NCBI RefSeq assembly: GCF_026151205.1
Contig: NC_087076.1
Location: 7,168,902 to 7,232,901, forward strand
DNA length: 64,000 bases
Direction: 5' to 3'
From: Bolinopsis microptera
Lineage: Eukaryota > Ctenophora > Tentaculata > Lobata > Bolinopsidae
Both the position numbers and the translations under genes were made by a program. The stretch's first letter is position 1. Each line of letters opens with the position of its first letter. The notes under the pieces were generated by a model, which saw nothing but the letters and a program-made list of their open reading frames with translations, ran no database searches and was not told the DNA's origin. This document shows, one piece after another, positions 1 through 64,000 of this stretch.

Positions 1-644
1 TGTTGGGAAGATCTCAAATGTTGATCTAGAGAGAAACTAAACAAACCATCTTGATGGCTGGAAGTACTCAAATGCTTGAAATTGATTGAAAATGCTTTTT
101 CCACCGGGCTGAAACAAAGTCTGCAATACAGGGTAAACTCAAAGTTATAAACCTTCTTGATGATTTCAGAAGACATTGGTCTAAACTTGGGAGTAAGGGC
201 ATTTGAGTGATCCATTTCGAGAACGGGTACATAGTGATAATTCTTAATATTATCGCCACAAATTTGTCTATGATGACGGTGATGTTTGAAAAGGTTTTGG
301 TCACCTGAAATGTGGGCAAAACATTCAATGCAGCATTTTGGAAGGACTGACGTATCGATATCCTCTGCTAATTTTTCCTTGTATGCATCAGCAGATATCA
401 TTTCGTTTTCATTGTACTCAACACCTTTTGGGTGATCATATGTCTCAATGAGGTTCAACTGTCTCCACAAGCTGTAGACCTGGTACTTGAGCTCAGTTTG
501 TAATGAAGAGAGTAGCAAACTATCAACTCCCTTGACAGTATTCTGTTTCTCTGCTAGACTAGAAACAGTTCCTTCCCCCTCAGTTAGGTTATCAGTTTTG
601 ACTCTCTTGTTGCTAATCTTCTCCGCTGAATCCAACTCAGCCAT
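1..644 (-). CDS. Partial U1/matrin-like zinc-finger protein (gene A), 3' end outside window
   Basis: An open frame starts at the ATG at 644 and stays open to the left edge for 214 codons, so the C-terminus is missing. The start MAELDSAEKISNK follows directly on a 3' splice site (pyrimidine run ending CACTTAG, then ATG). The N-terminal 45 residues are polar with a basic KRVK patch. Residues ~104-125 hold a first finger (CIEC, twelve residues, then a His cluster) and residues ~173-195 a second (CRLC, thirteen residues, H-x5-H). The two-finger arrangement resembles genes B and D further right, so I treat it as a member of the same family. Function is not known; U1-like fingers bind RNA, dsRNA or protein partners in spliceosomal and nuclear proteins. 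No match to a named gene is claimed. Confidence 0.75.
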   Translation of the reverse strand, partial: MAELDSAEKISNKRVKTDNLTEGEGTVSSLAEKQNTVKGVDSLLLSSLQTELKYQVYSLWRQLNLIETYDHPKGVEYNENEMISADAYKEKLAEDIDTSVLPKCCIECFAHISGDQNLFKHHRHHRQICGDNIKNYHYVPVLEMDHSNALTPKFRPMSSEIIKKVYNFEFTLYCRLCFSPVEKAFSINFKHLSTSSHQDGLFSFSLDQHLRSSQ

Positions 645-1118
645 CTAAGTGAAAAATGTCATCAAAATGGACAAATAGTAAGGTTATAACGCATATAAAT
701 ATAGAAATTTCCGATGAAAATTATTAGAATTCCTGGACAAATACTTTTAAACAAATGTACAGTGATATCAATCCATATGACTAAACGAGCAGTCCAAGTA
801 CCTCAGTATTAATCAGTAATCACTTTCTTAAATTGCATTACAAAAATAATAAAAACGGAAGCTTTCAAAAGTTATCACAAATATTAAATTCAATTTTAGT
901 GAAACCTATTCTAACATCCTAGACGTGACCAGAATTTATATAACTATATAAGGTTTATAAATAGCAGAACAGAGTTGAATTAACCCAATTATGCGATAGA
1001 ATACTGTACTTAAATCTGTAATGTATAAACTTACAACGTCTACAACCTTAAAGCTAACTTTAAATAACTGAACTTTGGACACAATATGATGTACCTAAAA
1101 AAGCACACCTAATCTACG
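645..1118. other. Intergenic spacer A / inner-membrane protease
   Basis: AT-rich spacer of 474 bp between two minus-strand genes. It must hold the 3' UTR of the protease gene and the outron, 5' UTR intron or promoter of gene A. No repeat, RNA gene or open frame is visible. Confidence 0.6.
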
Positions 1119-1622
1119 TTAACTCCACAAAGTAAACAAAACCCGCCCCTTAATAAGACCGAGAGGGAGGGGCCCATACTCTCTAGAATCTACAGAGTTA
1201 TACTTGTTATCTCCCTCTAACCAGCAGTAACCTGTGGGAACTGTTAGTTTGCCCTGGTACGCATGTTTACGCGCATAAGTCCCCTGGTTGTCCTCATCAA
1301 CATCAACCAGCTGACCAGCCAACGCTTTTACCCTCTTAACAATGTAGGCATCACACTCTTCAGGGTCATGTGCCAGGATGATGTCATTCTCTTTAACCTT
1401 GGTGACTGGAGTCATGAGGTCGATCAGGACACGTGATTTTGGGGATCTCTCGTTGAAGGTAGGGGCCATGCTTTTACCGGTGACAACTGCCGTGGTGGCT
1501 ATTCTGGAGGTGATGAAGAAGGTTGCTAGACTCGTGCCAACAACTGTGTATGTTATCTGCCGTTTGTGGTGGTTGAGAAACTGTACAACTCTCTTCCCAT
1601 GTGCTACTGCAGCAGACTGCAT
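1119..1622 (-). CDS. Mitochondrial inner membrane protease subunit (IMP1/IMP2-like signal peptidase, S26)
   Basis: Single-exon gene of 167 aa. S26 family proteases of the inner mitochondrial membrane cleave sorting signals from proteins delivered to the intermembrane space, using a Ser/Lys dyad. A hydrophobic segment at ~24-48 fits the N-terminal membrane anchor. The nucleophile motif GKSMAPTF puts the Ser at residue 51, and the YIVKRVKAL box gives the general-base Lys at residue 96. The C-terminal box, GDNKYNSVDSREYGPLPLGL at 137-156, is typical of the family. The last box and GLIKGR resemble IMMP1L more, while the extended loop after the Ser box resembles IMMP2L, so I do not choose a paralogue. 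Length matches the family (about 160-175). A modest acceptor (ACACCCAG) lies 5 bases before the ATG. It interrupts the zinc-finger gene run but is unrelated to it. Confidence 0.92.
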   Translation of the reverse strand: MQSAAVAHGKRVVQFLNHHKRQITYTVVGTSLATFFITSRIATTAVVTGKSMAPTFNERSPKSRVLIDLMTPVTKVKENDIILAHDPEECDAYIVKRVKALAGQLVDVDEDNQGTYARKHAYQGKLTVPTGYCWLEGDNKYNSVDSREYGPLPLGLIKGRVLFTLWS

Positions 1623-2827
1623 GCTTCCTGGGTGTCATTTGTTAAATTAACGGTAATTGTGGAGACAAAATAACAGTTAGATCAGTGAATAGTGAATAAC
1701 CGCTCAACACTTTCTTTATGTTATGACGGTTAAAATGCTCGATGGGGGAACAAAAAGAGCATAACGTGAAACGTGATATTATAATCGTTTCAAAATATTA
1801 TAGTAAGTTACATGCAATTAGAAAATGTTTCACTTATTCTTTTATTTACTACGAAGTAAGAACAGCACAAGTGTATACAATTTTTAATGAAATGAAATTG
1901 AAATCGAGAAATTTGGGGAATCTTTAAGGAATCTACAAAATATATAATATAGATCTGTTCTTATAAAAAGGTATTCAAAAATACTTCTTATGAAGAGGGA
2001 AACAGCAAATTCCGCCGAAAATTTTGATAGCTCAGTTTATAAAATCAATGTGCTCGATAATACAAGAATATACCCTTTTGAATAATTTATTGGAATAAAT
2101 TAGTATTAATAGAAATAACATAATTAGTAATAATCAACAGACTACACTTCATTATTTCCCTAATTGAAAACAGTGCTGTTAAATTCGTATTAAATCTAAG
2201 AATGCGTTTTTCGAAGAGAGGTAAATGGAAAAGGAAAATAATACTTCGGAAAGAAATAAGTTTGTAACTTACACTTGATAAAATATTATAGGTTGTGTAA
2301 GGTAGTTTATACCTAGTAGCGGTCCTGTATGCGAATTTAACAGCTCGTTTAAAAACCATTCTTGTCAAAATACTTTATCCCCATTCCCTAGTACCATTTG
2401 ACAAAAACGGCGTGTAAAATGAATAATCGAATCCTAGATTTTGAGCTCTATTACCACATGTTCACCATTAAGTTATTGAAAGTTCGGTTTAGCCTTAGGA
2501 AAATAAAGTCTTATATCAAGAAGTAGACGCCCTTCAAGAGTACATTTTTACAATGGACAGAAAGGCAACGATTTTAACTAGAAATGAGGCTTTACCAGAG
2601 ATAAACCGTTTTAAAAATATCATTAAGAAATTTTACAGCTCTACGGCTACATACTTACAAAAATAACAAAAGCTCTGTTTATTTGAATAGTTCTCAAAAC
2701 CCATAAAACAATAAAATCCAATTATCATACATGAAAGATAGCACCAATTCATTTTACACACATCAACCTATAAAACTGTCCAAAGGTTCAACTCACCAAC
2801 TTACACACGAGAATAAGAGCAAGTTGG
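1623..2827. other. Intergenic spacer, protease / gene B
   Basis: About 1.2 kb of AT-rich DNA. Short open frames on both strands (for example 1,742-1,927 plus and 2,087-2,368 minus) have AT-driven composition and no recognisable motif, so none is called. The part next to 2,828 is the probable 3' UTR of gene B. Confidence 0.5.
2678..2683 (-). promoter_or_regulatory. Putative poly(A) signal AATAAA of gene B
   Basis: AATAAA on the minus strand, about 145 bases past the stop of gene B. The position is plausible, but the hexamer is common in such AT-rich DNA. Confidence 0.35.
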
Positions 2828-4720
2828 TTATTTCTTAATCACTCTCTGATCGTAGAAGTACTCTGGATGCATAACATTGCGAAGTTGAGACGGCACTGGA
2901 ACGAAGTCATTCCGGAAGTTCAACGAAAGTTCGTCCCACATGCACCAATCATGGAGTGGCAAGCGACGATATATTTGCTGGAATTTCTGTTTGTTCGTTT
3001 TGTGACGTTTACTTGACATATGAGAAGTTAACGCCGTGTCGGTCTGTGCTCGGACAATATCCCAGCACATAATGCAGAACACACTTATTGGGTACCTGCT
3101 CTTGGAAATCCTTGAGGGAGGCTTCGGGTTAAACTTCCACCAGTCTCCGTTCACAAAGCAGTGCATTTCGGTTTTGTAGTGAAGATCTCTCATTATGGTG
3201 GTAGGAAATTCTAACCTACATTCTTTGCAATATTGACTTTCTTTGACATGCTTTAGTTTATTCGTTGGAATATGTCTATTTGTTTTAAACTCAGTGGCAT
3301 CAATACCCTGGAAATTATTATTGAGCAGTTGATTCGCACGGTCAAGAATATTGGACGTATCGACTTCAAGGTCACGAGTATCAGATACAGAAGGGCCTGC
3401 TGAAATAATGTGATCTTGTTCCGTGGGTGTCTCTCCAAGAGGCAATGGCACTGATTGCTTAGCAATGGTCGTTATCATCTCCTTAACATCAGGTTCAGAT
3501 AGAATCCCGTGAATTAAATCAGCTATAGCATTGGGAGGACCTTTACTTGGCCCGGCTGTTGGACTTAGAATCCCAGGTTTAGTGTTACTGCTCTTGTTGC
3601 CAGAGGTTGTCAGAAGCGCAATGTTCTTTTGCAGATTGGTTTTCTTTGGAGCAGCTTTTTGTTTTGCTTTTGAAAACGGATTGTTTCTCGCCACTTTCTT
3701 AATCTGTGAACCTTGTTTTGCCGAAGCTGCCCCAACTTTACCAGCACCAACACGTGATACTGTATGCCTATCAATGGTGCTTGAAGACGAAGCCATGTTA
3801 CGTTTAATAAAATTGGTACTAGGCTTCTTGGCCGAACTTACAGTCCTTGAAGCAGGTGGTTGTTGTGGAGGAGCAGACTTTTTCACGGGAGGTCCCAGTC
3901 GTTCAGATAATGGCCTCGTTTTAGGCTTGAAAACTGATGGCTTTGCTTGAGTATTAGACAGAAGAGGTCTCCTTTTACATGCTGAACTAACCTCAGAAGT
4001 GCTACTTGAATGTTTATTCGGTCCCTTAGGTAATCCTTCATCAGGAGTGTGATGATATTTTCTTTCGTTCACTACCTCAGATTCATATGAGTTAGCATTC
4101 TGACGCTCTGTTGTTTCAGGCCTGGAATTATTTGAGTTTTTATGCTGCCTCAAATCAATTTTAAAACGCCGACCATTCATCAAAGGGTTAGCCATGTGAC
4201 ATTTTGGTCCATCAAGGGTTGGCGATTTTTTGTCATTACGATCGTCTCTGCTATAATAGTTAGAAGATGTTGATGGTTGTCTTTGGGGATAATCAGAAAC
4301 TTGATCAGTTTCATAATAACCCTCGTCTGCAGGGAGTGCTCTTCTGACACTCCGTTCATAGTTCCCTCGATCGGAGGAAACGTAACGACGTTTTCTACTG
4401 GTTTCATAGACATCTTGGCGGTCATGGTTATCATGATCCCTAGGATATTCAGGCCCATGTACGATTCGGTCTCTGGATTGATGAATTGTTCGCCGGAGAG
4501 GACCAACATACCTAGAATCCGAAGGTGATAAAGGTGATCTAGAAACCTCATAATCACTCTCAATTTTTTCGGTTGAGTCCTTTTGAACACGGATAACTAA
4601 GTCGCCGAAACCTGAATCTTTAATTTCTCTGCCCGGTTCGGGAGGTATTTCATCAAATGGGACCTCGTCACAGTCATACAGAAAGCTATCTCCTCTTTCA
4701 TCATATGGATTCAGGGCCAT
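2828..4720 (-). CDS. Two-finger U1/matrin-like zinc-finger protein (gene B)
   Basis: Single-exon gene, 630 aa. I place the start at MALNPYDERG because an in-frame ATG five codons upstream lies inside the polypyrimidine tract of a 3' splice site (CTATTTTCAG, then TC and the ATG). Most of the chain is polar and probably disordered, with Arg/Ser/Tyr/Asp-rich (residues ~50-170) and Lys/Pro/Ser-rich parts. A helix-like segment, LIHGILSEPDVKEMI, recurs in gene D. The folded part is C-terminal: finger 1 at ~497-519 (C-x2-C-x12-H-x5-H), linker with GDWW, finger 2 at ~547-571 (C-x2-C-x14-H-x5-H), and a tail with LPLHDWCMWDEL. Gene D has the same spacing, linker and tail. About 110 bases (roughly 3,990-4,096) are almost identical to gene C. 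Likely a nuclear RNA- or splicing-associated protein by family; the exact role is unknown. Confidence 0.85.
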   Translation of the reverse strand: MALNPYDERGDSFLYDCDEVPFDEIPPEPGREIKDSGFGDLVIRVQKDSTEKIESDYEVSRSPLSPSDSRYVGPLRRTIHQSRDRIVHGPEYPRDHDNHDRQDVYETSRKRRYVSSDRGNYERSVRRALPADEGYYETDQVSDYPQRQPSTSSNYYSRDDRNDKKSPTLDGPKCHMANPLMNGRRFKIDLRQHKNSNNSRPETTERQNANSYESEVVNERKYHHTPDEGLPKGPNKHSSSTSEVSSACKRRPLLSNTQAKPSVFKPKTRPLSERLGPPVKKSAPPQQPPASRTVSSAKKPSTNFIKRNMASSSSTIDRHTVSRVGAGKVGAASAKQGSQIKKVARNNPFSKAKQKAAPKKTNLQKNIALLTTSGNKSSNTKPGILSPTAGPSKGPPNAIADLIHGILSEPDVKEMITTIAKQSVPLPLGETPTEQDHIISAGPSVSDTRDLEVDTSNILDRANQLLNNNFQGIDATEFKTNRHIPTNKLKHVKESQYCKECRLEFPTTIMRDLHYKTEMHCFVNGDWWKFNPKPPSRISKSRYPISVFCIMCWDIVRAQTDTALTSHMSSKRHKTNKQKFQQIYRRLPLHDWCMWDELSLNFRNDFVPVPSQLRNVMHPEYFYDQRVIKK

Positions 4721-5354
4721 GACTGAAAATAGCAAATTCTTTTAGAATTTTTCAGATTAAATAATATATATAATGTGTTATATTATAACAATATATAACA
4801 AATAATAATATAACAGATCAAGCTTCAGTTTGTACATTGATTTGAAAAATCTTAACAATGTTGATTCAAAAAGAAAAGTTACATTTTTCGAGAGAAAATC
4901 TGTGAATTTGCAAAAATCTGCAATTCAAATAAAATTATATATTATTACCATGCACAAGGATTGACCAGAATCCTGTAACCGGCATAGCTCCGATCGCGAT
5001 CCCAGTTGAATTACCAGACAAGGTTAAGATCCCTCAATATGCCAGGATCAAAACGGGATTTTGGTACAATTTGCAAGTTGATTGGAAAAATGGTTTAACC
5101 GTTTATTGGTTTCAAAAAAAATCATAGCTAAAAAACTGCATAGAAAATACGTGTTTAATGGTGGGGATGTAATCTAAACTTTAGCAAAAAACGAGCTAGG
5201 AGGGCAGTGCAGTGTGCAAAATGTTTACAGCGGCCTTGATAATTATAGGACGTGTGTAATATCAACATGACAATACTCTTGAATTATATCTATGCTAGGA
5301 CTTAAATTGAAACTTTGTAGTGCAATTAATATTGATCACTTCCACGCCATTGTA
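4721..5354. other. Intergenic spacer upstream of gene B
   Basis: AT-rich DNA between gene B and the fold-back repeat. It contains the acceptor before gene B (CTATTTTCAG ends at 4,723). Nothing else is recognised. Confidence 0.5.
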
Positions 5355-7383
5355 CAGGCAGATCCGTCTGAAAAAATCGATCTACCGACACAAGAAACAT
5401 TCAAAGGATTTTTTACGTTTTTGAATCCCATTAGGTCCCCTTTATGGCTGACCAGCTTTTCCAAACTTTCCCACGTGTCTTAAGGCCACTTTTTGTCACT
5501 TTTACCACTATTTACCACCTTTTGACCTTTCTTGTTTGTCGAATATCTTTAGTTGTGAACATCGTAAAAGGTTGCGGATTAATCCAGGGTGTTCATCTTA
5601 TCAGGAAGAAAAACTTTCGTATGAAGACAATTTTTACAGTTTTACAATTAGTTAATTGGATAATTATCAGTTAGCTAATTAGCAAAAAATTTAAATTTTT
5701 TATTGGCTCAAAATGAATAGCTTAAAACGCGGAGGAAAGTAATTTTTAGAAAAACATTTTTTTCTACCGTAGACTTAAAAATCTTTTGAAAATTCGAAAT
5801 ATTTTTTTCGCCAAAAGTGATTCGTTTCAAGAATACTAAAATCACCAATATTTGTAGTTGGAGTTCAGTAAATCTAAGTGAAAAGGTCTGAAACTGAAAA
5901 ACATTAACCACACGATATTAGAGTTTCATAATTAATTACAGTGCAGCCTTATCGATTTTCACAGAAACTGCACCAAAGGCACAGTCAAGATCGAAGCGAT
6001 AGCCTGCTGTACTATCATTTTATTGATGTCAATGATGAATCAGTGGGGTTAAGATAATCACATTTGTAATATATAAAACCTCTATGTACCGTCAATTGTG
6101 CTAATCTACAGGGTGGGCCAAAAGTCAGTACCCATATGTTGGTCTTAATAGCTCAATCACTGAGTGCCCAATTGAAATAATTCTTTCTGGTATGACTTAC
6201 TACCACCACTGGTTCGAGGAATTTGTCAAATCGAAAAATATTCGTGTTCATTCTTTTCAAATGAAGGTTCATTTTTGCATTTATTTGATAGTTTGGATAG
6301 TCGGATCAAGCCAAATTTCATTGAATAGAGTTTGGCCATTTAAATTACGTTTGTCCTAAAAAAATGAGAGTTCTAGCTTCTCAGATGACCGAGATATGAA
6401 GCATAACGAGTTTGTTCATTACGTGTGATCAGGTAATTGGGTTGAGGCTAGATCCGCATTATGGGAATCGTGTAGAGAGCCCAATTACGGTGCCGTAATT
6501 GGGTAATCATTGAGTACCCAATCAATTTTGCTAACGAGATAAACAAATTGCTTGATAACTTCGTCATTTTAAATCCGTTTCGCACCATCTTTTCAGATCA
6601 TATTCCGGATTTAATGACCTATTGCAATATGTTACAACAGAGTCTCTAACATGTTCACAAACACCAGTATAAGCAATTCAATGTTGATTGGGTGTGGCCC
6701 CCAAAAATCGAATTTTCAAATTTTGGTGACGGAATCCTCGAACAAGTAGGTACAGTATGCCATCTGCAAAGCAACAACTCTCAAATATAAAACACGGCGG
6801 AGGTATAAGACCCAACGTCTTTACTGACTTTAGGCCCACCCTGTAGATAAACCGGCCTACCTGGATTACCAGACCTCTTCTTTTCCTCAACAATCAGACC
6901 AAGTTGTGCAATAAATGTGATGTATAATGGCCCATAGCGCATTTGGTGGGTGATGTAAGTAATATCGAGCTGTATTCAATCACAATACGACACAATACGT
7001 CTAGATATTATATGGCCCTTAATGCGGTATATGAAACGCTTTATACCGCGAGAGACCCGGTATAGAGAGGTTTTACAGTTTATCACGAAAACGTCTACTT
7101 GGCCTCATGGCTCATTTACAGCTCGAAGAAGGCAAGAAAAGACCAGGGAAACCAAGGAAATGTAATGTATCATCACATTTCCTTGGTTTTTTACGTTTTT
7201 GAGTCCCATAATTTCGACAAACAAGAAAGGTGGTAAAAAGTGGTAAAAGTGACAAAAAGTGGCCTTAAGACACGTGGAAAAGTTGTTCAGCCATAAAGGG
7301 CACCTAATGGGACTCAAAAAAGTAAAAAAACCTTTGAAAGCTTCTTGTGTCGGTAGATCGATTTTTTCAGACGGATCTGTCTG
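5355..7383. mobile_element. Old fold-back (long-TIR) element, interrupted by a MITE
   Basis: The segment 5,355-5,520 reappears inverted at about 7,225-7,383. Both ends begin with a GCAGATCCGTCTG-like sequence (one mismatch in the flank) followed by AAAAAATCGAT. The interior to 6,108 and from 6,846 resembles the arms of the larger fold-back element at 53.6-56.8 kb, including a TATCTTTAGTTGTGAAC stretch and an RFTELQLQIL-type reading frame. No transposase is seen, so it is non-autonomous. A MITE with its TA duplication splits it at 6,107-6,845. Divergence between arms shows age. Confidence 0.75.
6109..6843. mobile_element. MITE, copy 1 (TA target duplication, Tc1/mariner-like ends)
   Basis: 735-bp element with inverted ends starting CAGGGTGGGCCAAAAGTCAG and extending roughly 40-45 bases with mismatches. 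TA dinucleotides flank it at 6,107-6,108 and 6,844-6,845. Its interior matches, in opposite orientation, the element at 19,505-20,271. No transposase frame. TA duplications and this end type suggest mobilisation by an IS630/Tc1/mariner enzyme. It sits inside the older fold-back element. Confidence 0.85.
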
Positions 7384-7641
7384 CAATATTACCAAATCTG
7401 TTACCGATAAAAATTTAAAACAAAGTTTTTATCTCTACAATAGAAATTCCAGGTAAAACAAATTTATACAGAGAGCATGCTGAAAACTGAACAGTTGAAT
7501 GTAATAACATGGCAAGCCTCCTTGGTAACACATGGTAAGCGCTATTATTTAAGATAATTGGATTAAAAGCAAAAGCTTCAACAAATGCAAATGGTCATTA
7601 CCTACTACTTAATAATACTGAAATCCATCACACGTCAAGTA

Positions 7642-9300
7642 TCATTCAACAGGGGCATTTTTCTGATTATCAGATCGAGATGTGGAAGTATACTCCTCAG
7701 GAAAATTGGTCTTTCTTGATCCACAGTAGGATGTTTTAACAGCAATATCGTATTTCTGTAAAATGTTTCTAACTTTTCCTTGTAAGCCAGTAATCTTATA
7801 TCGACACAGCCTTTTGTCGTGGTAAAACTGGCACTTCTGATGAGGAGCGAAATCACGGTTAACTTTACATTTTTTAAGTGGTACAACCGGGAAAGCGCAC
7901 TCGTCTGGAGCACTTGTTTTAGGAACTACTGCATATTTCAGAATCTTTTTACGGGATTTTTTGATTACCTGCTCCCAAAGAGTTTTAGAACTGAGCACAG
8001 TCTTGAACAGATGGGCAAGTTGTTTTGAGTGTCGTGGATGCATCAACCAAGCCACGATTTTATTCTTTGTATCTAAATCAGGGATAAAATTCAACAAATT
8101 TAAAAGAGTGTGTAACACTGGAGCCTCAATTTTGAGATAACGTTTTATTTCTTTACGTCTATCGTTTAAATCTAATGGAGTTTCCTCAATCAGTTTCTTA
8201 AAGTTACCTAATTTGGTTTTCGGTGCTGGTTTCGTTTTCTTATATTCTTGATAATGATGTGGTATTTCTCGCAAGCACTGAAGATAAGATGATCGGTCCT
8301 CTTTGATTGTAGCAGAATCCTCGAGATATTGAAGGTGGTGAGACAATGATTTACCTTTTACAGCATATCCAGGAGCGGTTTCAGTTTCTTGAGCAGTTTC
8401 TGCAACTGTTTCTACGACGAAATCAAGTTCGGAATCGGCATCGTCCTCCATATCTTGCTCATCTTCTTCAAATTGCATTTCTTCCTCGCTACATTCCATT
8501 TCATCCCCGTCCAAGGTCCCTTCTGGATGAAGAAAACTCTGACAATCCCAAACACCAGACAATGATTGATTATCCACTTCCAGATCAGGTTCATGTGTTT
8601 CATCAGGTTCATGTGTTTCATCAGCACATTCAGGAGCGGTTTCAGTTTCTTGAGCAGTTTCTGCAACTGTTTCTTCGACGAAATCAAGTTCGGAATCGGC
8701 TTCGTCCTCCATGTCTTGCTCATCTTCTTCAAATTGCATTTCTTCCTCGCTCCATTCAATTTTATCCCCGTCCAAGGTCCCTTCGGGATGAGGAAAACTC
8801 TGACAATCCCCAACACCAAACTGATTATTATCCACTTCCAAATCAGGTTCATATGTTTCATCAGTTATATCGTACGTAGAAACCACCATCATTGTTTCCT
8901 CACAACTGTCAGTATTACTTGAGGATATTTCAGGAAGTTCCAAACTCTCTGTACCACTAGCGAGAGGATTGTTTTTACTACAAGGGGGGAGTTGTTGAGA
9001 AGTTTCTAAGTGGGTAGAGCTACCACTTGCACTAGTAACATCAATCGAAGAGCCAACATGAGAAGTGCTACTTGCATGTTTGGTTGTCCCAGGTTGAGGT
9101 AATGCTTCATCAGGAGTGTGATGATATTTTCTTTCATTAACTACCTCCGATTCATATAAGTCACCTCTCTGATTAGCGAAGTCGAAACCAGTGGAGGGCT
9201 GTTGAGAAGTAGTTACATCAATCGGAGACGATATTCCATCCACCACATTTTCCCTGCTATCGGGCCTTTCAATACTGCAAGAGGGGTCTTCTGAAGACAT
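7642..9300 (-). CDS. Acidic-repeat protein with degenerate CCCH-like motif (gene C), chimeric with gene B
   Basis: Single-exon gene, 552 aa, with an acceptor (GGTTTCAG) 7 bases before the ATG. Residues ~49-64 (ESEVVNERKYHHTPDE) and the following Lys-His/Ser region are nearly identical to gene B at DNA level. Residues ~140-311 are very acidic and contain a tandem duplication with an 87-residue period (261 bp). From ~320 the chain becomes basic and helical. Around 465-491 there is a C-x9-C-x11-C-x3-H pattern; it has the order of a CCCH RNA-binding finger but an unusually long middle spacing, so zinc binding is uncertain. The paired C2H2 fingers of its neighbours are absent. No known gene is recognised. 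The intact 552-codon frame argues for a functional gene rather than a pseudogene. Confidence 0.75.
   Translation of the reverse strand: MSSEDPSCSIERPDSRENVVDGISSPIDVTTSQQPSTGFDFANQRGDLYESEVVNERKYHHTPDEALPQPGTTKHASSTSHVGSSIDVTSASGSSTHLETSQQLPPCSKNNPLASGTESLELPEISSSNTDSCEETMMVVSTYDITDETYEPDLEVDNNQFGVGDCQSFPHPEGTLDGDKIEWSEEEMQFEEDEQDMEDEADSELDFVEETVAETAQETETAPECADETHEPDETHEPDLEVDNQSLSGVWDCQSFLHPEGTLDGDEMECSEEEMQFEEDEQDMEDDADSELDFVVETVAETAQETETAPGYAVKGKSLSHHLQYLEDSATIKEDRSSYLQCLREIPHHYQEYKKTKPAPKTKLGNFKKLIEETPLDLNDRRKEIKRYLKIEAPVLHTLLNLLNFIPDLDTKNKIVAWLMHPRHSKQLAHLFKTVLSSKTLWEQVIKKSRKKILKYAVVPKTSAPDECAFPVVPLKKCKVNRDFAPHQKCQFYHDKRLCRYKITGLQGKVRNILQKYDIAVKTSYCGSRKTNFPEEYTSTSRSDNQKNAPVE
8371..8866. 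repeat. Intragenic tandem duplication, period 261 bp, in gene C
   Basis: Two in-frame copies, one starting at about 8,371 and the other at about 8,632, both opening with AGGAGCGGTTTCAGTTTCTT. They encode Asp/Glu-rich 87-residue units and differ by a few substitutions and small indels. Confidence 0.9.
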
Positions 9301-9876
9301 CGCAATCCTGAAACCATTGGTTTAAATGGAAATGCTGATACAAAAACAATACTGAAATACGGTGTCCCTACCATTCACCCAGCAATTCAAAATACAACGA
9401 TTGCGGCATCTTAATTATGATACGTTATTTAGAGAAGAGGGCTTAATGCCCGAGAGTAACCAAAAGTACCAGGGTTTCAAGGTATCTTCTTTTTTTTTAA
9501 TGTGCGAGAGTTACTTTTGGTACCTATATTATGCAGCTTAATAATATAAGCCTATTTTTCACATCAAATAGTTCTGGCAGTAAATTTCATTTGGCTCATC
9601 ATGAATAGCTTTAAAATGTTTATATAAATTTAGACTAATAGTATAAAATTGTTTACAACAGACGAAGAAACATTTCAAACATAATTATCCACAATTAGGA
9701 AACAATTAAGATACCACATAATGTAAGTAGAAAGCGAAACAATTGAAAGATCGAATTTGCTGCATCTAAAACTAACAGTTCTATATAACATACAAATTAA
9801 AAAATTAAGAAGATAATAAATCTGTTTAATTCTAAGTAAAACTTTTGAACTCTAAATAGGTATGCAGGAAACGTCT
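9301..9876. other. Intergenic spacer between genes C and D
   Basis: AT-rich spacer of 576 bp containing the gene C acceptor (ends at 9,308), a short imperfect palindrome near 9,440-9,525 and the likely gene D 3' UTR. No coding signal. Confidence 0.5.
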
Positions 9877-11484
9877 TCAAATTTTGTCATCGGGTAGAAT
9901 GCAAAACTTTACCTGATTTGGCCAATCAAATCCATCAACAGTAATTGATTTAGGTAGAGTCTGTTTGAAAGACTGTACATCCTTCCATAAACACCACTCG
10001 TGTAAAGGCCAAGTATCATAACATTCCTTCCAACAGGACATATTAAACTGATGATGAGAACTTTTTAAATGCTGGAACAATTGCTCATTTGTATCTATTC
10101 CGTGTTTCTCAAAACATATAATACACCAAATGAACATACGTTCACACCTAACGTTGTTGATAAACATAGGAATATACTTGGGAGGTTGCGTGTGCTTCGT
10201 CCACCAATCTCCAGAAATCATTTGGTGCAAGTAAGATTTCTCATGTGTACATTTTTCAGCCAGAGACACGAATTCTTGCCTGCAATGTCCACAGTACATC
10301 TCTTGGTTGATGTTTGCTTTTCTTGCCATTAATGGTAGGATCCTTTGATGGCCGTCACGTAGCAAGTATTTGGCTTTATAGTCAATCAACAGCATTTCAT
10401 TGCTCTCTGAACTGTCCTCGTCACAATATTTTATCTCGTTTTTATGAAATAGATTCTTTACGTACGATCCTAGTAAAGACATTTTCGACTGCTCAACTGT
10501 AGGCTCTAAAGGAACAAACTTGGAACTAGGAAGGGAGATTAGTGTCGATGAATCATGACTACCTAGTATTTTTCCTTCAGACGATCCGGGGATTTGCTCT
10601 TTACTTTCTTGATACACATTATGGCCGTCACCTAAAGTTGCATAATCACAATATGATGTATCACTGACAGAAGGAACCGCCTTGTAAGTATCTCCAATAA
10701 TCTGGTTGAGAAGATTTTTGGAAACAGATTGGGTGAGTTGTTCCTCTATCAATCCACTGAGCAGTTCAACACGACTACTCCCTGCTGGAATAGAAGCTAT
10801 CATAGATTTGACATCTGGAGCATTGAGCACACTAACGAGAACAGATTTTAATACATTGGCAACGTCAGGACCTTTTTTCTCCTTCGGAGCAGAATATTTA
10901 TCCATCAGGTTTGAGAGTTTAGGAGTTGGAGATCTATGTCTTGGAAAGTTGAAGCTGAATGATTTAGATTGTGATCTGGATCGTGATCTGGATCGTGATC
11001 TGGACCGTGATCTAGACCGTGATTTGGACCGTGATCTAGATCGGGATCTATTTATTTTGTTACGACTTGGAGAAAATCTGGATGTTCTAAAATTTTCAGT
11101 GCTCCTAGATTTGAATCTTGAGTTTTTGGGACTTCGTGATCTGTAGCTAGAAACAGTCGGCTTTGATTTGTGGATTTCAGCATCTCTTGAAGAACATTGT
11201 TGCATGTTTCTTCTATTAGAATCATTATTACAGTCTTTTATAGTTGAGAACGTGCTATGATTGAGATTGACCCTTGTACTTACATTGTAGTTAACTCGAG
11301 CACTTGTGTTTTGGGGCTCATATCCAAGGGAAGAAAACTTTGGGATAACAATACCACTGTGTGAGTCTGAACTAGATATCATATCGGCCATGTTATATTT
11401 TTCACGATCCACAAACTTCCTCTGCTGAGTAGGCTTACGAAGATATGGATCAGGAACATCAGGTATCTTCCTTCTTTTTCCCAT
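9877..11484 (-). CDS. RS-domain two-finger U1/matrin-like zinc-finger protein (gene D)
   Basis: Single-exon gene, 535 aa, starting MGKRRKIPDVPDPYLRK. A 3' splice site (CATTTTCAG) ends 11 bases before the ATG. Residues ~140-173 form an almost pure Arg-Ser dipeptide run flanked by further RS/SP dipeptides, the hallmark of splicing factors that concentrate in nuclear speckles and are phosphorylated by SR kinases. A helix-like segment with LNAPDVKSMIASI matches gene B. The C-terminal part has finger 1 at ~397-419 (C-x2-C-x12-H-x5-H), a GDWW linker, finger 2 at ~453-477 (C-x2-C-x14-H-x5-H) and a WPLHEWCLWKDV tail. Spacing, linker and tail match gene B, so B and D are clear paralogues. Expected to act in pre-mRNA processing; no direct evidence. 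Confidence 0.87.
   Translation of the reverse strand: MGKRRKIPDVPDPYLRKPTQQRKFVDREKYNMADMISSSDSHSGIVIPKFSSLGYEPQNTSARVNYNVSTRVNLNHSTFSTIKDCNNDSNRRNMQQCSSRDAEIHKSKPTVSSYRSRSPKNSRFKSRSTENFRTSRFSPSRNKINRSRSRSRSKSRSRSRSRSRSRSRSRSQSKSFSFNFPRHRSPTPKLSNLMDKYSAPKEKKGPDVANVLKSVLVSVLNAPDVKSMIASIPAGSSRVELLSGLIEEQLTQSVSKNLLNQIIGDTYKAVPSVSDTSYCDYATLGDGHNVYQESKEQIPGSSEGKILGSHDSSTLISLPSSKFVPLEPTVEQSKMSLLGSYVKNLFHKNEIKYCDEDSSESNEMLLIDYKAKYLLRDGHQRILPLMARKANINQEMYCGHCRQEFVSLAEKCTHEKSYLHQMISGDWWTKHTQPPKYIPMFINNVRCERMFIWCIICFEKHGIDTNEQLFQHLKSSHHQFNMSCWKECYDTWPLHEWCLWKDVQSFKQTLPKSITVDGFDWPNQVKFCILPDDKI
10963..11050. repeat. 12-bp tandem repeat encoding the RS run of gene D
   Basis: About seven copies of a GATCTGGATCGT-like unit with single-base changes. 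On the minus strand it encodes alternating Arg and Ser. The DNA-level regularity points to recent expansion by slippage. Confidence 0.85.
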
Positions 11485-12324
11485 TGCCTTGAGCTCTGAA
11501 AATGTAGATGATCATGTGTTAACAAGTCTAATATTTGAGTCGCTATCATCCAATTACAGTGATCATTTAAAGGAATGGTACATTATTTGTTAAGTGAATG
11601 AACACTGGTAGGTAATGAATATTGCTGAAATTATAGAGATGAATAGATCAAACAATAAAAAGCGTCTTAAGTTTTGTAGGGGTACCAAAGCGCAGAATGT
11701 ATTGAAATAATATGACACCCGTATCCGTTCTATATCATTGACTAAGTAATAAATTGTTATAAATGCCCTTAAATTGCCTTCTGATCCCATATTATGGTAT
11801 CGCATACATATATAATTACCTAATATAATGCTCTATAATTATCGCAATTAATTAATTAATTCTAAGTGAACTACTTAATAAGTTATCGCTCAAATGGTCA
11901 AAATAATTAATTACTTACGATAACCTTTATTAAGTGAAGACAATGGAAACACAAAATCTGGTAAACGTTATTATATCATGTGTACAATCCCTTATCGCCT
12001 CAATGTTTCGCTACTAAACAATAAAAATAGCAGTCTAGAAATTGTTCTAGTTCATCACAGTGTCACAGTGATTAATGATATTGTAACTAAATTCAAACAT
12101 TTTCAATCGTTTATACATTATCACCAGACACCACAATATAACAAATAGTTATAGTACCGTAGATAAAAGAAGGTGGTCAAAGTGTTAAACAAATAATTGT
12201 GACAAACATCTCACAAAGAAACAGTTTAGGATACTTAAGCAAATGATGTTTTAGCTGGCAATCAGCTGAGAACATATTTAACATTATGATATTCAACATA
12301 TTCAACATATTCAACTTATTTAAG
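11485..12324. other. Intergenic spacer between genes D and E
   Basis: AT-rich 840 bp with the gene D acceptor (ends at 11,496) and a short direct repeat (ATATTCAAC, near 12,290-12,315). No gene is seen. Confidence 0.5.
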
Positions 12325-13926
12325 TCAATAATTTCGTGTAACTAAAGTTCTCATAAGATCAGCAGGATTTGGCGGCTGAGAATTGTCTGAAGTAGTCACA
12401 GGGTTCATGAGTAGGACGGGCCTCCTTTTTCCTGGGGCACTATTCTCTGTACGAACCTCAAACGACTGAGGGTCTGAATTCAGATCGTCTTTAATTTGAG
12501 TTGAACGTGCTTTTGATTCTGGGACGATATCATTACGATCTTTATTTTCTTCATCCGGTATGACAATAGCCGTCTGCCCGGTTAATCCCGTATAATCTGA
12601 CGAATTAGATTTTTGGTTAAGAGCAAACAGATGATCAGGTGGAGCGAAACCAGGAGGAAGAAGGGTGTGACCACGAATTGCTGGCAAAGCTGGTGACGAT
12701 GAAGATTGAGTAGTAACATTCTTGTATTGATTAATCGCAGTTGAGTAATTAGACGTTTGTATTGATTGTTCATTACTGTATGTTAAAGTTGGTGGTGGGT
12801 TTGCTGGTGTTAAGTCGTGAACATTGGGAGGCAATCCTGCAATATTCGGCGGAAATTGCGGCATATTCCATTGGGGCATCATGGGCATCATCTGAGGAGG
12901 AGGAATCATAGGCATATGTCCGGGCGGGATCATGGGCATGTTTCCAGGGGGCATCATAATCCAGGGCTGGTCAGACCAGGGTCCACGTCCAGGAGGGGCA
13001 ACAGGTTGTCTGAAATGGTCATACGGGGGGTTGTCAACCATCATTGTAGCTTCTAGCGATATTTCATCTCGTGGTTTGTGACATTTCACACAAAGGTCAG
13101 GAGGCGAGTTGACATGAAACAATTTGCCACAGTGCATACATTGCTCATACTTAGCTGTGGCATTGACAGAGGCATTTGCTTTGCTGGGCACTTTATCAAT
13201 GTCAACTTTTAACAAATCTTTGATTTCAGTTGCGGATTTTGTATCCAAAATACCATTGACAATACTGTCAACTGAGACATTGAACTTTGACTCCAAGGTC
13301 TTTTTAAATGCTGCTAATTTCTTGTAATGCTCCTCTGTGTACTTTGTGTACATTTTGGACATGGTGGATGAACTACCATCTTGGCTGCGGTTACTGTCGT
13401 CAGCTTCTTTACTTCTGTGACTGCGACTACTGCTTCCAACTTCTTTGCGACTGTTGGTTCGGGACTCATTTTTGATTCTAATCTCAATATCAAGTTTATC
13501 CTCCTTATAGTAGCTAGATTTTCTATTCTTCGATCTCTCCATTGACCTTGATCTGGACCTATCTCTAGACCTATCTCTAGATCCCCGTGATCTGTGAGAC
13601 CGAGAACTGGATTGTCTTCTATAATGTCGTCTGTGACGTGATCTGCTATGAGATCTGCTCCTTGATCTCCTTAAAGAACCTCTGTCACTTGTGCTTATAC
13701 GTCGAGATTCCAGCTTTTTACGGAGATCACTTCTTTCCTTTACAACAACTAGATCTGAATCTTGTTCGTCGCTGGAAAACTTACTTCTCAAATGGGAAGT
13801 TTTAACTTTAGGTGGTTCATATTCTACTTCTGCTCTATCATCATGAAGGTATCCTTGCCTCGCATCTGTATCCGACTCTTCTGAGCTGCTGTCCCGGGTA
13901 ACATGAGAGGGCGAATAAGCTTCCAT
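12325..13926 (-). CDS. RS-domain, Pro/Met-rich protein with a Cys4 zinc ribbon (gene E)
   Basis: Single-exon gene, 533 aa, with a strong acceptor (TATATTTCAG) 14 bases before the ATG. Residues ~88-138 are an RS domain with RSRSHSRSRH and RDRSRDRSRSRS stretches. At ~261-278 a C-x2-C-x12-C-x2-C ribbon replaces the C2H2 fingers of the neighbours. Residues ~300-360 are very rich in Pro and Met, as in low-complexity regions of spliceosomal proteins. A helical segment before the ribbon, ending NGILDTKSATEIKDLL, is weakly like the DVK segment of B and D. An LDIEIRIKNES motif lies near residue 145. No named orthologue is recognised. The RS domain implies a nuclear RNA-processing role; family membership with A, B and D is likely by layout, not by a shared finger. 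Confidence 0.78.
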   Translation of the reverse strand: MEAYSPSHVTRDSSSEESDTDARQGYLHDDRAEVEYEPPKVKTSHLRSKFSSDEQDSDLVVVKERSDLRKKLESRRISTSDRGSLRRSRSRSHSRSRHRRHYRRQSSSRSHRSRGSRDRSRDRSRSRSMERSKNRKSSYYKEDKLDIEIRIKNESRTNSRKEVGSSSRSHRSKEADDSNRSQDGSSSTMSKMYTKYTEEHYKKLAAFKKTLESKFNVSVDSIVNGILDTKSATEIKDLLKVDIDKVPSKANASVNATAKYEQCMHCGKLFHVNSPPDLCVKCHKPRDEISLEATMMVDNPPYDHFRQPVAPPGRGPWSDQPWIMMPPGNMPMIPPGHMPMIPPPQMMPMMPQWNMPQFPPNIAGLPPNVHDLTPANPPPTLTYSNEQSIQTSNYSTAINQYKNVTTQSSSSPALPAIRGHTLLPPGFAPPDHLFALNQKSNSSDYTGLTGQTAIVIPDEENKDRNDIVPESKARSTQIKDDLNSDPQSFEVRTENSAPGKRRPVLLMNPVTTSDNSQPPNPADLMRTLVTRNY

Positions 13927-14451
13927 TACTAGCTACTAATCTGAAATATAATGATGAGTACATTGGATTATACAGTTTACACGCAAAATGTACATATTAT
14001 AACATATTTTCAATCATTGAATTTGAATGATACGGATTACGGACAGGGGAGAATATAATCAACTAATTTTCTTAATATCTTTGGATGAATTTGTAGATTA
14101 GATATTAAAAACGCCATTTTGAACACTGAACAGTAGATATCAAAATCAATCCTTCAATTCAAATTTGAAATCAAACATTAGAAACTGAACACAGTAACAT
14201 TATCTATATATCATGAGGCGGCATGCTTGAAGCACTTGCTTGTAATAAGGTAGAAAAAATACCGATGAGCGAGGTGATTGCAAATGCCCATGAACATTAA
14301 AACGTGTTATTATAAGATGTCATGCAGCCGCTGTTAACATACCAATTAAAACTCATGGGCAGTTCTAACTTCTAGGGCTCATGCTGCTGAAACTGCAAAC
14401 ACCATGTTTATTGGTTATTGGTTATAATATTGAAGGGCAAAGATAACACTA
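13927..14451. other. Spacer between gene E and the TTAA element
   Basis: Contains the gene E acceptor (ends at 13,941) and otherwise featureless AT-rich DNA. Confidence 0.5.
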
Positions 14452-14455
14452 TTAA

Positions 14456-16520
14456 AGGACCAGTTAACTCAAAAAAAAGTTATCCTCATATTTTGACAGA
14501 TTGTGACAAATAGCAAACTGAGCAACGAATCGAAATTCCTAAATCTCTAACTGCTCTCTAACGCGTGTAATTAGCGTTTGTATTATTTTGGCGATGACGT
14601 CATAAAGTCCCTTGCGCGCACAGAAGAGCTCGTGAGACTGTATTTTACAGGTAAAAATGGACATAATACAATATTTCTCCCCTAAATAACTCGAAAAATA
14701 AGTGTTTTAGGGTACATGTTGCTTCATAAGTTGTATATAAACATGGCCATTCTGCACAATTTGCAATCATTCAAAAATCTGTAGGGCCTTCATAGCCCAA
14801 TTTACAAGATACCCATACTTTTGCATGATTTCTGGAACCGGAAATCAGTTTTTCGCCAATAACTGAAAAAGTAAGCACTTTAAGGCATCTGTTTCTTCGT
14901 AAGTCATATATAAATATGCTAATTGCGGTTCTTTTGCACCCTGTCTAAAGACTCTATCACGATCCTATCGAAAATGGGCTCAGCACCACGCCCAAAATGG
15001 TTTTTGGCAAATTTCTCGAAGAGTAAGGATTTTAGGCCATGTGTTGCTCAGTAACTCCTATATAAACATGCATATGCCGCTTCGTTTAAGCCTATTTAGA
15101 AGTCTACGGCCTTCAGAAGCAAAGGGTCGGTTACGTTATTGGGTCAATATCGGCGTGGTCAATATGTCTCCAACCGAAAATCGTTTATTCATACTTTTGA
15201 GAAGGTCTTTGCAAAATTTCGTGAGTATACGAAAATTTGCAGGTTCAATTCCATAAATGTCCTTAAATGACTGGACTACACTAGTTTAGAGTTAACTTTA
15301 GAGAAACTCATAAATCATTATTATCTAAAATTAAGCTGTCAGTGTCCATGATCAACCTATGGCTACAATGTTTTACATGAAAATTGAAATGTAAAAATCA
15401 GGAGTAATATAATAAGTGTATTTCTAGATTAAAGTGCTATCTCATAGTTTAAGAATTGTATAGATTAACGTATGTCGTTTAGCCATCTAAGAATCGATCG
15501 TGCCGCAATATATATGGCCAAAGAATAATAGGGTCTTGGAAATTCTATATTTGTTCAGTGGGTCGATTGACTGAACACGTTTGCACTTGGTATTTAATTT
15601 TACCAGTAGTTTATTTATGTTATGTACCTACCGATGATCATACAAGTAGGACGATAACTAGGTAAGTCAAATTCAAAACACACCGCTCACCGTACACTCC
15701 AATCAGTATTACGTATACCGGGTATTTTTCAGTTCCCACGGCACCGTTCTGATAGGAGCTACTTCTACTGATGGTCCGATGGGAACGGCCGTAAAATAGC
15801 CAGACTTCATGTCTCCTGTACTGTCTGGCACGTGTGGATTAAAGTAAGAAATTTCGCTATGCTAGAAATATAATTGCTCTCGGAACTATGTCTTTTAGGA
15901 TAGCGAACCATTTGACTGCTCGCATTCTTCCGAACAACTGTAATATTATATTACAGAGTTACACTCTGATCAGCTATATTTAATATATAGCACATTATTT
16001 TGTGTATTAGTTTCATGGACTGGGGAAAAATAATCGGTACAGTCTCCCTTCGTTTTAATGAAGCAATGAAAACAATCCAAAATTATCACATATGACATAA
16101 CTTGTAATAGCAGAAACTTTCTAACCGTACATTCACCCGCCACTGTTCAAGAACTTATGTCACTGTTTAAAATCCTGACGTGAGCACTGTACATCCAATC
16201 AGCTATTCATATAGTTAGGGTGATAGCCAAAACTATAAGGATTTTGGAGAACTAGGGAAATAGTCATAACTCTAAAATTTGAGTGAGTTACACGTGTTTT
16301 ATTGACGATGATAAACATTTGTGCATTGTATTACGCTATGCCAGCGCGCACTGAGGGACTTTATGACGTCACGCGGCCACAGCTTATTATTGCAATAACA
16401 CGCGTTACACGTAAGCTAGAGAGTTGGTTCTTTCGGCGATACAATTTTTTACGAGTTTGTCACAGCTGATTTAAATCTTAGCCAAATTGGAGACTACAAA
16501 TTTTTCAGTTAACTGGTCCT
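14456..16520. mobile_element. Non-autonomous DNA transposon flanked by TTAA
   Basis: 2.07-kb element with inverted ends reading AGGACCAGTTAACT at the left and its complement at the right, flanked by TTAA at 14,452-14,455 and 16,521-16,524. Subterminal similarity (a GACGTCATAAAGTCC block near 14,595 and its inverse near 16,360) shows that the inverted arms extend about 200 bases with divergence. TTAA duplications are typical of piggyBac-type elements, but the tips are not the usual piggyBac CCY, so the superfamily is open. No transposase frame survives. Three diverged tandem units lie inside. Confidence 0.75.
14690..15120. repeat. Three diverged tandem units (~150 bp) inside the TTAA element
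   Basis: Three blocks share the order: GAA-rich start, then TTTTAGG or TTTAAGGC, a CTTC/CTCAG...AAGT stretch, TATATAAA-ATG, and a CTTCAG or CTATC-type end. They begin near 14,690, 14,865 and 15,018. Each contains a TATATAAA box-like sequence. Confidence 0.6.
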
Positions 16521-16524
16521 TTAA

Positions 16525-17703
16525 AGTTAACAGGAATGAGGAAATACTCAGAAATTATGCTTTCTATACTTGCATAGTTTGTCCTAAATATGATATAATT
16601 AATAGATTCTATTTCACTGAAAACTTCGACACTTGTGGAGAGGTACAAGCCATATTCTGAAATTTAATTGGTCGCTGCTAAAATATGATTGGTCAATGGA
16701 TATCACATGTAAAAATAAACATGGCACACTTCCCCAACAGAGTCTATGTTTTCAAACTTTTAACGTCCTTCAATACCTAACTGAGAGTAATTTCTGCAAC
16801 TCTTAATTTGGTAAGAGTGCCAAAGTACAATCATCATTTACATCAGATCTTACAGAAAATTTACTATTGCCAGTAAGTAAATATTAAGTAAAAAAGCTCT
16901 CAAGATGACAATGGAATAGTTACACTGACAACAGTTCAACAGCCGCCAAAAAAGTTTACTATTGTAATATATATGACAATTTAGTGTGACAATATTATAT
17001 AATACAAAATGTAACAAATACATTAAGAGAATTTCAATTAATATTTTTCATCAGATCGTTTACATCAATTAAAGTGACAAATTATACTCAAATCAGTGGT
17101 AACAGTGGAAGCTCTTATCTTATCAAAATAGCGAAATCTTTAGTTCCATCATCAGACCGGATGCATCCGGATGGTTATGATAGATTTCTTATTTGGTATG
17201 ATTGAACAGTCTACATACATACCAGCAGAAACCTACTTAATTTTGAAGATACCGTCAGAAATACACACGAGAATTTTTACTAAATCGCCAAAAACATGCA
17301 GTCTACGTGGACAAGCCTGAAATATTTCTTGTCATTCGGGTTTCAGACTGCCACGGGCACCTTCTTAATGAAGCTCATTAGAAAAGGTACCAAAACGGTT
17401 TCAAATTGTAAGCATCTGGTCTATAAATCTGACTATTATAGCCAAAAAAAGAAAGTCTCAATTTCTTGTCCATCATCAAAAAATTAAGTAAACCCATACC
17501 AATATATTATTATTATCACATGCAAACTTTTAACTAATTCTTTGTAATACTCTTTTAACAAATTGTGACGTCTAGATTAATGCTGATTAGATGAAAGCCC
17601 GAAAATTAAATCAGTTCAGCAAAACCTAATTGAAGGATTTCTTTGGGAAAAACGTTATCTCTATCAATTAACTTATTAACTAGAGTTTGTAACAAGATCA
17701 CAA
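16525..17703. other. Spacer between the TTAA element and gene F
   Basis: AT-rich DNA with scattered short frames and no recognisable domain. The right-hand part is the likely 3' UTR of gene F. Confidence 0.45.
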
Positions 17704-20700
17704 TCAATTAGGCTCAATATAATACTTGATAGGTGGTTTTGGCTGTTGACGAGCCATCCAGCGATGAAGCTGCTGTCGATGTTGACTAGAATCCTCGTGC
17801 CTGTCAATAGAGACTCCATTTCCCACCGGAGCATTACAAATAGTACATTGTACCCTGTCTCCAGCATAAGGGGGTCCTATAAGGTACTCACGATCAATGA
17901 AGTACTCTCCAGTGACCACCCTGTGACGATGAGTCATGGTGTGCCTGTCAACATCGTCCTTGGTCTTCAGGAATAGGGCACAGTATTTGCAGTTCCTCTG
18001 TCGAATCAAGCTCTCCCGACTTGCTGGCTTGATCTTTAGCAAAACATCTGGGTCTGCAAGGGGAGGTCCGAAAGGCTTGGAGGCAGCTGATTCGGAAGCC
18101 TTGTTAGAGCTGCCGTTGCTTGATCCAGAGTTCCAGCGAGATCGTTTCAAATCAGCAGTGACATCGAGGGAGGTTGTAGACGAGGTGGAGGAAGAGTTTG
18201 AGGAAGAAGAGGAATTTGAAGAAGAACTGCTGCTGCTTACAGTCACATCATCTTTCTTCCTTTTATATTCATCATATTTCTTGTTAAGCAAAACAGGATC
18301 ATAGTCCAAGCCATCATCTTTTATAAGACCGAGAGCTTTTTTAGGTTTGCCCTTCGTTGCTTTTCGCCTATCTTTACCATTAGTTACAGTACTACGATAT
18401 TGATTTAGATCCGATTTGCGTTTCCTCGAATCTAACACTGCTTCCTCGCGATATTTGTCTTCAACAGGGGAAGCTCTTTGTCTTCTTCCTTTTGAAGGCG
18501 GGTTGAAAATTTCGTCGTCAAGATGATTATGAAATTCCTGTTTGACGAAAGAAACTTCGTCAGAATCACGTCTTCTAGATCCGGAGTCGTATTTGTCCTT
18601 CAAAAGTTGCATTCTTATAGCTTTCTCGTCGTTTGAACTTGAAGAGGACGTAGGAGATACAGCAGCAGCTTTAGAGTCGACAGAATTAAACGTTTGGACT
18701 TTATGATATCTGTCAACTTTCTTGGAAGGTATCAAATGATCTGATCTTCTCCTACCATTTGTGAAGGAGTTTCGTCGTCTTGCTCTGGATAAACTTGGCA
18801 CAGTTTCACTATGTTGAACTTCCTGCTGTCTGTTGTCTCTGTTTAAGCCTCTCGAAGGCCTATGGTTGTTGTTATGTAACGATTCATTGGTCGATCTGGC
18901 ACTTTTGCCATGAGATCCGTTCAATCTGCTATGATCATGAGAACTTACGCCACCACTTTTGAACTGACAATTCCGCTCGGCCCTGTGGTTTAACTGACCC
19001 CTAGAATCAGTCTTCGTATCAGAAATACGATATGAAGTTTTATCACTGAAGGTTCTCGCCGGACTGTACACGTTTCTCCTTTTTCTCGTTATCTCCTCAT
19101 TAGTCACTGATCTATGGTTGTCTCTATTATTGTTGCTTGTACTTGCAAATTGTCTCGAATGATTTGACGTTCGAGCACGAGGGGGGCTCTGTCTTTTCTG
19201 TGGAACAGCGTGGTCTGACCGTCTTTGACGATCAATCTCCCGGTCATTCTCTTGCGGTCTACCTGCGATTAAGGAAAACTTAAAACTTTGTTTCCATTGA
19301 AGATAATATTAATAAAATTGTCCGGAATTTTAACTCGAAGTGGTCAGTGGTTCAATAATATTATGATAAACGGAAAGTAGTAAATTACTGATTTAATTAG
19401 AAGTCCTCAAAAATCTCTGTTTTGACTAGCTGGTTTCTGTATCAGATACAGTAGTATTATATTACATGCTCAGATGTGATAAGGGTTATGACTTATGAAT
19501 ACTACAGGGTGGGCCAAAAGTCAGTACCCATACGTTGGCCTTAATAGCTCCGCCGTGTTTTATATTTGAAAGCTGTTGCTTTGCAGATGGCATACTGTAC
19601 TTACTGGTTCGAGGATTCCGTCGTCAAAATTTAAAAATTCGAATATTTTAGACCACGCCCATTCAATATTAAAACACCTATATTGTTTTCTCTGAACATG
19701 CTGAACGCCTAATTTTTTCAGAGACGGTATATTATCAAATGTTGCATATGATCTAAAAACATGAGGCAAAACGGATTAGAAATGACGAAGTTATCAAGCA
19801 TTTTCTGTATCTCGTTAACAATATTGACTGGGTGATTATGTGACACCGTGACACGACACCTTAATTGGGCACCCTTAACAATTCCCATAATGTTTAACGG
19901 GGTAGTTAACGGGGGCACCTTATCACGTAATTAGGTAAACCAATCACCTGATCACACGTAATGAATAAACTCGTTATGCTTCATATCTCGGTCATCTGAG
20001 AAGGTACAGTTCTAATTCTTTCAGGACAAACGTAATTCGAATGGCCAAACACAATTCAATAACATTTAGCTTGATCCGACTATCCAAATTATCAAATAAA
20101 TGTGAAAATGAACCTCCATTTGAAAAAAATGAACGCGAATATTTTTCGAGTTGACAAATTCCTCGAACCAGTGGTGGTACTAAGTCATACCAGAAAGAAG
20201 TATTTAAATTGGGCACTCAGTGACTGAGCTATAAAGGCCAACGTATGGGTACTGACTTATGGCCCACCCTGTAGATATTATATAAGTCGTCAGCACCAAA
20301 AACGCAAGAAAACATTCTGAACGATTCATACCTAGTCGACTTTGGTCACGAAAGTGTTGACCATCAGAATGACTAGAGGAAGGAGCTCCGGGTTTATCGG
20401 ATTTGTTACTGGTGTCATCTGCCGAGATAGTTATCCGGATTTTGCCGTTCTGAAAATATTACAAAAATGTAATCTTAGGATCTAACCTAAAGCTTACTTA
20501 CCAACTTAAGAATGGGTTAGTTTCAATTATTGAACCAATTGTAACTTGAATTTTGTTACTCATTGTGATATCATTATAGGATCAGTGATTTGAAAATCAA
20601 GTCCTTGTTAACTTTATGAAAACGGAACTTAGTAAGAAATAACTGACCGATTTGCGGACGTCTCTGCCAGGACTATCTATGGTTCGTTGGAACCTAGGAT

Positions 20701-20746
20701 TGTTGGTATTCCTCAGACTTGTCACATTCCTTCTCTGTACTGACAT
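17704..20746 (-). CDS. Two-finger U1/matrin-like zinc-finger protein (gene F), three exons
   Basis: Exons 20,746-20,648, 20,449-20,332 and 19,262-17,704 join in frame to 591 aa. Donors read GTCAGT and GTATGA; acceptors are TTTTCAG and AATCGCAG. An acceptor-like GTGTCAG also lies 3 bases before the ATG. The N-terminus is MSVQRRNVTSLRN; exon 2 starts NGKIRITISADD. The long middle is rich in Arg, Ser and Asp, with a poly-Ser run near residue 370. The C-terminus has fingers at ~497-519 and ~545-567, both C-x2-C-x12-H-x5-H, separated by a TGEYF linker equivalent to the GDWW linker of B and D. It is therefore a third member of that subgroup, although it has introns and the others do not. Intron 2 holds a MITE. 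Likely nuclear; exact role unknown. Confidence 0.85.
19505..20271. mobile_element. MITE, copy 2, in intron 2 of gene F
   Basis: 767-bp element with inverted ends starting CAGGGTGGGCCAAAAGTCAG, extending some 45 bases, flanked by TA at 19,503-19,504 and 20,272-20,273. The body matches copy 1 at 6,109-6,843 in reverse orientation. No transposase frame. It fills most of the intron without touching either splice site. Confidence 0.88.
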
Positions 20747-21765
20747 TACCTGACACTTCAACACGTGCTAGACGTTAAATAAAATCATACTTTAAATATT
20801 TCTGCGCTTAATATGACGTTTTGAATATATATTTTACATAGGAAATATTATCGTGATTTCAAAGCAAATCTGCTCCCAAATGGTCTAAAAGGATCTTACT
20901 AATTCGCTCGCCCAAAAATTATCACATGACTTTGGTGTTTATGGTTTTGCAGCCGAACAAAACTGTTTTACATAAACCCTAATCCCAACACTAACCCTAA
21001 CCCCGAAGCTATTCATAACCCTAACCACAACCCTAACCCGAGCCCTTAACAATCGAATTCGTGTTTAACTAGCCTGTCACGTGACCAAAACAGTTTTTTG
21101 CCCACAACTCTCCAGGGAAGTATTTGTACCCTCCGTCATGAACTCATGGGGGGGGGGGGCGGGTGATTCGGAATCAGCGTCCAAAAATACACCGAAATAG
21201 ATTACTTTCATACCCTTACGGGCTTTTCACAAGAATCTTCTTAAAATTTCGGCGAGCGATTTAGTAGGAGCAGTTCTAAAAGGAAACACATGATTGACAA
21301 TTCAGGAAAATTTTGATTAAAGCATAATTAATGAAATACGATAATTCGTTCATTTGGTAATAAATAATTATTTAAATAATTATTAATAATTAATATAGTA
21401 TATGATTAATTATGATAATATATGATTAATCAATAGTCTCACATTCAATTAATGAGATTTAAAAATAAATGCAAATTGTAGCAAAATTCTCAAACAATTA
21501 ATGGATAACCAGGAAATTAGATGAATATTAGATGGAAATAATAACGTATATTGAATAATATGACTGTTAAAAACTCTTTAAGTCTAAAAATCACTGTTTT
21601 TGATGGAAACAAACAATTAATGTAACTTTGACATTACAATTTCGAGTGTTAACGTTAAAAACTATTTCTATATCATTATAAAGTCTACTTACCCACCACT
21701 GTCAAACACCAGGTTCCTGATAAGGAACACTTTATCATACCCATCATTGTCAATAAAATTTAGCT
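20747..21765. other. Spacer between genes F and G
   Basis: AT-rich spacer with a degenerate CCCTAA-like stretch (20,970-21,045), a poly-G run near 21,147 and very AT-rich DNA at 21,330-21,440. No coding signal. Confidence 0.5.
20970..21045. repeat. Degenerate telomere-like repeats
   Basis: Several CTAACCC and CCCTAAC units with substitutions and gaps. Weaker and older-looking than the run near 54,960. Confidence 0.5.
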
Positions 21766-23349
21766 TCAAGTAGATTTCCGAACATTCACCCTGTGAATTG
21801 CCGTAGATTTGTGGTCGGTGACGGACCTCATTGTATCCTCCACAAAAACATTACAAAAGCTACAAAAATGATAGCAAAAATGCTCGTTCTTCACATTTTG
21901 CCAGGTCAGTGTATCTAAATGAGGGTGATGGCTGATAGACTTGAACATGCCTGCAAGGCCAGGAGATTTAACAACTGGTGCATTAAATCGGGGAATAGCA
22001 TAGTTATCCTGAGCATTTTCAATGAAAAGGAAGAACTGCTGATGCCATTTGGTACATCGTTTATTCAGATGATCAGTTTTAGACTTGAAATTGTACGGAA
22101 CAACAGTTTCACAAGCATGACATATACACACAATTTGCTGGTTACGAAGGGCTATTGACCTAGGACGCGTATGATACTCCATTAAATGATCCATGAACTT
22201 GTGTTTTGGGACTGGAGCTGATTTTGCCGGACAATGTGCCCAACAGGCCACATACGGTTCCAAGCTGTTATTCAAATTTGGGCTTGGTTTCAAAACTATC
22301 TTCTGAATAAGCTTTGCACTAGACTGTCTCTTTCTTTTCATGGAAGAATGGAGGATTTTTGTTTTCTTCGTAGGTGAAGAAGTCGTGTTACTTATTTTAG
22401 GAGAAAGATTATCCTCTTTCTTAGCTGGTGCCAGAGATTTTTCCTTAACAGGTTTGTCACTGTTGTCTGTCGCCGATGATTCCGATTCATCTTCGATTAC
22501 AACTTCAATTTTTAGTCTCGATTCCGGGTGATCGTTTGTAATCGAATTGGAATCAAACGACGGATTTGGTCTGATACTTTCAAGTGAAGTTGAGTCAAGG
22601 ACTGAGGATGAAGAATGGCACCTCTTTCTTTTAGAAGGAGGTTGACACTTGTTTCTAAGATCACAACCTGGTGACGACGATCTGGCTTTTTTTCTTCGTT
22701 TGCCATTATTTCTATTTATGATCCAAACATTACCTGAATTTGTTGCATCATCACTGCACGCATTAAGTTGTTTCGACTGATTTATATCAACTTTGCTGAT
22801 AGCTACACTTTCGCAGCAGTCGGTGTCCTGACCGAGACCAGGAATATTTGATGGCTCGTTTTCGCCTTTGGAAAGTTTGATAATTGCATCTAATTTTGCC
22901 TTCTCAGCCTCTGTTTTAAGCAAGAGAGGCGAGTAATAACCTTTAACAGGTGGCAGCAATTGGATCGAAGGCTCATGAGAAAGTATGGGTAAAGGAATAC
23001 TATGGTCAACGATTACATTTGAAACTATTTCCATTCCCTCATGATCAGTAGACTCTGTGGGAAGTGTATTTGCATTTTGATTGTTCAATTTAGCAGAATC
23101 TTCTGAAAATGAAGTCAATATTTTTGGAACAGTTTTCTTGGAGTCAGAAGCACATTTTTTAACACGTTCATTGCTGATTGAACCACTTGACTGAGAGTTA
23201 GACGTCTTAGAGGCAGCAGTTGGACTAAGCAGCAACAAGTTGTTCTGTAATTGGTATGCTTGGCTCCGTGAGGTAAGGAGCTCTTCTATCTTACTCTGAT
23301 TGAATTCGATTATCGAAATCAGCATTTCCTCCTCAGCAGTTAAAGCCAT
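21766..23349 (-). CDS. Three-finger zinc-finger protein with basic linker regions (gene G)
   Basis: Single-exon gene, 527 aa, starting MALTAEEEMLISIIEFNQSK, with an acceptor (TTTGTACAG) 30 bases before the ATG. The N-terminal 40 residues look helical (ISIIEFNQSKIEELL). A long Ser/Lys-rich region follows, with nuclear-localisation-like basic clusters (GKRRKKAR, PPSKRKRC) and an IEVVIEDESES motif of SUMO-interaction type. C-terminal Cys/His groups occur at ~366 (C-x3-C then H-x4-H), ~407 (CHAC with distal His) and ~498 (C-x2-C-x13-H-x5-H). The last finger fits the U1-like pattern of the neighbours. Divergent but probably related. No known orthologue is recognised. Confidence 0.8.
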   Translation of the reverse strand: MALTAEEEMLISIIEFNQSKIEELLTSRSQAYQLQNNLLLLSPTAASKTSNSQSSGSISNERVKKCASDSKKTVPKILTSFSEDSAKLNNQNANTLPTESTDHEGMEIVSNVIVDHSIPLPILSHEPSIQLLPPVKGYYSPLLLKTEAEKAKLDAIIKLSKGENEPSNIPGLGQDTDCCESVAISKVDINQSKQLNACSDDATNSGNVWIINRNNGKRRKKARSSSPGCDLRNKCQPPSKRKRCHSSSSVLDSTSLESIRPNPSFDSNSITNDHPESRLKIEVVIEDESESSATDNSDKPVKEKSLAPAKKEDNLSPKISNTTSSPTKKTKILHSSMKRKRQSSAKLIQKIVLKPSPNLNNSLEPYVACWAHCPAKSAPVPKHKFMDHLMEYHTRPRSIALRNQQIVCICHACETVVPYNFKSKTDHLNKRCTKWHQQFFLFIENAQDNYAIPRFNAPVVKSPGLAGMFKSISHHPHLDTLTWQNVKNEHFCYHFCSFCNVFVEDTMRSVTDHKSTAIHRVNVRKST

Positions 23350-24434
23350 AGTTGTTAATTAGGAATCGGCTCCGGAAACCTGTACAAATATCATCGATTC
23401 AGAAAGTTTGAAAACTACATCATGTGCAATGTGCATTCATCAAAAAGCTGATTAATTTTAAATATTTGTCGCTACATATATTGTCTCGTCAACAATCATT
23501 ATATTAGTTATTGTCATACTGTCATATTATCAAAAATTTGATTCCATATGGTATTTCTAAATTACGAAAAAACTAATAAAAGAAATAGTTCTATAAATAT
23601 TATAATAACGTTAATATTTTTCATAACGATTAAAAAGAAAAATTCGATGATAATCAGGTATTTATATTTAAGTGATAGTATCAAATCAATAAATTATCCT
23701 TTGGGCCCGAAGGTAAAAAAGATTTTACAGACTATTTTCTTGGGTGATTTTTAAGCATCAATAAAACTGTAAAACAATGTTAAATATGTCTTTATCTATC
23801 AAACTTCAAATGCTAAAAGTTGACAAAGCGATATAAAATCAAAATCAAATAGGTCTTGAAAATGAAGAAAACAGACGAAATGTTAAAGTACCAACTAATT
23901 TTCTTAAATCTAAAATCACACTGAATATAGTTACCATACGTTTCCATAATTATATGATATTCAGTTTGGTTCATCCACACTTTCGACATTGCTCCAATCG
24001 TATTTGTGGTCTCAAGATTATTGAGGCACCCATTAATTTTTGGTCGACTTCATGGTTGACTTTCCCACATGAGTAAAACAGGCGACATTCACAGCAGGAC
24101 AAATACAAATAGCACACAGGTTGTTTAACGGGTCCCCTCAATGAGCTCTGAATGTGATAGCGAGGTTTCCACAAAGGTCTTTACCAGTGTCGAGTGATCT
24201 TCAGCTGTCGGGAATGTTGATCTTATGAGCTACGAAGTTTCCAGCTCAGTATCGCAACCTTATCCTCTGAAATATTTGATTGGAGGTCAGACCCATTTAA
24301 TAGGGAAATGCTGAGCAACACGGTTGATAACAGCCATAGCTAGGCTTTAACATATTATGTGGAAAGATCTAAAATTCTAGTAAAGCTGATTAAATCGGTG
24401 ATGATAGCTACTAGTCATATCAATGCGAAAATTA
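23350..24434. other. Spacer between genes G and H, with one possible exon
   Basis: Contains the gene G acceptor (ends at 23,380), AT-rich DNA, and a Cys-rich minus-strand frame at 23,971-24,145 listed separately. Confidence 0.5.
23971..24145 (-). CDS. Possible alternative last exon of gene H (Cys-rich)
   Basis: The end of gene H reads AGAAG followed by GTAATA, which is also a good donor, just at its stop codon. A segment ending at a TGA at 23,971 has a candidate acceptor (CATTCAGAG) at 24,146 and would keep the frame (2 bases + 1 base, then 57 codons). It adds a Cys/His-rich tail (SCCECRLFYSC, CRKCG). The acceptor uses the second of two adjacent AGs, so the join is speculative. It may instead be a chance frame in the 3' flank. 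Confidence 0.3.
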
Positions 24435-27400
24435 TTACCTTCTAACATTGGTGTAAACACCACTGTATGTAGGTTTGTGACTGTAAGTGGGGCCACCGTA
24501 AGAAACTGCTGGAGGCATGGACTGAGCATAAGACAATGCTGGAGGCATGGACTGAGCGTAAGACAGTGCTGGAGGCGTGGACTGTTGATCACCTTGCTTC
24601 AGTTTATCGTATGCTGAGCTGTAAGTACTTCTGGTATTGTCAGAGTAAGATTGGTTTGAAGGAGGTGCATTGTTAAAAATGCTCCCAGCTTTACTACCAG
24701 AGGATGGCACAAATTCATCAGGAGTAGGCTTTCTTGCCATGTTCATAATGGGTCTGTTTGGCCATGAAATTTCTCGAGATGTCTGTTCAACATAACTACT
24801 ATGATGGGAATCAAAAGGAGGATTACGGCTTTGTGAAGTGTTTTCAGAGTGAGGATTCTGGTCACCAAAGTTTTGACCATGACTAGCTGGGACCTTGCCA
24901 GACCCAAACCAGGGTTGTTGTGGCTGTGGCTGAAAATTTTGCTCTGTTTGGTAACTGCTCCTATTTGAATCACCATGATTGAACTCTTTACGTGCTTCAA
25001 TGTTGGGAAACTTATTTGAACCAACATCCAGATTTTTGAATAACTCAGTATTTGAATTACCAGGAGTGAGTCGATTGAACCCTGTAGGTACGTCATTGTT
25101 GGGAAACTTATTCGAACCAACATCCAGATTTTTGAACAACTCAGCATTTGAATCACCAGGAGTGATTCGATTGAACCCTGTCCGTACTTCATTGTTGGGA
25201 AACTTATTTGGACCAACATCCAGATTTTTGAACAACTCAGCATTTGAATCACCAGGAGTGATTCGATTGAACCCTGTCCGTACTTCATTGTTGGGAAACT
25301 TATTTGGACCAACATCCAGATTTTTGAACAACTCAGCATTTGAATCACCAGGAGTGATTCGATTGAACCCTGTCCGCACTTCATTGTTGGGAAACTTATT
25401 TGGACCAACATCCAGATTTTTAAACAAATCAGCATTACTATATTTTTGATGCTCATTGATTCCACCATATTGGCCAAAGGACTGAGATCCAATGTTTTGT
25501 TGAAATTTGTCACCACTTGAGCTTCTGTCGGAACCAAATGATCCAGAATTCTTTCCATAATGGCTGATCGATGGAGCTAATGTAGAGCCGTACGTGTAAG
25601 GACCTTGGAATGGAGCAGAATGTGAGGAGGTGGGACTGAAACTCTTAACCCTTTCACTTGAATTGTCCCTGCTCGTTCTCGGTATTTCTGGTCGAGAGGG
25701 ATAGTTTTGATAGCTTTGCAAATTATTTCCATGGTTATAAGTGTCATTCACTCCTCGATTGGGAAACTGCTCTTGATTCCTAGAATTCATATTCATAAAA
25801 GGTGGAGGGTCCCTCTTTTGCAACATCTCTTGACTATTAATCATACCAGCAATACTGCTGTTTGGTGAAGATATTGGAATATCATGTATGGCAGATGCGG
25901 AATTAGGCACACGAGAGGAATAAGGTAGGGGAGCTGATGCCAATGGAGCTTTTTGCAGTGGAGAAGAAAATCTTGTGGTAGGGTCCCGATAATATGGTGC
26001 ATTTTGTGACTTCATTTGTTCTGGAGTTGAAGGCCGATTTTGATACTTGAAAGGAACTGAACCCGGCACTGAAAAGTAAGATAATATTATACATCAAAAC
26101 ATGACAAATTGAATAAATTTAGTTTGCAGCACACATATAATACATGACTCATGAAATCCCATTTTTTATTGCTGTTTTTTATCATTTAGTGCAATTTAAG
26201 ACACTGTGAAAGCACAATTGTAATAATACTGACCAAGTTGAGTTTGACTGGAGCTGTAAGGTGGGAAACTTGAACGCTGTGATTGAAAAGATGAAGGAGG
26301 CTGATTGACCATGCTTAATGCCATGTCAGGGGTTCCCTCATTTTCATAATTTGTAACTGTAGCTGTAGGAGCATCTCTTCCAATACGATCTCTGTTGCGA
26401 TCCATCATTACTTCCATCTGCTTGATAGTTTTCATGGCTGATACAATTTTCTTCGAAGTTTCTCTTCTTTTTTTGTGCTCTGCAGTGTTGAGTTGAACAT
26501 TTACGTCAGGTTGTGTGACTTTAACATAAATCAAGTAATGCTTCTTCGACCTAACATGCTTTTCTACTTGAATCTCAGAGTTGCAGTTGATTTTGCACAA
26601 AGAGCAGTGGTATGCATCCATCACGTTATCATCACAATCCTTTACCGTTTTCACTGACATGTATTCTCTTCCAACAGCAGGTGTTTCCGACTCTTGTATT
26701 TCTTCCAGTTGTTCTCTGATTTTGTCCTCTTGATCATGCAGTATCTCAGGTTCTGGAACTACTCGTCCTATTTTAACATACGCTTGAACTAACGCTTGAT
26801 GACTTCTGTGGTTTGCATGCTCATTATATTTCTTTTGCCCTCGACAAATGATATCACACAATTTACACTTTATGACAAGGTCATGTCTTTTGTATTTTTT
26901 AACATTTGCTGAATCAGTCTGAGACAGTTGCCGTATTTTTGTTAGGACAGCTTCATGATGTTTTTTGCCATTCAAATGTTTTCGAAAGTGGGACACATCG
27001 CTCGACTCAATCATGCATAGCAAACAAACGTGATACCCAACTCTTTGGGATACATACTGGGCTTGTATCTTATCGTAATTACTTGGTTCAGGCTCAGGTT
27101 CAGGAACATTGTGCAGAAGAGGGGTTCCGTGATTACCATTATTCTGATGCATTGCTTCTGGAGTAGGATTCTGATACAACCATGGCTGCTTCTGTTCCTG
27201 AGTTTGCACAGGGTAGCTTATTGTAGCCTTGAGGCTCTGTTCAACTTCTGGTCGAGTAGACTTCATTACTTCTTTACTTTTGCTGCGCCGATGCGTATGA
27301 TTAGTTATTTTATTGTCCTCTTCTTTTTCTTTTATAGACTCAGCTTCTATCACAACTTTAGCCACCAGAGTCTGATAACGTTTGATCTTCTTTTCAAGAT

Positions 27401-29289
27401 TAGATGGATCAATGTTGTTAGAAAGAAATGATTTGATTCTGTTCTCAATTGCTTCAATCAGTTCTTGGACATCTGAAGAACTCTTTAGGCCATCAACTCT
27501 TGCTGCAAGTGCTTGAAACGCTTCTTCATCCTCATCTTTACCTAACTTGATTTGAATTATTTTACTTGAAGATTCTTTGGCATGGTCATCTACTTCAACA
27601 GGTTTTTTCCTATATGCTGGTGTTCTGCCATCTTCAATGTCATTCTTGGCTTCCTCATCCGACATTTCCATATCAGAATGACTGACGTCACTAACTTTTT
27701 GCTCCTCGGATGCAACTGAAATGTTATCAATACAAGGACTAATCGCTTCCATATCAAATGGATCAGTTTTCATTTTCTTAATATCAGTGGAAGCATCAGC
27801 GCTGGTATTGTATTTCAGATGAAGTTTTTCTAAAATTTGAGGTGACCCCCTTCCATCACTTGAGTCTGAACTAGCTGAACGAAGATGGCTTTTCTTTCTG
27901 GTCTTTGTGTTTGAAGGATTGATGATTCCCCGTTTTTCTAAAATAGATTCCATAGCCTCACGAAGTTTTTTCTTCTTATCTTCGTCAATTGGGCCACTGT
28001 GCTGAGCTTGAAGCATTTCTTCAGCTTGTTTCTGTATTAGATTCAAAATGGCATCCTTAGATCCAATACTATTTTCTTGGTCCAATAGTGATGTAAGGCT
28101 ACTTTGAGCATTTTCAGGAGATGTTTTCTTTGGGGAGAGGGATCTTTTTTCAGTTGTTGTAATTTTTGTTGGTGATCTCGATCTATCCTTTGGGCGTTTT
28201 GATGGCCTATATTTTCCAGATCCCCTAGATTGTGCAGGTGACCTATTTCTGTAGGGAGATCTGGTTCTCCTTGGGGATCTAGATCTGCGATCTCTCTTTT
28301 GTGATTGTGGTGCAACTTCTTTGATTTCAGGTCTATTAGTTTCCAAATGGTCACGACTTTTGTGAATACTGACATCTTTTGAAGTTTGTTTGCTTCTACT
28401 ATCAAAAACTGGTCTTTTCACATAAGTCGGCTTCCGAATTGAATTGGTTGGCCTTTGGGCTCTTTGATCTACATTACGTTTTCTTACATTGAAACTCTTT
28501 GTTAAAATGGGGCTAGAAGAAAGACTGTTATCGGGAGATTCAGGCTTTTCAAGTAATGGTGCAGGACTGCTTCTTCCATTAAATGTTATTGTCCTCTTAA
28601 TTCTCACTACAGAACTGGCAGGATTTTTATATGAAGGCTGTTTCTCCTCAGCTTTGTTTTGCACAACGTTTGGTGATTCAGGCGGAAGCTCATCAGCAGA
28701 AATGTCAGTCAAAGGTGACAAAGCGTCATCATTGATAAGTATTGGTTTAGAAGAATCTTCATTGCTTCTTTCCGATTTTGAAGGAGATGATTCCTTAGAA
28801 TTTGCTTTGAGAGTTTTGACAATTTTTCCATCGACAACAACAATTTTGGTTCCATCAGCACGTTTGATAACTTTACCAAATGTCTTCTTTTTACCTGAAT
28901 CATTGATTAACTATTCATCATGATCATCATAACTTTTCTAGGAATCAAAAAATTTAAATGAATATAATTTTTATTTATGCACATTTTCATGTCAATTTGT
29001 TCATATTATAATTATGTACCGAGTCACGAATTTAGATTTTCAGATCATGTAAGATCATTTTATTGTGAATCTGCTAAGTAACAATTTGACGATTCGTTTC
29101 TAATTTCAAACCTTGAGACGAACCCACGGTAGCATAGTTAGATCTCGTTGGTTGGGTAAAGATTACAGGCTTGACAGGTTCTGAATTCTTTAGCGGTTGT
29201 GATGATCCACCAGCCGGGCGGTAAGTTATTCCATCTTTACGAATTATCTTTGTGACTTTCTTTGGAACTGCTTTACTTGTTGCAGACAT
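24435..29289 (-). CDS. Large RS-domain protein with three U1-like zinc fingers (gene H)
   Basis: Exons 29,289-29,112, 28,894-26,234 and 26,068-24,435 join in frame to 1,490 aa. Donors are GTTTGA and GTCAGT, acceptors ATGATTCAG and TACTTTTCAG. A TGTTACAG acceptor lies 17 bases before the ATG. An RS domain with many RSRSP units spans ~258-318. Three classic U1-like fingers (C-x2-C-x12-H-x5-H) start near residues 684, 735 and 822, the second followed by a basic/helical region. Acidic and coiled-coil-like segments lie before them. Residues ~1,160-1,300 hold five 32-residue tandem repeats containing ELFKNLDVGPNKFPN. The tail is rich in Pro, Ser, Tyr and Gln with YAQSMPPAL repeats. The layout suggests a nuclear, spliceosome- or RNA-associated scaffold, loosely like vertebrate matrin-type zinc-finger proteins. 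Orthology is not established. Confidence 0.88.
24990..25440. repeat. 96-bp tandem repeat in gene H
   Basis: Five in-frame copies encode 32-residue units around LFKNLDVGPNKFPNNEVRTG. Two copies are identical at protein level and the outer ones diverge, which points to recent array turnover. Confidence 0.92.
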
Positions 29290-29726
29290 ACCTAATTATA
29301 CTTAACCTGTAACAGATACAATCGTTCAGTTAAAAAGCGGTGAAATGTTTCAAAATCAACATTCAATTATCATAACTATAGAACTATATAACGTTGATGC
29401 ACTCTATTATGATCATTTTTGTCCATCCTTCAAGTCTCAGTTCTCACTCAGTATACACCCTTCCATGAATAATTTTAGACGGCTAGATTTTGAGTTCCCA
29501 GCTATAAAATGACGAATAGATATTTACTTAGCATTATTACTACCATAACAATAACTTTAATTTCAAAATTAAAACAACTTTAACAAAACTTAATCTAAAA
29601 AATGTCCTAGTGAGCTCTTACTACCCTCAAATCTCAAATAAATCTTAAATATAAATCTTCTGGCCGTAATTTCTTTAAATGTAATGATAAGCAGATCTTG
29701 GGTAAAAACATAATGTCTCAGTAAAT
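29290..29726. other. Short spacer between gene X and gene H
   Basis: 437 bp between the stop of the small gene and the ATG of gene H, including the gene H acceptor (ends at 29,307). One of the closest gene pairs in the window. Confidence 0.5.
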
Positions 29727-30751
29727 TCAAGATATTGAACACCAGGACCCCGGCGCTCCTGGTTCGTCTGCAACATCACTCTCCCTTCTTTGTGCCTTAG
29801 AATGCACTTCTTCTTCGTCACTAGAAAAGGCTTCTGATAAGCTGTCTACAAATCTGTCTCGCAATGCTTCTAGTTGTACTACTTTAACCTCCCTGGGAGA
29901 AACAGTCAGATTAAGATTAAGATTGGGAAGACTGAATACGATGAAAGATAAATGATTGTTGAAAGAACATACATTTTTCGTTTTTAATTAGACTTTTAGT
30001 TCTAACGACATCTTAAAAAGTAGTAACAAAGCAAAGTCTCACTCTATCTCGTAATATTCAGCACTCTGATCCCTGATCGGTTGAATAACTCCTAGCTCGA
30101 ATCCACCACAAAACAACTCGAGAGTTTCATCTGAACTACTTGACGGATCACATGACATGCATGTGATGGGATTGTAAACAGGACATCTCACAGTGAACAG
30201 ATAGCTGTGATCTTCCAACAACCGAACTGAGGAATAGGAGTTGATCTGAAGTAAAACAAATTTTTTTTTTTTTTTTTTAAGTAAAACAAATTTTATTTTA
30301 TACCCACAATCAATTCATATTTAGTTCAAATATTTAAAGTCAAAATAACCATTTCACATAAGTGGTTATATTATAATAAAATAATTTGTGATAAATTAAT
30401 AAATTAATTTACACTCAAAAATGAACAAAATATACACAATTTTTACCTAGTGCAACACTGGTTCAGCGCGCGGCTGATCGAAAAAGTTTGATTTGATTTA
30501 CTAACTACAGTGTACAGCGTACATGAAAAATTACTTACTGAATCTTTTAATACTAGACAGATTTTAATTCAGATGTTGTTCAATGAGTTAGCCACAAAAA
30601 TGTTCAAATTATGTAGGAGGGTAAAGGACACAATTGCTAGTAGTGCTTCTTTGTGCCCGTTGACTACAATGAACATTTTGCGGTGTTTCTCCAGACGGCT
30701 TTTATCGGAGTGCGTGTTATTTACTTGGTTATGCACAAGCCAGGCCAACAT
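29727..30751 (-). CDS. Small three-exon gene of unknown function (gene X)
   Basis: Exons 30,751-30,725, 30,245-30,043 and 29,892-29,727 join in frame to 131 aa. Acceptors are strong (TTTTACTTCAG and TTTCTCCCAG); donors are GTAAAT and GTGAGA. Exon 2 encodes a hydrophobic/polar mixture (YLFTVRCPVYNPITCMSC, LELFCGGFELGVIQP) that reads like one blade or edge strand set of a beta-propeller. Exon 3 encodes a helix and then an acidic, polar tail (SSDEEE). The first exon is tiny (9 codons) and least certain, so real upstream exons could be missing; the acceptors and frame of exons 2 and 3 are the solid part. No named family is recognised. Confidence 0.5.
30262..30279. repeat. Poly-T run
   Basis: Homopolymer T run of about 18 bases close to the acceptor of exon 2 of gene X, flanked by a direct repeat of AAGTAAAACAAATTT. 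Confidence 0.8.
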
Positions 30752-32062
30752 TTTGTTTTTGTGTCAGCCGTGCTATCAGGTTGCAGAGTATTATAAACAC
30801 TAAACAATTATCTATACTATAATTTAAACTTGACGAAATTTCCCCGGCAACGGGGACATAGAAGAAAAAACACCGAAAATCGACCTCAAAATGACCCTTT
30901 GGTGAAATCAAACCCAGCTCGCAAATGGAGTTGAAACCTCGCCATTTTTAGCAGGGTTGTAAAAAAAGGATAGGAATAGGCTATAGCATTCTTAGAATTT
31001 TGATTTAGGCTTTAGATTTTTTATAATTAACGTCGGAAGTGAGGTAAAATAACCGTTAGAATAATGTCGTTATTTTAGCAAAGGTTTACTGCGCTGTTGC
31101 GTAGCAACGTTAAAATGCACGTGCGCGAGCAATAACATCTTAACTACGCGCGTTGTGATGCTGTATGCTACGTCATAATTTCAAAACTAGCTCACATTTA
31201 CGCTCACGCTATGACTTATATTCATAACTTTGGTTGTGATTGGTATTTTTTGATGCGGTAAAAAGTATCGTTTTGGGAATCCAAATACTAACAACGCTGT
31301 CGCCATTGTTAGATAAATTCCATTATGTCTACAGTATAACAGAGCTATATGACGAAGAGAAATTAAAACATAACTGATTTTTAAAATTTCCTCGAACAAA
31401 GCTTTCGACTAGCGGGTTTCTAGTACACTATACAAATTTGCTAATACAATATCATGCAGAGTCCGATCTAGCTGCAAACGTCAGACACCACAGTTCAGCC
31501 GCCAAGTACCGTTTAAGTGAACACCGAAACACGAGGTTTAGGTGTCATTTTGTAAATCACTTTATGGATGGATAATTCAGTAATTGTTGAAGAAAATTAC
31601 AGTCACTGCCACCTATAGCGTTATGTCATGGGTCTGATTAACGGCCAAGAATAAACGTACGTGCGCGCTTAAGAAACCCGCGCTTGAATGTTGAGGTAGG
31701 GAGTAGCTGCGGCGCGCTTTTAACATATATTACATATAGCGCCGTACGGAAACGGCAATATATAAGTAATTAAGTATTTGTTTACATAAATTCCACGTTT
31801 TTATCAATAATCTAGCATGGTCCAAAACTGTTAAAGTTGTCATTATGACACTCATTATCGAACCTGCTTTGGGCATCTAGAAGAGATCGGTTTAGCCTTG
31901 ATTTGATTGAGTTACAGGATGTGTTCACAAGAGTGGACAAACTAATCAGGACTGGGTACAATCATCAATGGCTGGGATCAAGGCTTCTGTGCCAAAATTC
32001 TTATTATCCACAATCAAATTCACGTTCAATACAAGCACAATATGTCATAATAATCAGATATT
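30752..32062. other. Spacer between the WD40 gene and gene X
   Basis: 1.3 kb with locally CpG-rich sequence (GCGCGC-type clusters near 31,090-31,150 and 31,660-31,745), unlike the AT-rich surroundings. It could be promoter or old repeat. No exon with good splice sites was found. Confidence 0.4.
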
Positions 32063-32067
32063 TTATT
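32062..32067 (-). promoter_or_regulatory. Putative poly(A) signal overlapping the stop of the WD40 gene
   Basis: AATAAA on the minus strand overlapping the TAA stop. If used, the 3' UTR is very short. Confidence 0.3.
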
Positions 32068-34379
32068 TTGAACTCTGATCTTTGAACTCACAATTTATGG
32101 ATGATTTGCCAGAATCCAGATTGTAAGAACTTGAAACCAGGTAGCAATTCTTGTAAATCAGCATAGAATCTGTGCTTCCGTGATCTGAAATTAAATCATT
32201 TTTAGCAGGGTTTGAGGGTTAGTTAAAGATTCCATTATATGCGATCAGTAAATGAGGGGAGGCACGATGATATTGATGATGATACATTTTACATTATGAA
32301 CCCAAATGATGCAATGTAAGTACTAATCTACAACAAACCAGTGTCGTGGTTTTTAAGTTTATCCATGTTCTCCGAATTGAAGTGAAATACTTTAATATTT
32401 ACACCGTCGTCTCCAAAATATAGCTTCTCATTGTGTAAGATCATACATCTTACTGGACGCGTCACAGGAATTGTCATTGGGACTGTTGATACTGATAGAA
32501 GATCCTTGGAGATTTTCCACACACCTGGGCACAGAGATTTACTTCATTATCTACTTTTCAGTTTACACAGACAGTAGATACCAAATTAAGACATTTAATA
32601 ATGATTGATAAGGATTCATTGAACTCTAATCCACACTAAAAACACCAAAACTTACATAAGTCTGGAACAAGTGAAGCTGATACTACTAATTTCTCGTTAA
32701 GAGCAAGTGATAATACACTTTCAAGGTGTCCAACAGTTTCCCATTTAACAGCTAATGTTTCTGTGCAGTAATACATGATTTTTCCACCTCCAGTTCCAAT
32801 CAGAGCCATTTTACCAAATATCACTGCACAACTAATCATAATAATTTGAATAATTTGAATTATAGAATACCTTTAAAGTTGATTCAAGGTTATTAATGTA
32901 ATATGCTAGATCTCAGTAGATAATGTTATAAGATCAGGCTTGTTAAATTACGTTTTCCTAACACAAAATCCAATAAAGTTTAAAAACAATTGAATAATAC
33001 TAACGTTATGGGAGAGAAAAGATAGTGAGAATGCTCTAGCTTTCCAGACTTTGTGTCCCACATTCGAAGCTTACAATCATATGAAATTGTGCAGATCTTA
33101 TCTTCAAGAAGAAACACCCCTGTTACTGTGGAGGTGTGATCCCCCAATGTATGTAGCTTTTTTCCATGTTTATCCCATACCTTACAAGTTGTATCCTTGC
33201 TGGCAGACACAAGCGTTTCTTTGTTTGAGGCCAAAGAACAAACTTTGTCGTTATGGCCGTCCAAAAAGCAAAACCTGGATTTGCTCCACTTACTTTTTGT
33301 TTCAATAAACTGCAAAGATGCAAATCATTAACAACCAAGTCAGTAATTATAATTTTATATGTCAGACTAAGCTGCTTGCAGAGACAAGGTTTAAATTTTT
33401 AAATGACGATAATGATTTGATATGCAATCCAAAACAATTTTTGGAAAAATAGCATCAAATTAAAATGTGAGCACAAACCTTTTGTCTCTCTAATTTCTTT
33501 GAAGGCCCCCTCTTTCGTTTTCGTTGTTCTGATGGACCATTTGCATCAGCTTCATTTTCTGTTTTCACTGCATCATTTTCCTTCTGATTCTGTACATCTA
33601 TGAAATTATGGTGCATCACTGCTTCAATATCACCTTTTGAGAGCTGTTCTGATGGACCATTCACATCAGCTTCATTTTCTGTTTTTACTGCATCATTTCC
33701 CTTCTGATTTTGAACTTCTATGAAATCATTGTTTATCTCTGCTTCAATATGATCACCTTCTGAGAGCTGAATTTTGATTGATTTCATTGAAGTCGTATTG
33801 ACACAAAAAAGACAATACAACATAGTATAACAGATAGTATGATCAACATTATTAGTAAGGATAATCATGTAGAATTAAAGGATCTAATATCAAATTGAAA
33901 AAAATTACCTTACCTCTAGGTTAGGCACACTGATTAGAATTGCATTTGTGTTTCCATTTTGTTCACTATTTTGAACTGATGATGGAGTAATTTGAAGATC
34001 ATTATGAGAAGTTATCTGTCCACTTTCTGATGTAAATTCTGTCATAGAAACATCAAAGTCCTCTGCAAGCTTAACAAAATTTTGAAGTGATTCTCGACAA
34101 TTCTTTTTACTCTTAACCTGAGATTTAAAGACTGAAATAAGAATCTCATTATACTCCAATATGCGGGCAGTTAATTGAACATGTAATGTTTACAATGGCT
34201 CTTGTGCTGTGTATGATAATTGATATATCAGTTAGAATCTTGGTACTCACTTTTTCAATCTCCTCGGATGTCAAAGGACGAGTTAGCTTCTCCAGGGACT
34301 CAATCTGTCGTAATCTTTTCCTGAGTTTTCTTAGTGCTACCTTAATATCTTCCTGATCAGATCCCTGCAGCTCAGGCAT
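32063..34379 (-). CDS. Coiled-coil / WD40 repeat protein (gene W), seven exons
   Basis: Exons 34,379-34,251, 34,117-33,914, 33,766-33,479, 33,309-33,005, 32,831-32,656, 32,524-32,339 and 32,184-32,063 join in frame to 469 aa. All donors begin GT (GTGAGT, GTAAGG, GTTTGT, GTTAGT, GTAAGT, GTTTGT) and all acceptors end AG. The N-terminus is a basic helix (ALRKLRKRLRQIESLEKL). Residues ~112-205 are polar with a ~40-residue duplication (DVQNQKENDAVKTENEAD) and end in a basic RKRKRG cluster. From ~208 come WD40-type repeats (DGHNDKVCSLASNKETLVSA, CKVWDK, LRMWDT, VSASLVPDLCVWKI, YLVSSSYNLDSG), enough for one propeller. WD40 domains are protein-binding platforms. The helix-plus-propeller layout recalls the C-terminal half of ZNF106-like proteins, but I cannot confirm that. 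No strong acceptor precedes the ATG. Confidence 0.87.
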
Positions 34380-35159
34380 TGTAGAACTTATCTTTTTTAA
34401 CAAACCATCGTATCTAGTTATTCCATTAAGACGTTACCTAGCATAATAAAAGGTAGATATTAAATCCCATATCGTCAATATAATTGACACCCCAATGTAA
34501 AGGAAACTGATGCCTGGTCATATAAGTACTTCAGTTTTCGCCACACTAACCACACTTGCAGTAGCATTTTGTACATAACAGTGGCTGTCTAAGGTAACAA
34601 TATTAACAAATGACTTAAGGGGAAATTGGACAAACAGTTTGATAAACTCAAGATATTTCTATACCAATTCAAAAAGGTCCAAGAAAACAACAATTTTAAC
34701 AAAACAAAAATTTTATTTAATATCAGTAAAAGCAAGCAAAGCAATATTTTTGATGTCTTGAGGGACTTGAATTGGAGTAGCTAAGAAGTGGTAAGAATAG
34801 TCCAGCATGATACAGGAGAGTGCAGGTTGTGAGTATGACACACCCACCATCTCCTCCTGAATTCTGGATCGGATAAATATTTTTTACAAACTGATCGTTT
34901 ATACTCCAAGTCCCTGCTCTGCTAATTATAACACTTGCATCGATTGTGCTCTGCCAATTGCATCACTTGATTTAATTGAATGTATACATTGTTTGAACGA
35001 TTGAATCTTTTACGTATAACTATAGTGACAAAAAGTCCCTTCGTTAATCTTTTTGGTTTGAAACAAGACTGCTATCAAAATCAAGAGACAAATTTATTTA
35101 ACGCCATTTTCTGGTCTGACTGCATCATTCAGGTGTTTGCAAATCACACAATAAATATT
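34380..35159. other. Upstream flank of the WD40 gene
   Basis: AT-rich, no coding signal. It should contain the promoter or 5' UTR of gene W. Confidence 0.45.
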
Positions 35160-37150
35160 GTAAGACTATTTAATTTTGTTGTCACATACTCTTTCGCTAG
35201 TGTCAGCTTTAGTAGCTCCTTTATCGTTTTATGTATTTTCACCATATACCGAAAACACAGGCGCCAAATTGCGCGCATTGCAGTACAGAGTAACATCTTT
35301 CAAACTTCATAAATCGAAATTACATTTTCGCAATGTATTGCAGAGAAAAGACAATTTTTCGAGAAAATACAATTTTATTATTTATCACCGATTCATTACA
35401 CAATCAATTCATAAATATAAATCCGAATAAAGAATACCAAAATAATTTTTTGCGCTAGATGATGTATAACATCCAACATACAATTTAATTATAAATATAC
35501 TTGATCTGACAGCAAAGTAAATAATATAAGTATGCTAGCAACTATTGACCATTGTTAATGCATGATCTGGCCCGGCGCTACTTCGTAGCACGTGCCTTCG
35601 TATGTCGTAGCACGTGGCCATCGGGCCATAACGTTTCGAGAAGAAAGCGGCGCGCGCTACTTCGAAGAAATTTAGACGAGTAAAATCCGTCAATATGCAA
35701 TAGCAACTAGCGCGCTGGTACGTATTTAATAAAAAATACACGCTGTTAAAGTGGGTCTGACCACAGAATAAATATTAAATGTATGCACTTATATATTATA
35801 CAAATTTGAAATTATTTAAAATACTTTTGAAATAGAATAAAAATATGATTCCAGCTCTACCCAATCCTTAAATGAAGCATATGCCTAACCTTATATAAAA
35901 CAAACTTCCTTATATGATCGTATATCACTTAATTGATGATGTTAATTCTTAGCAGCTCGGCGTGGCACTAGCCCAGTGGTGCATCTTGCCGATCTAACGA
36001 AGGTTGCGAAAAGCATTTTTAGATGCGCGGCGCAGCCCAGTAGTGCATCGCGAGCGCTACACTCACATCACTGATCACGTGATCAAAACAGTATTTTGCC
36101 AGGAGAGAATTTTAACCTTGACGGATGATACTCAGTTAAATTTCTTCGAAGTATCGCCCGCCGCTTTTTTCTCGAAATATAACGCGCGCCGGGTTAGTCC
36201 CTCAACAATGGAAAAATTGTAACCCTGTTATATGCGGTGAGTGGTGCGTCAGTTCAGAATCAGCGTTCAAAATGCATTGGTTTAAGTTACAACTGTCGGC
36301 CGGGTGCGGGCCTTTTATTTTTTAAATCTCAAAGTTTGAGGTAAAATAATTTGGCGCGCGCTATATCTCCACCGAAAACACATTCAATTTGATGCGTATG
36401 AAATATGTTTATAACTTACTTTATATCTTCTGTAGATCGGCGAGATGCGAAGGATTGACATCGTGAATCAAGACCGAGCTGCAAAGGACATCGTAAATCG
36501 TTCCAGTTGGTAGGTTATTATTTATTAACCTGCAAGTACATGAGTCATATCCAAAATCTGCATGATGCAAATTACTATTGGTGATCAGATTTCGCCCACG
36601 CCCTTGAAAGACGCGCGCCGAGTTGGACTGAGTCTCGTCGACGATCTAATATTTGGAACAAATATTTTACGAGTATCACCCGTTAAGAGAATCACCCGTT
36701 AAATTAAGTTGCGTTAATCTGAATCATTAACTACATGTATAACCAAAGCAGGCTTAACATTTTATGCCAACGGATACTCACAAACACAATTGACAATGCA
36801 GTTGCAGTTCCTCCATGACTAAATTAAAATTTTGACTTCAATTTAAAACGTTTTTGGTATTTTACTTAGTCAATAATGAATAAAATCAGTTGATTAGTTA
36901 TGTATGTAGAAGTTATATGTCAGGTAATATCTTCACCGAAAGCACACTCCCCAAATTGCGCGCACTGCTTGCTGTAACTTCTTTGAAACTTCATGAATCG
37001 AGAAAAAATCTTTTGCCTCGATCTTAAACGATTCCCCATTCAATTTTGTTTTGGTCGTAAAACGCCAACTTAGTGCAGAATCAAGCAAGTTATAGACATA
37101 TCTCATACGTATCAAATTGGATGTGCTTTTGGTGGAGATATAACCTGCGC
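35160..37150. repeat. Mosaic of inverted and direct repeats with GCGCGC clusters
   Basis: A block near 35,620-35,700 (CGAGAAGAAAGCGGCGCGCG, then TTCGAAGAAATTTA) reappears inverted near 36,110-36,190. A block at 36,355-36,415 (TATCTCCACCGAAAACACAT) reappears inverted at about 37,085-37,145. A third at 35,265-35,330 (AAATTGCGCGCATTGC, then ACTTCATAAATCGA) is repeated directly at 36,950-37,010. Overlapping decayed elements are the likely source. No transposase. Confidence 0.65.
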
Positions 37151-38587
37151 CTTATTGTTAACTACTCCAGATTTGTGTATAGTATGATAATAATAGTAAT
37201 ACTAATACAATAACATCAGTGATTGAAATTTTATAGGGACTGGTACGTAATGGTATTGCATTTGGAGCCTGTCAATATTATTTCAAGCCTTGGATTAGTG
37301 TTGTGTGAGTGTGAAGGTTTCGACACTGCATTGTATATAAATAAGTATGACCTTAGCTTTGCTAAATCAGCTTGTTTTCTTTGGCCCAAAAACACAAAGC
37401 GAAATTATAAATTTTAAACAGGAGTCAGTCCTTTAACCGCTTATTATGCAAATTTGTGACAAGTTAAACAAATATTTATCATTACATTATTATAAAAATG
37501 AATTAACTGGTTGAAAGGAGATTTTACTCTAAATTCAAATTTTAAGTCGAAATTTTCTTCTTTGATACTTTGGCCTTCTAAATTGGAGTAAGCGCATTAT
37601 ATTACGGTATTTTAAGTCAATAAAAATCTCGACTTAAATTGTACATTAAAAACAAATATAAACCATATTAAACGCTAATAATTAATGATAAACTTGCCTA
37701 CATATATACTTCATCAAATAAGCGAGTTTTACATTAATTGCGAATTTCTGAAAAATCTCAAAATATACCCAACACTGATAATCATAAAGCGATAATTGAA
37801 AATTTTCATGAGGGTATTTGCTATCGATTAACGTGCAGAATTAAAGCAATTCATTGATTGCTTTGACATGGGTAATAAAACATTGCAAAAATAAGACAAT
37901 AGAAATGCTCAGCACAGGAAGGGAATAGAAAATTGGTTTGTTTCTGAAAAAGAGCCTAAAATACATTTCTGTTGCCTCCCCTCTGATATCTCTTGTCGAC
38001 AAAGCTAATTTGAAATACTTCGCTTGGGACACTGTTTAAAAACGAAAATCGCTTATTTTTCGAAAGATGCAAATAGAATTAGTTACCTAGGTTAATCTGT
38101 AAAACAGTGTCCCGAGCAAGAGTGCGGGATCTAGCCATTGAACATGAACTAGTTGGATTCAATGCTAAAACACATTTTGAATGATCACACGGGGCACCAC
38201 AAATTTACGAACTAATTGTTTCTGCCGTCATTGACTAAAAATAGCACAAAAATTTGATGTACGAATGCTTATAGTGTAAAAAATGGGCATCCAAAAGTAG
38301 AACCCTGAAAGCTTCGCTAACAATCCAAATTATTCAGTATAACACGGTAGCTATATATAATAAATTAGATATGGCAATAAAAACGTTATCAGTTCAGCAA
38401 TTTTGAAAACCGTAACCCACGAAACCTCTTCAACAGCAGGGTCGTTCTCGATCACAATTTCAAAATTCTTGGCAAATAATTATTTTCGTAAACACAATTT
38501 TATTCAAACAGTTTTCTTTCAAAAGATATTTCATAAAACAAATTGGACTATTTACACTAAGGAGTTTCTAAGACTCGCGCGCGCACG
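37151..38587. other. 3' flank of plexin
   Basis: AT-rich sequence with the plexin 3' UTR at its right end. No other gene or repeat is seen. Confidence 0.5.
38499..38504 (-). promoter_or_regulatory. Putative poly(A) signal AATAAA of plexin
   Basis: AATAAA on the minus strand about 85 bases past the plexin stop codon, a normal distance. Confidence 0.5.
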
Positions 38588-41500
38588 TCACGTCGTGCCG
38601 CTTGGTATTAAGTACAACTGTAAGTATGATATAACTGTCGCAAACTTTTTGCTCAGTTCGTCACAATTGGTTCTCTGAAGAGCTTCGTCTATCTGAAAAC
38701 GGAAGATTCGTTAGAATTGAGCAATAAACCCATACGAAACCTGAGGCTTATATGGAAATTGTAAGACTCGCAATGACAGATCCACGCTATAATATGAGGG
38801 ATGAACATTGAACATGTACATACCTGGAAGCAATAATTATGAGCGTAGACTGCGAGGTCGTAGAGAGCTGCGTCTCTGTGGAGCTGCATAGAATCTGTGG
38901 AGGGGAGGGAACTGAAGAGCTTCTCGTCTGTGACCGGTGGAAGAGCCTGAAACACAGTTATCGTTACATTTGGAAACAGCAAACAGCTACAATTAGTGAA
39001 GTGTCAGTCAAGGTATTTTAATATTCTCAAAACGTCGCTGTAGTCATTATATTCTGACTGGTTAGTTCGAGACTAGCGGAGACTAATTAGCAGGTGATGG
39101 ACTGTGTGGAGTGTGGAGTGCGGAGTGTGGAGTGTGGAGTGTGTAGTGTGGAGTGTATAGTGTGCATGTGGAGTGTAGAGTGTAGAGTGTGGAGTGTGGA
39201 GTGTGGAGTGTGGAGTGTGTGGGTACCCTACCTGAATATCGCTGTAGAACTTTCTGACTGCTGGTTTATAGTCCTGCAACTCTTTAGCGTACAAAAGTTT
39301 ACTAGAGGGACTGTCTGTGCTGAATGCGTGGTTACTGAGCGAACAGGAGTCCATGTAAGTTTGGGAGATAACTGATAGGATTGAGTCTATAAGGGGGTGT
39401 TTCTCTACGTCTAGGATCATTTCGGGGTTCTTGATGATGTTTATCCAGAAACGCAGTGGAATACTGAGACAGTGGGTTAGTTAGAGAGGTAATCTGAGTT
39501 CAGGAAAAGGTATAATTTAGAAGTTAAAATAAAATTTAAAGAATTTTTGGAAAAATGTACGCTGAATTTCAATCAAAGCAAGTTGTATGTGATCTGGACT
39601 TAGCTATTCATATCATTAACAAGTGTTTTACATACCTGTTGTTTTTCCAGGTATGGATAATATCAGGATCAGTAATTCCGTTCTCAGCCGCTTGCCTGTC
39701 CAGCATATCGAACAAGAATTTAATCGCAAGAGGCACGTCTCCATTAGATAATGAGAATATTGAGACGAACAGATCGTTAACAAAATGCTGCAGAGTTCCT
39801 TTAGTCGTTAACAGCCGAGTTAGATATATCTCCGGCACGTGGACCAAGGTGGTTTGGTCGGAGTCGATAGTGCTGCTTGCGTTCGTTTTAGTCTGCGGTG
39901 TGAAAATGCATAACTGGAGAGCATTTAAACGAAGTTTTATACTCGCGACGAGTCCAGAAAGTTGATTTTATTTCGGAATGCAAAATCAAAGCACATTTTA
40001 TTACTACTCACAAGATGGTATGGTCTGAGTCCGCAGCTGCTTCCTGATCCCCTCCTGTTTAGTTTAGGGTTGCTCGAGGCTAGATCCATGGAGCGGTTTA
40101 GTTTTGGATTACTGCTAAAGTGGGTGGAATGGTCCATGAAGTGACCGAACCTGTTCGTCGCAGTGGAGTCCGCAACAAACGCAAACACCGCGTTTTCTGC
40201 CACCTGTCGGGATTTCTTAATGAGTTTCCTGAGATTATATGACAGAATTTCTAACGGTAGAATTTAAGAATTATGAAAAACATGCACTCCTCTGACAACC
40301 TTAAAGGTTTAAAAATGTTCGGTATTAATTTAAATGCCGCGTGAAAGAGATATAGGTGTTCACGCTGATATGTTTATCACAGCGAATATTCATGACAATG
40401 TAGCCCAGCTGACCTTATAATGCCGGAGTGTGTTCAGCCTCTTCCACTCGCCCTCTACCACGCTAGTCTCATCCTCATCACGCAGCACATTATACTGGTG
40501 CTGTCCAACTAGTCTCAGCTCCAGACTATCCACCGGTACTCGCTGTGAAACTGGAGTATTCTTGTAGTTGTACCAGGTGTCGTGAAGCTTACATTTAGCT
40601 TGGGAGATAGTGTCGCAGTCAAGGAGCTTAACCGGCATCTGACCTCCTTCTACTTGTAGGAAAACGTTCAGAGTCTGGGAGAGAGGGTGTGTTAGAATAT
40701 GATATCATAAATAGTCGTGACATCATCACGACAGCATGTAACGCACAGTCATATTAATCATGCAGAGAAAAATTAAGAACTTTAACATTTGTGAAATTCG
40801 ATCAGAAGTTGTCAGCTCAGCGCTTAATGGCGTGAAAGATTGAAAACATAGACAGTAGAGCAAGCAATTGTTGGTTGGATATTAACCTTAAAATCGATTT
40901 TCTGTCGCAGTAGCCTGTCCTCGGATAAGGCATATCGGGCCTGGTAGCTCACGGAGTCAACAGGTCCTGTCTCAATCGTAGCCTTGATGGCTCTGTACAG
41001 CATGTACAATGGTTTCCCGGCCACCTGTTTTACGTGATCATACAGACAGAAAGTCAGCCAATTTGTCAAGAATTTCTCCGCTACACTCTCCGTTCTCCGC
41101 AAGAAGAGATGAGGAGAAGTTTTGATTTGAGGTCGCTTCATGAGGTTAAACAGCAGTCTGGACATGATGTAAGTGGCGTAGTCCAGACGCTCGCAGAGAG
41201 CTACCATTAGGAGGGAGGCGACATTGCACCTGTCCTTCATGTTGAATCTGGGCTGCTGTTCTAGGGTGTGGATAAAGTTCAGGATGAAGGGCTCTGAGCA
41301 AAGTAGGGTGTGGAAATCTTTCAGTCCGGCGATCACCGCCGCCCTGTTATTAGGAGCTGCTGCGTGGAATCTACTGGTAGATCTCTGGAAATCCTCTATA
41401 TTTGGGAATAGAACTTTGTAGGCATAAGTTGAGAAATCCAGGAAGGGTAAAGATGTCAAATCACTTATCGGTGAGATATCGTTCATGACCATCATTTGCA

Positions 41501-44500
41501 GTTCGGTGAAAGCTGAGGTGAAATAAATGTTAAAATTAGGTGCACGCCGACAGTCATCAATCATCAGTTTCAATCCTGTAATTCTCCTAATTTTGCGTAT
41601 GACAAAATCGATATGTCCATGACAAAACGATGTCTCTGAGACTGTCTTGAGGAACGCACGATAAATCAAGCAAGGGCCGGTCCACAATAAAAGTGGCGTC
41701 ATACATAAATAATGAAGGAAGATACTTGTCAAAATTAACGACTGAACTAGCAGAGAATTTACTGACCGTCTTTGCACTCCCGTGCGACTTGAGACTCCAA
41801 ATCATGCATTTTCTTCTTCGTCACTTCCGACTGTTCGGTGAGCCGTTGGGAGTTCTCTCGATATTTGAAGATGAGGAGGGTAACAACAATAGCCATGACG
41901 ATTATAGCAAACACTGTTCCCAGTACAACTGGTAGTGGTATGTCACTGCTTCCCTGCGAATAGCGATGGTTAATTTAATGACTAGTACATTGATAAGCAA
42001 ACATTATACAATTATACAGACATAGTACATAAAGCTATGTATGATTTAACTTTAATCTTGAATCTTCAAACTACTGATAGATCACAGTAGAAAAGTAATA
42101 ATAGTTATCACAATGTACCACTACCTGACTCTCGATGGCTGCAGATGTGATCCTATAATTCAGAGAACCAGGACTCTCTTCTCTATTTCCCATCACCACT
42201 TTCACTTTGAACAGGGTCTCTTTGGGTGGATCTTTCTTGTTCTTTGCGATAAGAGTGTCTCTCTTTTTCCTATCAGTGTTGTTATCCTCAACCTTGTAAT
42301 TGTTCTTGTTTTGCTGGGTGTGTTGTTGTAGAACTGTAAGACTGGGGGGTGAGCACAACACCTCACTGTCGGTAGAGGACGGTGTCATCTCGCACTCCAG
42401 TCCTCCAACTGTTACTTTTACTGCTACCTTTCCTTCCAATGTCAGGTGTTTTCCCTGAAAATAGTGAGATTAGTGGCATGTATAACCAGGTAGTCGCTTA
42501 AACTTGAACGTGTGCCAAATAATGAACAATTTCGTCATTAAAAATTAGCGTGTTTAATTAAATTTTAGAGTTCCAGAATCGGGTTACTTTTAGTTTTGGT
42601 TTTGGTTTACTTACAACAATTCTAAGATAAGCCGAGCTATCGTTAGACACTTCACTTCCAGCCCAGGTCCAGTCTGTAGTTTCATTGACCCATTTATCGA
42701 CCGTAAAGTCAGGATAATAGCTGAGACTTGCGGGACCCGAGTCCTCGATCTGTGCGGGATTCAGGTTTCTCAGCTCGATATTCTCGTCCAGTTTAAACAC
42801 AATTGGGATGGGCATGGCCTGGTCACTTCCGGCTTTCAGTTGGAGACTTGGGGTGGGACACACCATGGAGTTACCATCATTGTAAATAATCTTACACATT
42901 CCAGCAACAGAGCTGGCAACAATGTCTGTGTTCTCCATATCAACGTCAATCTTAGCCACTTGAATGGAATGTAGGTTAGTACCAGACACCGTCACCTTGA
43001 TGCCCCCGGCTGCCAGACTGCAGGTAGGTGTAATATTGGTGATGATAGGATCTGCTACGTACTGATACAAGATATTATCCGCAATGATTTCCTCCTTATC
43101 CACCACCAGCTGAACCTTGACTTTCTTAGGCCCCCCTGCTCGGGTAGTCCGACACACGATCTCATTTTCCCGTCTCTTTCCAATTATTACACACTGCTCC
43201 GTGCCAATCTCCACCCTTGCACTGGACCCTATGTCAAGGTGATTACCCATAATGGTCAGAGCACTGCCTCCTGATTTAGGGCCTATCTTCGGGGAAATAC
43301 TTGTAATCTCCGGATTCTGAAATGAAATCAGTGTCATGTTTGTGCCTGGTCCACGCCTATTTTCAACTTATTAAACACTTATTATCAACAAAGTATGATG
43401 TCATCAAGTATGTAAGACACACTTTAACAAGACCATGACGTCATCAAATGAACAGCAGATAAAGTCAGGAACTTACCAGATACTTGAATTGAACAGCGCT
43501 CATCTGAGTCTGTCCTCTGACTGTGATCCTGATGGGACCATTGGAGGGTTTCGGGGACCAACCAGTCTCGCAAACCACTGTTGTGGAGACTTGGTATTGT
43601 TCTCCGTACAGCATGTGGTTACAAACTGTGTCTGCCACATAGATACTCTCGATATCTTGGAATTCTACACCCAGGTTCACTCCTGATAATAGAAATATGT
43701 TGGAGGGAGGTATTCATAGAGATTATATTAGAGATATTAATAGAAATAATTATAGAGATAATTATAGAGACATTTCTTTTTAAGATGTGATTATTGAATA
43801 CATTCATCGCTATAATTGATGACACTAGGAGATGAATATAGAGGTGGGCACTGATTAATATTTGGGAAGCGACGCAAGTTTATTTCGTCATCATGAGACA
43901 CGTACACCCATTAATAAATCAGTTCACATAATCGACCAATAGAATTGCTGGAATGTGTCAAAACAAAGTTACGTCACCCTCCCAAATTATCCACGTCCAT
44001 TACCAGAGATAAGATTATATCATCACAAATTAGATTGAGACATTGTATATAAATCACTTGAGAAATTCCTCCCGCCCAAAGATCCCAAAATCAAATCTAA
44101 ACGAAACTTATTGAGTTAATAATCATTAACATCATAAACCAGAATAAATAAACAAAAGCTAAAGTAACTAACCAGTGATAGTAACTTTAGTACCGCCACT
44201 AACAGGTCCAGCTACAGGCTCTATCTTATTAACTGTGGGGGCTGGACAGGTCTTATCATCATCATCCAGTCTGTTGGCACAGTGGGCCGTGAACAGAGAA
44301 CACTGATTGGTAGCCGAGCACCAGGAACACTTGTAGTCGGCACTTATCTGACCCTGGCATTGGGAACAGTCGCTAGCCATCAGCAGGCAGTTGTACACCT
44401 CAACTGAAATATGTGGAGTTGAGTGGTTGTGTGGTTGTGGTCACTGGTCAGGTTGGGTGGTTGTGGTCAGGTTGGGGCCCGGGTTGCCGTGTTAGATTCT

Positions 44501-47500
44501 CCCACGATGGTTGGGAGTAAATATGGGGTGATGGAAATTAGACCAATTACCTAATCAGAGTGGAGATAAGGAGGGCTTTTTACTATATAAATATTTATGA
44601 ATATAAATATTTGAAGATTACTCACCCTCCAGATCGTCAGGTTTGTCAATCTCCACTCCTCCGAATATAATAGAAACTTCAGCGTGCACTATCCCTTTAG
44701 TACTACTATAAGTGTACTGAAAGAGAGAGGGGATGTTAATTTCTCAGGTGATCACACTGTTACCTGGTTTGAGGTGCAGAATTACACTACAGGACCGCGT
44801 GCTGTGGTTACCCCACCCCTCTCTCCCCTGATATGTAATCATATTAACTCCCCCCTGCTGCAGACTAGAACCTACACACCGTCCTACACCAGTCAGCTCC
44901 CGCTAATTTGAAATCAGGCATTTAATTTGAGAGGTATCATGTAAGAAACACTGATCCGTGTTGATCAACGGTAGCCGTTCTGGCACCACCGCATTAGGAC
45001 ATGTGTAAAATTAAATCATTGGCATGTACAAGCATTCCATGAATATCTGCGTGATAATTACCTTAATATAGCTATTTCTTCACTACGGTACGAGGATGGA
45101 AAGAGAGGAGAAATCCCTGCTCATCAGCACGGTACGAGAACGGAAAGAAAAGAGAAATCTCATCTCTTTCATCACTTTAAAAACTTAAAATAGCTGTAGC
45201 AAGGCTGGTTCATGTGTTCATTATTCATTGTCACGGCGACATGTTGGCGACGATACGTGTTATTACAGACCCCTCAACCCTTATATTTAATGGAGTGGAA
45301 GCAAACACAGGGACGTAACTTGCGGTACATTTCAGTCAGAAACAAAGGATTTTCTTGGACATTTTAACATTTACATAATACGATAAAAAGGTGGTAAATG
45401 AATGATTTAACGCTATTTTAACGTACGGTGTTGGGATTACATTCGAGACTGTTCGAGTCAGTAAGGTGACCTCCAGTCGTTTGTTTATTTCCATCAATAT
45501 AGATATCACAACTATAGCCAATGTCATTGCGTCCCACACTCTCGGGCAGATGTCGTCCATGGACGCGAAACGACCTCCTGAAAAGGAACAGATGTTAGTT
45601 TGTGATGATGCTGGATGTTTGTATTATTTCAGTTTGGCGAGCAATCATTAGAGAAGTGGAGCAAGTGAGCAAGAGAATTTAGCACGTTGCGGTCTACGCT
45701 CACGGGGGAGTGTGATGTTTACATAAGATGGAGTCCACCAGAGTCGAGAACACCTAGAGCATGTCTAGGTGGTTTACTTAAACATTGTGGAATGTATGGT
45801 ATGTATAGCAAAAGCATCAGGGAATTACATGGAAATTTTCAATAGTGGAAATTTTGTTTCTGTGAAAAGCTAAAAGTATTTGAAGACTCACTGAACACCA
45901 GCAGGGATGAGTTTGTCCTCGTATTCCACGTACTCCAAGGTAGGACAGACATTAACACTGGTCACGTGGGTTCCCTTCATGCACATCTCACTCTGGTAGA
46001 TACAACCACCATCGTACGGGCACCATTTACAACCACTGTCTGGCACTCCTATCGCACTGCACTCTTTACAGGTGGTGATTATCTTACAGTCGAATATCAT
46101 GATTAGGTCTGGAGCGTGAACAAACGGTTCTATGTTGGAGCTAGCTTTGAGGGATAGCTGGACTGGCATGTTATCTGAGGAGATTAAGGGTTGAAGAGGA
46201 GTGAAATAGAAGTGGGAAAGTGAAACAAAAGTTGGTAATATCACAGATGATTATATTTAAAGGAGTCAAGATTCAAACGTTATCAAAATTAGAAAAATAA
46301 AACGGGGGGCTGACTCACGATCCATGTTGTTCTGGACAATAGGAGTGTTGCAAGTAACAACAGCAGTGCCATCCTCATTCTGGCGCACACTGGCGGGAGT
46401 GTTACCGTACTTCTCAAACACGCACTCGTACACCTCGTCCTGAGGCAGCTGAGCCTGGACGTTCAGAGTCACCTCTTCCTGCTGGTTAGCGGGAGCAGAA
46501 GTGGGGCTGACACTCGTTATTGTGATACATTGGTCGGGGGCTCCTCGCTTCCAGTGGATATCCTGACTAGAGTTATCACATTCGTCCTGGAAAATAGAAA
46601 CATTTGGTGGCACCAAGTTCTAGAACATTTTACGGTTCTCCTCTTTAATTTCAATTACAGTTATAGGAGACAGGGATCCTAACATATGTCCAGAGAGTAG
46701 TAATAATAACAGAGATGTACTCAGAAGAGGGTGGTGGAATGCTGGTGGAATGTGGTACGTGACTAACCTGAGTACTACAGCGGTTCTTGAGGACACACCA
46801 TCCACAGTAGGGGTTGTTAGACGAGATACAGGAGGAACAGTTATCATAGGTCTCACATTCCGCTACTGGAACCTTCACCAGCTGGTCGGTGGCCATGGCG
46901 TACACAAAGTCGTGTCCTTTACTGAGAGCAAGCTGTTCAACCGGGGTTGTGCGGATCTGGGCGTTTGAGAACATGGAAACGTCCTTATCACTTTCTAGTA
47001 ATATCTGAAATAGTTAACAAGTGGTTACTACTTGGAGCAGAGAGAGATAATGGTTGTCTCCAGTTACATTCTACTGCATAATCCGTGCATGGAAGGGACC
47101 CACTTGAAGAAACCAAAACCAAAACGGACCTCTCTGGTTAGTGGTTACACGTCATGACAGAAGGTCGGACCGAGCAAGCTGGACCATCACTGTGGGCAGA
47201 CACTTCGCACGGCTAATCCTGGGACATGATCTAACGCATAGTATTTAGCACACTTTTTATTCACGATCCTCTCTAGAATAGTGTTCATGTGGCCACTTGT
47301 TCCGCAGATCCAACATGTTTAATTGACCGAATCTGTTCGGTTTCATCCAATAAACTTATTGGAAATATTGGAAAAAAGCGTGCATAGCTACTTTTGCCCA
47401 TACATAACATATTATATGCCTAATAAATGAGTTCTGTACAGCATTATGCTGTGTAATTAATACACCTTGCTAGCCATTGAAGCGCTGCTTGACAAAATTC

Positions 47501-49467
47501 ATTAGAAGCTGAAGCTAGGACCTACCCCTTGCTGAGTGATCACATGAGCCTTGTGCCAAATGGTCACGTGACACGACTCAGCCAAAAGGTCACATGAGAT
47601 GATCTACAAATGGTTATCATCGGCCATTTTATCCGGTTATCATAAAAAATATCAGGTCATCCTAAAACCTGATACTCTTAAAGTGCACTGTTTAAAGAGT
47701 GAGGGGGGAAGTGGTTCATCACCTTCCCCAGAAAAGATACCCGGCTCTCTTTATCATTCGCAATTTCATGAGACCCACCAAATTACATTATGCGGGGTAG
47801 CCCGAGGGAGGAGGGAACCAGACGTCATGGCAACCGGGACACTGGGACAGCACCCTGACATTAACTAACACACACCACTCTGACATTAACTCTGACATTA
47901 ACATACTTGACCGTACCCAAACTTTACACGTAATATTCCCATGATGTTAGCAGACAATTAGTGCAATGTTTACAAACATCGGCCCGGAAAACAACCAAAC
48001 TGTTTTAAATATGCGAAGAAAATTAAGGTAGACAGATGTCTGCGGTTGAAAATAAAACCAGACAGAGAATACCTGAAATGTTAATAACCAAAAAGCAAAA
48101 TATCACAATTGTTGAAAGAAATAGCATTGAACGAAGTGGAGGCTTACCTTGAGTAGCTTCCCGTTCTTAGTCCCGATAAACGCTACAGAGTATTCCTCGT
48201 GAGAGTTAACAGCGAGTGAGAGCATCGTGTCCTCTTGGAGAATAAAAGCAGCAGTTTTGGTGATAGGATTATCCAGCTCAAGAGGAGAGTTTGACAGAAC
48301 GTTGCATTGATTGAAAGCCTTGGTTTGAGCATTGCACTTCGGTCGGTTGTTCTGACCGTCGAATGACAGACCTGAAAAACCTTTTCCATTCCAACAATCC
48401 CGCGTCTTGTTCTCGAAAGCAAGCTCGATTTCCTTGATGGTATAAATACAAATCGCACTGTCGCCGGTCGGTTCATGTTTACCTTCCTGAGCCTGGGCAA
48501 ACAAAGCAATTACAATATCACTCTGACTGATAATCTTAAGCTTAGTCGCCAGCTCGGAACCAGCTTTACCGATAGCCAGAGCTTGGAGCAGCTGGAAGTT
48601 GGTACCATCCTTCTTGCACTCCATCTGGGCCTCGGTGTAGCTGATCAACTTCCGGTTTCGGAAGTCCCCCTCGTCCGACTGGCAAATCCGTGTCAGCCGT
48701 GATTTATACACTCCGGAGCCCGGAGTGGTCGGTTTTATAGTGGAGAAGTACCGATACGAACCACTCGCAAAACCACCGTTGTATATCACGTGAGCATTCC
48801 GAGACCTAGACCGATATAGTGTCCGTTTGTTTTCCGATTCGGAGTTCTTGTACAACTTGAACATTTGCTCTGAATTGGTTTTATCGACCTTCCTGATGGC
48901 AATAGAGGGCAGGATTACAAGCGCAGAGTCCGGTTCAGCGAAGGAAGCTCCAACATACAGCACATTAGTGCCACTGGGGCCGGCTGCAATAAAACCGTAA
49001 GAAGCATTGTCGCCCTTGTTAGCGATAACCCAATGTCCCTGGGACGTGGGCCAACTGATCAACTCCTCGATATTCTGAAGATTTCTCATCTGACACGAGC
49101 CCTGATACACATTACCGCACACTATCAGTGCTGACTGATGTTGGTCTATGACCAGGATTTTGACAATATTGTTAGTCTGACTAAGTTCGGCTGACGGGTT
49201 CAAACAGTGCCCCGCGTTCAGTTTAGCCGTAGCTGGGATGCACTCCTCGTTGTCCATCTTAGGGCCTAACGAAACGTCGTGCATGAGGTCGAGGTTAGGG
49301 TTAAGCTGGCAGAGGAGGTTATCAGCTCCGAGGTAAACGTTGCCACTAACATCATCAACTACTATCTGACGGAGCATGGTGGCAGTCTGGGGCGAGAAGG
49401 TGTCGTAACAAGACATCAGAGACACGCACCATAGCAACAGAACGGCTCGCAGGTTCGTCTCATCCAT
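38588..49467 (-). CDS. Plexin (semaphorin receptor, A-like), 18 coding exons, complete
   Basis: Exons 49,467-48,148, 47,004-46,768, 46,586-46,319, 46,174-45,892, 45,577-45,427, 44,716-44,626, 44,403-44,173, 43,682-43,477, 43,316-42,615, 42,454-42,125, 41,953-41,767, 41,512-40,887, 40,674-40,414, 40,203-40,012, 39,892-39,636, 39,463-39,232, 38,946-38,824 and 38,692-38,588 keep frame throughout: 1,933 aa. Order: signal peptide (~1-20), sema domain (to ~480), three PSI modules (for example [15 protein letters not shown]), IPT domains, one membrane helix (~1,279-1,303), juxtamembrane coiled coil, split RasGAP-like domain with a Rho-binding domain between. The GAP arginines are present: FLRRTES (about 1,474-1,475) and IYLTRLL (about 1,721). 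Plexins bind semaphorins and switch off Rap/R-Ras to steer cells. The C-terminus ends SGTT, without the PDZ ligand of plexin-B. A strong acceptor (TTTTCTTCCAG) lies 5 bases before the ATG. Confidence 0.96.
39103..39222. repeat. GTGGAGT minisatellite in a plexin intron
   Basis: About 17 units of a 7-bp GTGGAGT motif with some variants, in the intron between the exons ending 39,232 and starting 38,946. It directly abuts the donor of the upstream exon. Confidence 0.9.
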
Positions 49468-51277
49468 CTTGCCTGGAAGAAAAGGGACCGTTAGAGGGGT
49501 GGATAGACAAAGAAAGGGTTTTGATTGGGTTGAGTGTTAGTTGCTACGTATAGAAGAGAAAAGGTAATTGTGGAAGGTGAACAGTATGTTCACTAAAAAA
49601 TCAACTACAGTTCAACAGGGGTGCAAAACGTTCGAAATTAACGTTTTCAGAAACAGCTTTAATACACCATCAGTATAAAATACTTATTTTTAGAATCATA
49701 CTAGTCGCTGTTGCGTAAACATGGAACACCCTCCCGACCATTAATGACGTCTATCACAGTGCTGGCAAGCACGAGCGGTGTCTTTATTGGGGGAATACTA
49801 TGTACCCCCTTTACTATTGTACCCCCTTTACTATTATAACTCCTTTACACCCCCTTTGGTACACGTTGGAAGGGCATGAGTTTTTCAGGCATTAAGACTC
49901 ATCGGAAGTCGTTCAGCAGATTTATTTTTTAGTTCAAAACATTCTAATTTGATGTCAAAGATGACAGAAATAAGAAATAGTTATGTTGAGATTTTGAAGA
50001 AATTTGCATAAAATTCGCGCCAGCACTGTTATACGAAATTCGGTAAAAAACCCGAAATCGCCATATTCAGGTGCCTTAAAAACCATGTTAAAATTGAGTT
50101 AGAGATCTGAAATTTTTCAGGGCGTCTAGACGTTGACCAAATCGACTGCAAAAAAAGTTTCAAGTTTCAGGAGCATCGGGAAATGGGTTTTCTAGAACCC
50201 CTGTTTTACGACAGATTGTCGTGATATATACATACATATATATATACATTCAGGGATAGACGCTTTGCCAGTCAATTATAGGCTATATTTAGGTGTCCGT
50301 AGATTCAGAAGCTTTAAAGATACAGCCATTTCGGACCACAGGTCTTGAAGATAATTGTTTAGACTTTAGTTTACATTATGTTAAAAAGTAATTCAACGTC
50401 ATCATCACCACTTGATGACGTCATCAAGTTAACCATTTTTAAAACTTGATTTTTCACAAAGTAATCATTTTTAAAATCAATTTTACGCCATTAAGGAGTA
50501 ATTTTATTCAAAATTTGAGTGCATATTGAAGTTAGATAATTGTTTAAGCATTCTGAAAATCTACCGGAAAGTTTTTCTAGCTTGCTCCTTCATAAAGATA
50601 TTCGCTATTGAAGTTAGTGCTTTTTTAAAGAATAATTTTATAAAAACGCTAATTTTACGTTCTAGTATTCTCTGGTGTTGCACCATCCCTTGGGTTGTGG
50701 AGCTCAATTTTGCTTCCTAAAGGTCTCAATTGTGTCATAGGCTAGTTTTAAAGTTGAAAATCGAAAAGTTGCACACGTGGGGCAACGCCCAAATTGATAG
50801 AAAATTGCTAAAATCACTGAATATTGCTGTTTTCACCAATTTCCGTCAACTTTGGAGCGCCGTTGTGATTACAGTTCTTCTTGAAATACTTTGAAACTTT
50901 TCATGCTTATCAAACTATATATAAAACACCATCATGCAAAAATTTACGGTGATTCAATATTGGATGCGCACGCAACTTCCGCTCAAGGTTTGCACGTGCG
51001 AAAGGTTAAAATTTTGCTCATTCGTGATTTTGAACAAATTCTGCTTTGCCACGACAGTTCAATGTCATTATATATGAATTTAATGCCAACTTGAATGAGT
51101 ATAAAGTGGCATATTCAGTCAGTGATCGACCGATATGCTTACCTAAACACAAGGAAATGTTTTTAAAGGAAAAATTTCGAAATCGTTGAAATCACCTCCT
51201 TATTAATATTAATGAAGTTATGAGTTTACATTTCGGCTTTGTAAAGTACCCTGACATTATAATCAAAAAGAGATGAT
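49468..51277. other. Upstream flank of plexin
   Basis: Starts with the plexin acceptor (ends at 49,473). The rest is AT-rich with short direct repeats (TACCCCCTTTACTATT near 49,803-49,845) and a TA-rich run near 50,225-50,250. No exon is recognised. Any 5' non-coding exon of plexin would be here or further right. Confidence 0.45.
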
Positions 51278-51637
51278 ATTTGACCAAAACCCATAATCAT
51301 GGGTAGAGTGGAGCGCTGCCAGTGTCTCTCTTTCCCAAACAAAAGGCAATGATATCAATTTGAATGACCGTTATCAAATGCAAAATTATACCGAGAATGA
51401 AATCGGTCGCTCGCTTTTCCCATTCATTTACAATTGAAATAGATTACATGTTATAAATCAAAACTTATTACAATTCGTAAGCCATGAATGAGTGGGAAAA
51501 GCGAGCGACCGATTTCATTCTCGGTATAATTTTGCATTTGATAACGGTCATTCAAATTGATATCATTGCCTTTTGTTTGGGAAAGAGAGACACTGGCAGC
51601 GCTCCACTCTACCCATGATTATGGGTTTTGGTCAAAT
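51278..51637. mobile_element. 360-bp near-perfect hairpin (fold-back MITE)
   Basis: Arms of ~155 bp (51,278-51,432 and 51,483-51,637) are almost exact reverse complements: TTTGACCAAAACCCATAATC at the left end, its complement at the right. The loop is about 50 bases. No open frame is supported. The near identity of the arms implies recent insertion or an active correction process. Target duplication is not obvious. Confidence 0.85.
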
Positions 51638-53631
51638 TGACTTAAGTTAAAAAGAGTTTGTCTATTCTTATCAATGTAATGAGAAGGATACTAAAATTTC
51701 TAGATTTGTGAGGTAACATTAAGCATGTTTAATTTCTAGATGATCTAATCGACCTCGCACTGACCGGAACTAGAAATGTTAAACGAGAGACAAAAATGAC
51801 TGATGACGTACCCATAACAAACACACAAACACACGAAATAACAAACTGTAAACAACCGAAAACTGAACCCACACAACAACCCGACCCAGAATATAGGTGT
51901 GACAAAAATATAAAAATATATAACGAAAAAAAATCAGTGCGGCTCTCCCTTCGAGTGTGCGCCACCCTTATCTCCAACTCATATGTGATTTAATACTTTG
52001 CCAGTAATACCCTAAAATACGTGTAACCCTCGGTAATTCGATAAAGGGTACGGATATAAGGAAACAGTGGTACGTAATCGAAGGAGCGTTTATCGTAGTA
52101 CCATGGTCACTGACAACTGTCTAGTTATCTTCATATGACCATTACTAATTACAGAAGATACCAATTTTTTACCAGCTAATTTCTCCTGACGAAAGCAGCA
52201 GAAGACTGACAACTACAACCGTTAAATTTGTGTTAAGTTTTGAAAGTAGCGGAAAAAGAAGCTGCCTTCTTCCCAGATAACCACGGTCCATGAAGCGTCA
52301 CAACATAATAACCACGGGACAGTGTAGAAATGAAAGCAACAAAAACACGGTGAAATGCACGGTTTATACTGAATATATATATATTGACCCTGCTTATATG
52401 TTATTAATATCACGGAGCGCGACCCCCTGGTGGCTGGAGAGTACGGAGACCATGTGACATGTCACGTGATATCATGGTATAGAGAGTGTGGAGAAAGAGA
52501 GCGCCCACAGCGGAGGTTTATCATTATTATATGCAGTCTGTTAAATGCTACTTCAGATGGATGGGAAAGAAGAGGTCCCCCACTGAGAATGAACTGTGGT
52601 GAGCTGGTTTAATGTAAACTGGACTGTTTCCAGGCTGGTTATTGGTCACGTGACTATGTTTAGCGGTTAGGGGGTCTGATTGAACTGATCACGTGATATC
52701 AACCTGTCCTGGTAACGCTACCAGTAACAGATCGTTCAGTCTGCTAGAGCAGGAGAAAAGTACAGGAGAAAAGTACAGGATGAAAGTACTGATGAAGTAC
52801 TGAAGTAGAACAAGCAGGTAAGATCTGTCAAAAATAGGCTGACGGAGCGTAAAGGATGCTCGATAACATTTACTGGTTAACTACACTAACAAGACTAGCG
52901 AGATATTTAAACCCTTTTAAAGAGATCTCCGAAGTTTTGACAGGATAGCTAGACGATCTAGCTGGACGTGAGGACAGATTGCAGCATGTCAGTAATCTTG
53001 GTCCGATCAGAGCGGTTCAAATTCTAACACTCAAACCAAGATTTTACAGCTTTTTTGGATTTGCGTGAACGTGTTTTTAGTGCTCAGATGGTGTGAGATT
53101 TTAAAAAGCGGTTCTTATATTTAGTAAACTCTACAGCTACACAAATAGCGGGTAGTGGTGTTAATTAACTGTAAAATAAAAAATAAACAAAATGAAAAAT
53201 GATAATTATAAAGTTTGTGCTCAGAAAATACTTAGTCCTAAGCAAATAATACAAAATTGATCGCCGTACTGTATTTCAAACTAATATCACTACTTCACAT
53301 TCTATACTTCACATAATTTGACACAATCTATGAGTAATATGGAAAATGTAGAAGATCTGTGGTGGAGAGGATGACGTTAAATGGAAAAGAAAAAAACGAA
53401 CGAGACCAAGATGACCGTATATTATTTTAAACGCTGAAGTTTTGAGAGGATAAAGGTTACGTAAACCACTCTGAACGTTCGTTGGCAGATAAGGAAGAAG
53501 ACAACGTTATAATCAAATCTGATAAGAGATAAGGTCGATAGGGGGCTATAAGCTTACAGACACAAACGACCAAATTCAAAGGGCTGAAGAAAATTGTATC
53601 GCAGAAAATAAATGAGAAAAATCAAATACTA
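51638..53631. other. Non-coding stretch, possible plus-strand 5' exon near 52,815
   Basis: No coding frame. At about 52,816 a GAACAAGCAG then GTAAGA forms a good plus-strand donor after a purine-rich tract with repeated AGTAC motifs, which could be a non-coding first exon of a gene transcribed rightwards. No partner exon is seen. Confidence 0.3.
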
Positions 53632-54837
53632 TAGTAAGGGGAAAAGTGGTCGATTTAAGGGTTCCGTTGGATTTAAATGTTCACAAGGATTTAGCAACGG
53701 AATATGGTAGTTAGAACCCCTACGAACATAATTAGACTTGTCACCAATTTTGTATCTCGACAGAAACACCACTTTTTACCACTTTTTACCACCTTTGTAC
53801 CACCTTTCTGGTTTGCCAAATATCTTTAGTTGTGAACGTCGTAGAAGGCTGGAAATTAACCTAGATTGTTTATCTTATCAAGGAGTAAAACTTTTAAAAG
53901 AAAAATTTTTACATCGGACAATCAGCTAATTGGATAATTACCAATTAGTTAATTACCAAAAAAAGTGAAAAATTTTTATTGGCTCAAGATGATTAAAATC
54001 GTTTGAAACACGGAGAAATGTAGTTTTTAGAAAAACTTCAAAACTTTTTCACTTACAAATTTTTTTCGAGACTTAAAAAATTTCGAAAATTTGAAAAAAA
54101 AATTTCCGCCAAAAGTGATCGAATTGCATGAAACGTGGATAAAAATGCTTTGCAGAAAAACTTCGAACCTTTTTAGATTGGGGAATACTAAAATCATCAA
54201 TATTTGAAGTTGGAGTTCAGTAAATCTCGGCATATTTTAGTAATTAGGAATAGCTTAGCGGAAAGGGCTGAACCTGAAAAACGTTAACCACACAATATTA
54301 GAGTTTCATAACTAATTACAATATAGCTTTATCAAATTCCACATAAAGAAACAGCACAAAAGGACCGTTTAAGATCGAACCGATTTTACCTGCTGTATAC
54401 TATCATTTTATTGATTTCAATGATCAAAAGTCAAAACCTCTCTGTACCGTCAATCTTGCCAATCTATACCAGGTATCTGAATGTACCGGACCTCTTCTTT
54501 GCCTCTATAATAATTAGACCCAGTTGTGCAAGAAATGCGATTTCTCACAGGGGCTTCTTTTAACTGTGCACCTTTTGTCACTCCCGCAAGAGGCCCGGTA
54601 TTATAGGGGGGTATAGGAAGTGTAAATATACCTTCCATCATCCACTGTGGCTTTTTTGTGTTGTGAATGCACATGCCGCTTCGTTTGCTATGCAAGATAC
54701 CTCGAATAACCCGCATATGTCATTGCCAGGGTCGGGATAGAGCTGGAGATAGCATTGAGAGGTTGCTAGAAATAACTAGACTTAGAATAAAGTCTAGCTA
54801 TCAGATTCTGATGAAAGGCTGTTAAGCTTAGGGGTGG

Positions 54838-55160
54838 GCGACAATTGACCCCCCGACAATTGACCCCCGACAATTGACCTCCGACAATTGACCCCCGGAA
54901 ATATAATTTAATACAATTAATCCTGACCCTGACCCTGACCCTGACCCTGACCCAGGACCCTAACCCTAACCCTAACCCTAACCCTAACCCTAACCCTGAC
55001 CCAGGACCCTGACCCTAACCCGATCAATTGACTCCAGTGTAATTACATGGGGGGTCAATTGTCGTACTAAGCCCTAGATTTTGCGACAATTGACGCCAGT
55101 GTAATTACATAGGGGTTCAATTGTCGGGGGGTCAATTGTTAGGGGGTCAATTGTAGCGGT
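54838..55160. repeat. CAATTGACCCC inverted repeats around telomere-like core
   Basis: Four GACAATTGACCCC units on the left (54,838-54,900) and several inverted GGGGTCAATTGTC units on the right (55,045-55,155) enclose the CCCTGA/CCCTAA run. A GTGTAATTACAT motif is duplicated in the right half. Confidence 0.85.
54920..55022. repeat. Interstitial telomere-like repeats (CCCTAA and CCCTGA)
   Basis: About five perfect CCCTGA units, then about six perfect CCCTAA units (54,959-54,997), then mixed units. CCCTAA is the complement of TTAGGG. It lies in the centre of the fold-back element. Confidence 0.9.
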
Positions 55161-56752
55161 ACAAAGCTCAGGACGGTGATCTTGATAGGTCAGATAGCTG
55201 TACCTGATTGGTTCCAGCCCACCGTGTCGCTTGGAATTAAGTTCTCACCCCACCTCTTCCAAAAATGCAGTTACCAGAGCAGGAATCTCTTCTTCCTCCT
55301 CTTCTTTCAACCCAAACACAATCAGGTTCCTGCTCTTCTCCTCTTCTGCAGCCACAATCTTATCTCCTTCTTCGGCGTTTTACTGTTGCAGACTGTATCA
55401 CTTGCACTGTTCTTTTGCAGTACTCCTGCACTGTTGCACTGTAGCTCTGTGTCCCTGACTCCACCGTGGTTTGCACTGCCCCTAAACTGCAATCTTAAGT
55501 AACTTTAGTTCCGGCACTCTTTGGCCATTAAAATAACCAACTCCAATGAAACCCCGTGTAGCTACGTTCTGCTACCTCCATGCTAGCACCACCCAGCTAC
55601 CACCAGTTTATTCTAAGTCTAGCTATTTCTAGCAACCTCTCAATGCTATCTCCAGCTCTGTCCCGACCCTGGCAATGACATATGCGGGTTATTCGAGGTA
55701 TCTTGCATAGCAAACGAAGCGGCATGTGCATTCACAACACAAAAAAGCCACAGTGGATGATGGAAGGTATATTTACACTTCCTATACCCCCCTATAATAC
55801 CGGGCCTCTTGCGAGAGTGACAAAAGGTGCACAGTTAAAAGAAGCCCCTGTGAGAAATCGCATTTCTTGCACAACTGGGTCTAATTGTTATAGAGGCAAA
55901 GAAGAGGTCCGGTACATTCAGATACCCGGTATAGATTGGCAAGATTGACGGTACAGAGAAGTTTTGATCATTGAAATCAATAAAATGATAGTATACAGCA
56001 GGTAAAATTGGTTCGATCTTAAACGGTCCTTTTGTGCTGTTTCTTTATGTGGAATTTGATAAAGCTGTATTGTAATTAGTTATGAAACTCTAATATTGTG
56101 TGGTTAACGTTTTTCAGGTTCAGCCCTTTCCGCTAAGCTATTCCTAATTACTAAAATATGCCGAGATTTACTGAACTCCAACTTCAAATATTGATGATTT
56201 TAGTATTCCCCAATCTAAAAAGGTTCGAAGTTTTTCTGCAAAGCATTTTTATCCACGTTTCATGCAATTTTATCACTTTTGGCGGAAATTTTTTTTTCTT
56301 CAAATTTTCGAAATTTTTTCAGTCTCGAAAAAAATTTGTAAGTGAAAAAGTTTTGAAGTTTTTCTAAAAACTACATTTCTCCGTGTTTCAAACGATTTTA
56401 ATCATTTTGAGCCAATAAAAATTTTTCACTTTTTTTGGTAATTAACTAATTGGTAATTATCCAATTAGCTGATTGTCCGATGTAAAAATTTTTCTTTTAA
56501 AAGTTTTACTCCTTGATAAGATAAACATTCTAGGTTAATTTCCAGCCTTCTACGACGTTCACAACTAAAGATATTTGGCAAACCAGAAAGGTGGTACAAA
56601 GGTGGTAAAAAGTGGTAAAAAGTGGTGTTTCTGTCGAGATACAAAATTGGTGACAAGTCTAATTATGTTCGTAGGGGTTCTAACTACCATATTCCGTTGC
56701 TAAATCCTTGTGAACATGTAAATCCAACGGAATGCCACTTTTCCCCTTACTA

Positions 56753-59700
56753 CTACAGAAAATTGCATTACGAAAAGTGAACAATAAAAAGCACAGCTGA
56801 GAGGCTCCACACACGAAAAATGACAGTGCATGTATTTGTCGGCAAAAGGGATACAATTTGTCGATAAAATTAAATCATCGCGTAGAAAAAGAAAAACTGC
56901 AAGTTCTGCGTGATGTATGTGCGACCACAATTACTTTGACAAAAAAAGTTACACAAAACATTAAATCAAACGCAGCGAGTAATAACGATAAAATATTATG
57001 CAGTAATAATATGCTTGAAAAGCAGCAACTTGTAGTAGCAAGTAGTCTGGCGGGGTAAACCAACTAGACGGTCTGAGAAAGTATTAACTGCGGTGCAGCA
57101 GGCCCCCACACACATGTGAACTAGAGGAAGAGTGTAAATACACGTAACAAGGGTGTGTGGCCGCCCAACACCAGGAAACACTGCAGTATTACAGACCTCA
57201 CAATCTACACATTCAATACTCCCTCTTAATGAGATGGGAAAACATGTCCGGCTATTACACTGTTAGTCCAATTATTAGGTCCGGTAACGGGCGAGTTGGA
57301 CCTAATTGGATACCAACTTATCAAGCAGCAGTTCCTAGATACGCTACTTTTGAGGTGGACTCAGTGCGAAGATTATGGGAAATATGTGGGAATGAAATTT
57401 GAGATAATTCTGTTGTTGAGACGTTTGAAAATATCGTCAAGTAGCTTTGAGAAGATACTACACACACGGCAAGCAAGGAGCGAGTGTTTTAGAGTATGTG
57501 AAATGTGCTTGTCAGAATGTGGAGAATGTGCTAGTCACACTCTCCAGCGAACTCAGATCACAGACTCAGATCTCCAACTCTAATTATTACAGGGGACTTT
57601 CCTTTTTGCCCCATTTACAAATCATACAACGCTATCCTTATTCTTATGGAATCTGAGCTTGTCAGAATTAGGAGCAAGATATTATAATGGCTGTAGTAAG
57701 CATACACATTAAAGTGTGGGCTAATTTTAGGACCCGTTTGGTGGGGGTTTGCGGTTAGACTCGGGATCAAACACAAAGCCCTCAGTGTTAACCTCTCAAA
57801 TGACAACAAACCTACTTTAATTCGCATATAAATCCAACCGTAAATCTATTAGGCACGAATACGCATTATTTTCATTGCCATTTAGACCGCAGCTAATCTG
57901 ATTACAGATGCAAATTAATCAAAGGGTATGTCTTGAAGCTGAAGTATTTTAGCATGAGATATTTACACCTACCCCAATATAAGTAGTCAGACTACAAGTC
58001 CCACTTAATTGCTCGGAGCAAACGACAAAATTCAACTATCGACAAAATAACGGATTAAGAAATGAGATCTGACGTTTAAAATTAAATGCCAGCTACCACC
58101 AGAACACAAAACGTGCGCCCCCCAAAACTCGGTGAGCTCAGGAATCAGGGTGTCTAAAAGTCCACGGTAATTCAGGATAAGGGAGCTACCTGAGTTTTCA
58201 GCAGGTAGCCCATACCACTGACAAGAGGTCCAATTAACTGACACTGTAGCCGAGAAAGTTGGCGGTAGTTGTGACTAAGGAGCGGTTCTAACAGCAGGTG
58301 ACTTATCACAACCTACTGAACTGTTGGAGCTCCTACCACTACGTGCTGGTAGGATGTAGGTCCCCTGCTCCTGCCTACTACTGACTTGTTATCACGCTAC
58401 TTTATATCCTACCGCTCTATTGCTCACCCGTTATTTGATATCTCTCATTGCGGCGGCTAACCGGGGAGGGGTGTGGGATTAGCATCAATATAATATTGTT
58501 GTTTAATCTTCGGTATACGCCATGAGCTGGTTCAATTAACACAATGGTATGCCAATGGTATGCAGTCTCTCTCCACCGAGATCTCCCCTTACACAAGCCA
58601 TCAGAGTATAGCCCTGAAATGTTCATTACCAAATCCTCGCATTATTCTCATCAGCCCACATGACCTCATATCACCCTGTATAAAGGAGTAGGGCTGCTTT
58701 ACTGGTGCAAGAAATCAGAATATAGAATATGGTGCAAGAAATCAAGATACAAAATGTGGAGCAAGAAATCAAGATACAAAATATGGAGCAAGAAATCAAG
58801 ATCAAAAGCTGAGCTTCTAGACAGGGATATACAATCTGAGATTCTAGCAGGGAGATACACAAACTCACTGTACGATTTGTCGAGCAGATGTGAGAAATAT
58901 TAAATGGTTACACATGTGAAAAGAGAGACTGTATTATGCGACAAATACACGGTAATTAACCGTACATCCAACAGTGGATTGAGGAGGAAGGTGCCGATAA
59001 GTCTGGCTGGGAGCAAGGAGGCCTAACATGTTCTAACATGCCCGGGTGTGATGGGGCTCTAGACCTGAAATGGAGGTGAAACCCACTTCCCAACCCCAAG
59101 AAGCCATTAAAATTGACACGGTGAAACACCCAAAAGAGTGTCGATGGTCGAAATGTAAACAAATGATAAAGTTTATCATTCGTACACCGGTGAGATAACC
59201 CAAAGATTCCCTCGACCTAAATAACTCTTTTCAAATGTATGAGTTGTCAAGATCAAAAAGAGAGTCGTGTATAACGGTAATGGAACTCAATCTGATAATT
59301 CGTCCTGAACAGTCCCACACTAAACGGTATAAACCATCTCAGACAAGCCTCAAGAGATACAATTATCACCTATCTAATGGAGATAGTATCTACAAACGGT
59401 GTCAAGTTTCTCGAAGGTCTGTTAAAAAGTTAAAATGTTAAAAAGTGAGGCAGATGATTCTTACTAATATTCGGATTAAGAGTTGTGTGTGTGGGCCACG
59501 CTAATTAAATCTTGGCAGACAACAGTTTTAGAATTATCAGGGTTACTAACTCTCTGAACATTATATCGCACACACGTCACCACCTTTCTCTCGAAGGACC
59601 ACATCATTTGGTTTTATTACTCACCCTCACTCAGACCCTCACTTAGAGCCTCCCTAAAATCCGAGGATAACTGTATCTCAACTAGTTAGAAGAGCAGTTA

Positions 59701-62140
59701 GAATAGCAGGTGTTGGAGAGAATCAGAGTAGCAGCACAATTACCCGCAGTAAACTGAGTGAGTTTCAACTTTACTTATTTCATTAGCGGAACTGGTGGTA
59801 ATAGGAACTTCGTTAGAGGGCCGTGCTAACAGAAGTGTGGGATTTAGTCTATTTAGCAGACTGGTGAAAAAGAAGCATTTGGAAAGACACACGTTTGGCT
59901 GGTCGACAGACTCCACAAAGTTTCAACGCTAAAATCACACCAAATTTGTGTCTTGGCTAACAACACTAAACCCAGACGACAGGCCACCAAAACATCAACA
60001 GCGACATTTACAACGCCACAAACCATTGTAACACTAAACAAGCTCACTCATAAATACACACAAAGCTTAAGATACACGCTAAAACTGAAACGATCAGATT
60101 CCAGCGGGATCAGTAAGCAAGATGAGCGTGTAATAAGGTGTCAGTATTCGGAGCTAGGCACGGCCCGGTACCCTAGTCAAAGTAATCAAAGAGAGCTCCC
60201 GCCACCATTTAGCTTGACCCTTTCTTGATGGGTAGAACTTGTGAGAAATCAGCGTCATCGTCAACCGTAACATTAATAAGTGGCAAAGTATCGTGTCAGA
60301 ATTACAGCTGTGGGAAACTGTGGTGAGTAGGTCACTAGTGGGAGGAATTAGGGGGAGGAATAAGAGGATATAGTAACGATACTGTACAGGGCAAGGTGCG
60401 AAGTGGTATGAAAGATAAGGATGAGCTATTGGAAAGAGACATGGGCGGCCCCTGCGTCATTCTCTGAAAGTGATAGGCAATCTTCAGCAGATCATTTACA
60501 CAAAGGAAACTTAAGCATTTAATCGAAAATACGTCAATTAAAAATCGATTACATGCTTAAGGGATGAGAAGTTGTTCCAATCTAGTTAGAACTTTGTAGG
60601 TCGTAATTAGATTGGCGTTCAGACGAGAAACTTTTCGCAAATATCAAGAGAACTGTGAGAAATACCGCAGATTGATAGTAGTTATCAGACCTAGAGGTGC
60701 CTGGAACGAAACTCAAACACGACCGCTCAACCGCACAAAGAGACATATGTCTCATAGGACAGGACAAGGAGTCGGTGATACGAGAGGACGTACTGTGGTT
60801 AAGAAATTAGAAAGTTATACGAGGGAACGTCCCTTGTCCGTCAACAAGTGATTGAAAAATAAATACAAAAGAGAAGTTCAATATCAGTGATCCAGAGGAA
60901 CGTACAAAATGTCCGTTCTTACATCCTGGAGGAATCCTGGAGCCTCCAGTACAATGGGATAGGAATCAAAGAGTGATCTCATATTTTAATTAAACATTAA
61001 AGATATGCTCTCAGCAGTACAATGCTAATGAATTAAATTGGCCGAATGATTTTAGACTTAACTGCAAAGTTAACCCGGGGATTGTGTTTAAGAAGATGTG
61101 GAGTCTAGACTTGTTTAGAGACACAATGTTCATTTCCGCTCCCTTGGCCCTGTGACATCACACTGGTAATGTGTGAAACCATAACAGATCCTTAGTAGCC
61201 CGTGAAACTGGTACGTCATCTGGTAATGAGCATTACTGACAACCTTGGTAATGACTCAAACTTATACCCGGTCCAGCGCTTGTAATTTTTATATGCAGCA
61301 TATGATGAGGTCTGCTATTAAATATATCCGTTTTAATGGTGAACGTGCGAGAAGGAGGTCCTCTAAGTTGGTGTCTGGAGCTGGGATAAGAACAAGTCTG
61401 GATCTGGTGGAAGTAGAAGGTGGAAGTAGAGGTAGGAGCAAGGAAGGAGTGAAGCCCGGCAACTCTCACAACACCAACCAGCGCACTCGCTAATGAAATA
61501 GTTATCAGCCAATGAGTGACTAGGAGAGGAGAATAGGTTAGGCTTGCGGGCGACACTATTTCCTACAGCAGATTTACTATTGTTTTACAATCAGAGCACA
61601 ACACAAACAGGTAAGCTCTACAACTGTCATAGAGTCACGTGATCAAGCCGCTACTTCCTCCGCGGAGGAGATTTTTAGGCGCAGCCCTAGTTTCATCGGC
61701 CAAATGTGACGCACACTAACAGAAATAATTGGGCCTGGCTTTCTTTGTTATTTGAAACCGGTTAAAAAGTGTAAGGAAATGTAGGCAGAAGTAGACTGTT
61801 CCTGTAACTTGTACAAACTACAGGGCTCTGCAGAAAGTCTGCTCGTCAACCAAGCCCAACTGTCCCAACTACAGGGCACAGAACGATAAATAATGACAGT
61901 CTCTGAATTTTGCAGTTGTTGCAGTAAACAATATGATCTATTATTACTAAATAGTTGATGCTGCGAGGAATCGTTAAAAGGGAGACTGAATAGCATTGCG
62001 TGGGTAAAAGCCTTAAGAACGCGTCATTGTCGCCGTTAGCACGATTAGTTCAACGTACACAAACGATAGATAATCAGACACCTTTTCAGTTTTCCTTCAC
62101 ATTTTTCGTCAGAAAATTGTTTGAGAGATAAGAAAGCAGT
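56753..62140. other. Gene-poor region
   Basis: No coding exon is supported on either strand. Short frames (for example 57,296-57,583, 59,953-60,228, 61,233-61,556) lack domains and flanking splice logic. Contents include a 27-bp tandem repeat at 58,704-58,805 and a plus-strand donor-like ACAAACAG then GTAAGC near 61,611 that could end a non-coding first exon. Confidence 0.4.
58704..58805. repeat. 27-bp tandem repeat
   Basis: Nearly four units of GCAAGAAATCAAGATACAAA plus a variable ATATGGA tail. Confidence 0.85.
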
Positions 62141-62670
62141 GACACTTGAAACAGAAAACAAGACGAAATGGTGAGACAACAAACCGATGACACTTAAAAC
62201 AGAAAACAAGACGAAATGGTGAGACAACAAACCGATGACACTTAAAACAGAAAACAAGACGAAATGGTGAGACAACAAACCGATGACACTTAATACAGAA
62301 AACAAGACGAAATGGTGAGACAACAAACCGATGACACTTGAAACAGAAAACAAGACGAAATGGTGAGACAACAAACCGATGACACTTAAAACAGAAAACA
62401 AGACGAAATGGTGAGACAACGTCAAACCGATGACACTTGAAACAGAAAACAAGACGAAATGGTGAGACAACAAACCGATGACACTTGAAACAGAAAACAA
62501 GACGAAATGGTGAGACAACAAACCGATGACACTTAAAACAGAAAACAAGACGAAATGGTGAGACAACAAACCGAATAACCGATGACACTTAAAACAGAAA
62601 CAAGACGAAATGGTGAGACAACAAACCGATGACACTTGAAACAGAAAACAAGACGAAATGGTGAGACAAC
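62141..62670. repeat. 48-bp minisatellite, 11 copies
   Basis: Eleven head-to-tail copies of a 48-bp unit starting GACACTTAAAACAGAAAACA, with few substitutions, one small deletion and one or two insertions. Because 48 is a multiple of three, open frames run through the array on the minus strand. These are a by-product of the unit length. Confidence 0.95.
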
Positions 62671-64000
62671 AGCAGACAATAATGAGCTCCAATATCTTAA
62701 ACGTGTTTCGATCAAGAAGGGAGCGAGTCGTATGACAAAGAAAGTAATTCAATCAAAGAATCAAGCGCTAGAAGCTAGAAGCCATCCGATTATAATAATC
62801 TCTCCCATCACAGGGTCCCATGTACCTCGACAAACGAGTCTAAAATAGAACAACGAACTATATAATTAAAGCACATATTTCTGCTATAGCCATCAGCCGT
62901 AAACCAATTAGCAGTAACAGCAAGCAACAATATATGACGCCTGGCCCAATGAGAAACAAATCAGAACGGAAGCACGTTAATTTATTATCGACAAAACTGG
63001 TAATAATCAAATTGAATGTGATGGTTTTTTGAAAGGTTTTTGGCGCTGTTTCATAATGTTTCATAATGACAAATATTATTAAACGGATGCCGGAGACAGC
63101 TCGGATGCTAAGAATATTTGTAAAGGAGCGCTGAAGAAGGGTGCTGGCGTGAAGGGTGGGTATAGGCCTCACATCACTTGTATTGAATTATATCGAGGAT
63201 TCCTGCTACTTGATACTTGATCTACAGCTCCTTCCATTAGCCAATACACGTGGCTACCACGTGTCCAAACCTTAATCACGTGATAACCTAGCGACCAATG
63301 AGAGGCTGTGGAGTGACTTGACATAAGGGCATATTCAGAAGATAATGCAGAAGTAATCTAGTTGGTTGTTGGAATGTGGAGGAGGTCGGAGCAGAAGTAA
63401 ACGAGTTATGTTAGCCCAGTTACTGTCAATCCCGACCGTGCAGCAGTAGTTATAACCAGTACAGACCTTGACAGCTTTTATACGGAGCTACCATGTGTCT
63501 ACAGGTGTGGGCACCACGCATGTGTACCTTTATAAAACACGGCACTAATAACCGGGAGTCAGACTAATACACACAGATATCCCAGTCTCTGAAGTCTGAG
63601 TACTGGTGTGAAATTCTGGCATCAAACTCCAGAGAACGGGCGAAATACCTGAACTAGGAGGGCGGAACTTGTAACGTGTGTCAACAGGGAACTCAAGCAG
63701 TGAACTGACACACACTGCGTGCTATTCCTTGTTGATGTCATGATGTAAACCACGCATAATCTACCGAAATAATGGAACGTGTAGTAGTACAGATAGTACA
63801 CACCATTTCAAAGAGCACTATCTCCTCCACCTCCCTCACACGATCGTTTTTGTATTTCTTAAACGTTCAGAAGCTGCCGACCCAGTGCCACCGACTTCTA
63901 GCTAAACATGCTTGTCGGACATCACATGACGTGACCATAATATTCATCTAGATGAGGACGGTTCAGTGATGAGAATCAGTGGTGAGAATCTGATGTCACA
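62671..64000. other. Non-coding right end
   Basis: No gene or repeat is recognised. Several CACGTG and TCACGTGA palindromes occur near 63,245-63,285; these can be E-box sites but are also common by chance here. Confidence 0.4.

Follow-up and report, generated by a model that had tools for sequence, protein, structure and literature searches.

Five, probably six, of eleven adjacent genes beside ZFR in Bolinopsis microptera appear to be old, strongly diverged duplicates in two finger-protein groups

The window, by which we mean the whole stretch of 64,000 nucleotides that was analysed (C5:7168902-7232901), carries the larger part of a run of 11 adjacent genes on the minus strand: Z1, Z2, A, a peptidase S26 gene, B, C, D, E, F, G and H. 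On that strand (from right to left) they follow one another as H, G, F, E, D, C, B, peptidase S26, A, Z2, Z1 and ZFR; at either end of the run stands a gene with ZFR-type fingers, ZFR to the left and H to the right. The sequence-only reading had correctly placed genes A to H on one strand and had taken them for a local, tandemly expanding family of splicing-type nuclear proteins; beyond that account, gene A is truncated by the window edge, and the run extends to the left through Z2 and Z1 to ZFR. The features are (window positions unless prefixed):

left of the window, beyond Z1, across L001 and L002: ZFR (zf-met, jaz and DZF_C above cut-off)
L001:5732-7927, left of the window, minus strand: gene Z1, next after Z2, 731 aa, B/D-like two-finger layout
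L001:8338-9384, left of the window, minus strand: gene Z2, next after A, 348 aa, five fingers
1..644, minus strand: N-terminal part of gene A with fingers 1 and 2 (352-aa ORF, cut by the window edge, ending at about -414; third finger outside the window)
1119..1622, minus strand: peptidase S26 gene (PF10502, E 5.6e-20), a bystander inside the run, which we take to be IMMP1L
2828..4720, minus strand: gene B, 630 aa in one coding ORF, with a two-finger module at the C terminus (fingers 3161-3229 and 3002-3076)
3989..4103, minus strand: segment of B common to C (DNA alignment to 9055-9172, 82%; core of 76 nt, 88%)
7642..9300, minus strand: gene C, 552 aa, without fingers; B-shared segment, then an acidic tandem duplication
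9877..11484, minus strand: gene D, 535 aa, RS domain and C-terminal two-finger module (fingers 10225-10293 and 10051-10125)
12325..13926, minus strand: gene E, 533 aa, with an RS domain, a CxxC...CxxC pair and a Pro/Met-rich stretch; no C2H2 fingers
17704..20746, minus strand: gene F, modelled exons 20746-20648, 20449-20332 and 19262-17704, 591 aa (hand count), C-terminal two-finger module
21766..23349, minus strand: gene G, 527 aa, two fingers whose loops are x13, finger 1 having a long H-x8-H
24435..29289, minus strand: gene H, modelled exons 29289-29112, 28894-26234 and 26068-24435, about 1490 aa (hand count), local RS stretch and three zf-met-type fingers

The ORFs of the ten genes (Z1, Z2 and A to H) measure 348-904 aa, against a longest simulated ORF of 191 aa in 60 simulations. 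Eight of them (A, B, C, D, E, G, Z1 and Z2) read as one coding ORF each. For F and H, models of three exons keep the frame open; their splice sites were picked by eye, and the end of H exon 1 is one of six donors that keep the frame. F and H are thus probably not intronless. In A, B, C, D, E and Z1 the start codon is preceded, within 14 nt, by a candidate AG acceptor (by eye, with no control), which a putative intron in the 5' UTR or a putative trans-spliced leader would explain; a tunicate spliced-leader 16-mer gave 0 matches, which leaves the trans-spliced leader a candidate.

Several repeats lie among these genes. A mobile-element-like unit with inverted ends (CTACAGGGTGGGCC) is present in two copies of opposite orientation (79%), one between B and C (6104-6846) and the other in a modelled intron of F (19502-20276); the former is enclosed by the arms of an inverted repeat (5355-5543 and 7213-7383, 85%, about 1.7 kb apart, likewise between B and C), giving a foldback-like nest. 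In the long gap between F and E a 62-nt unit occurs three times, as diverged copies (74%; 14684-15070); the gap between G and F contains a short degenerate GGGTTAGGGTT-like stretch (about 20970-21040, minus strand), and the last modelled exon of H an array of 96-nt coding repeats (24977-25456, 82-92% to the reference copy). Elsewhere in the window, plexin-like ORFs at about 39000-49500 (minus strand) presumably belong to a plexin gene, and a Pfam scan of part of one WD-repeat-like ORF gave nothing. The plexin-like ORFs, ZFR and long genes split by introns mark the DNA as that of an animal. Across the window neither Rfam (at gathering scores) nor tRNA scans found any match.

Fingers were located with a loose pattern (C-x2-C-x10-16-H-x3-8-H) and a strict one (C-x2-C-x12-14-H-x5-H). 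By the loose pattern A has three fingers (two in the window), B, D, F and G have two each, H has three, and E and C have none, as anticipated for these two (E being RS-rich and C acidic). Over the 84 kb scanned, 22 of the 25 loose matches fall in run genes and ZFR (one in ZFR; 0 in L002); the remaining matches lie in short frames, one at 40124 and two on the plus strand. The strict motif occurs 14 times in 40 kb (10 kb of left flank plus window positions 1-30000), against a mean of 0.05 across 60 first-order Markov simulations, and the fingers first described in A, B, D, F, G and H are thereby confirmed.

Z1, B, D and F have a common design, in which a long arm precedes two C-terminal fingers; these are separated by 22-33 residues that include an aromatic linker, and a tail of 24-65 residues comes after them. 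The two-finger layout and linker noticed earlier in B, D and F were recovered (VNGDWW, ISGDWW and VTGEYF, respectively), as was the Trp-rich tail of B (LPLHDWCMW) and D (WPLHEWCLW); the Gly-acid-aromatic-aromatic linker motif is less exact in Z1 (MEGSWK). In Pfam the fingers of B, F, G and Z2 score below the cut-off (B 14.1 and F 12.0 for jaz, cut-off 22.6; G 16.8 for zf-U1, cut-off 22; Z2 13.5 for zf-met, cut-off 21.2), and for D, Z1 and A no zinc-finger family matched with E as high as 1. Structure prediction of the D and B module (two sequences), which had been suggested as a check, returned a mean pLDDT of 36.1 and no usable model. The PDB yielded no informative relative for any of the queries H, B/D/Z1, G, A/Z2, E and C; the best match of B/D/Z1, G or A/Z2 has E 0.0056 and falls on the ordinary C2H2 fingers that Z2 carries.

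Kinship was assessed by pairwise comparison, shuffling, profiles and genome search. All-against-all BLASTP linked B-D (1.3e-18), B-C (2.8e-12), D-Z1 (6.8e-10), A-Z2 (1.8e-9) and B-Z1 (9.4e-8), followed after a gap by B-F (0.014) and Z1-Z2 (0.030). In ligand-preserving shuffles (every C and H fixed; 28 pairs of eight modules, 400 shuffles each) the count was 0/400 for B-D (z = 19.4), Z1-D (11.1), Z2-A (6.0) and Z1-B (6.0), 1/400 for Z1-F and for Z1-Z2 (z = 4.0), 2/400 for B-F and A-D, and 19/400 for F-D (z = 2.1), with z at 2.6 or less in all pairs that involve G or H. A profile of B/D/Z1 matched F at 85% (E 6e-6, 88 columns spanning both fingers), against 19.8% for the best of 10 C2H2 decoys (E 1.2e-3, 20 columns), 0.2% for G and 0.6% for H. 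These measures make the paralogy of B, D and Z1 secure and that of F, joined to them by profile only, likely. B and D also have a second, upstream motif in common (KGP...PDVK-MI; score 55 against 24.0+-4.6, 0/300 shuffles). The idea that such a motif extends to all of B, D, Z1, E, H and C was dropped, as of 15 pairs tested only B-D holds (next D-Z1, 12/300).

The genome searches covered 264,652,675 bases (264.65 Mb) in 232 contigs (E up to 10, best candidates scored; queries B, C, E, F, G, Z1, Z2 and part of H). The matches listed for the B module are B, D (3.1e-14) and Z1 (8.6e-4) only, and those for the Z1 module are Z1, B (1.3e-3) and D (0.34) only; Z2 recovered itself, then A first (1.4e-5) and 27 weaker matches (0.0098 and up), with ordinary C2H2 fingers in all 10 of these that were inspected. 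The expectation that local paralogues are closest to each other is thus borne out for B/D/Z1 and A/Z2 (queries B, Z1 and Z2), and the genome matches listed hold no further copies. For F they comprise itself and two at about 4, with no other cluster gene among them.

A and Z2 form, by the same measures, a second paralogue pair. Their profile is unspecific, because ordinary C2H2 decoys (six of 10 at 69-89%, via the two ordinary C2H2 fingers of Z2) outscore F (61%). The B/D/Z1 profile reaches A/Z2 at 23% (E 9e-4), so that the two groups are not joined clearly above the decoy level. The idea of one local family thus holds for B/D/Z1, for A/Z2 and, by profile, for F, without a clear bridge between B/D/Z1/F and A/Z2, and is not supported for G and H in shuffles, profile and genome search. 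Since the copies are only 19-28% identical as proteins where their modules align, and a DNA self-comparison found no similarity among B, D, F, Z1, A and Z2, the duplications appear to be old, and the tandem expansion that had been read as ongoing finds no support. Five of the 11 genes, probably six, are on this evidence old and strongly diverged duplicates that fall into two finger-protein groups.

In that self-comparison the sole DNA-level similarity between run genes is the block of 119 nt (82%; 42 aa at 69%) that B and C have in common outside the fingers, which points to one later exchange or partial duplication. Further along, C contains its acidic tandem duplication (8361-8606 and 8622-8864, about 245 nt, 93%), and the genome matches listed for it are itself and B. 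The Cys-containing C-terminal part of C (residues 459-504) resembled NDUFB7 in the PDB search (E 0.34 and 0.51), probably by chance, and we set this match aside because C had no Pfam match with E as high as 1. Gene E encodes a finger-free RS protein, for which the genome matches listed are itself and three frames broken by stops. For G they are itself and one match at 0.95, and by the shuffle, profile and genome tests used it appears unrelated to the other run genes.

Gene H resembles ZFR in having three fingers in a ZFR-like order and spacing (by eye), and differs from it in that Pfam found no DZF domain in H exons 2 and 3. Its third finger scores 32.9 bits for zf-met (cut-off 21.2), the others being weaker. 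The last 324 aa of exon 2 matched C5:10889143 (6e-8), C5:10887454 (0.011), C5:3295413 (0.019), C5:3317253 (0.031) and ZFR at C5:7160070 (0.395), all five on C5; the first two lie inside L019 (C5:10886801-10890300), where two adjacent three-finger ORFs, which we take to resemble the finger part of ZFR (spacing by eye), have fingers that pass zf-met. By profile H matches the ZFR finger at L001:1118-1378 (82%), whereas the modules of B/D/Z1, A/Z2, F and G reach 5.1% or less against the two ZFR fingers tested, and the profile tests do not support a relation, also considered, between the two-finger module and either ZFR or H. Given its closer relatives elsewhere on C5 and its match to the ZFR finger, H would not be a sister of B and D; most likely it is a gene that has diverged while keeping fingers of the ZFR type. 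The left-flank ZFR exceeds the cut-offs for zf-met (25.9 bits), jaz (24.4) and DZF_C (39.6), with a DZF_N fragment below its own (13.7 against 27.1). ZFR-like zf-met finger genes or fragments were noted on C5 at L019, C5:3295413, C5:3317253 and C5:7160070. In a genome search with zf-met (150 of 381 candidates scored), C5, which makes up 8.9% of the assembly (hand arithmetic), holds seven of the best 12 of 132 matches, a cut chosen after viewing that list, and five of 10 after merging into loci.

We compared the number of RS and SR dipeptides in each protein with 300 shuffles of the same protein. D (34 against 11.2+-2.9) and E (31 against 13.3+-3.2) clearly exceed their shuffles; in H the total is not striking (20 against 13.8+-3.3), and the local maximum is 9 per 40 aa against at most 6. 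The counts are not significant in Z1 (17 against 14.3), B (12 against 10.7), F (15 against 17.6), G (6 against 5.7), Z2 (4 against 2.6), A (5 against 2.4) and C (6 against 3.4). Hence the splicing flavour that had been extended to the whole cluster is confined to three of the ten proteins (D and E clearly, H locally), of which only D belongs to the two-finger family. Through these tracts D and E, and locally H, resemble SR-related proteins, from which the run differs in the other seven and in having no RRM match in Pfam. The arm of Z1 is rich in arginine, acidic residues and serine.

The reading that we favour, and to which we would give about an even chance, is that of an old local array that arose by tandem duplication and strong divergence and acts in RNA processing through arm and double finger. 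It would comprise two families, one of two-finger genes (Z1, B, D and probably F) and one of multi-finger genes (A and Z2), interspersed with genes for which no kinship was found (peptidase, E, G, and C apart from its B segment). The two-finger proteins would combine a long N-terminal arm, presumed disordered, with a compact, putatively zinc-binding C-terminal double C2H2 module. The arm (RS-type in D; Arg/acidic/Ser-rich in Z1) may bring the presumably nuclear protein into RNA-processing condensates or complexes, the double finger and its tail may bind one structured RNA or one partner protein, and after duplication the copies may have come to serve different partners and roles. We infer RNA processing to be the likeliest role for a disordered arm with a C-terminal double finger. 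An RNA-binding class stays presumptive for the module because no finger of Z1, A, B, D, F, G or Z2 scores above a Pfam cut-off, and a protein is as plausible a ligand as RNA.

The same low identities (19-28% between modules) and loss of DNA similarity would also fit ancient paralogues: the duplications would predate the lineage, and Z1, B, D, F, A and Z2 would each have their own orthologue in other animals, in a conserved but poorly annotated block rather than a lineage-specific family. Conserved genes in or beside the run (ZFR, peptidase S26) fit this explanation, which we consider possible but less probable; modules that stay under the Pfam cut-offs, and a best PDB match that falls on the ordinary C2H2 fingers of Z2, speak against it, both as weak arguments. 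A more ambitious joint claim, which we regard as unlikely, sees in the run a lineage-restricted nursery of nuclear RNA-binding proteins with a new double-finger fold, a Gly-acid-aromatic-aromatic linker and a Trp-rich clamp tail. Such genes would have duplicated beside ZFR, been joined to RS or other disordered arms and become regulators that diverge under conflict, and the lineage would then possess its own set of RNA-processing regulators.

Somewhat less likely still would be fast-evolving genes for defence or genome surveillance (against transposons or viruses), which would bind nuclear RNA or chromatin through their fingers and diverge through conflict, not through a changed splicing role: the strong divergence of the neighbours, the segment common to B and C and the mobile-element-like repeats in the run are compatible with this, yet no sequence feature is specific to defence. 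An origin of the intronless ORFs from mobile elements, whether still live or domesticated, is very improbable and largely refuted by copy number: single-ORF genes do lie close to MITE-like and foldback-like repeats, but the genome matches listed for B, G, F, C, E and Z1 include no dispersed copies, and F and H fit multi-exon models. The least credible view, that unrelated C2H2 genes merely lie side by side and owe their likeness to zinc ligands and low complexity, is consistent with G and H against the rest, and with E, but is refuted for B/D/Z1 and A/Z2, which exceed the ligand-preserving shuffles and are each other's best genome matches (queries B, Z1 and Z2).

The C-x2-C-x12-14-H-x5-H spacing is known from the fingers of U1C, matrin, JAZ and ZFR, and splicing-type proteins are usually regarded as conserved single genes. 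The run fingers agree with the zf-U1, zf-met and zf-C2H2_jaz classes in spacing, although H and ZFR alone reach the cut-offs. Like the mammalian KRAB-ZNF clusters, the run consists of local duplicates on one chromosome, but it differs in its few fingers, in the U1/matrin spacing (B, D, F and Z1), in the lack of a KRAB match and in being old and deeply diverged. Published work describes those clusters as arrays of clustered C2H2 zinc-finger genes (PMC2443715), the U1-like finger as typical of RNA-binding proteins (PMC2889900) and RS domains as linked to speckles and RNA processing (PMC9479744). Arrays of duplicated finger genes are therefore known, whereas among the titles and abstract openings listed we encountered no old array in which two families with such fingers lie next to ZFR, nor did any similar cluster stand out (weak evidence).

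If the favoured reading of an old, diverged array is true, RNA-processing factors would here evolve in the manner of clustered families, as diverged double-finger copies with changing arms, and the two-finger module would constitute a new domain family to define. Being compact and confined to one strand, the array should be easily followed in related species.
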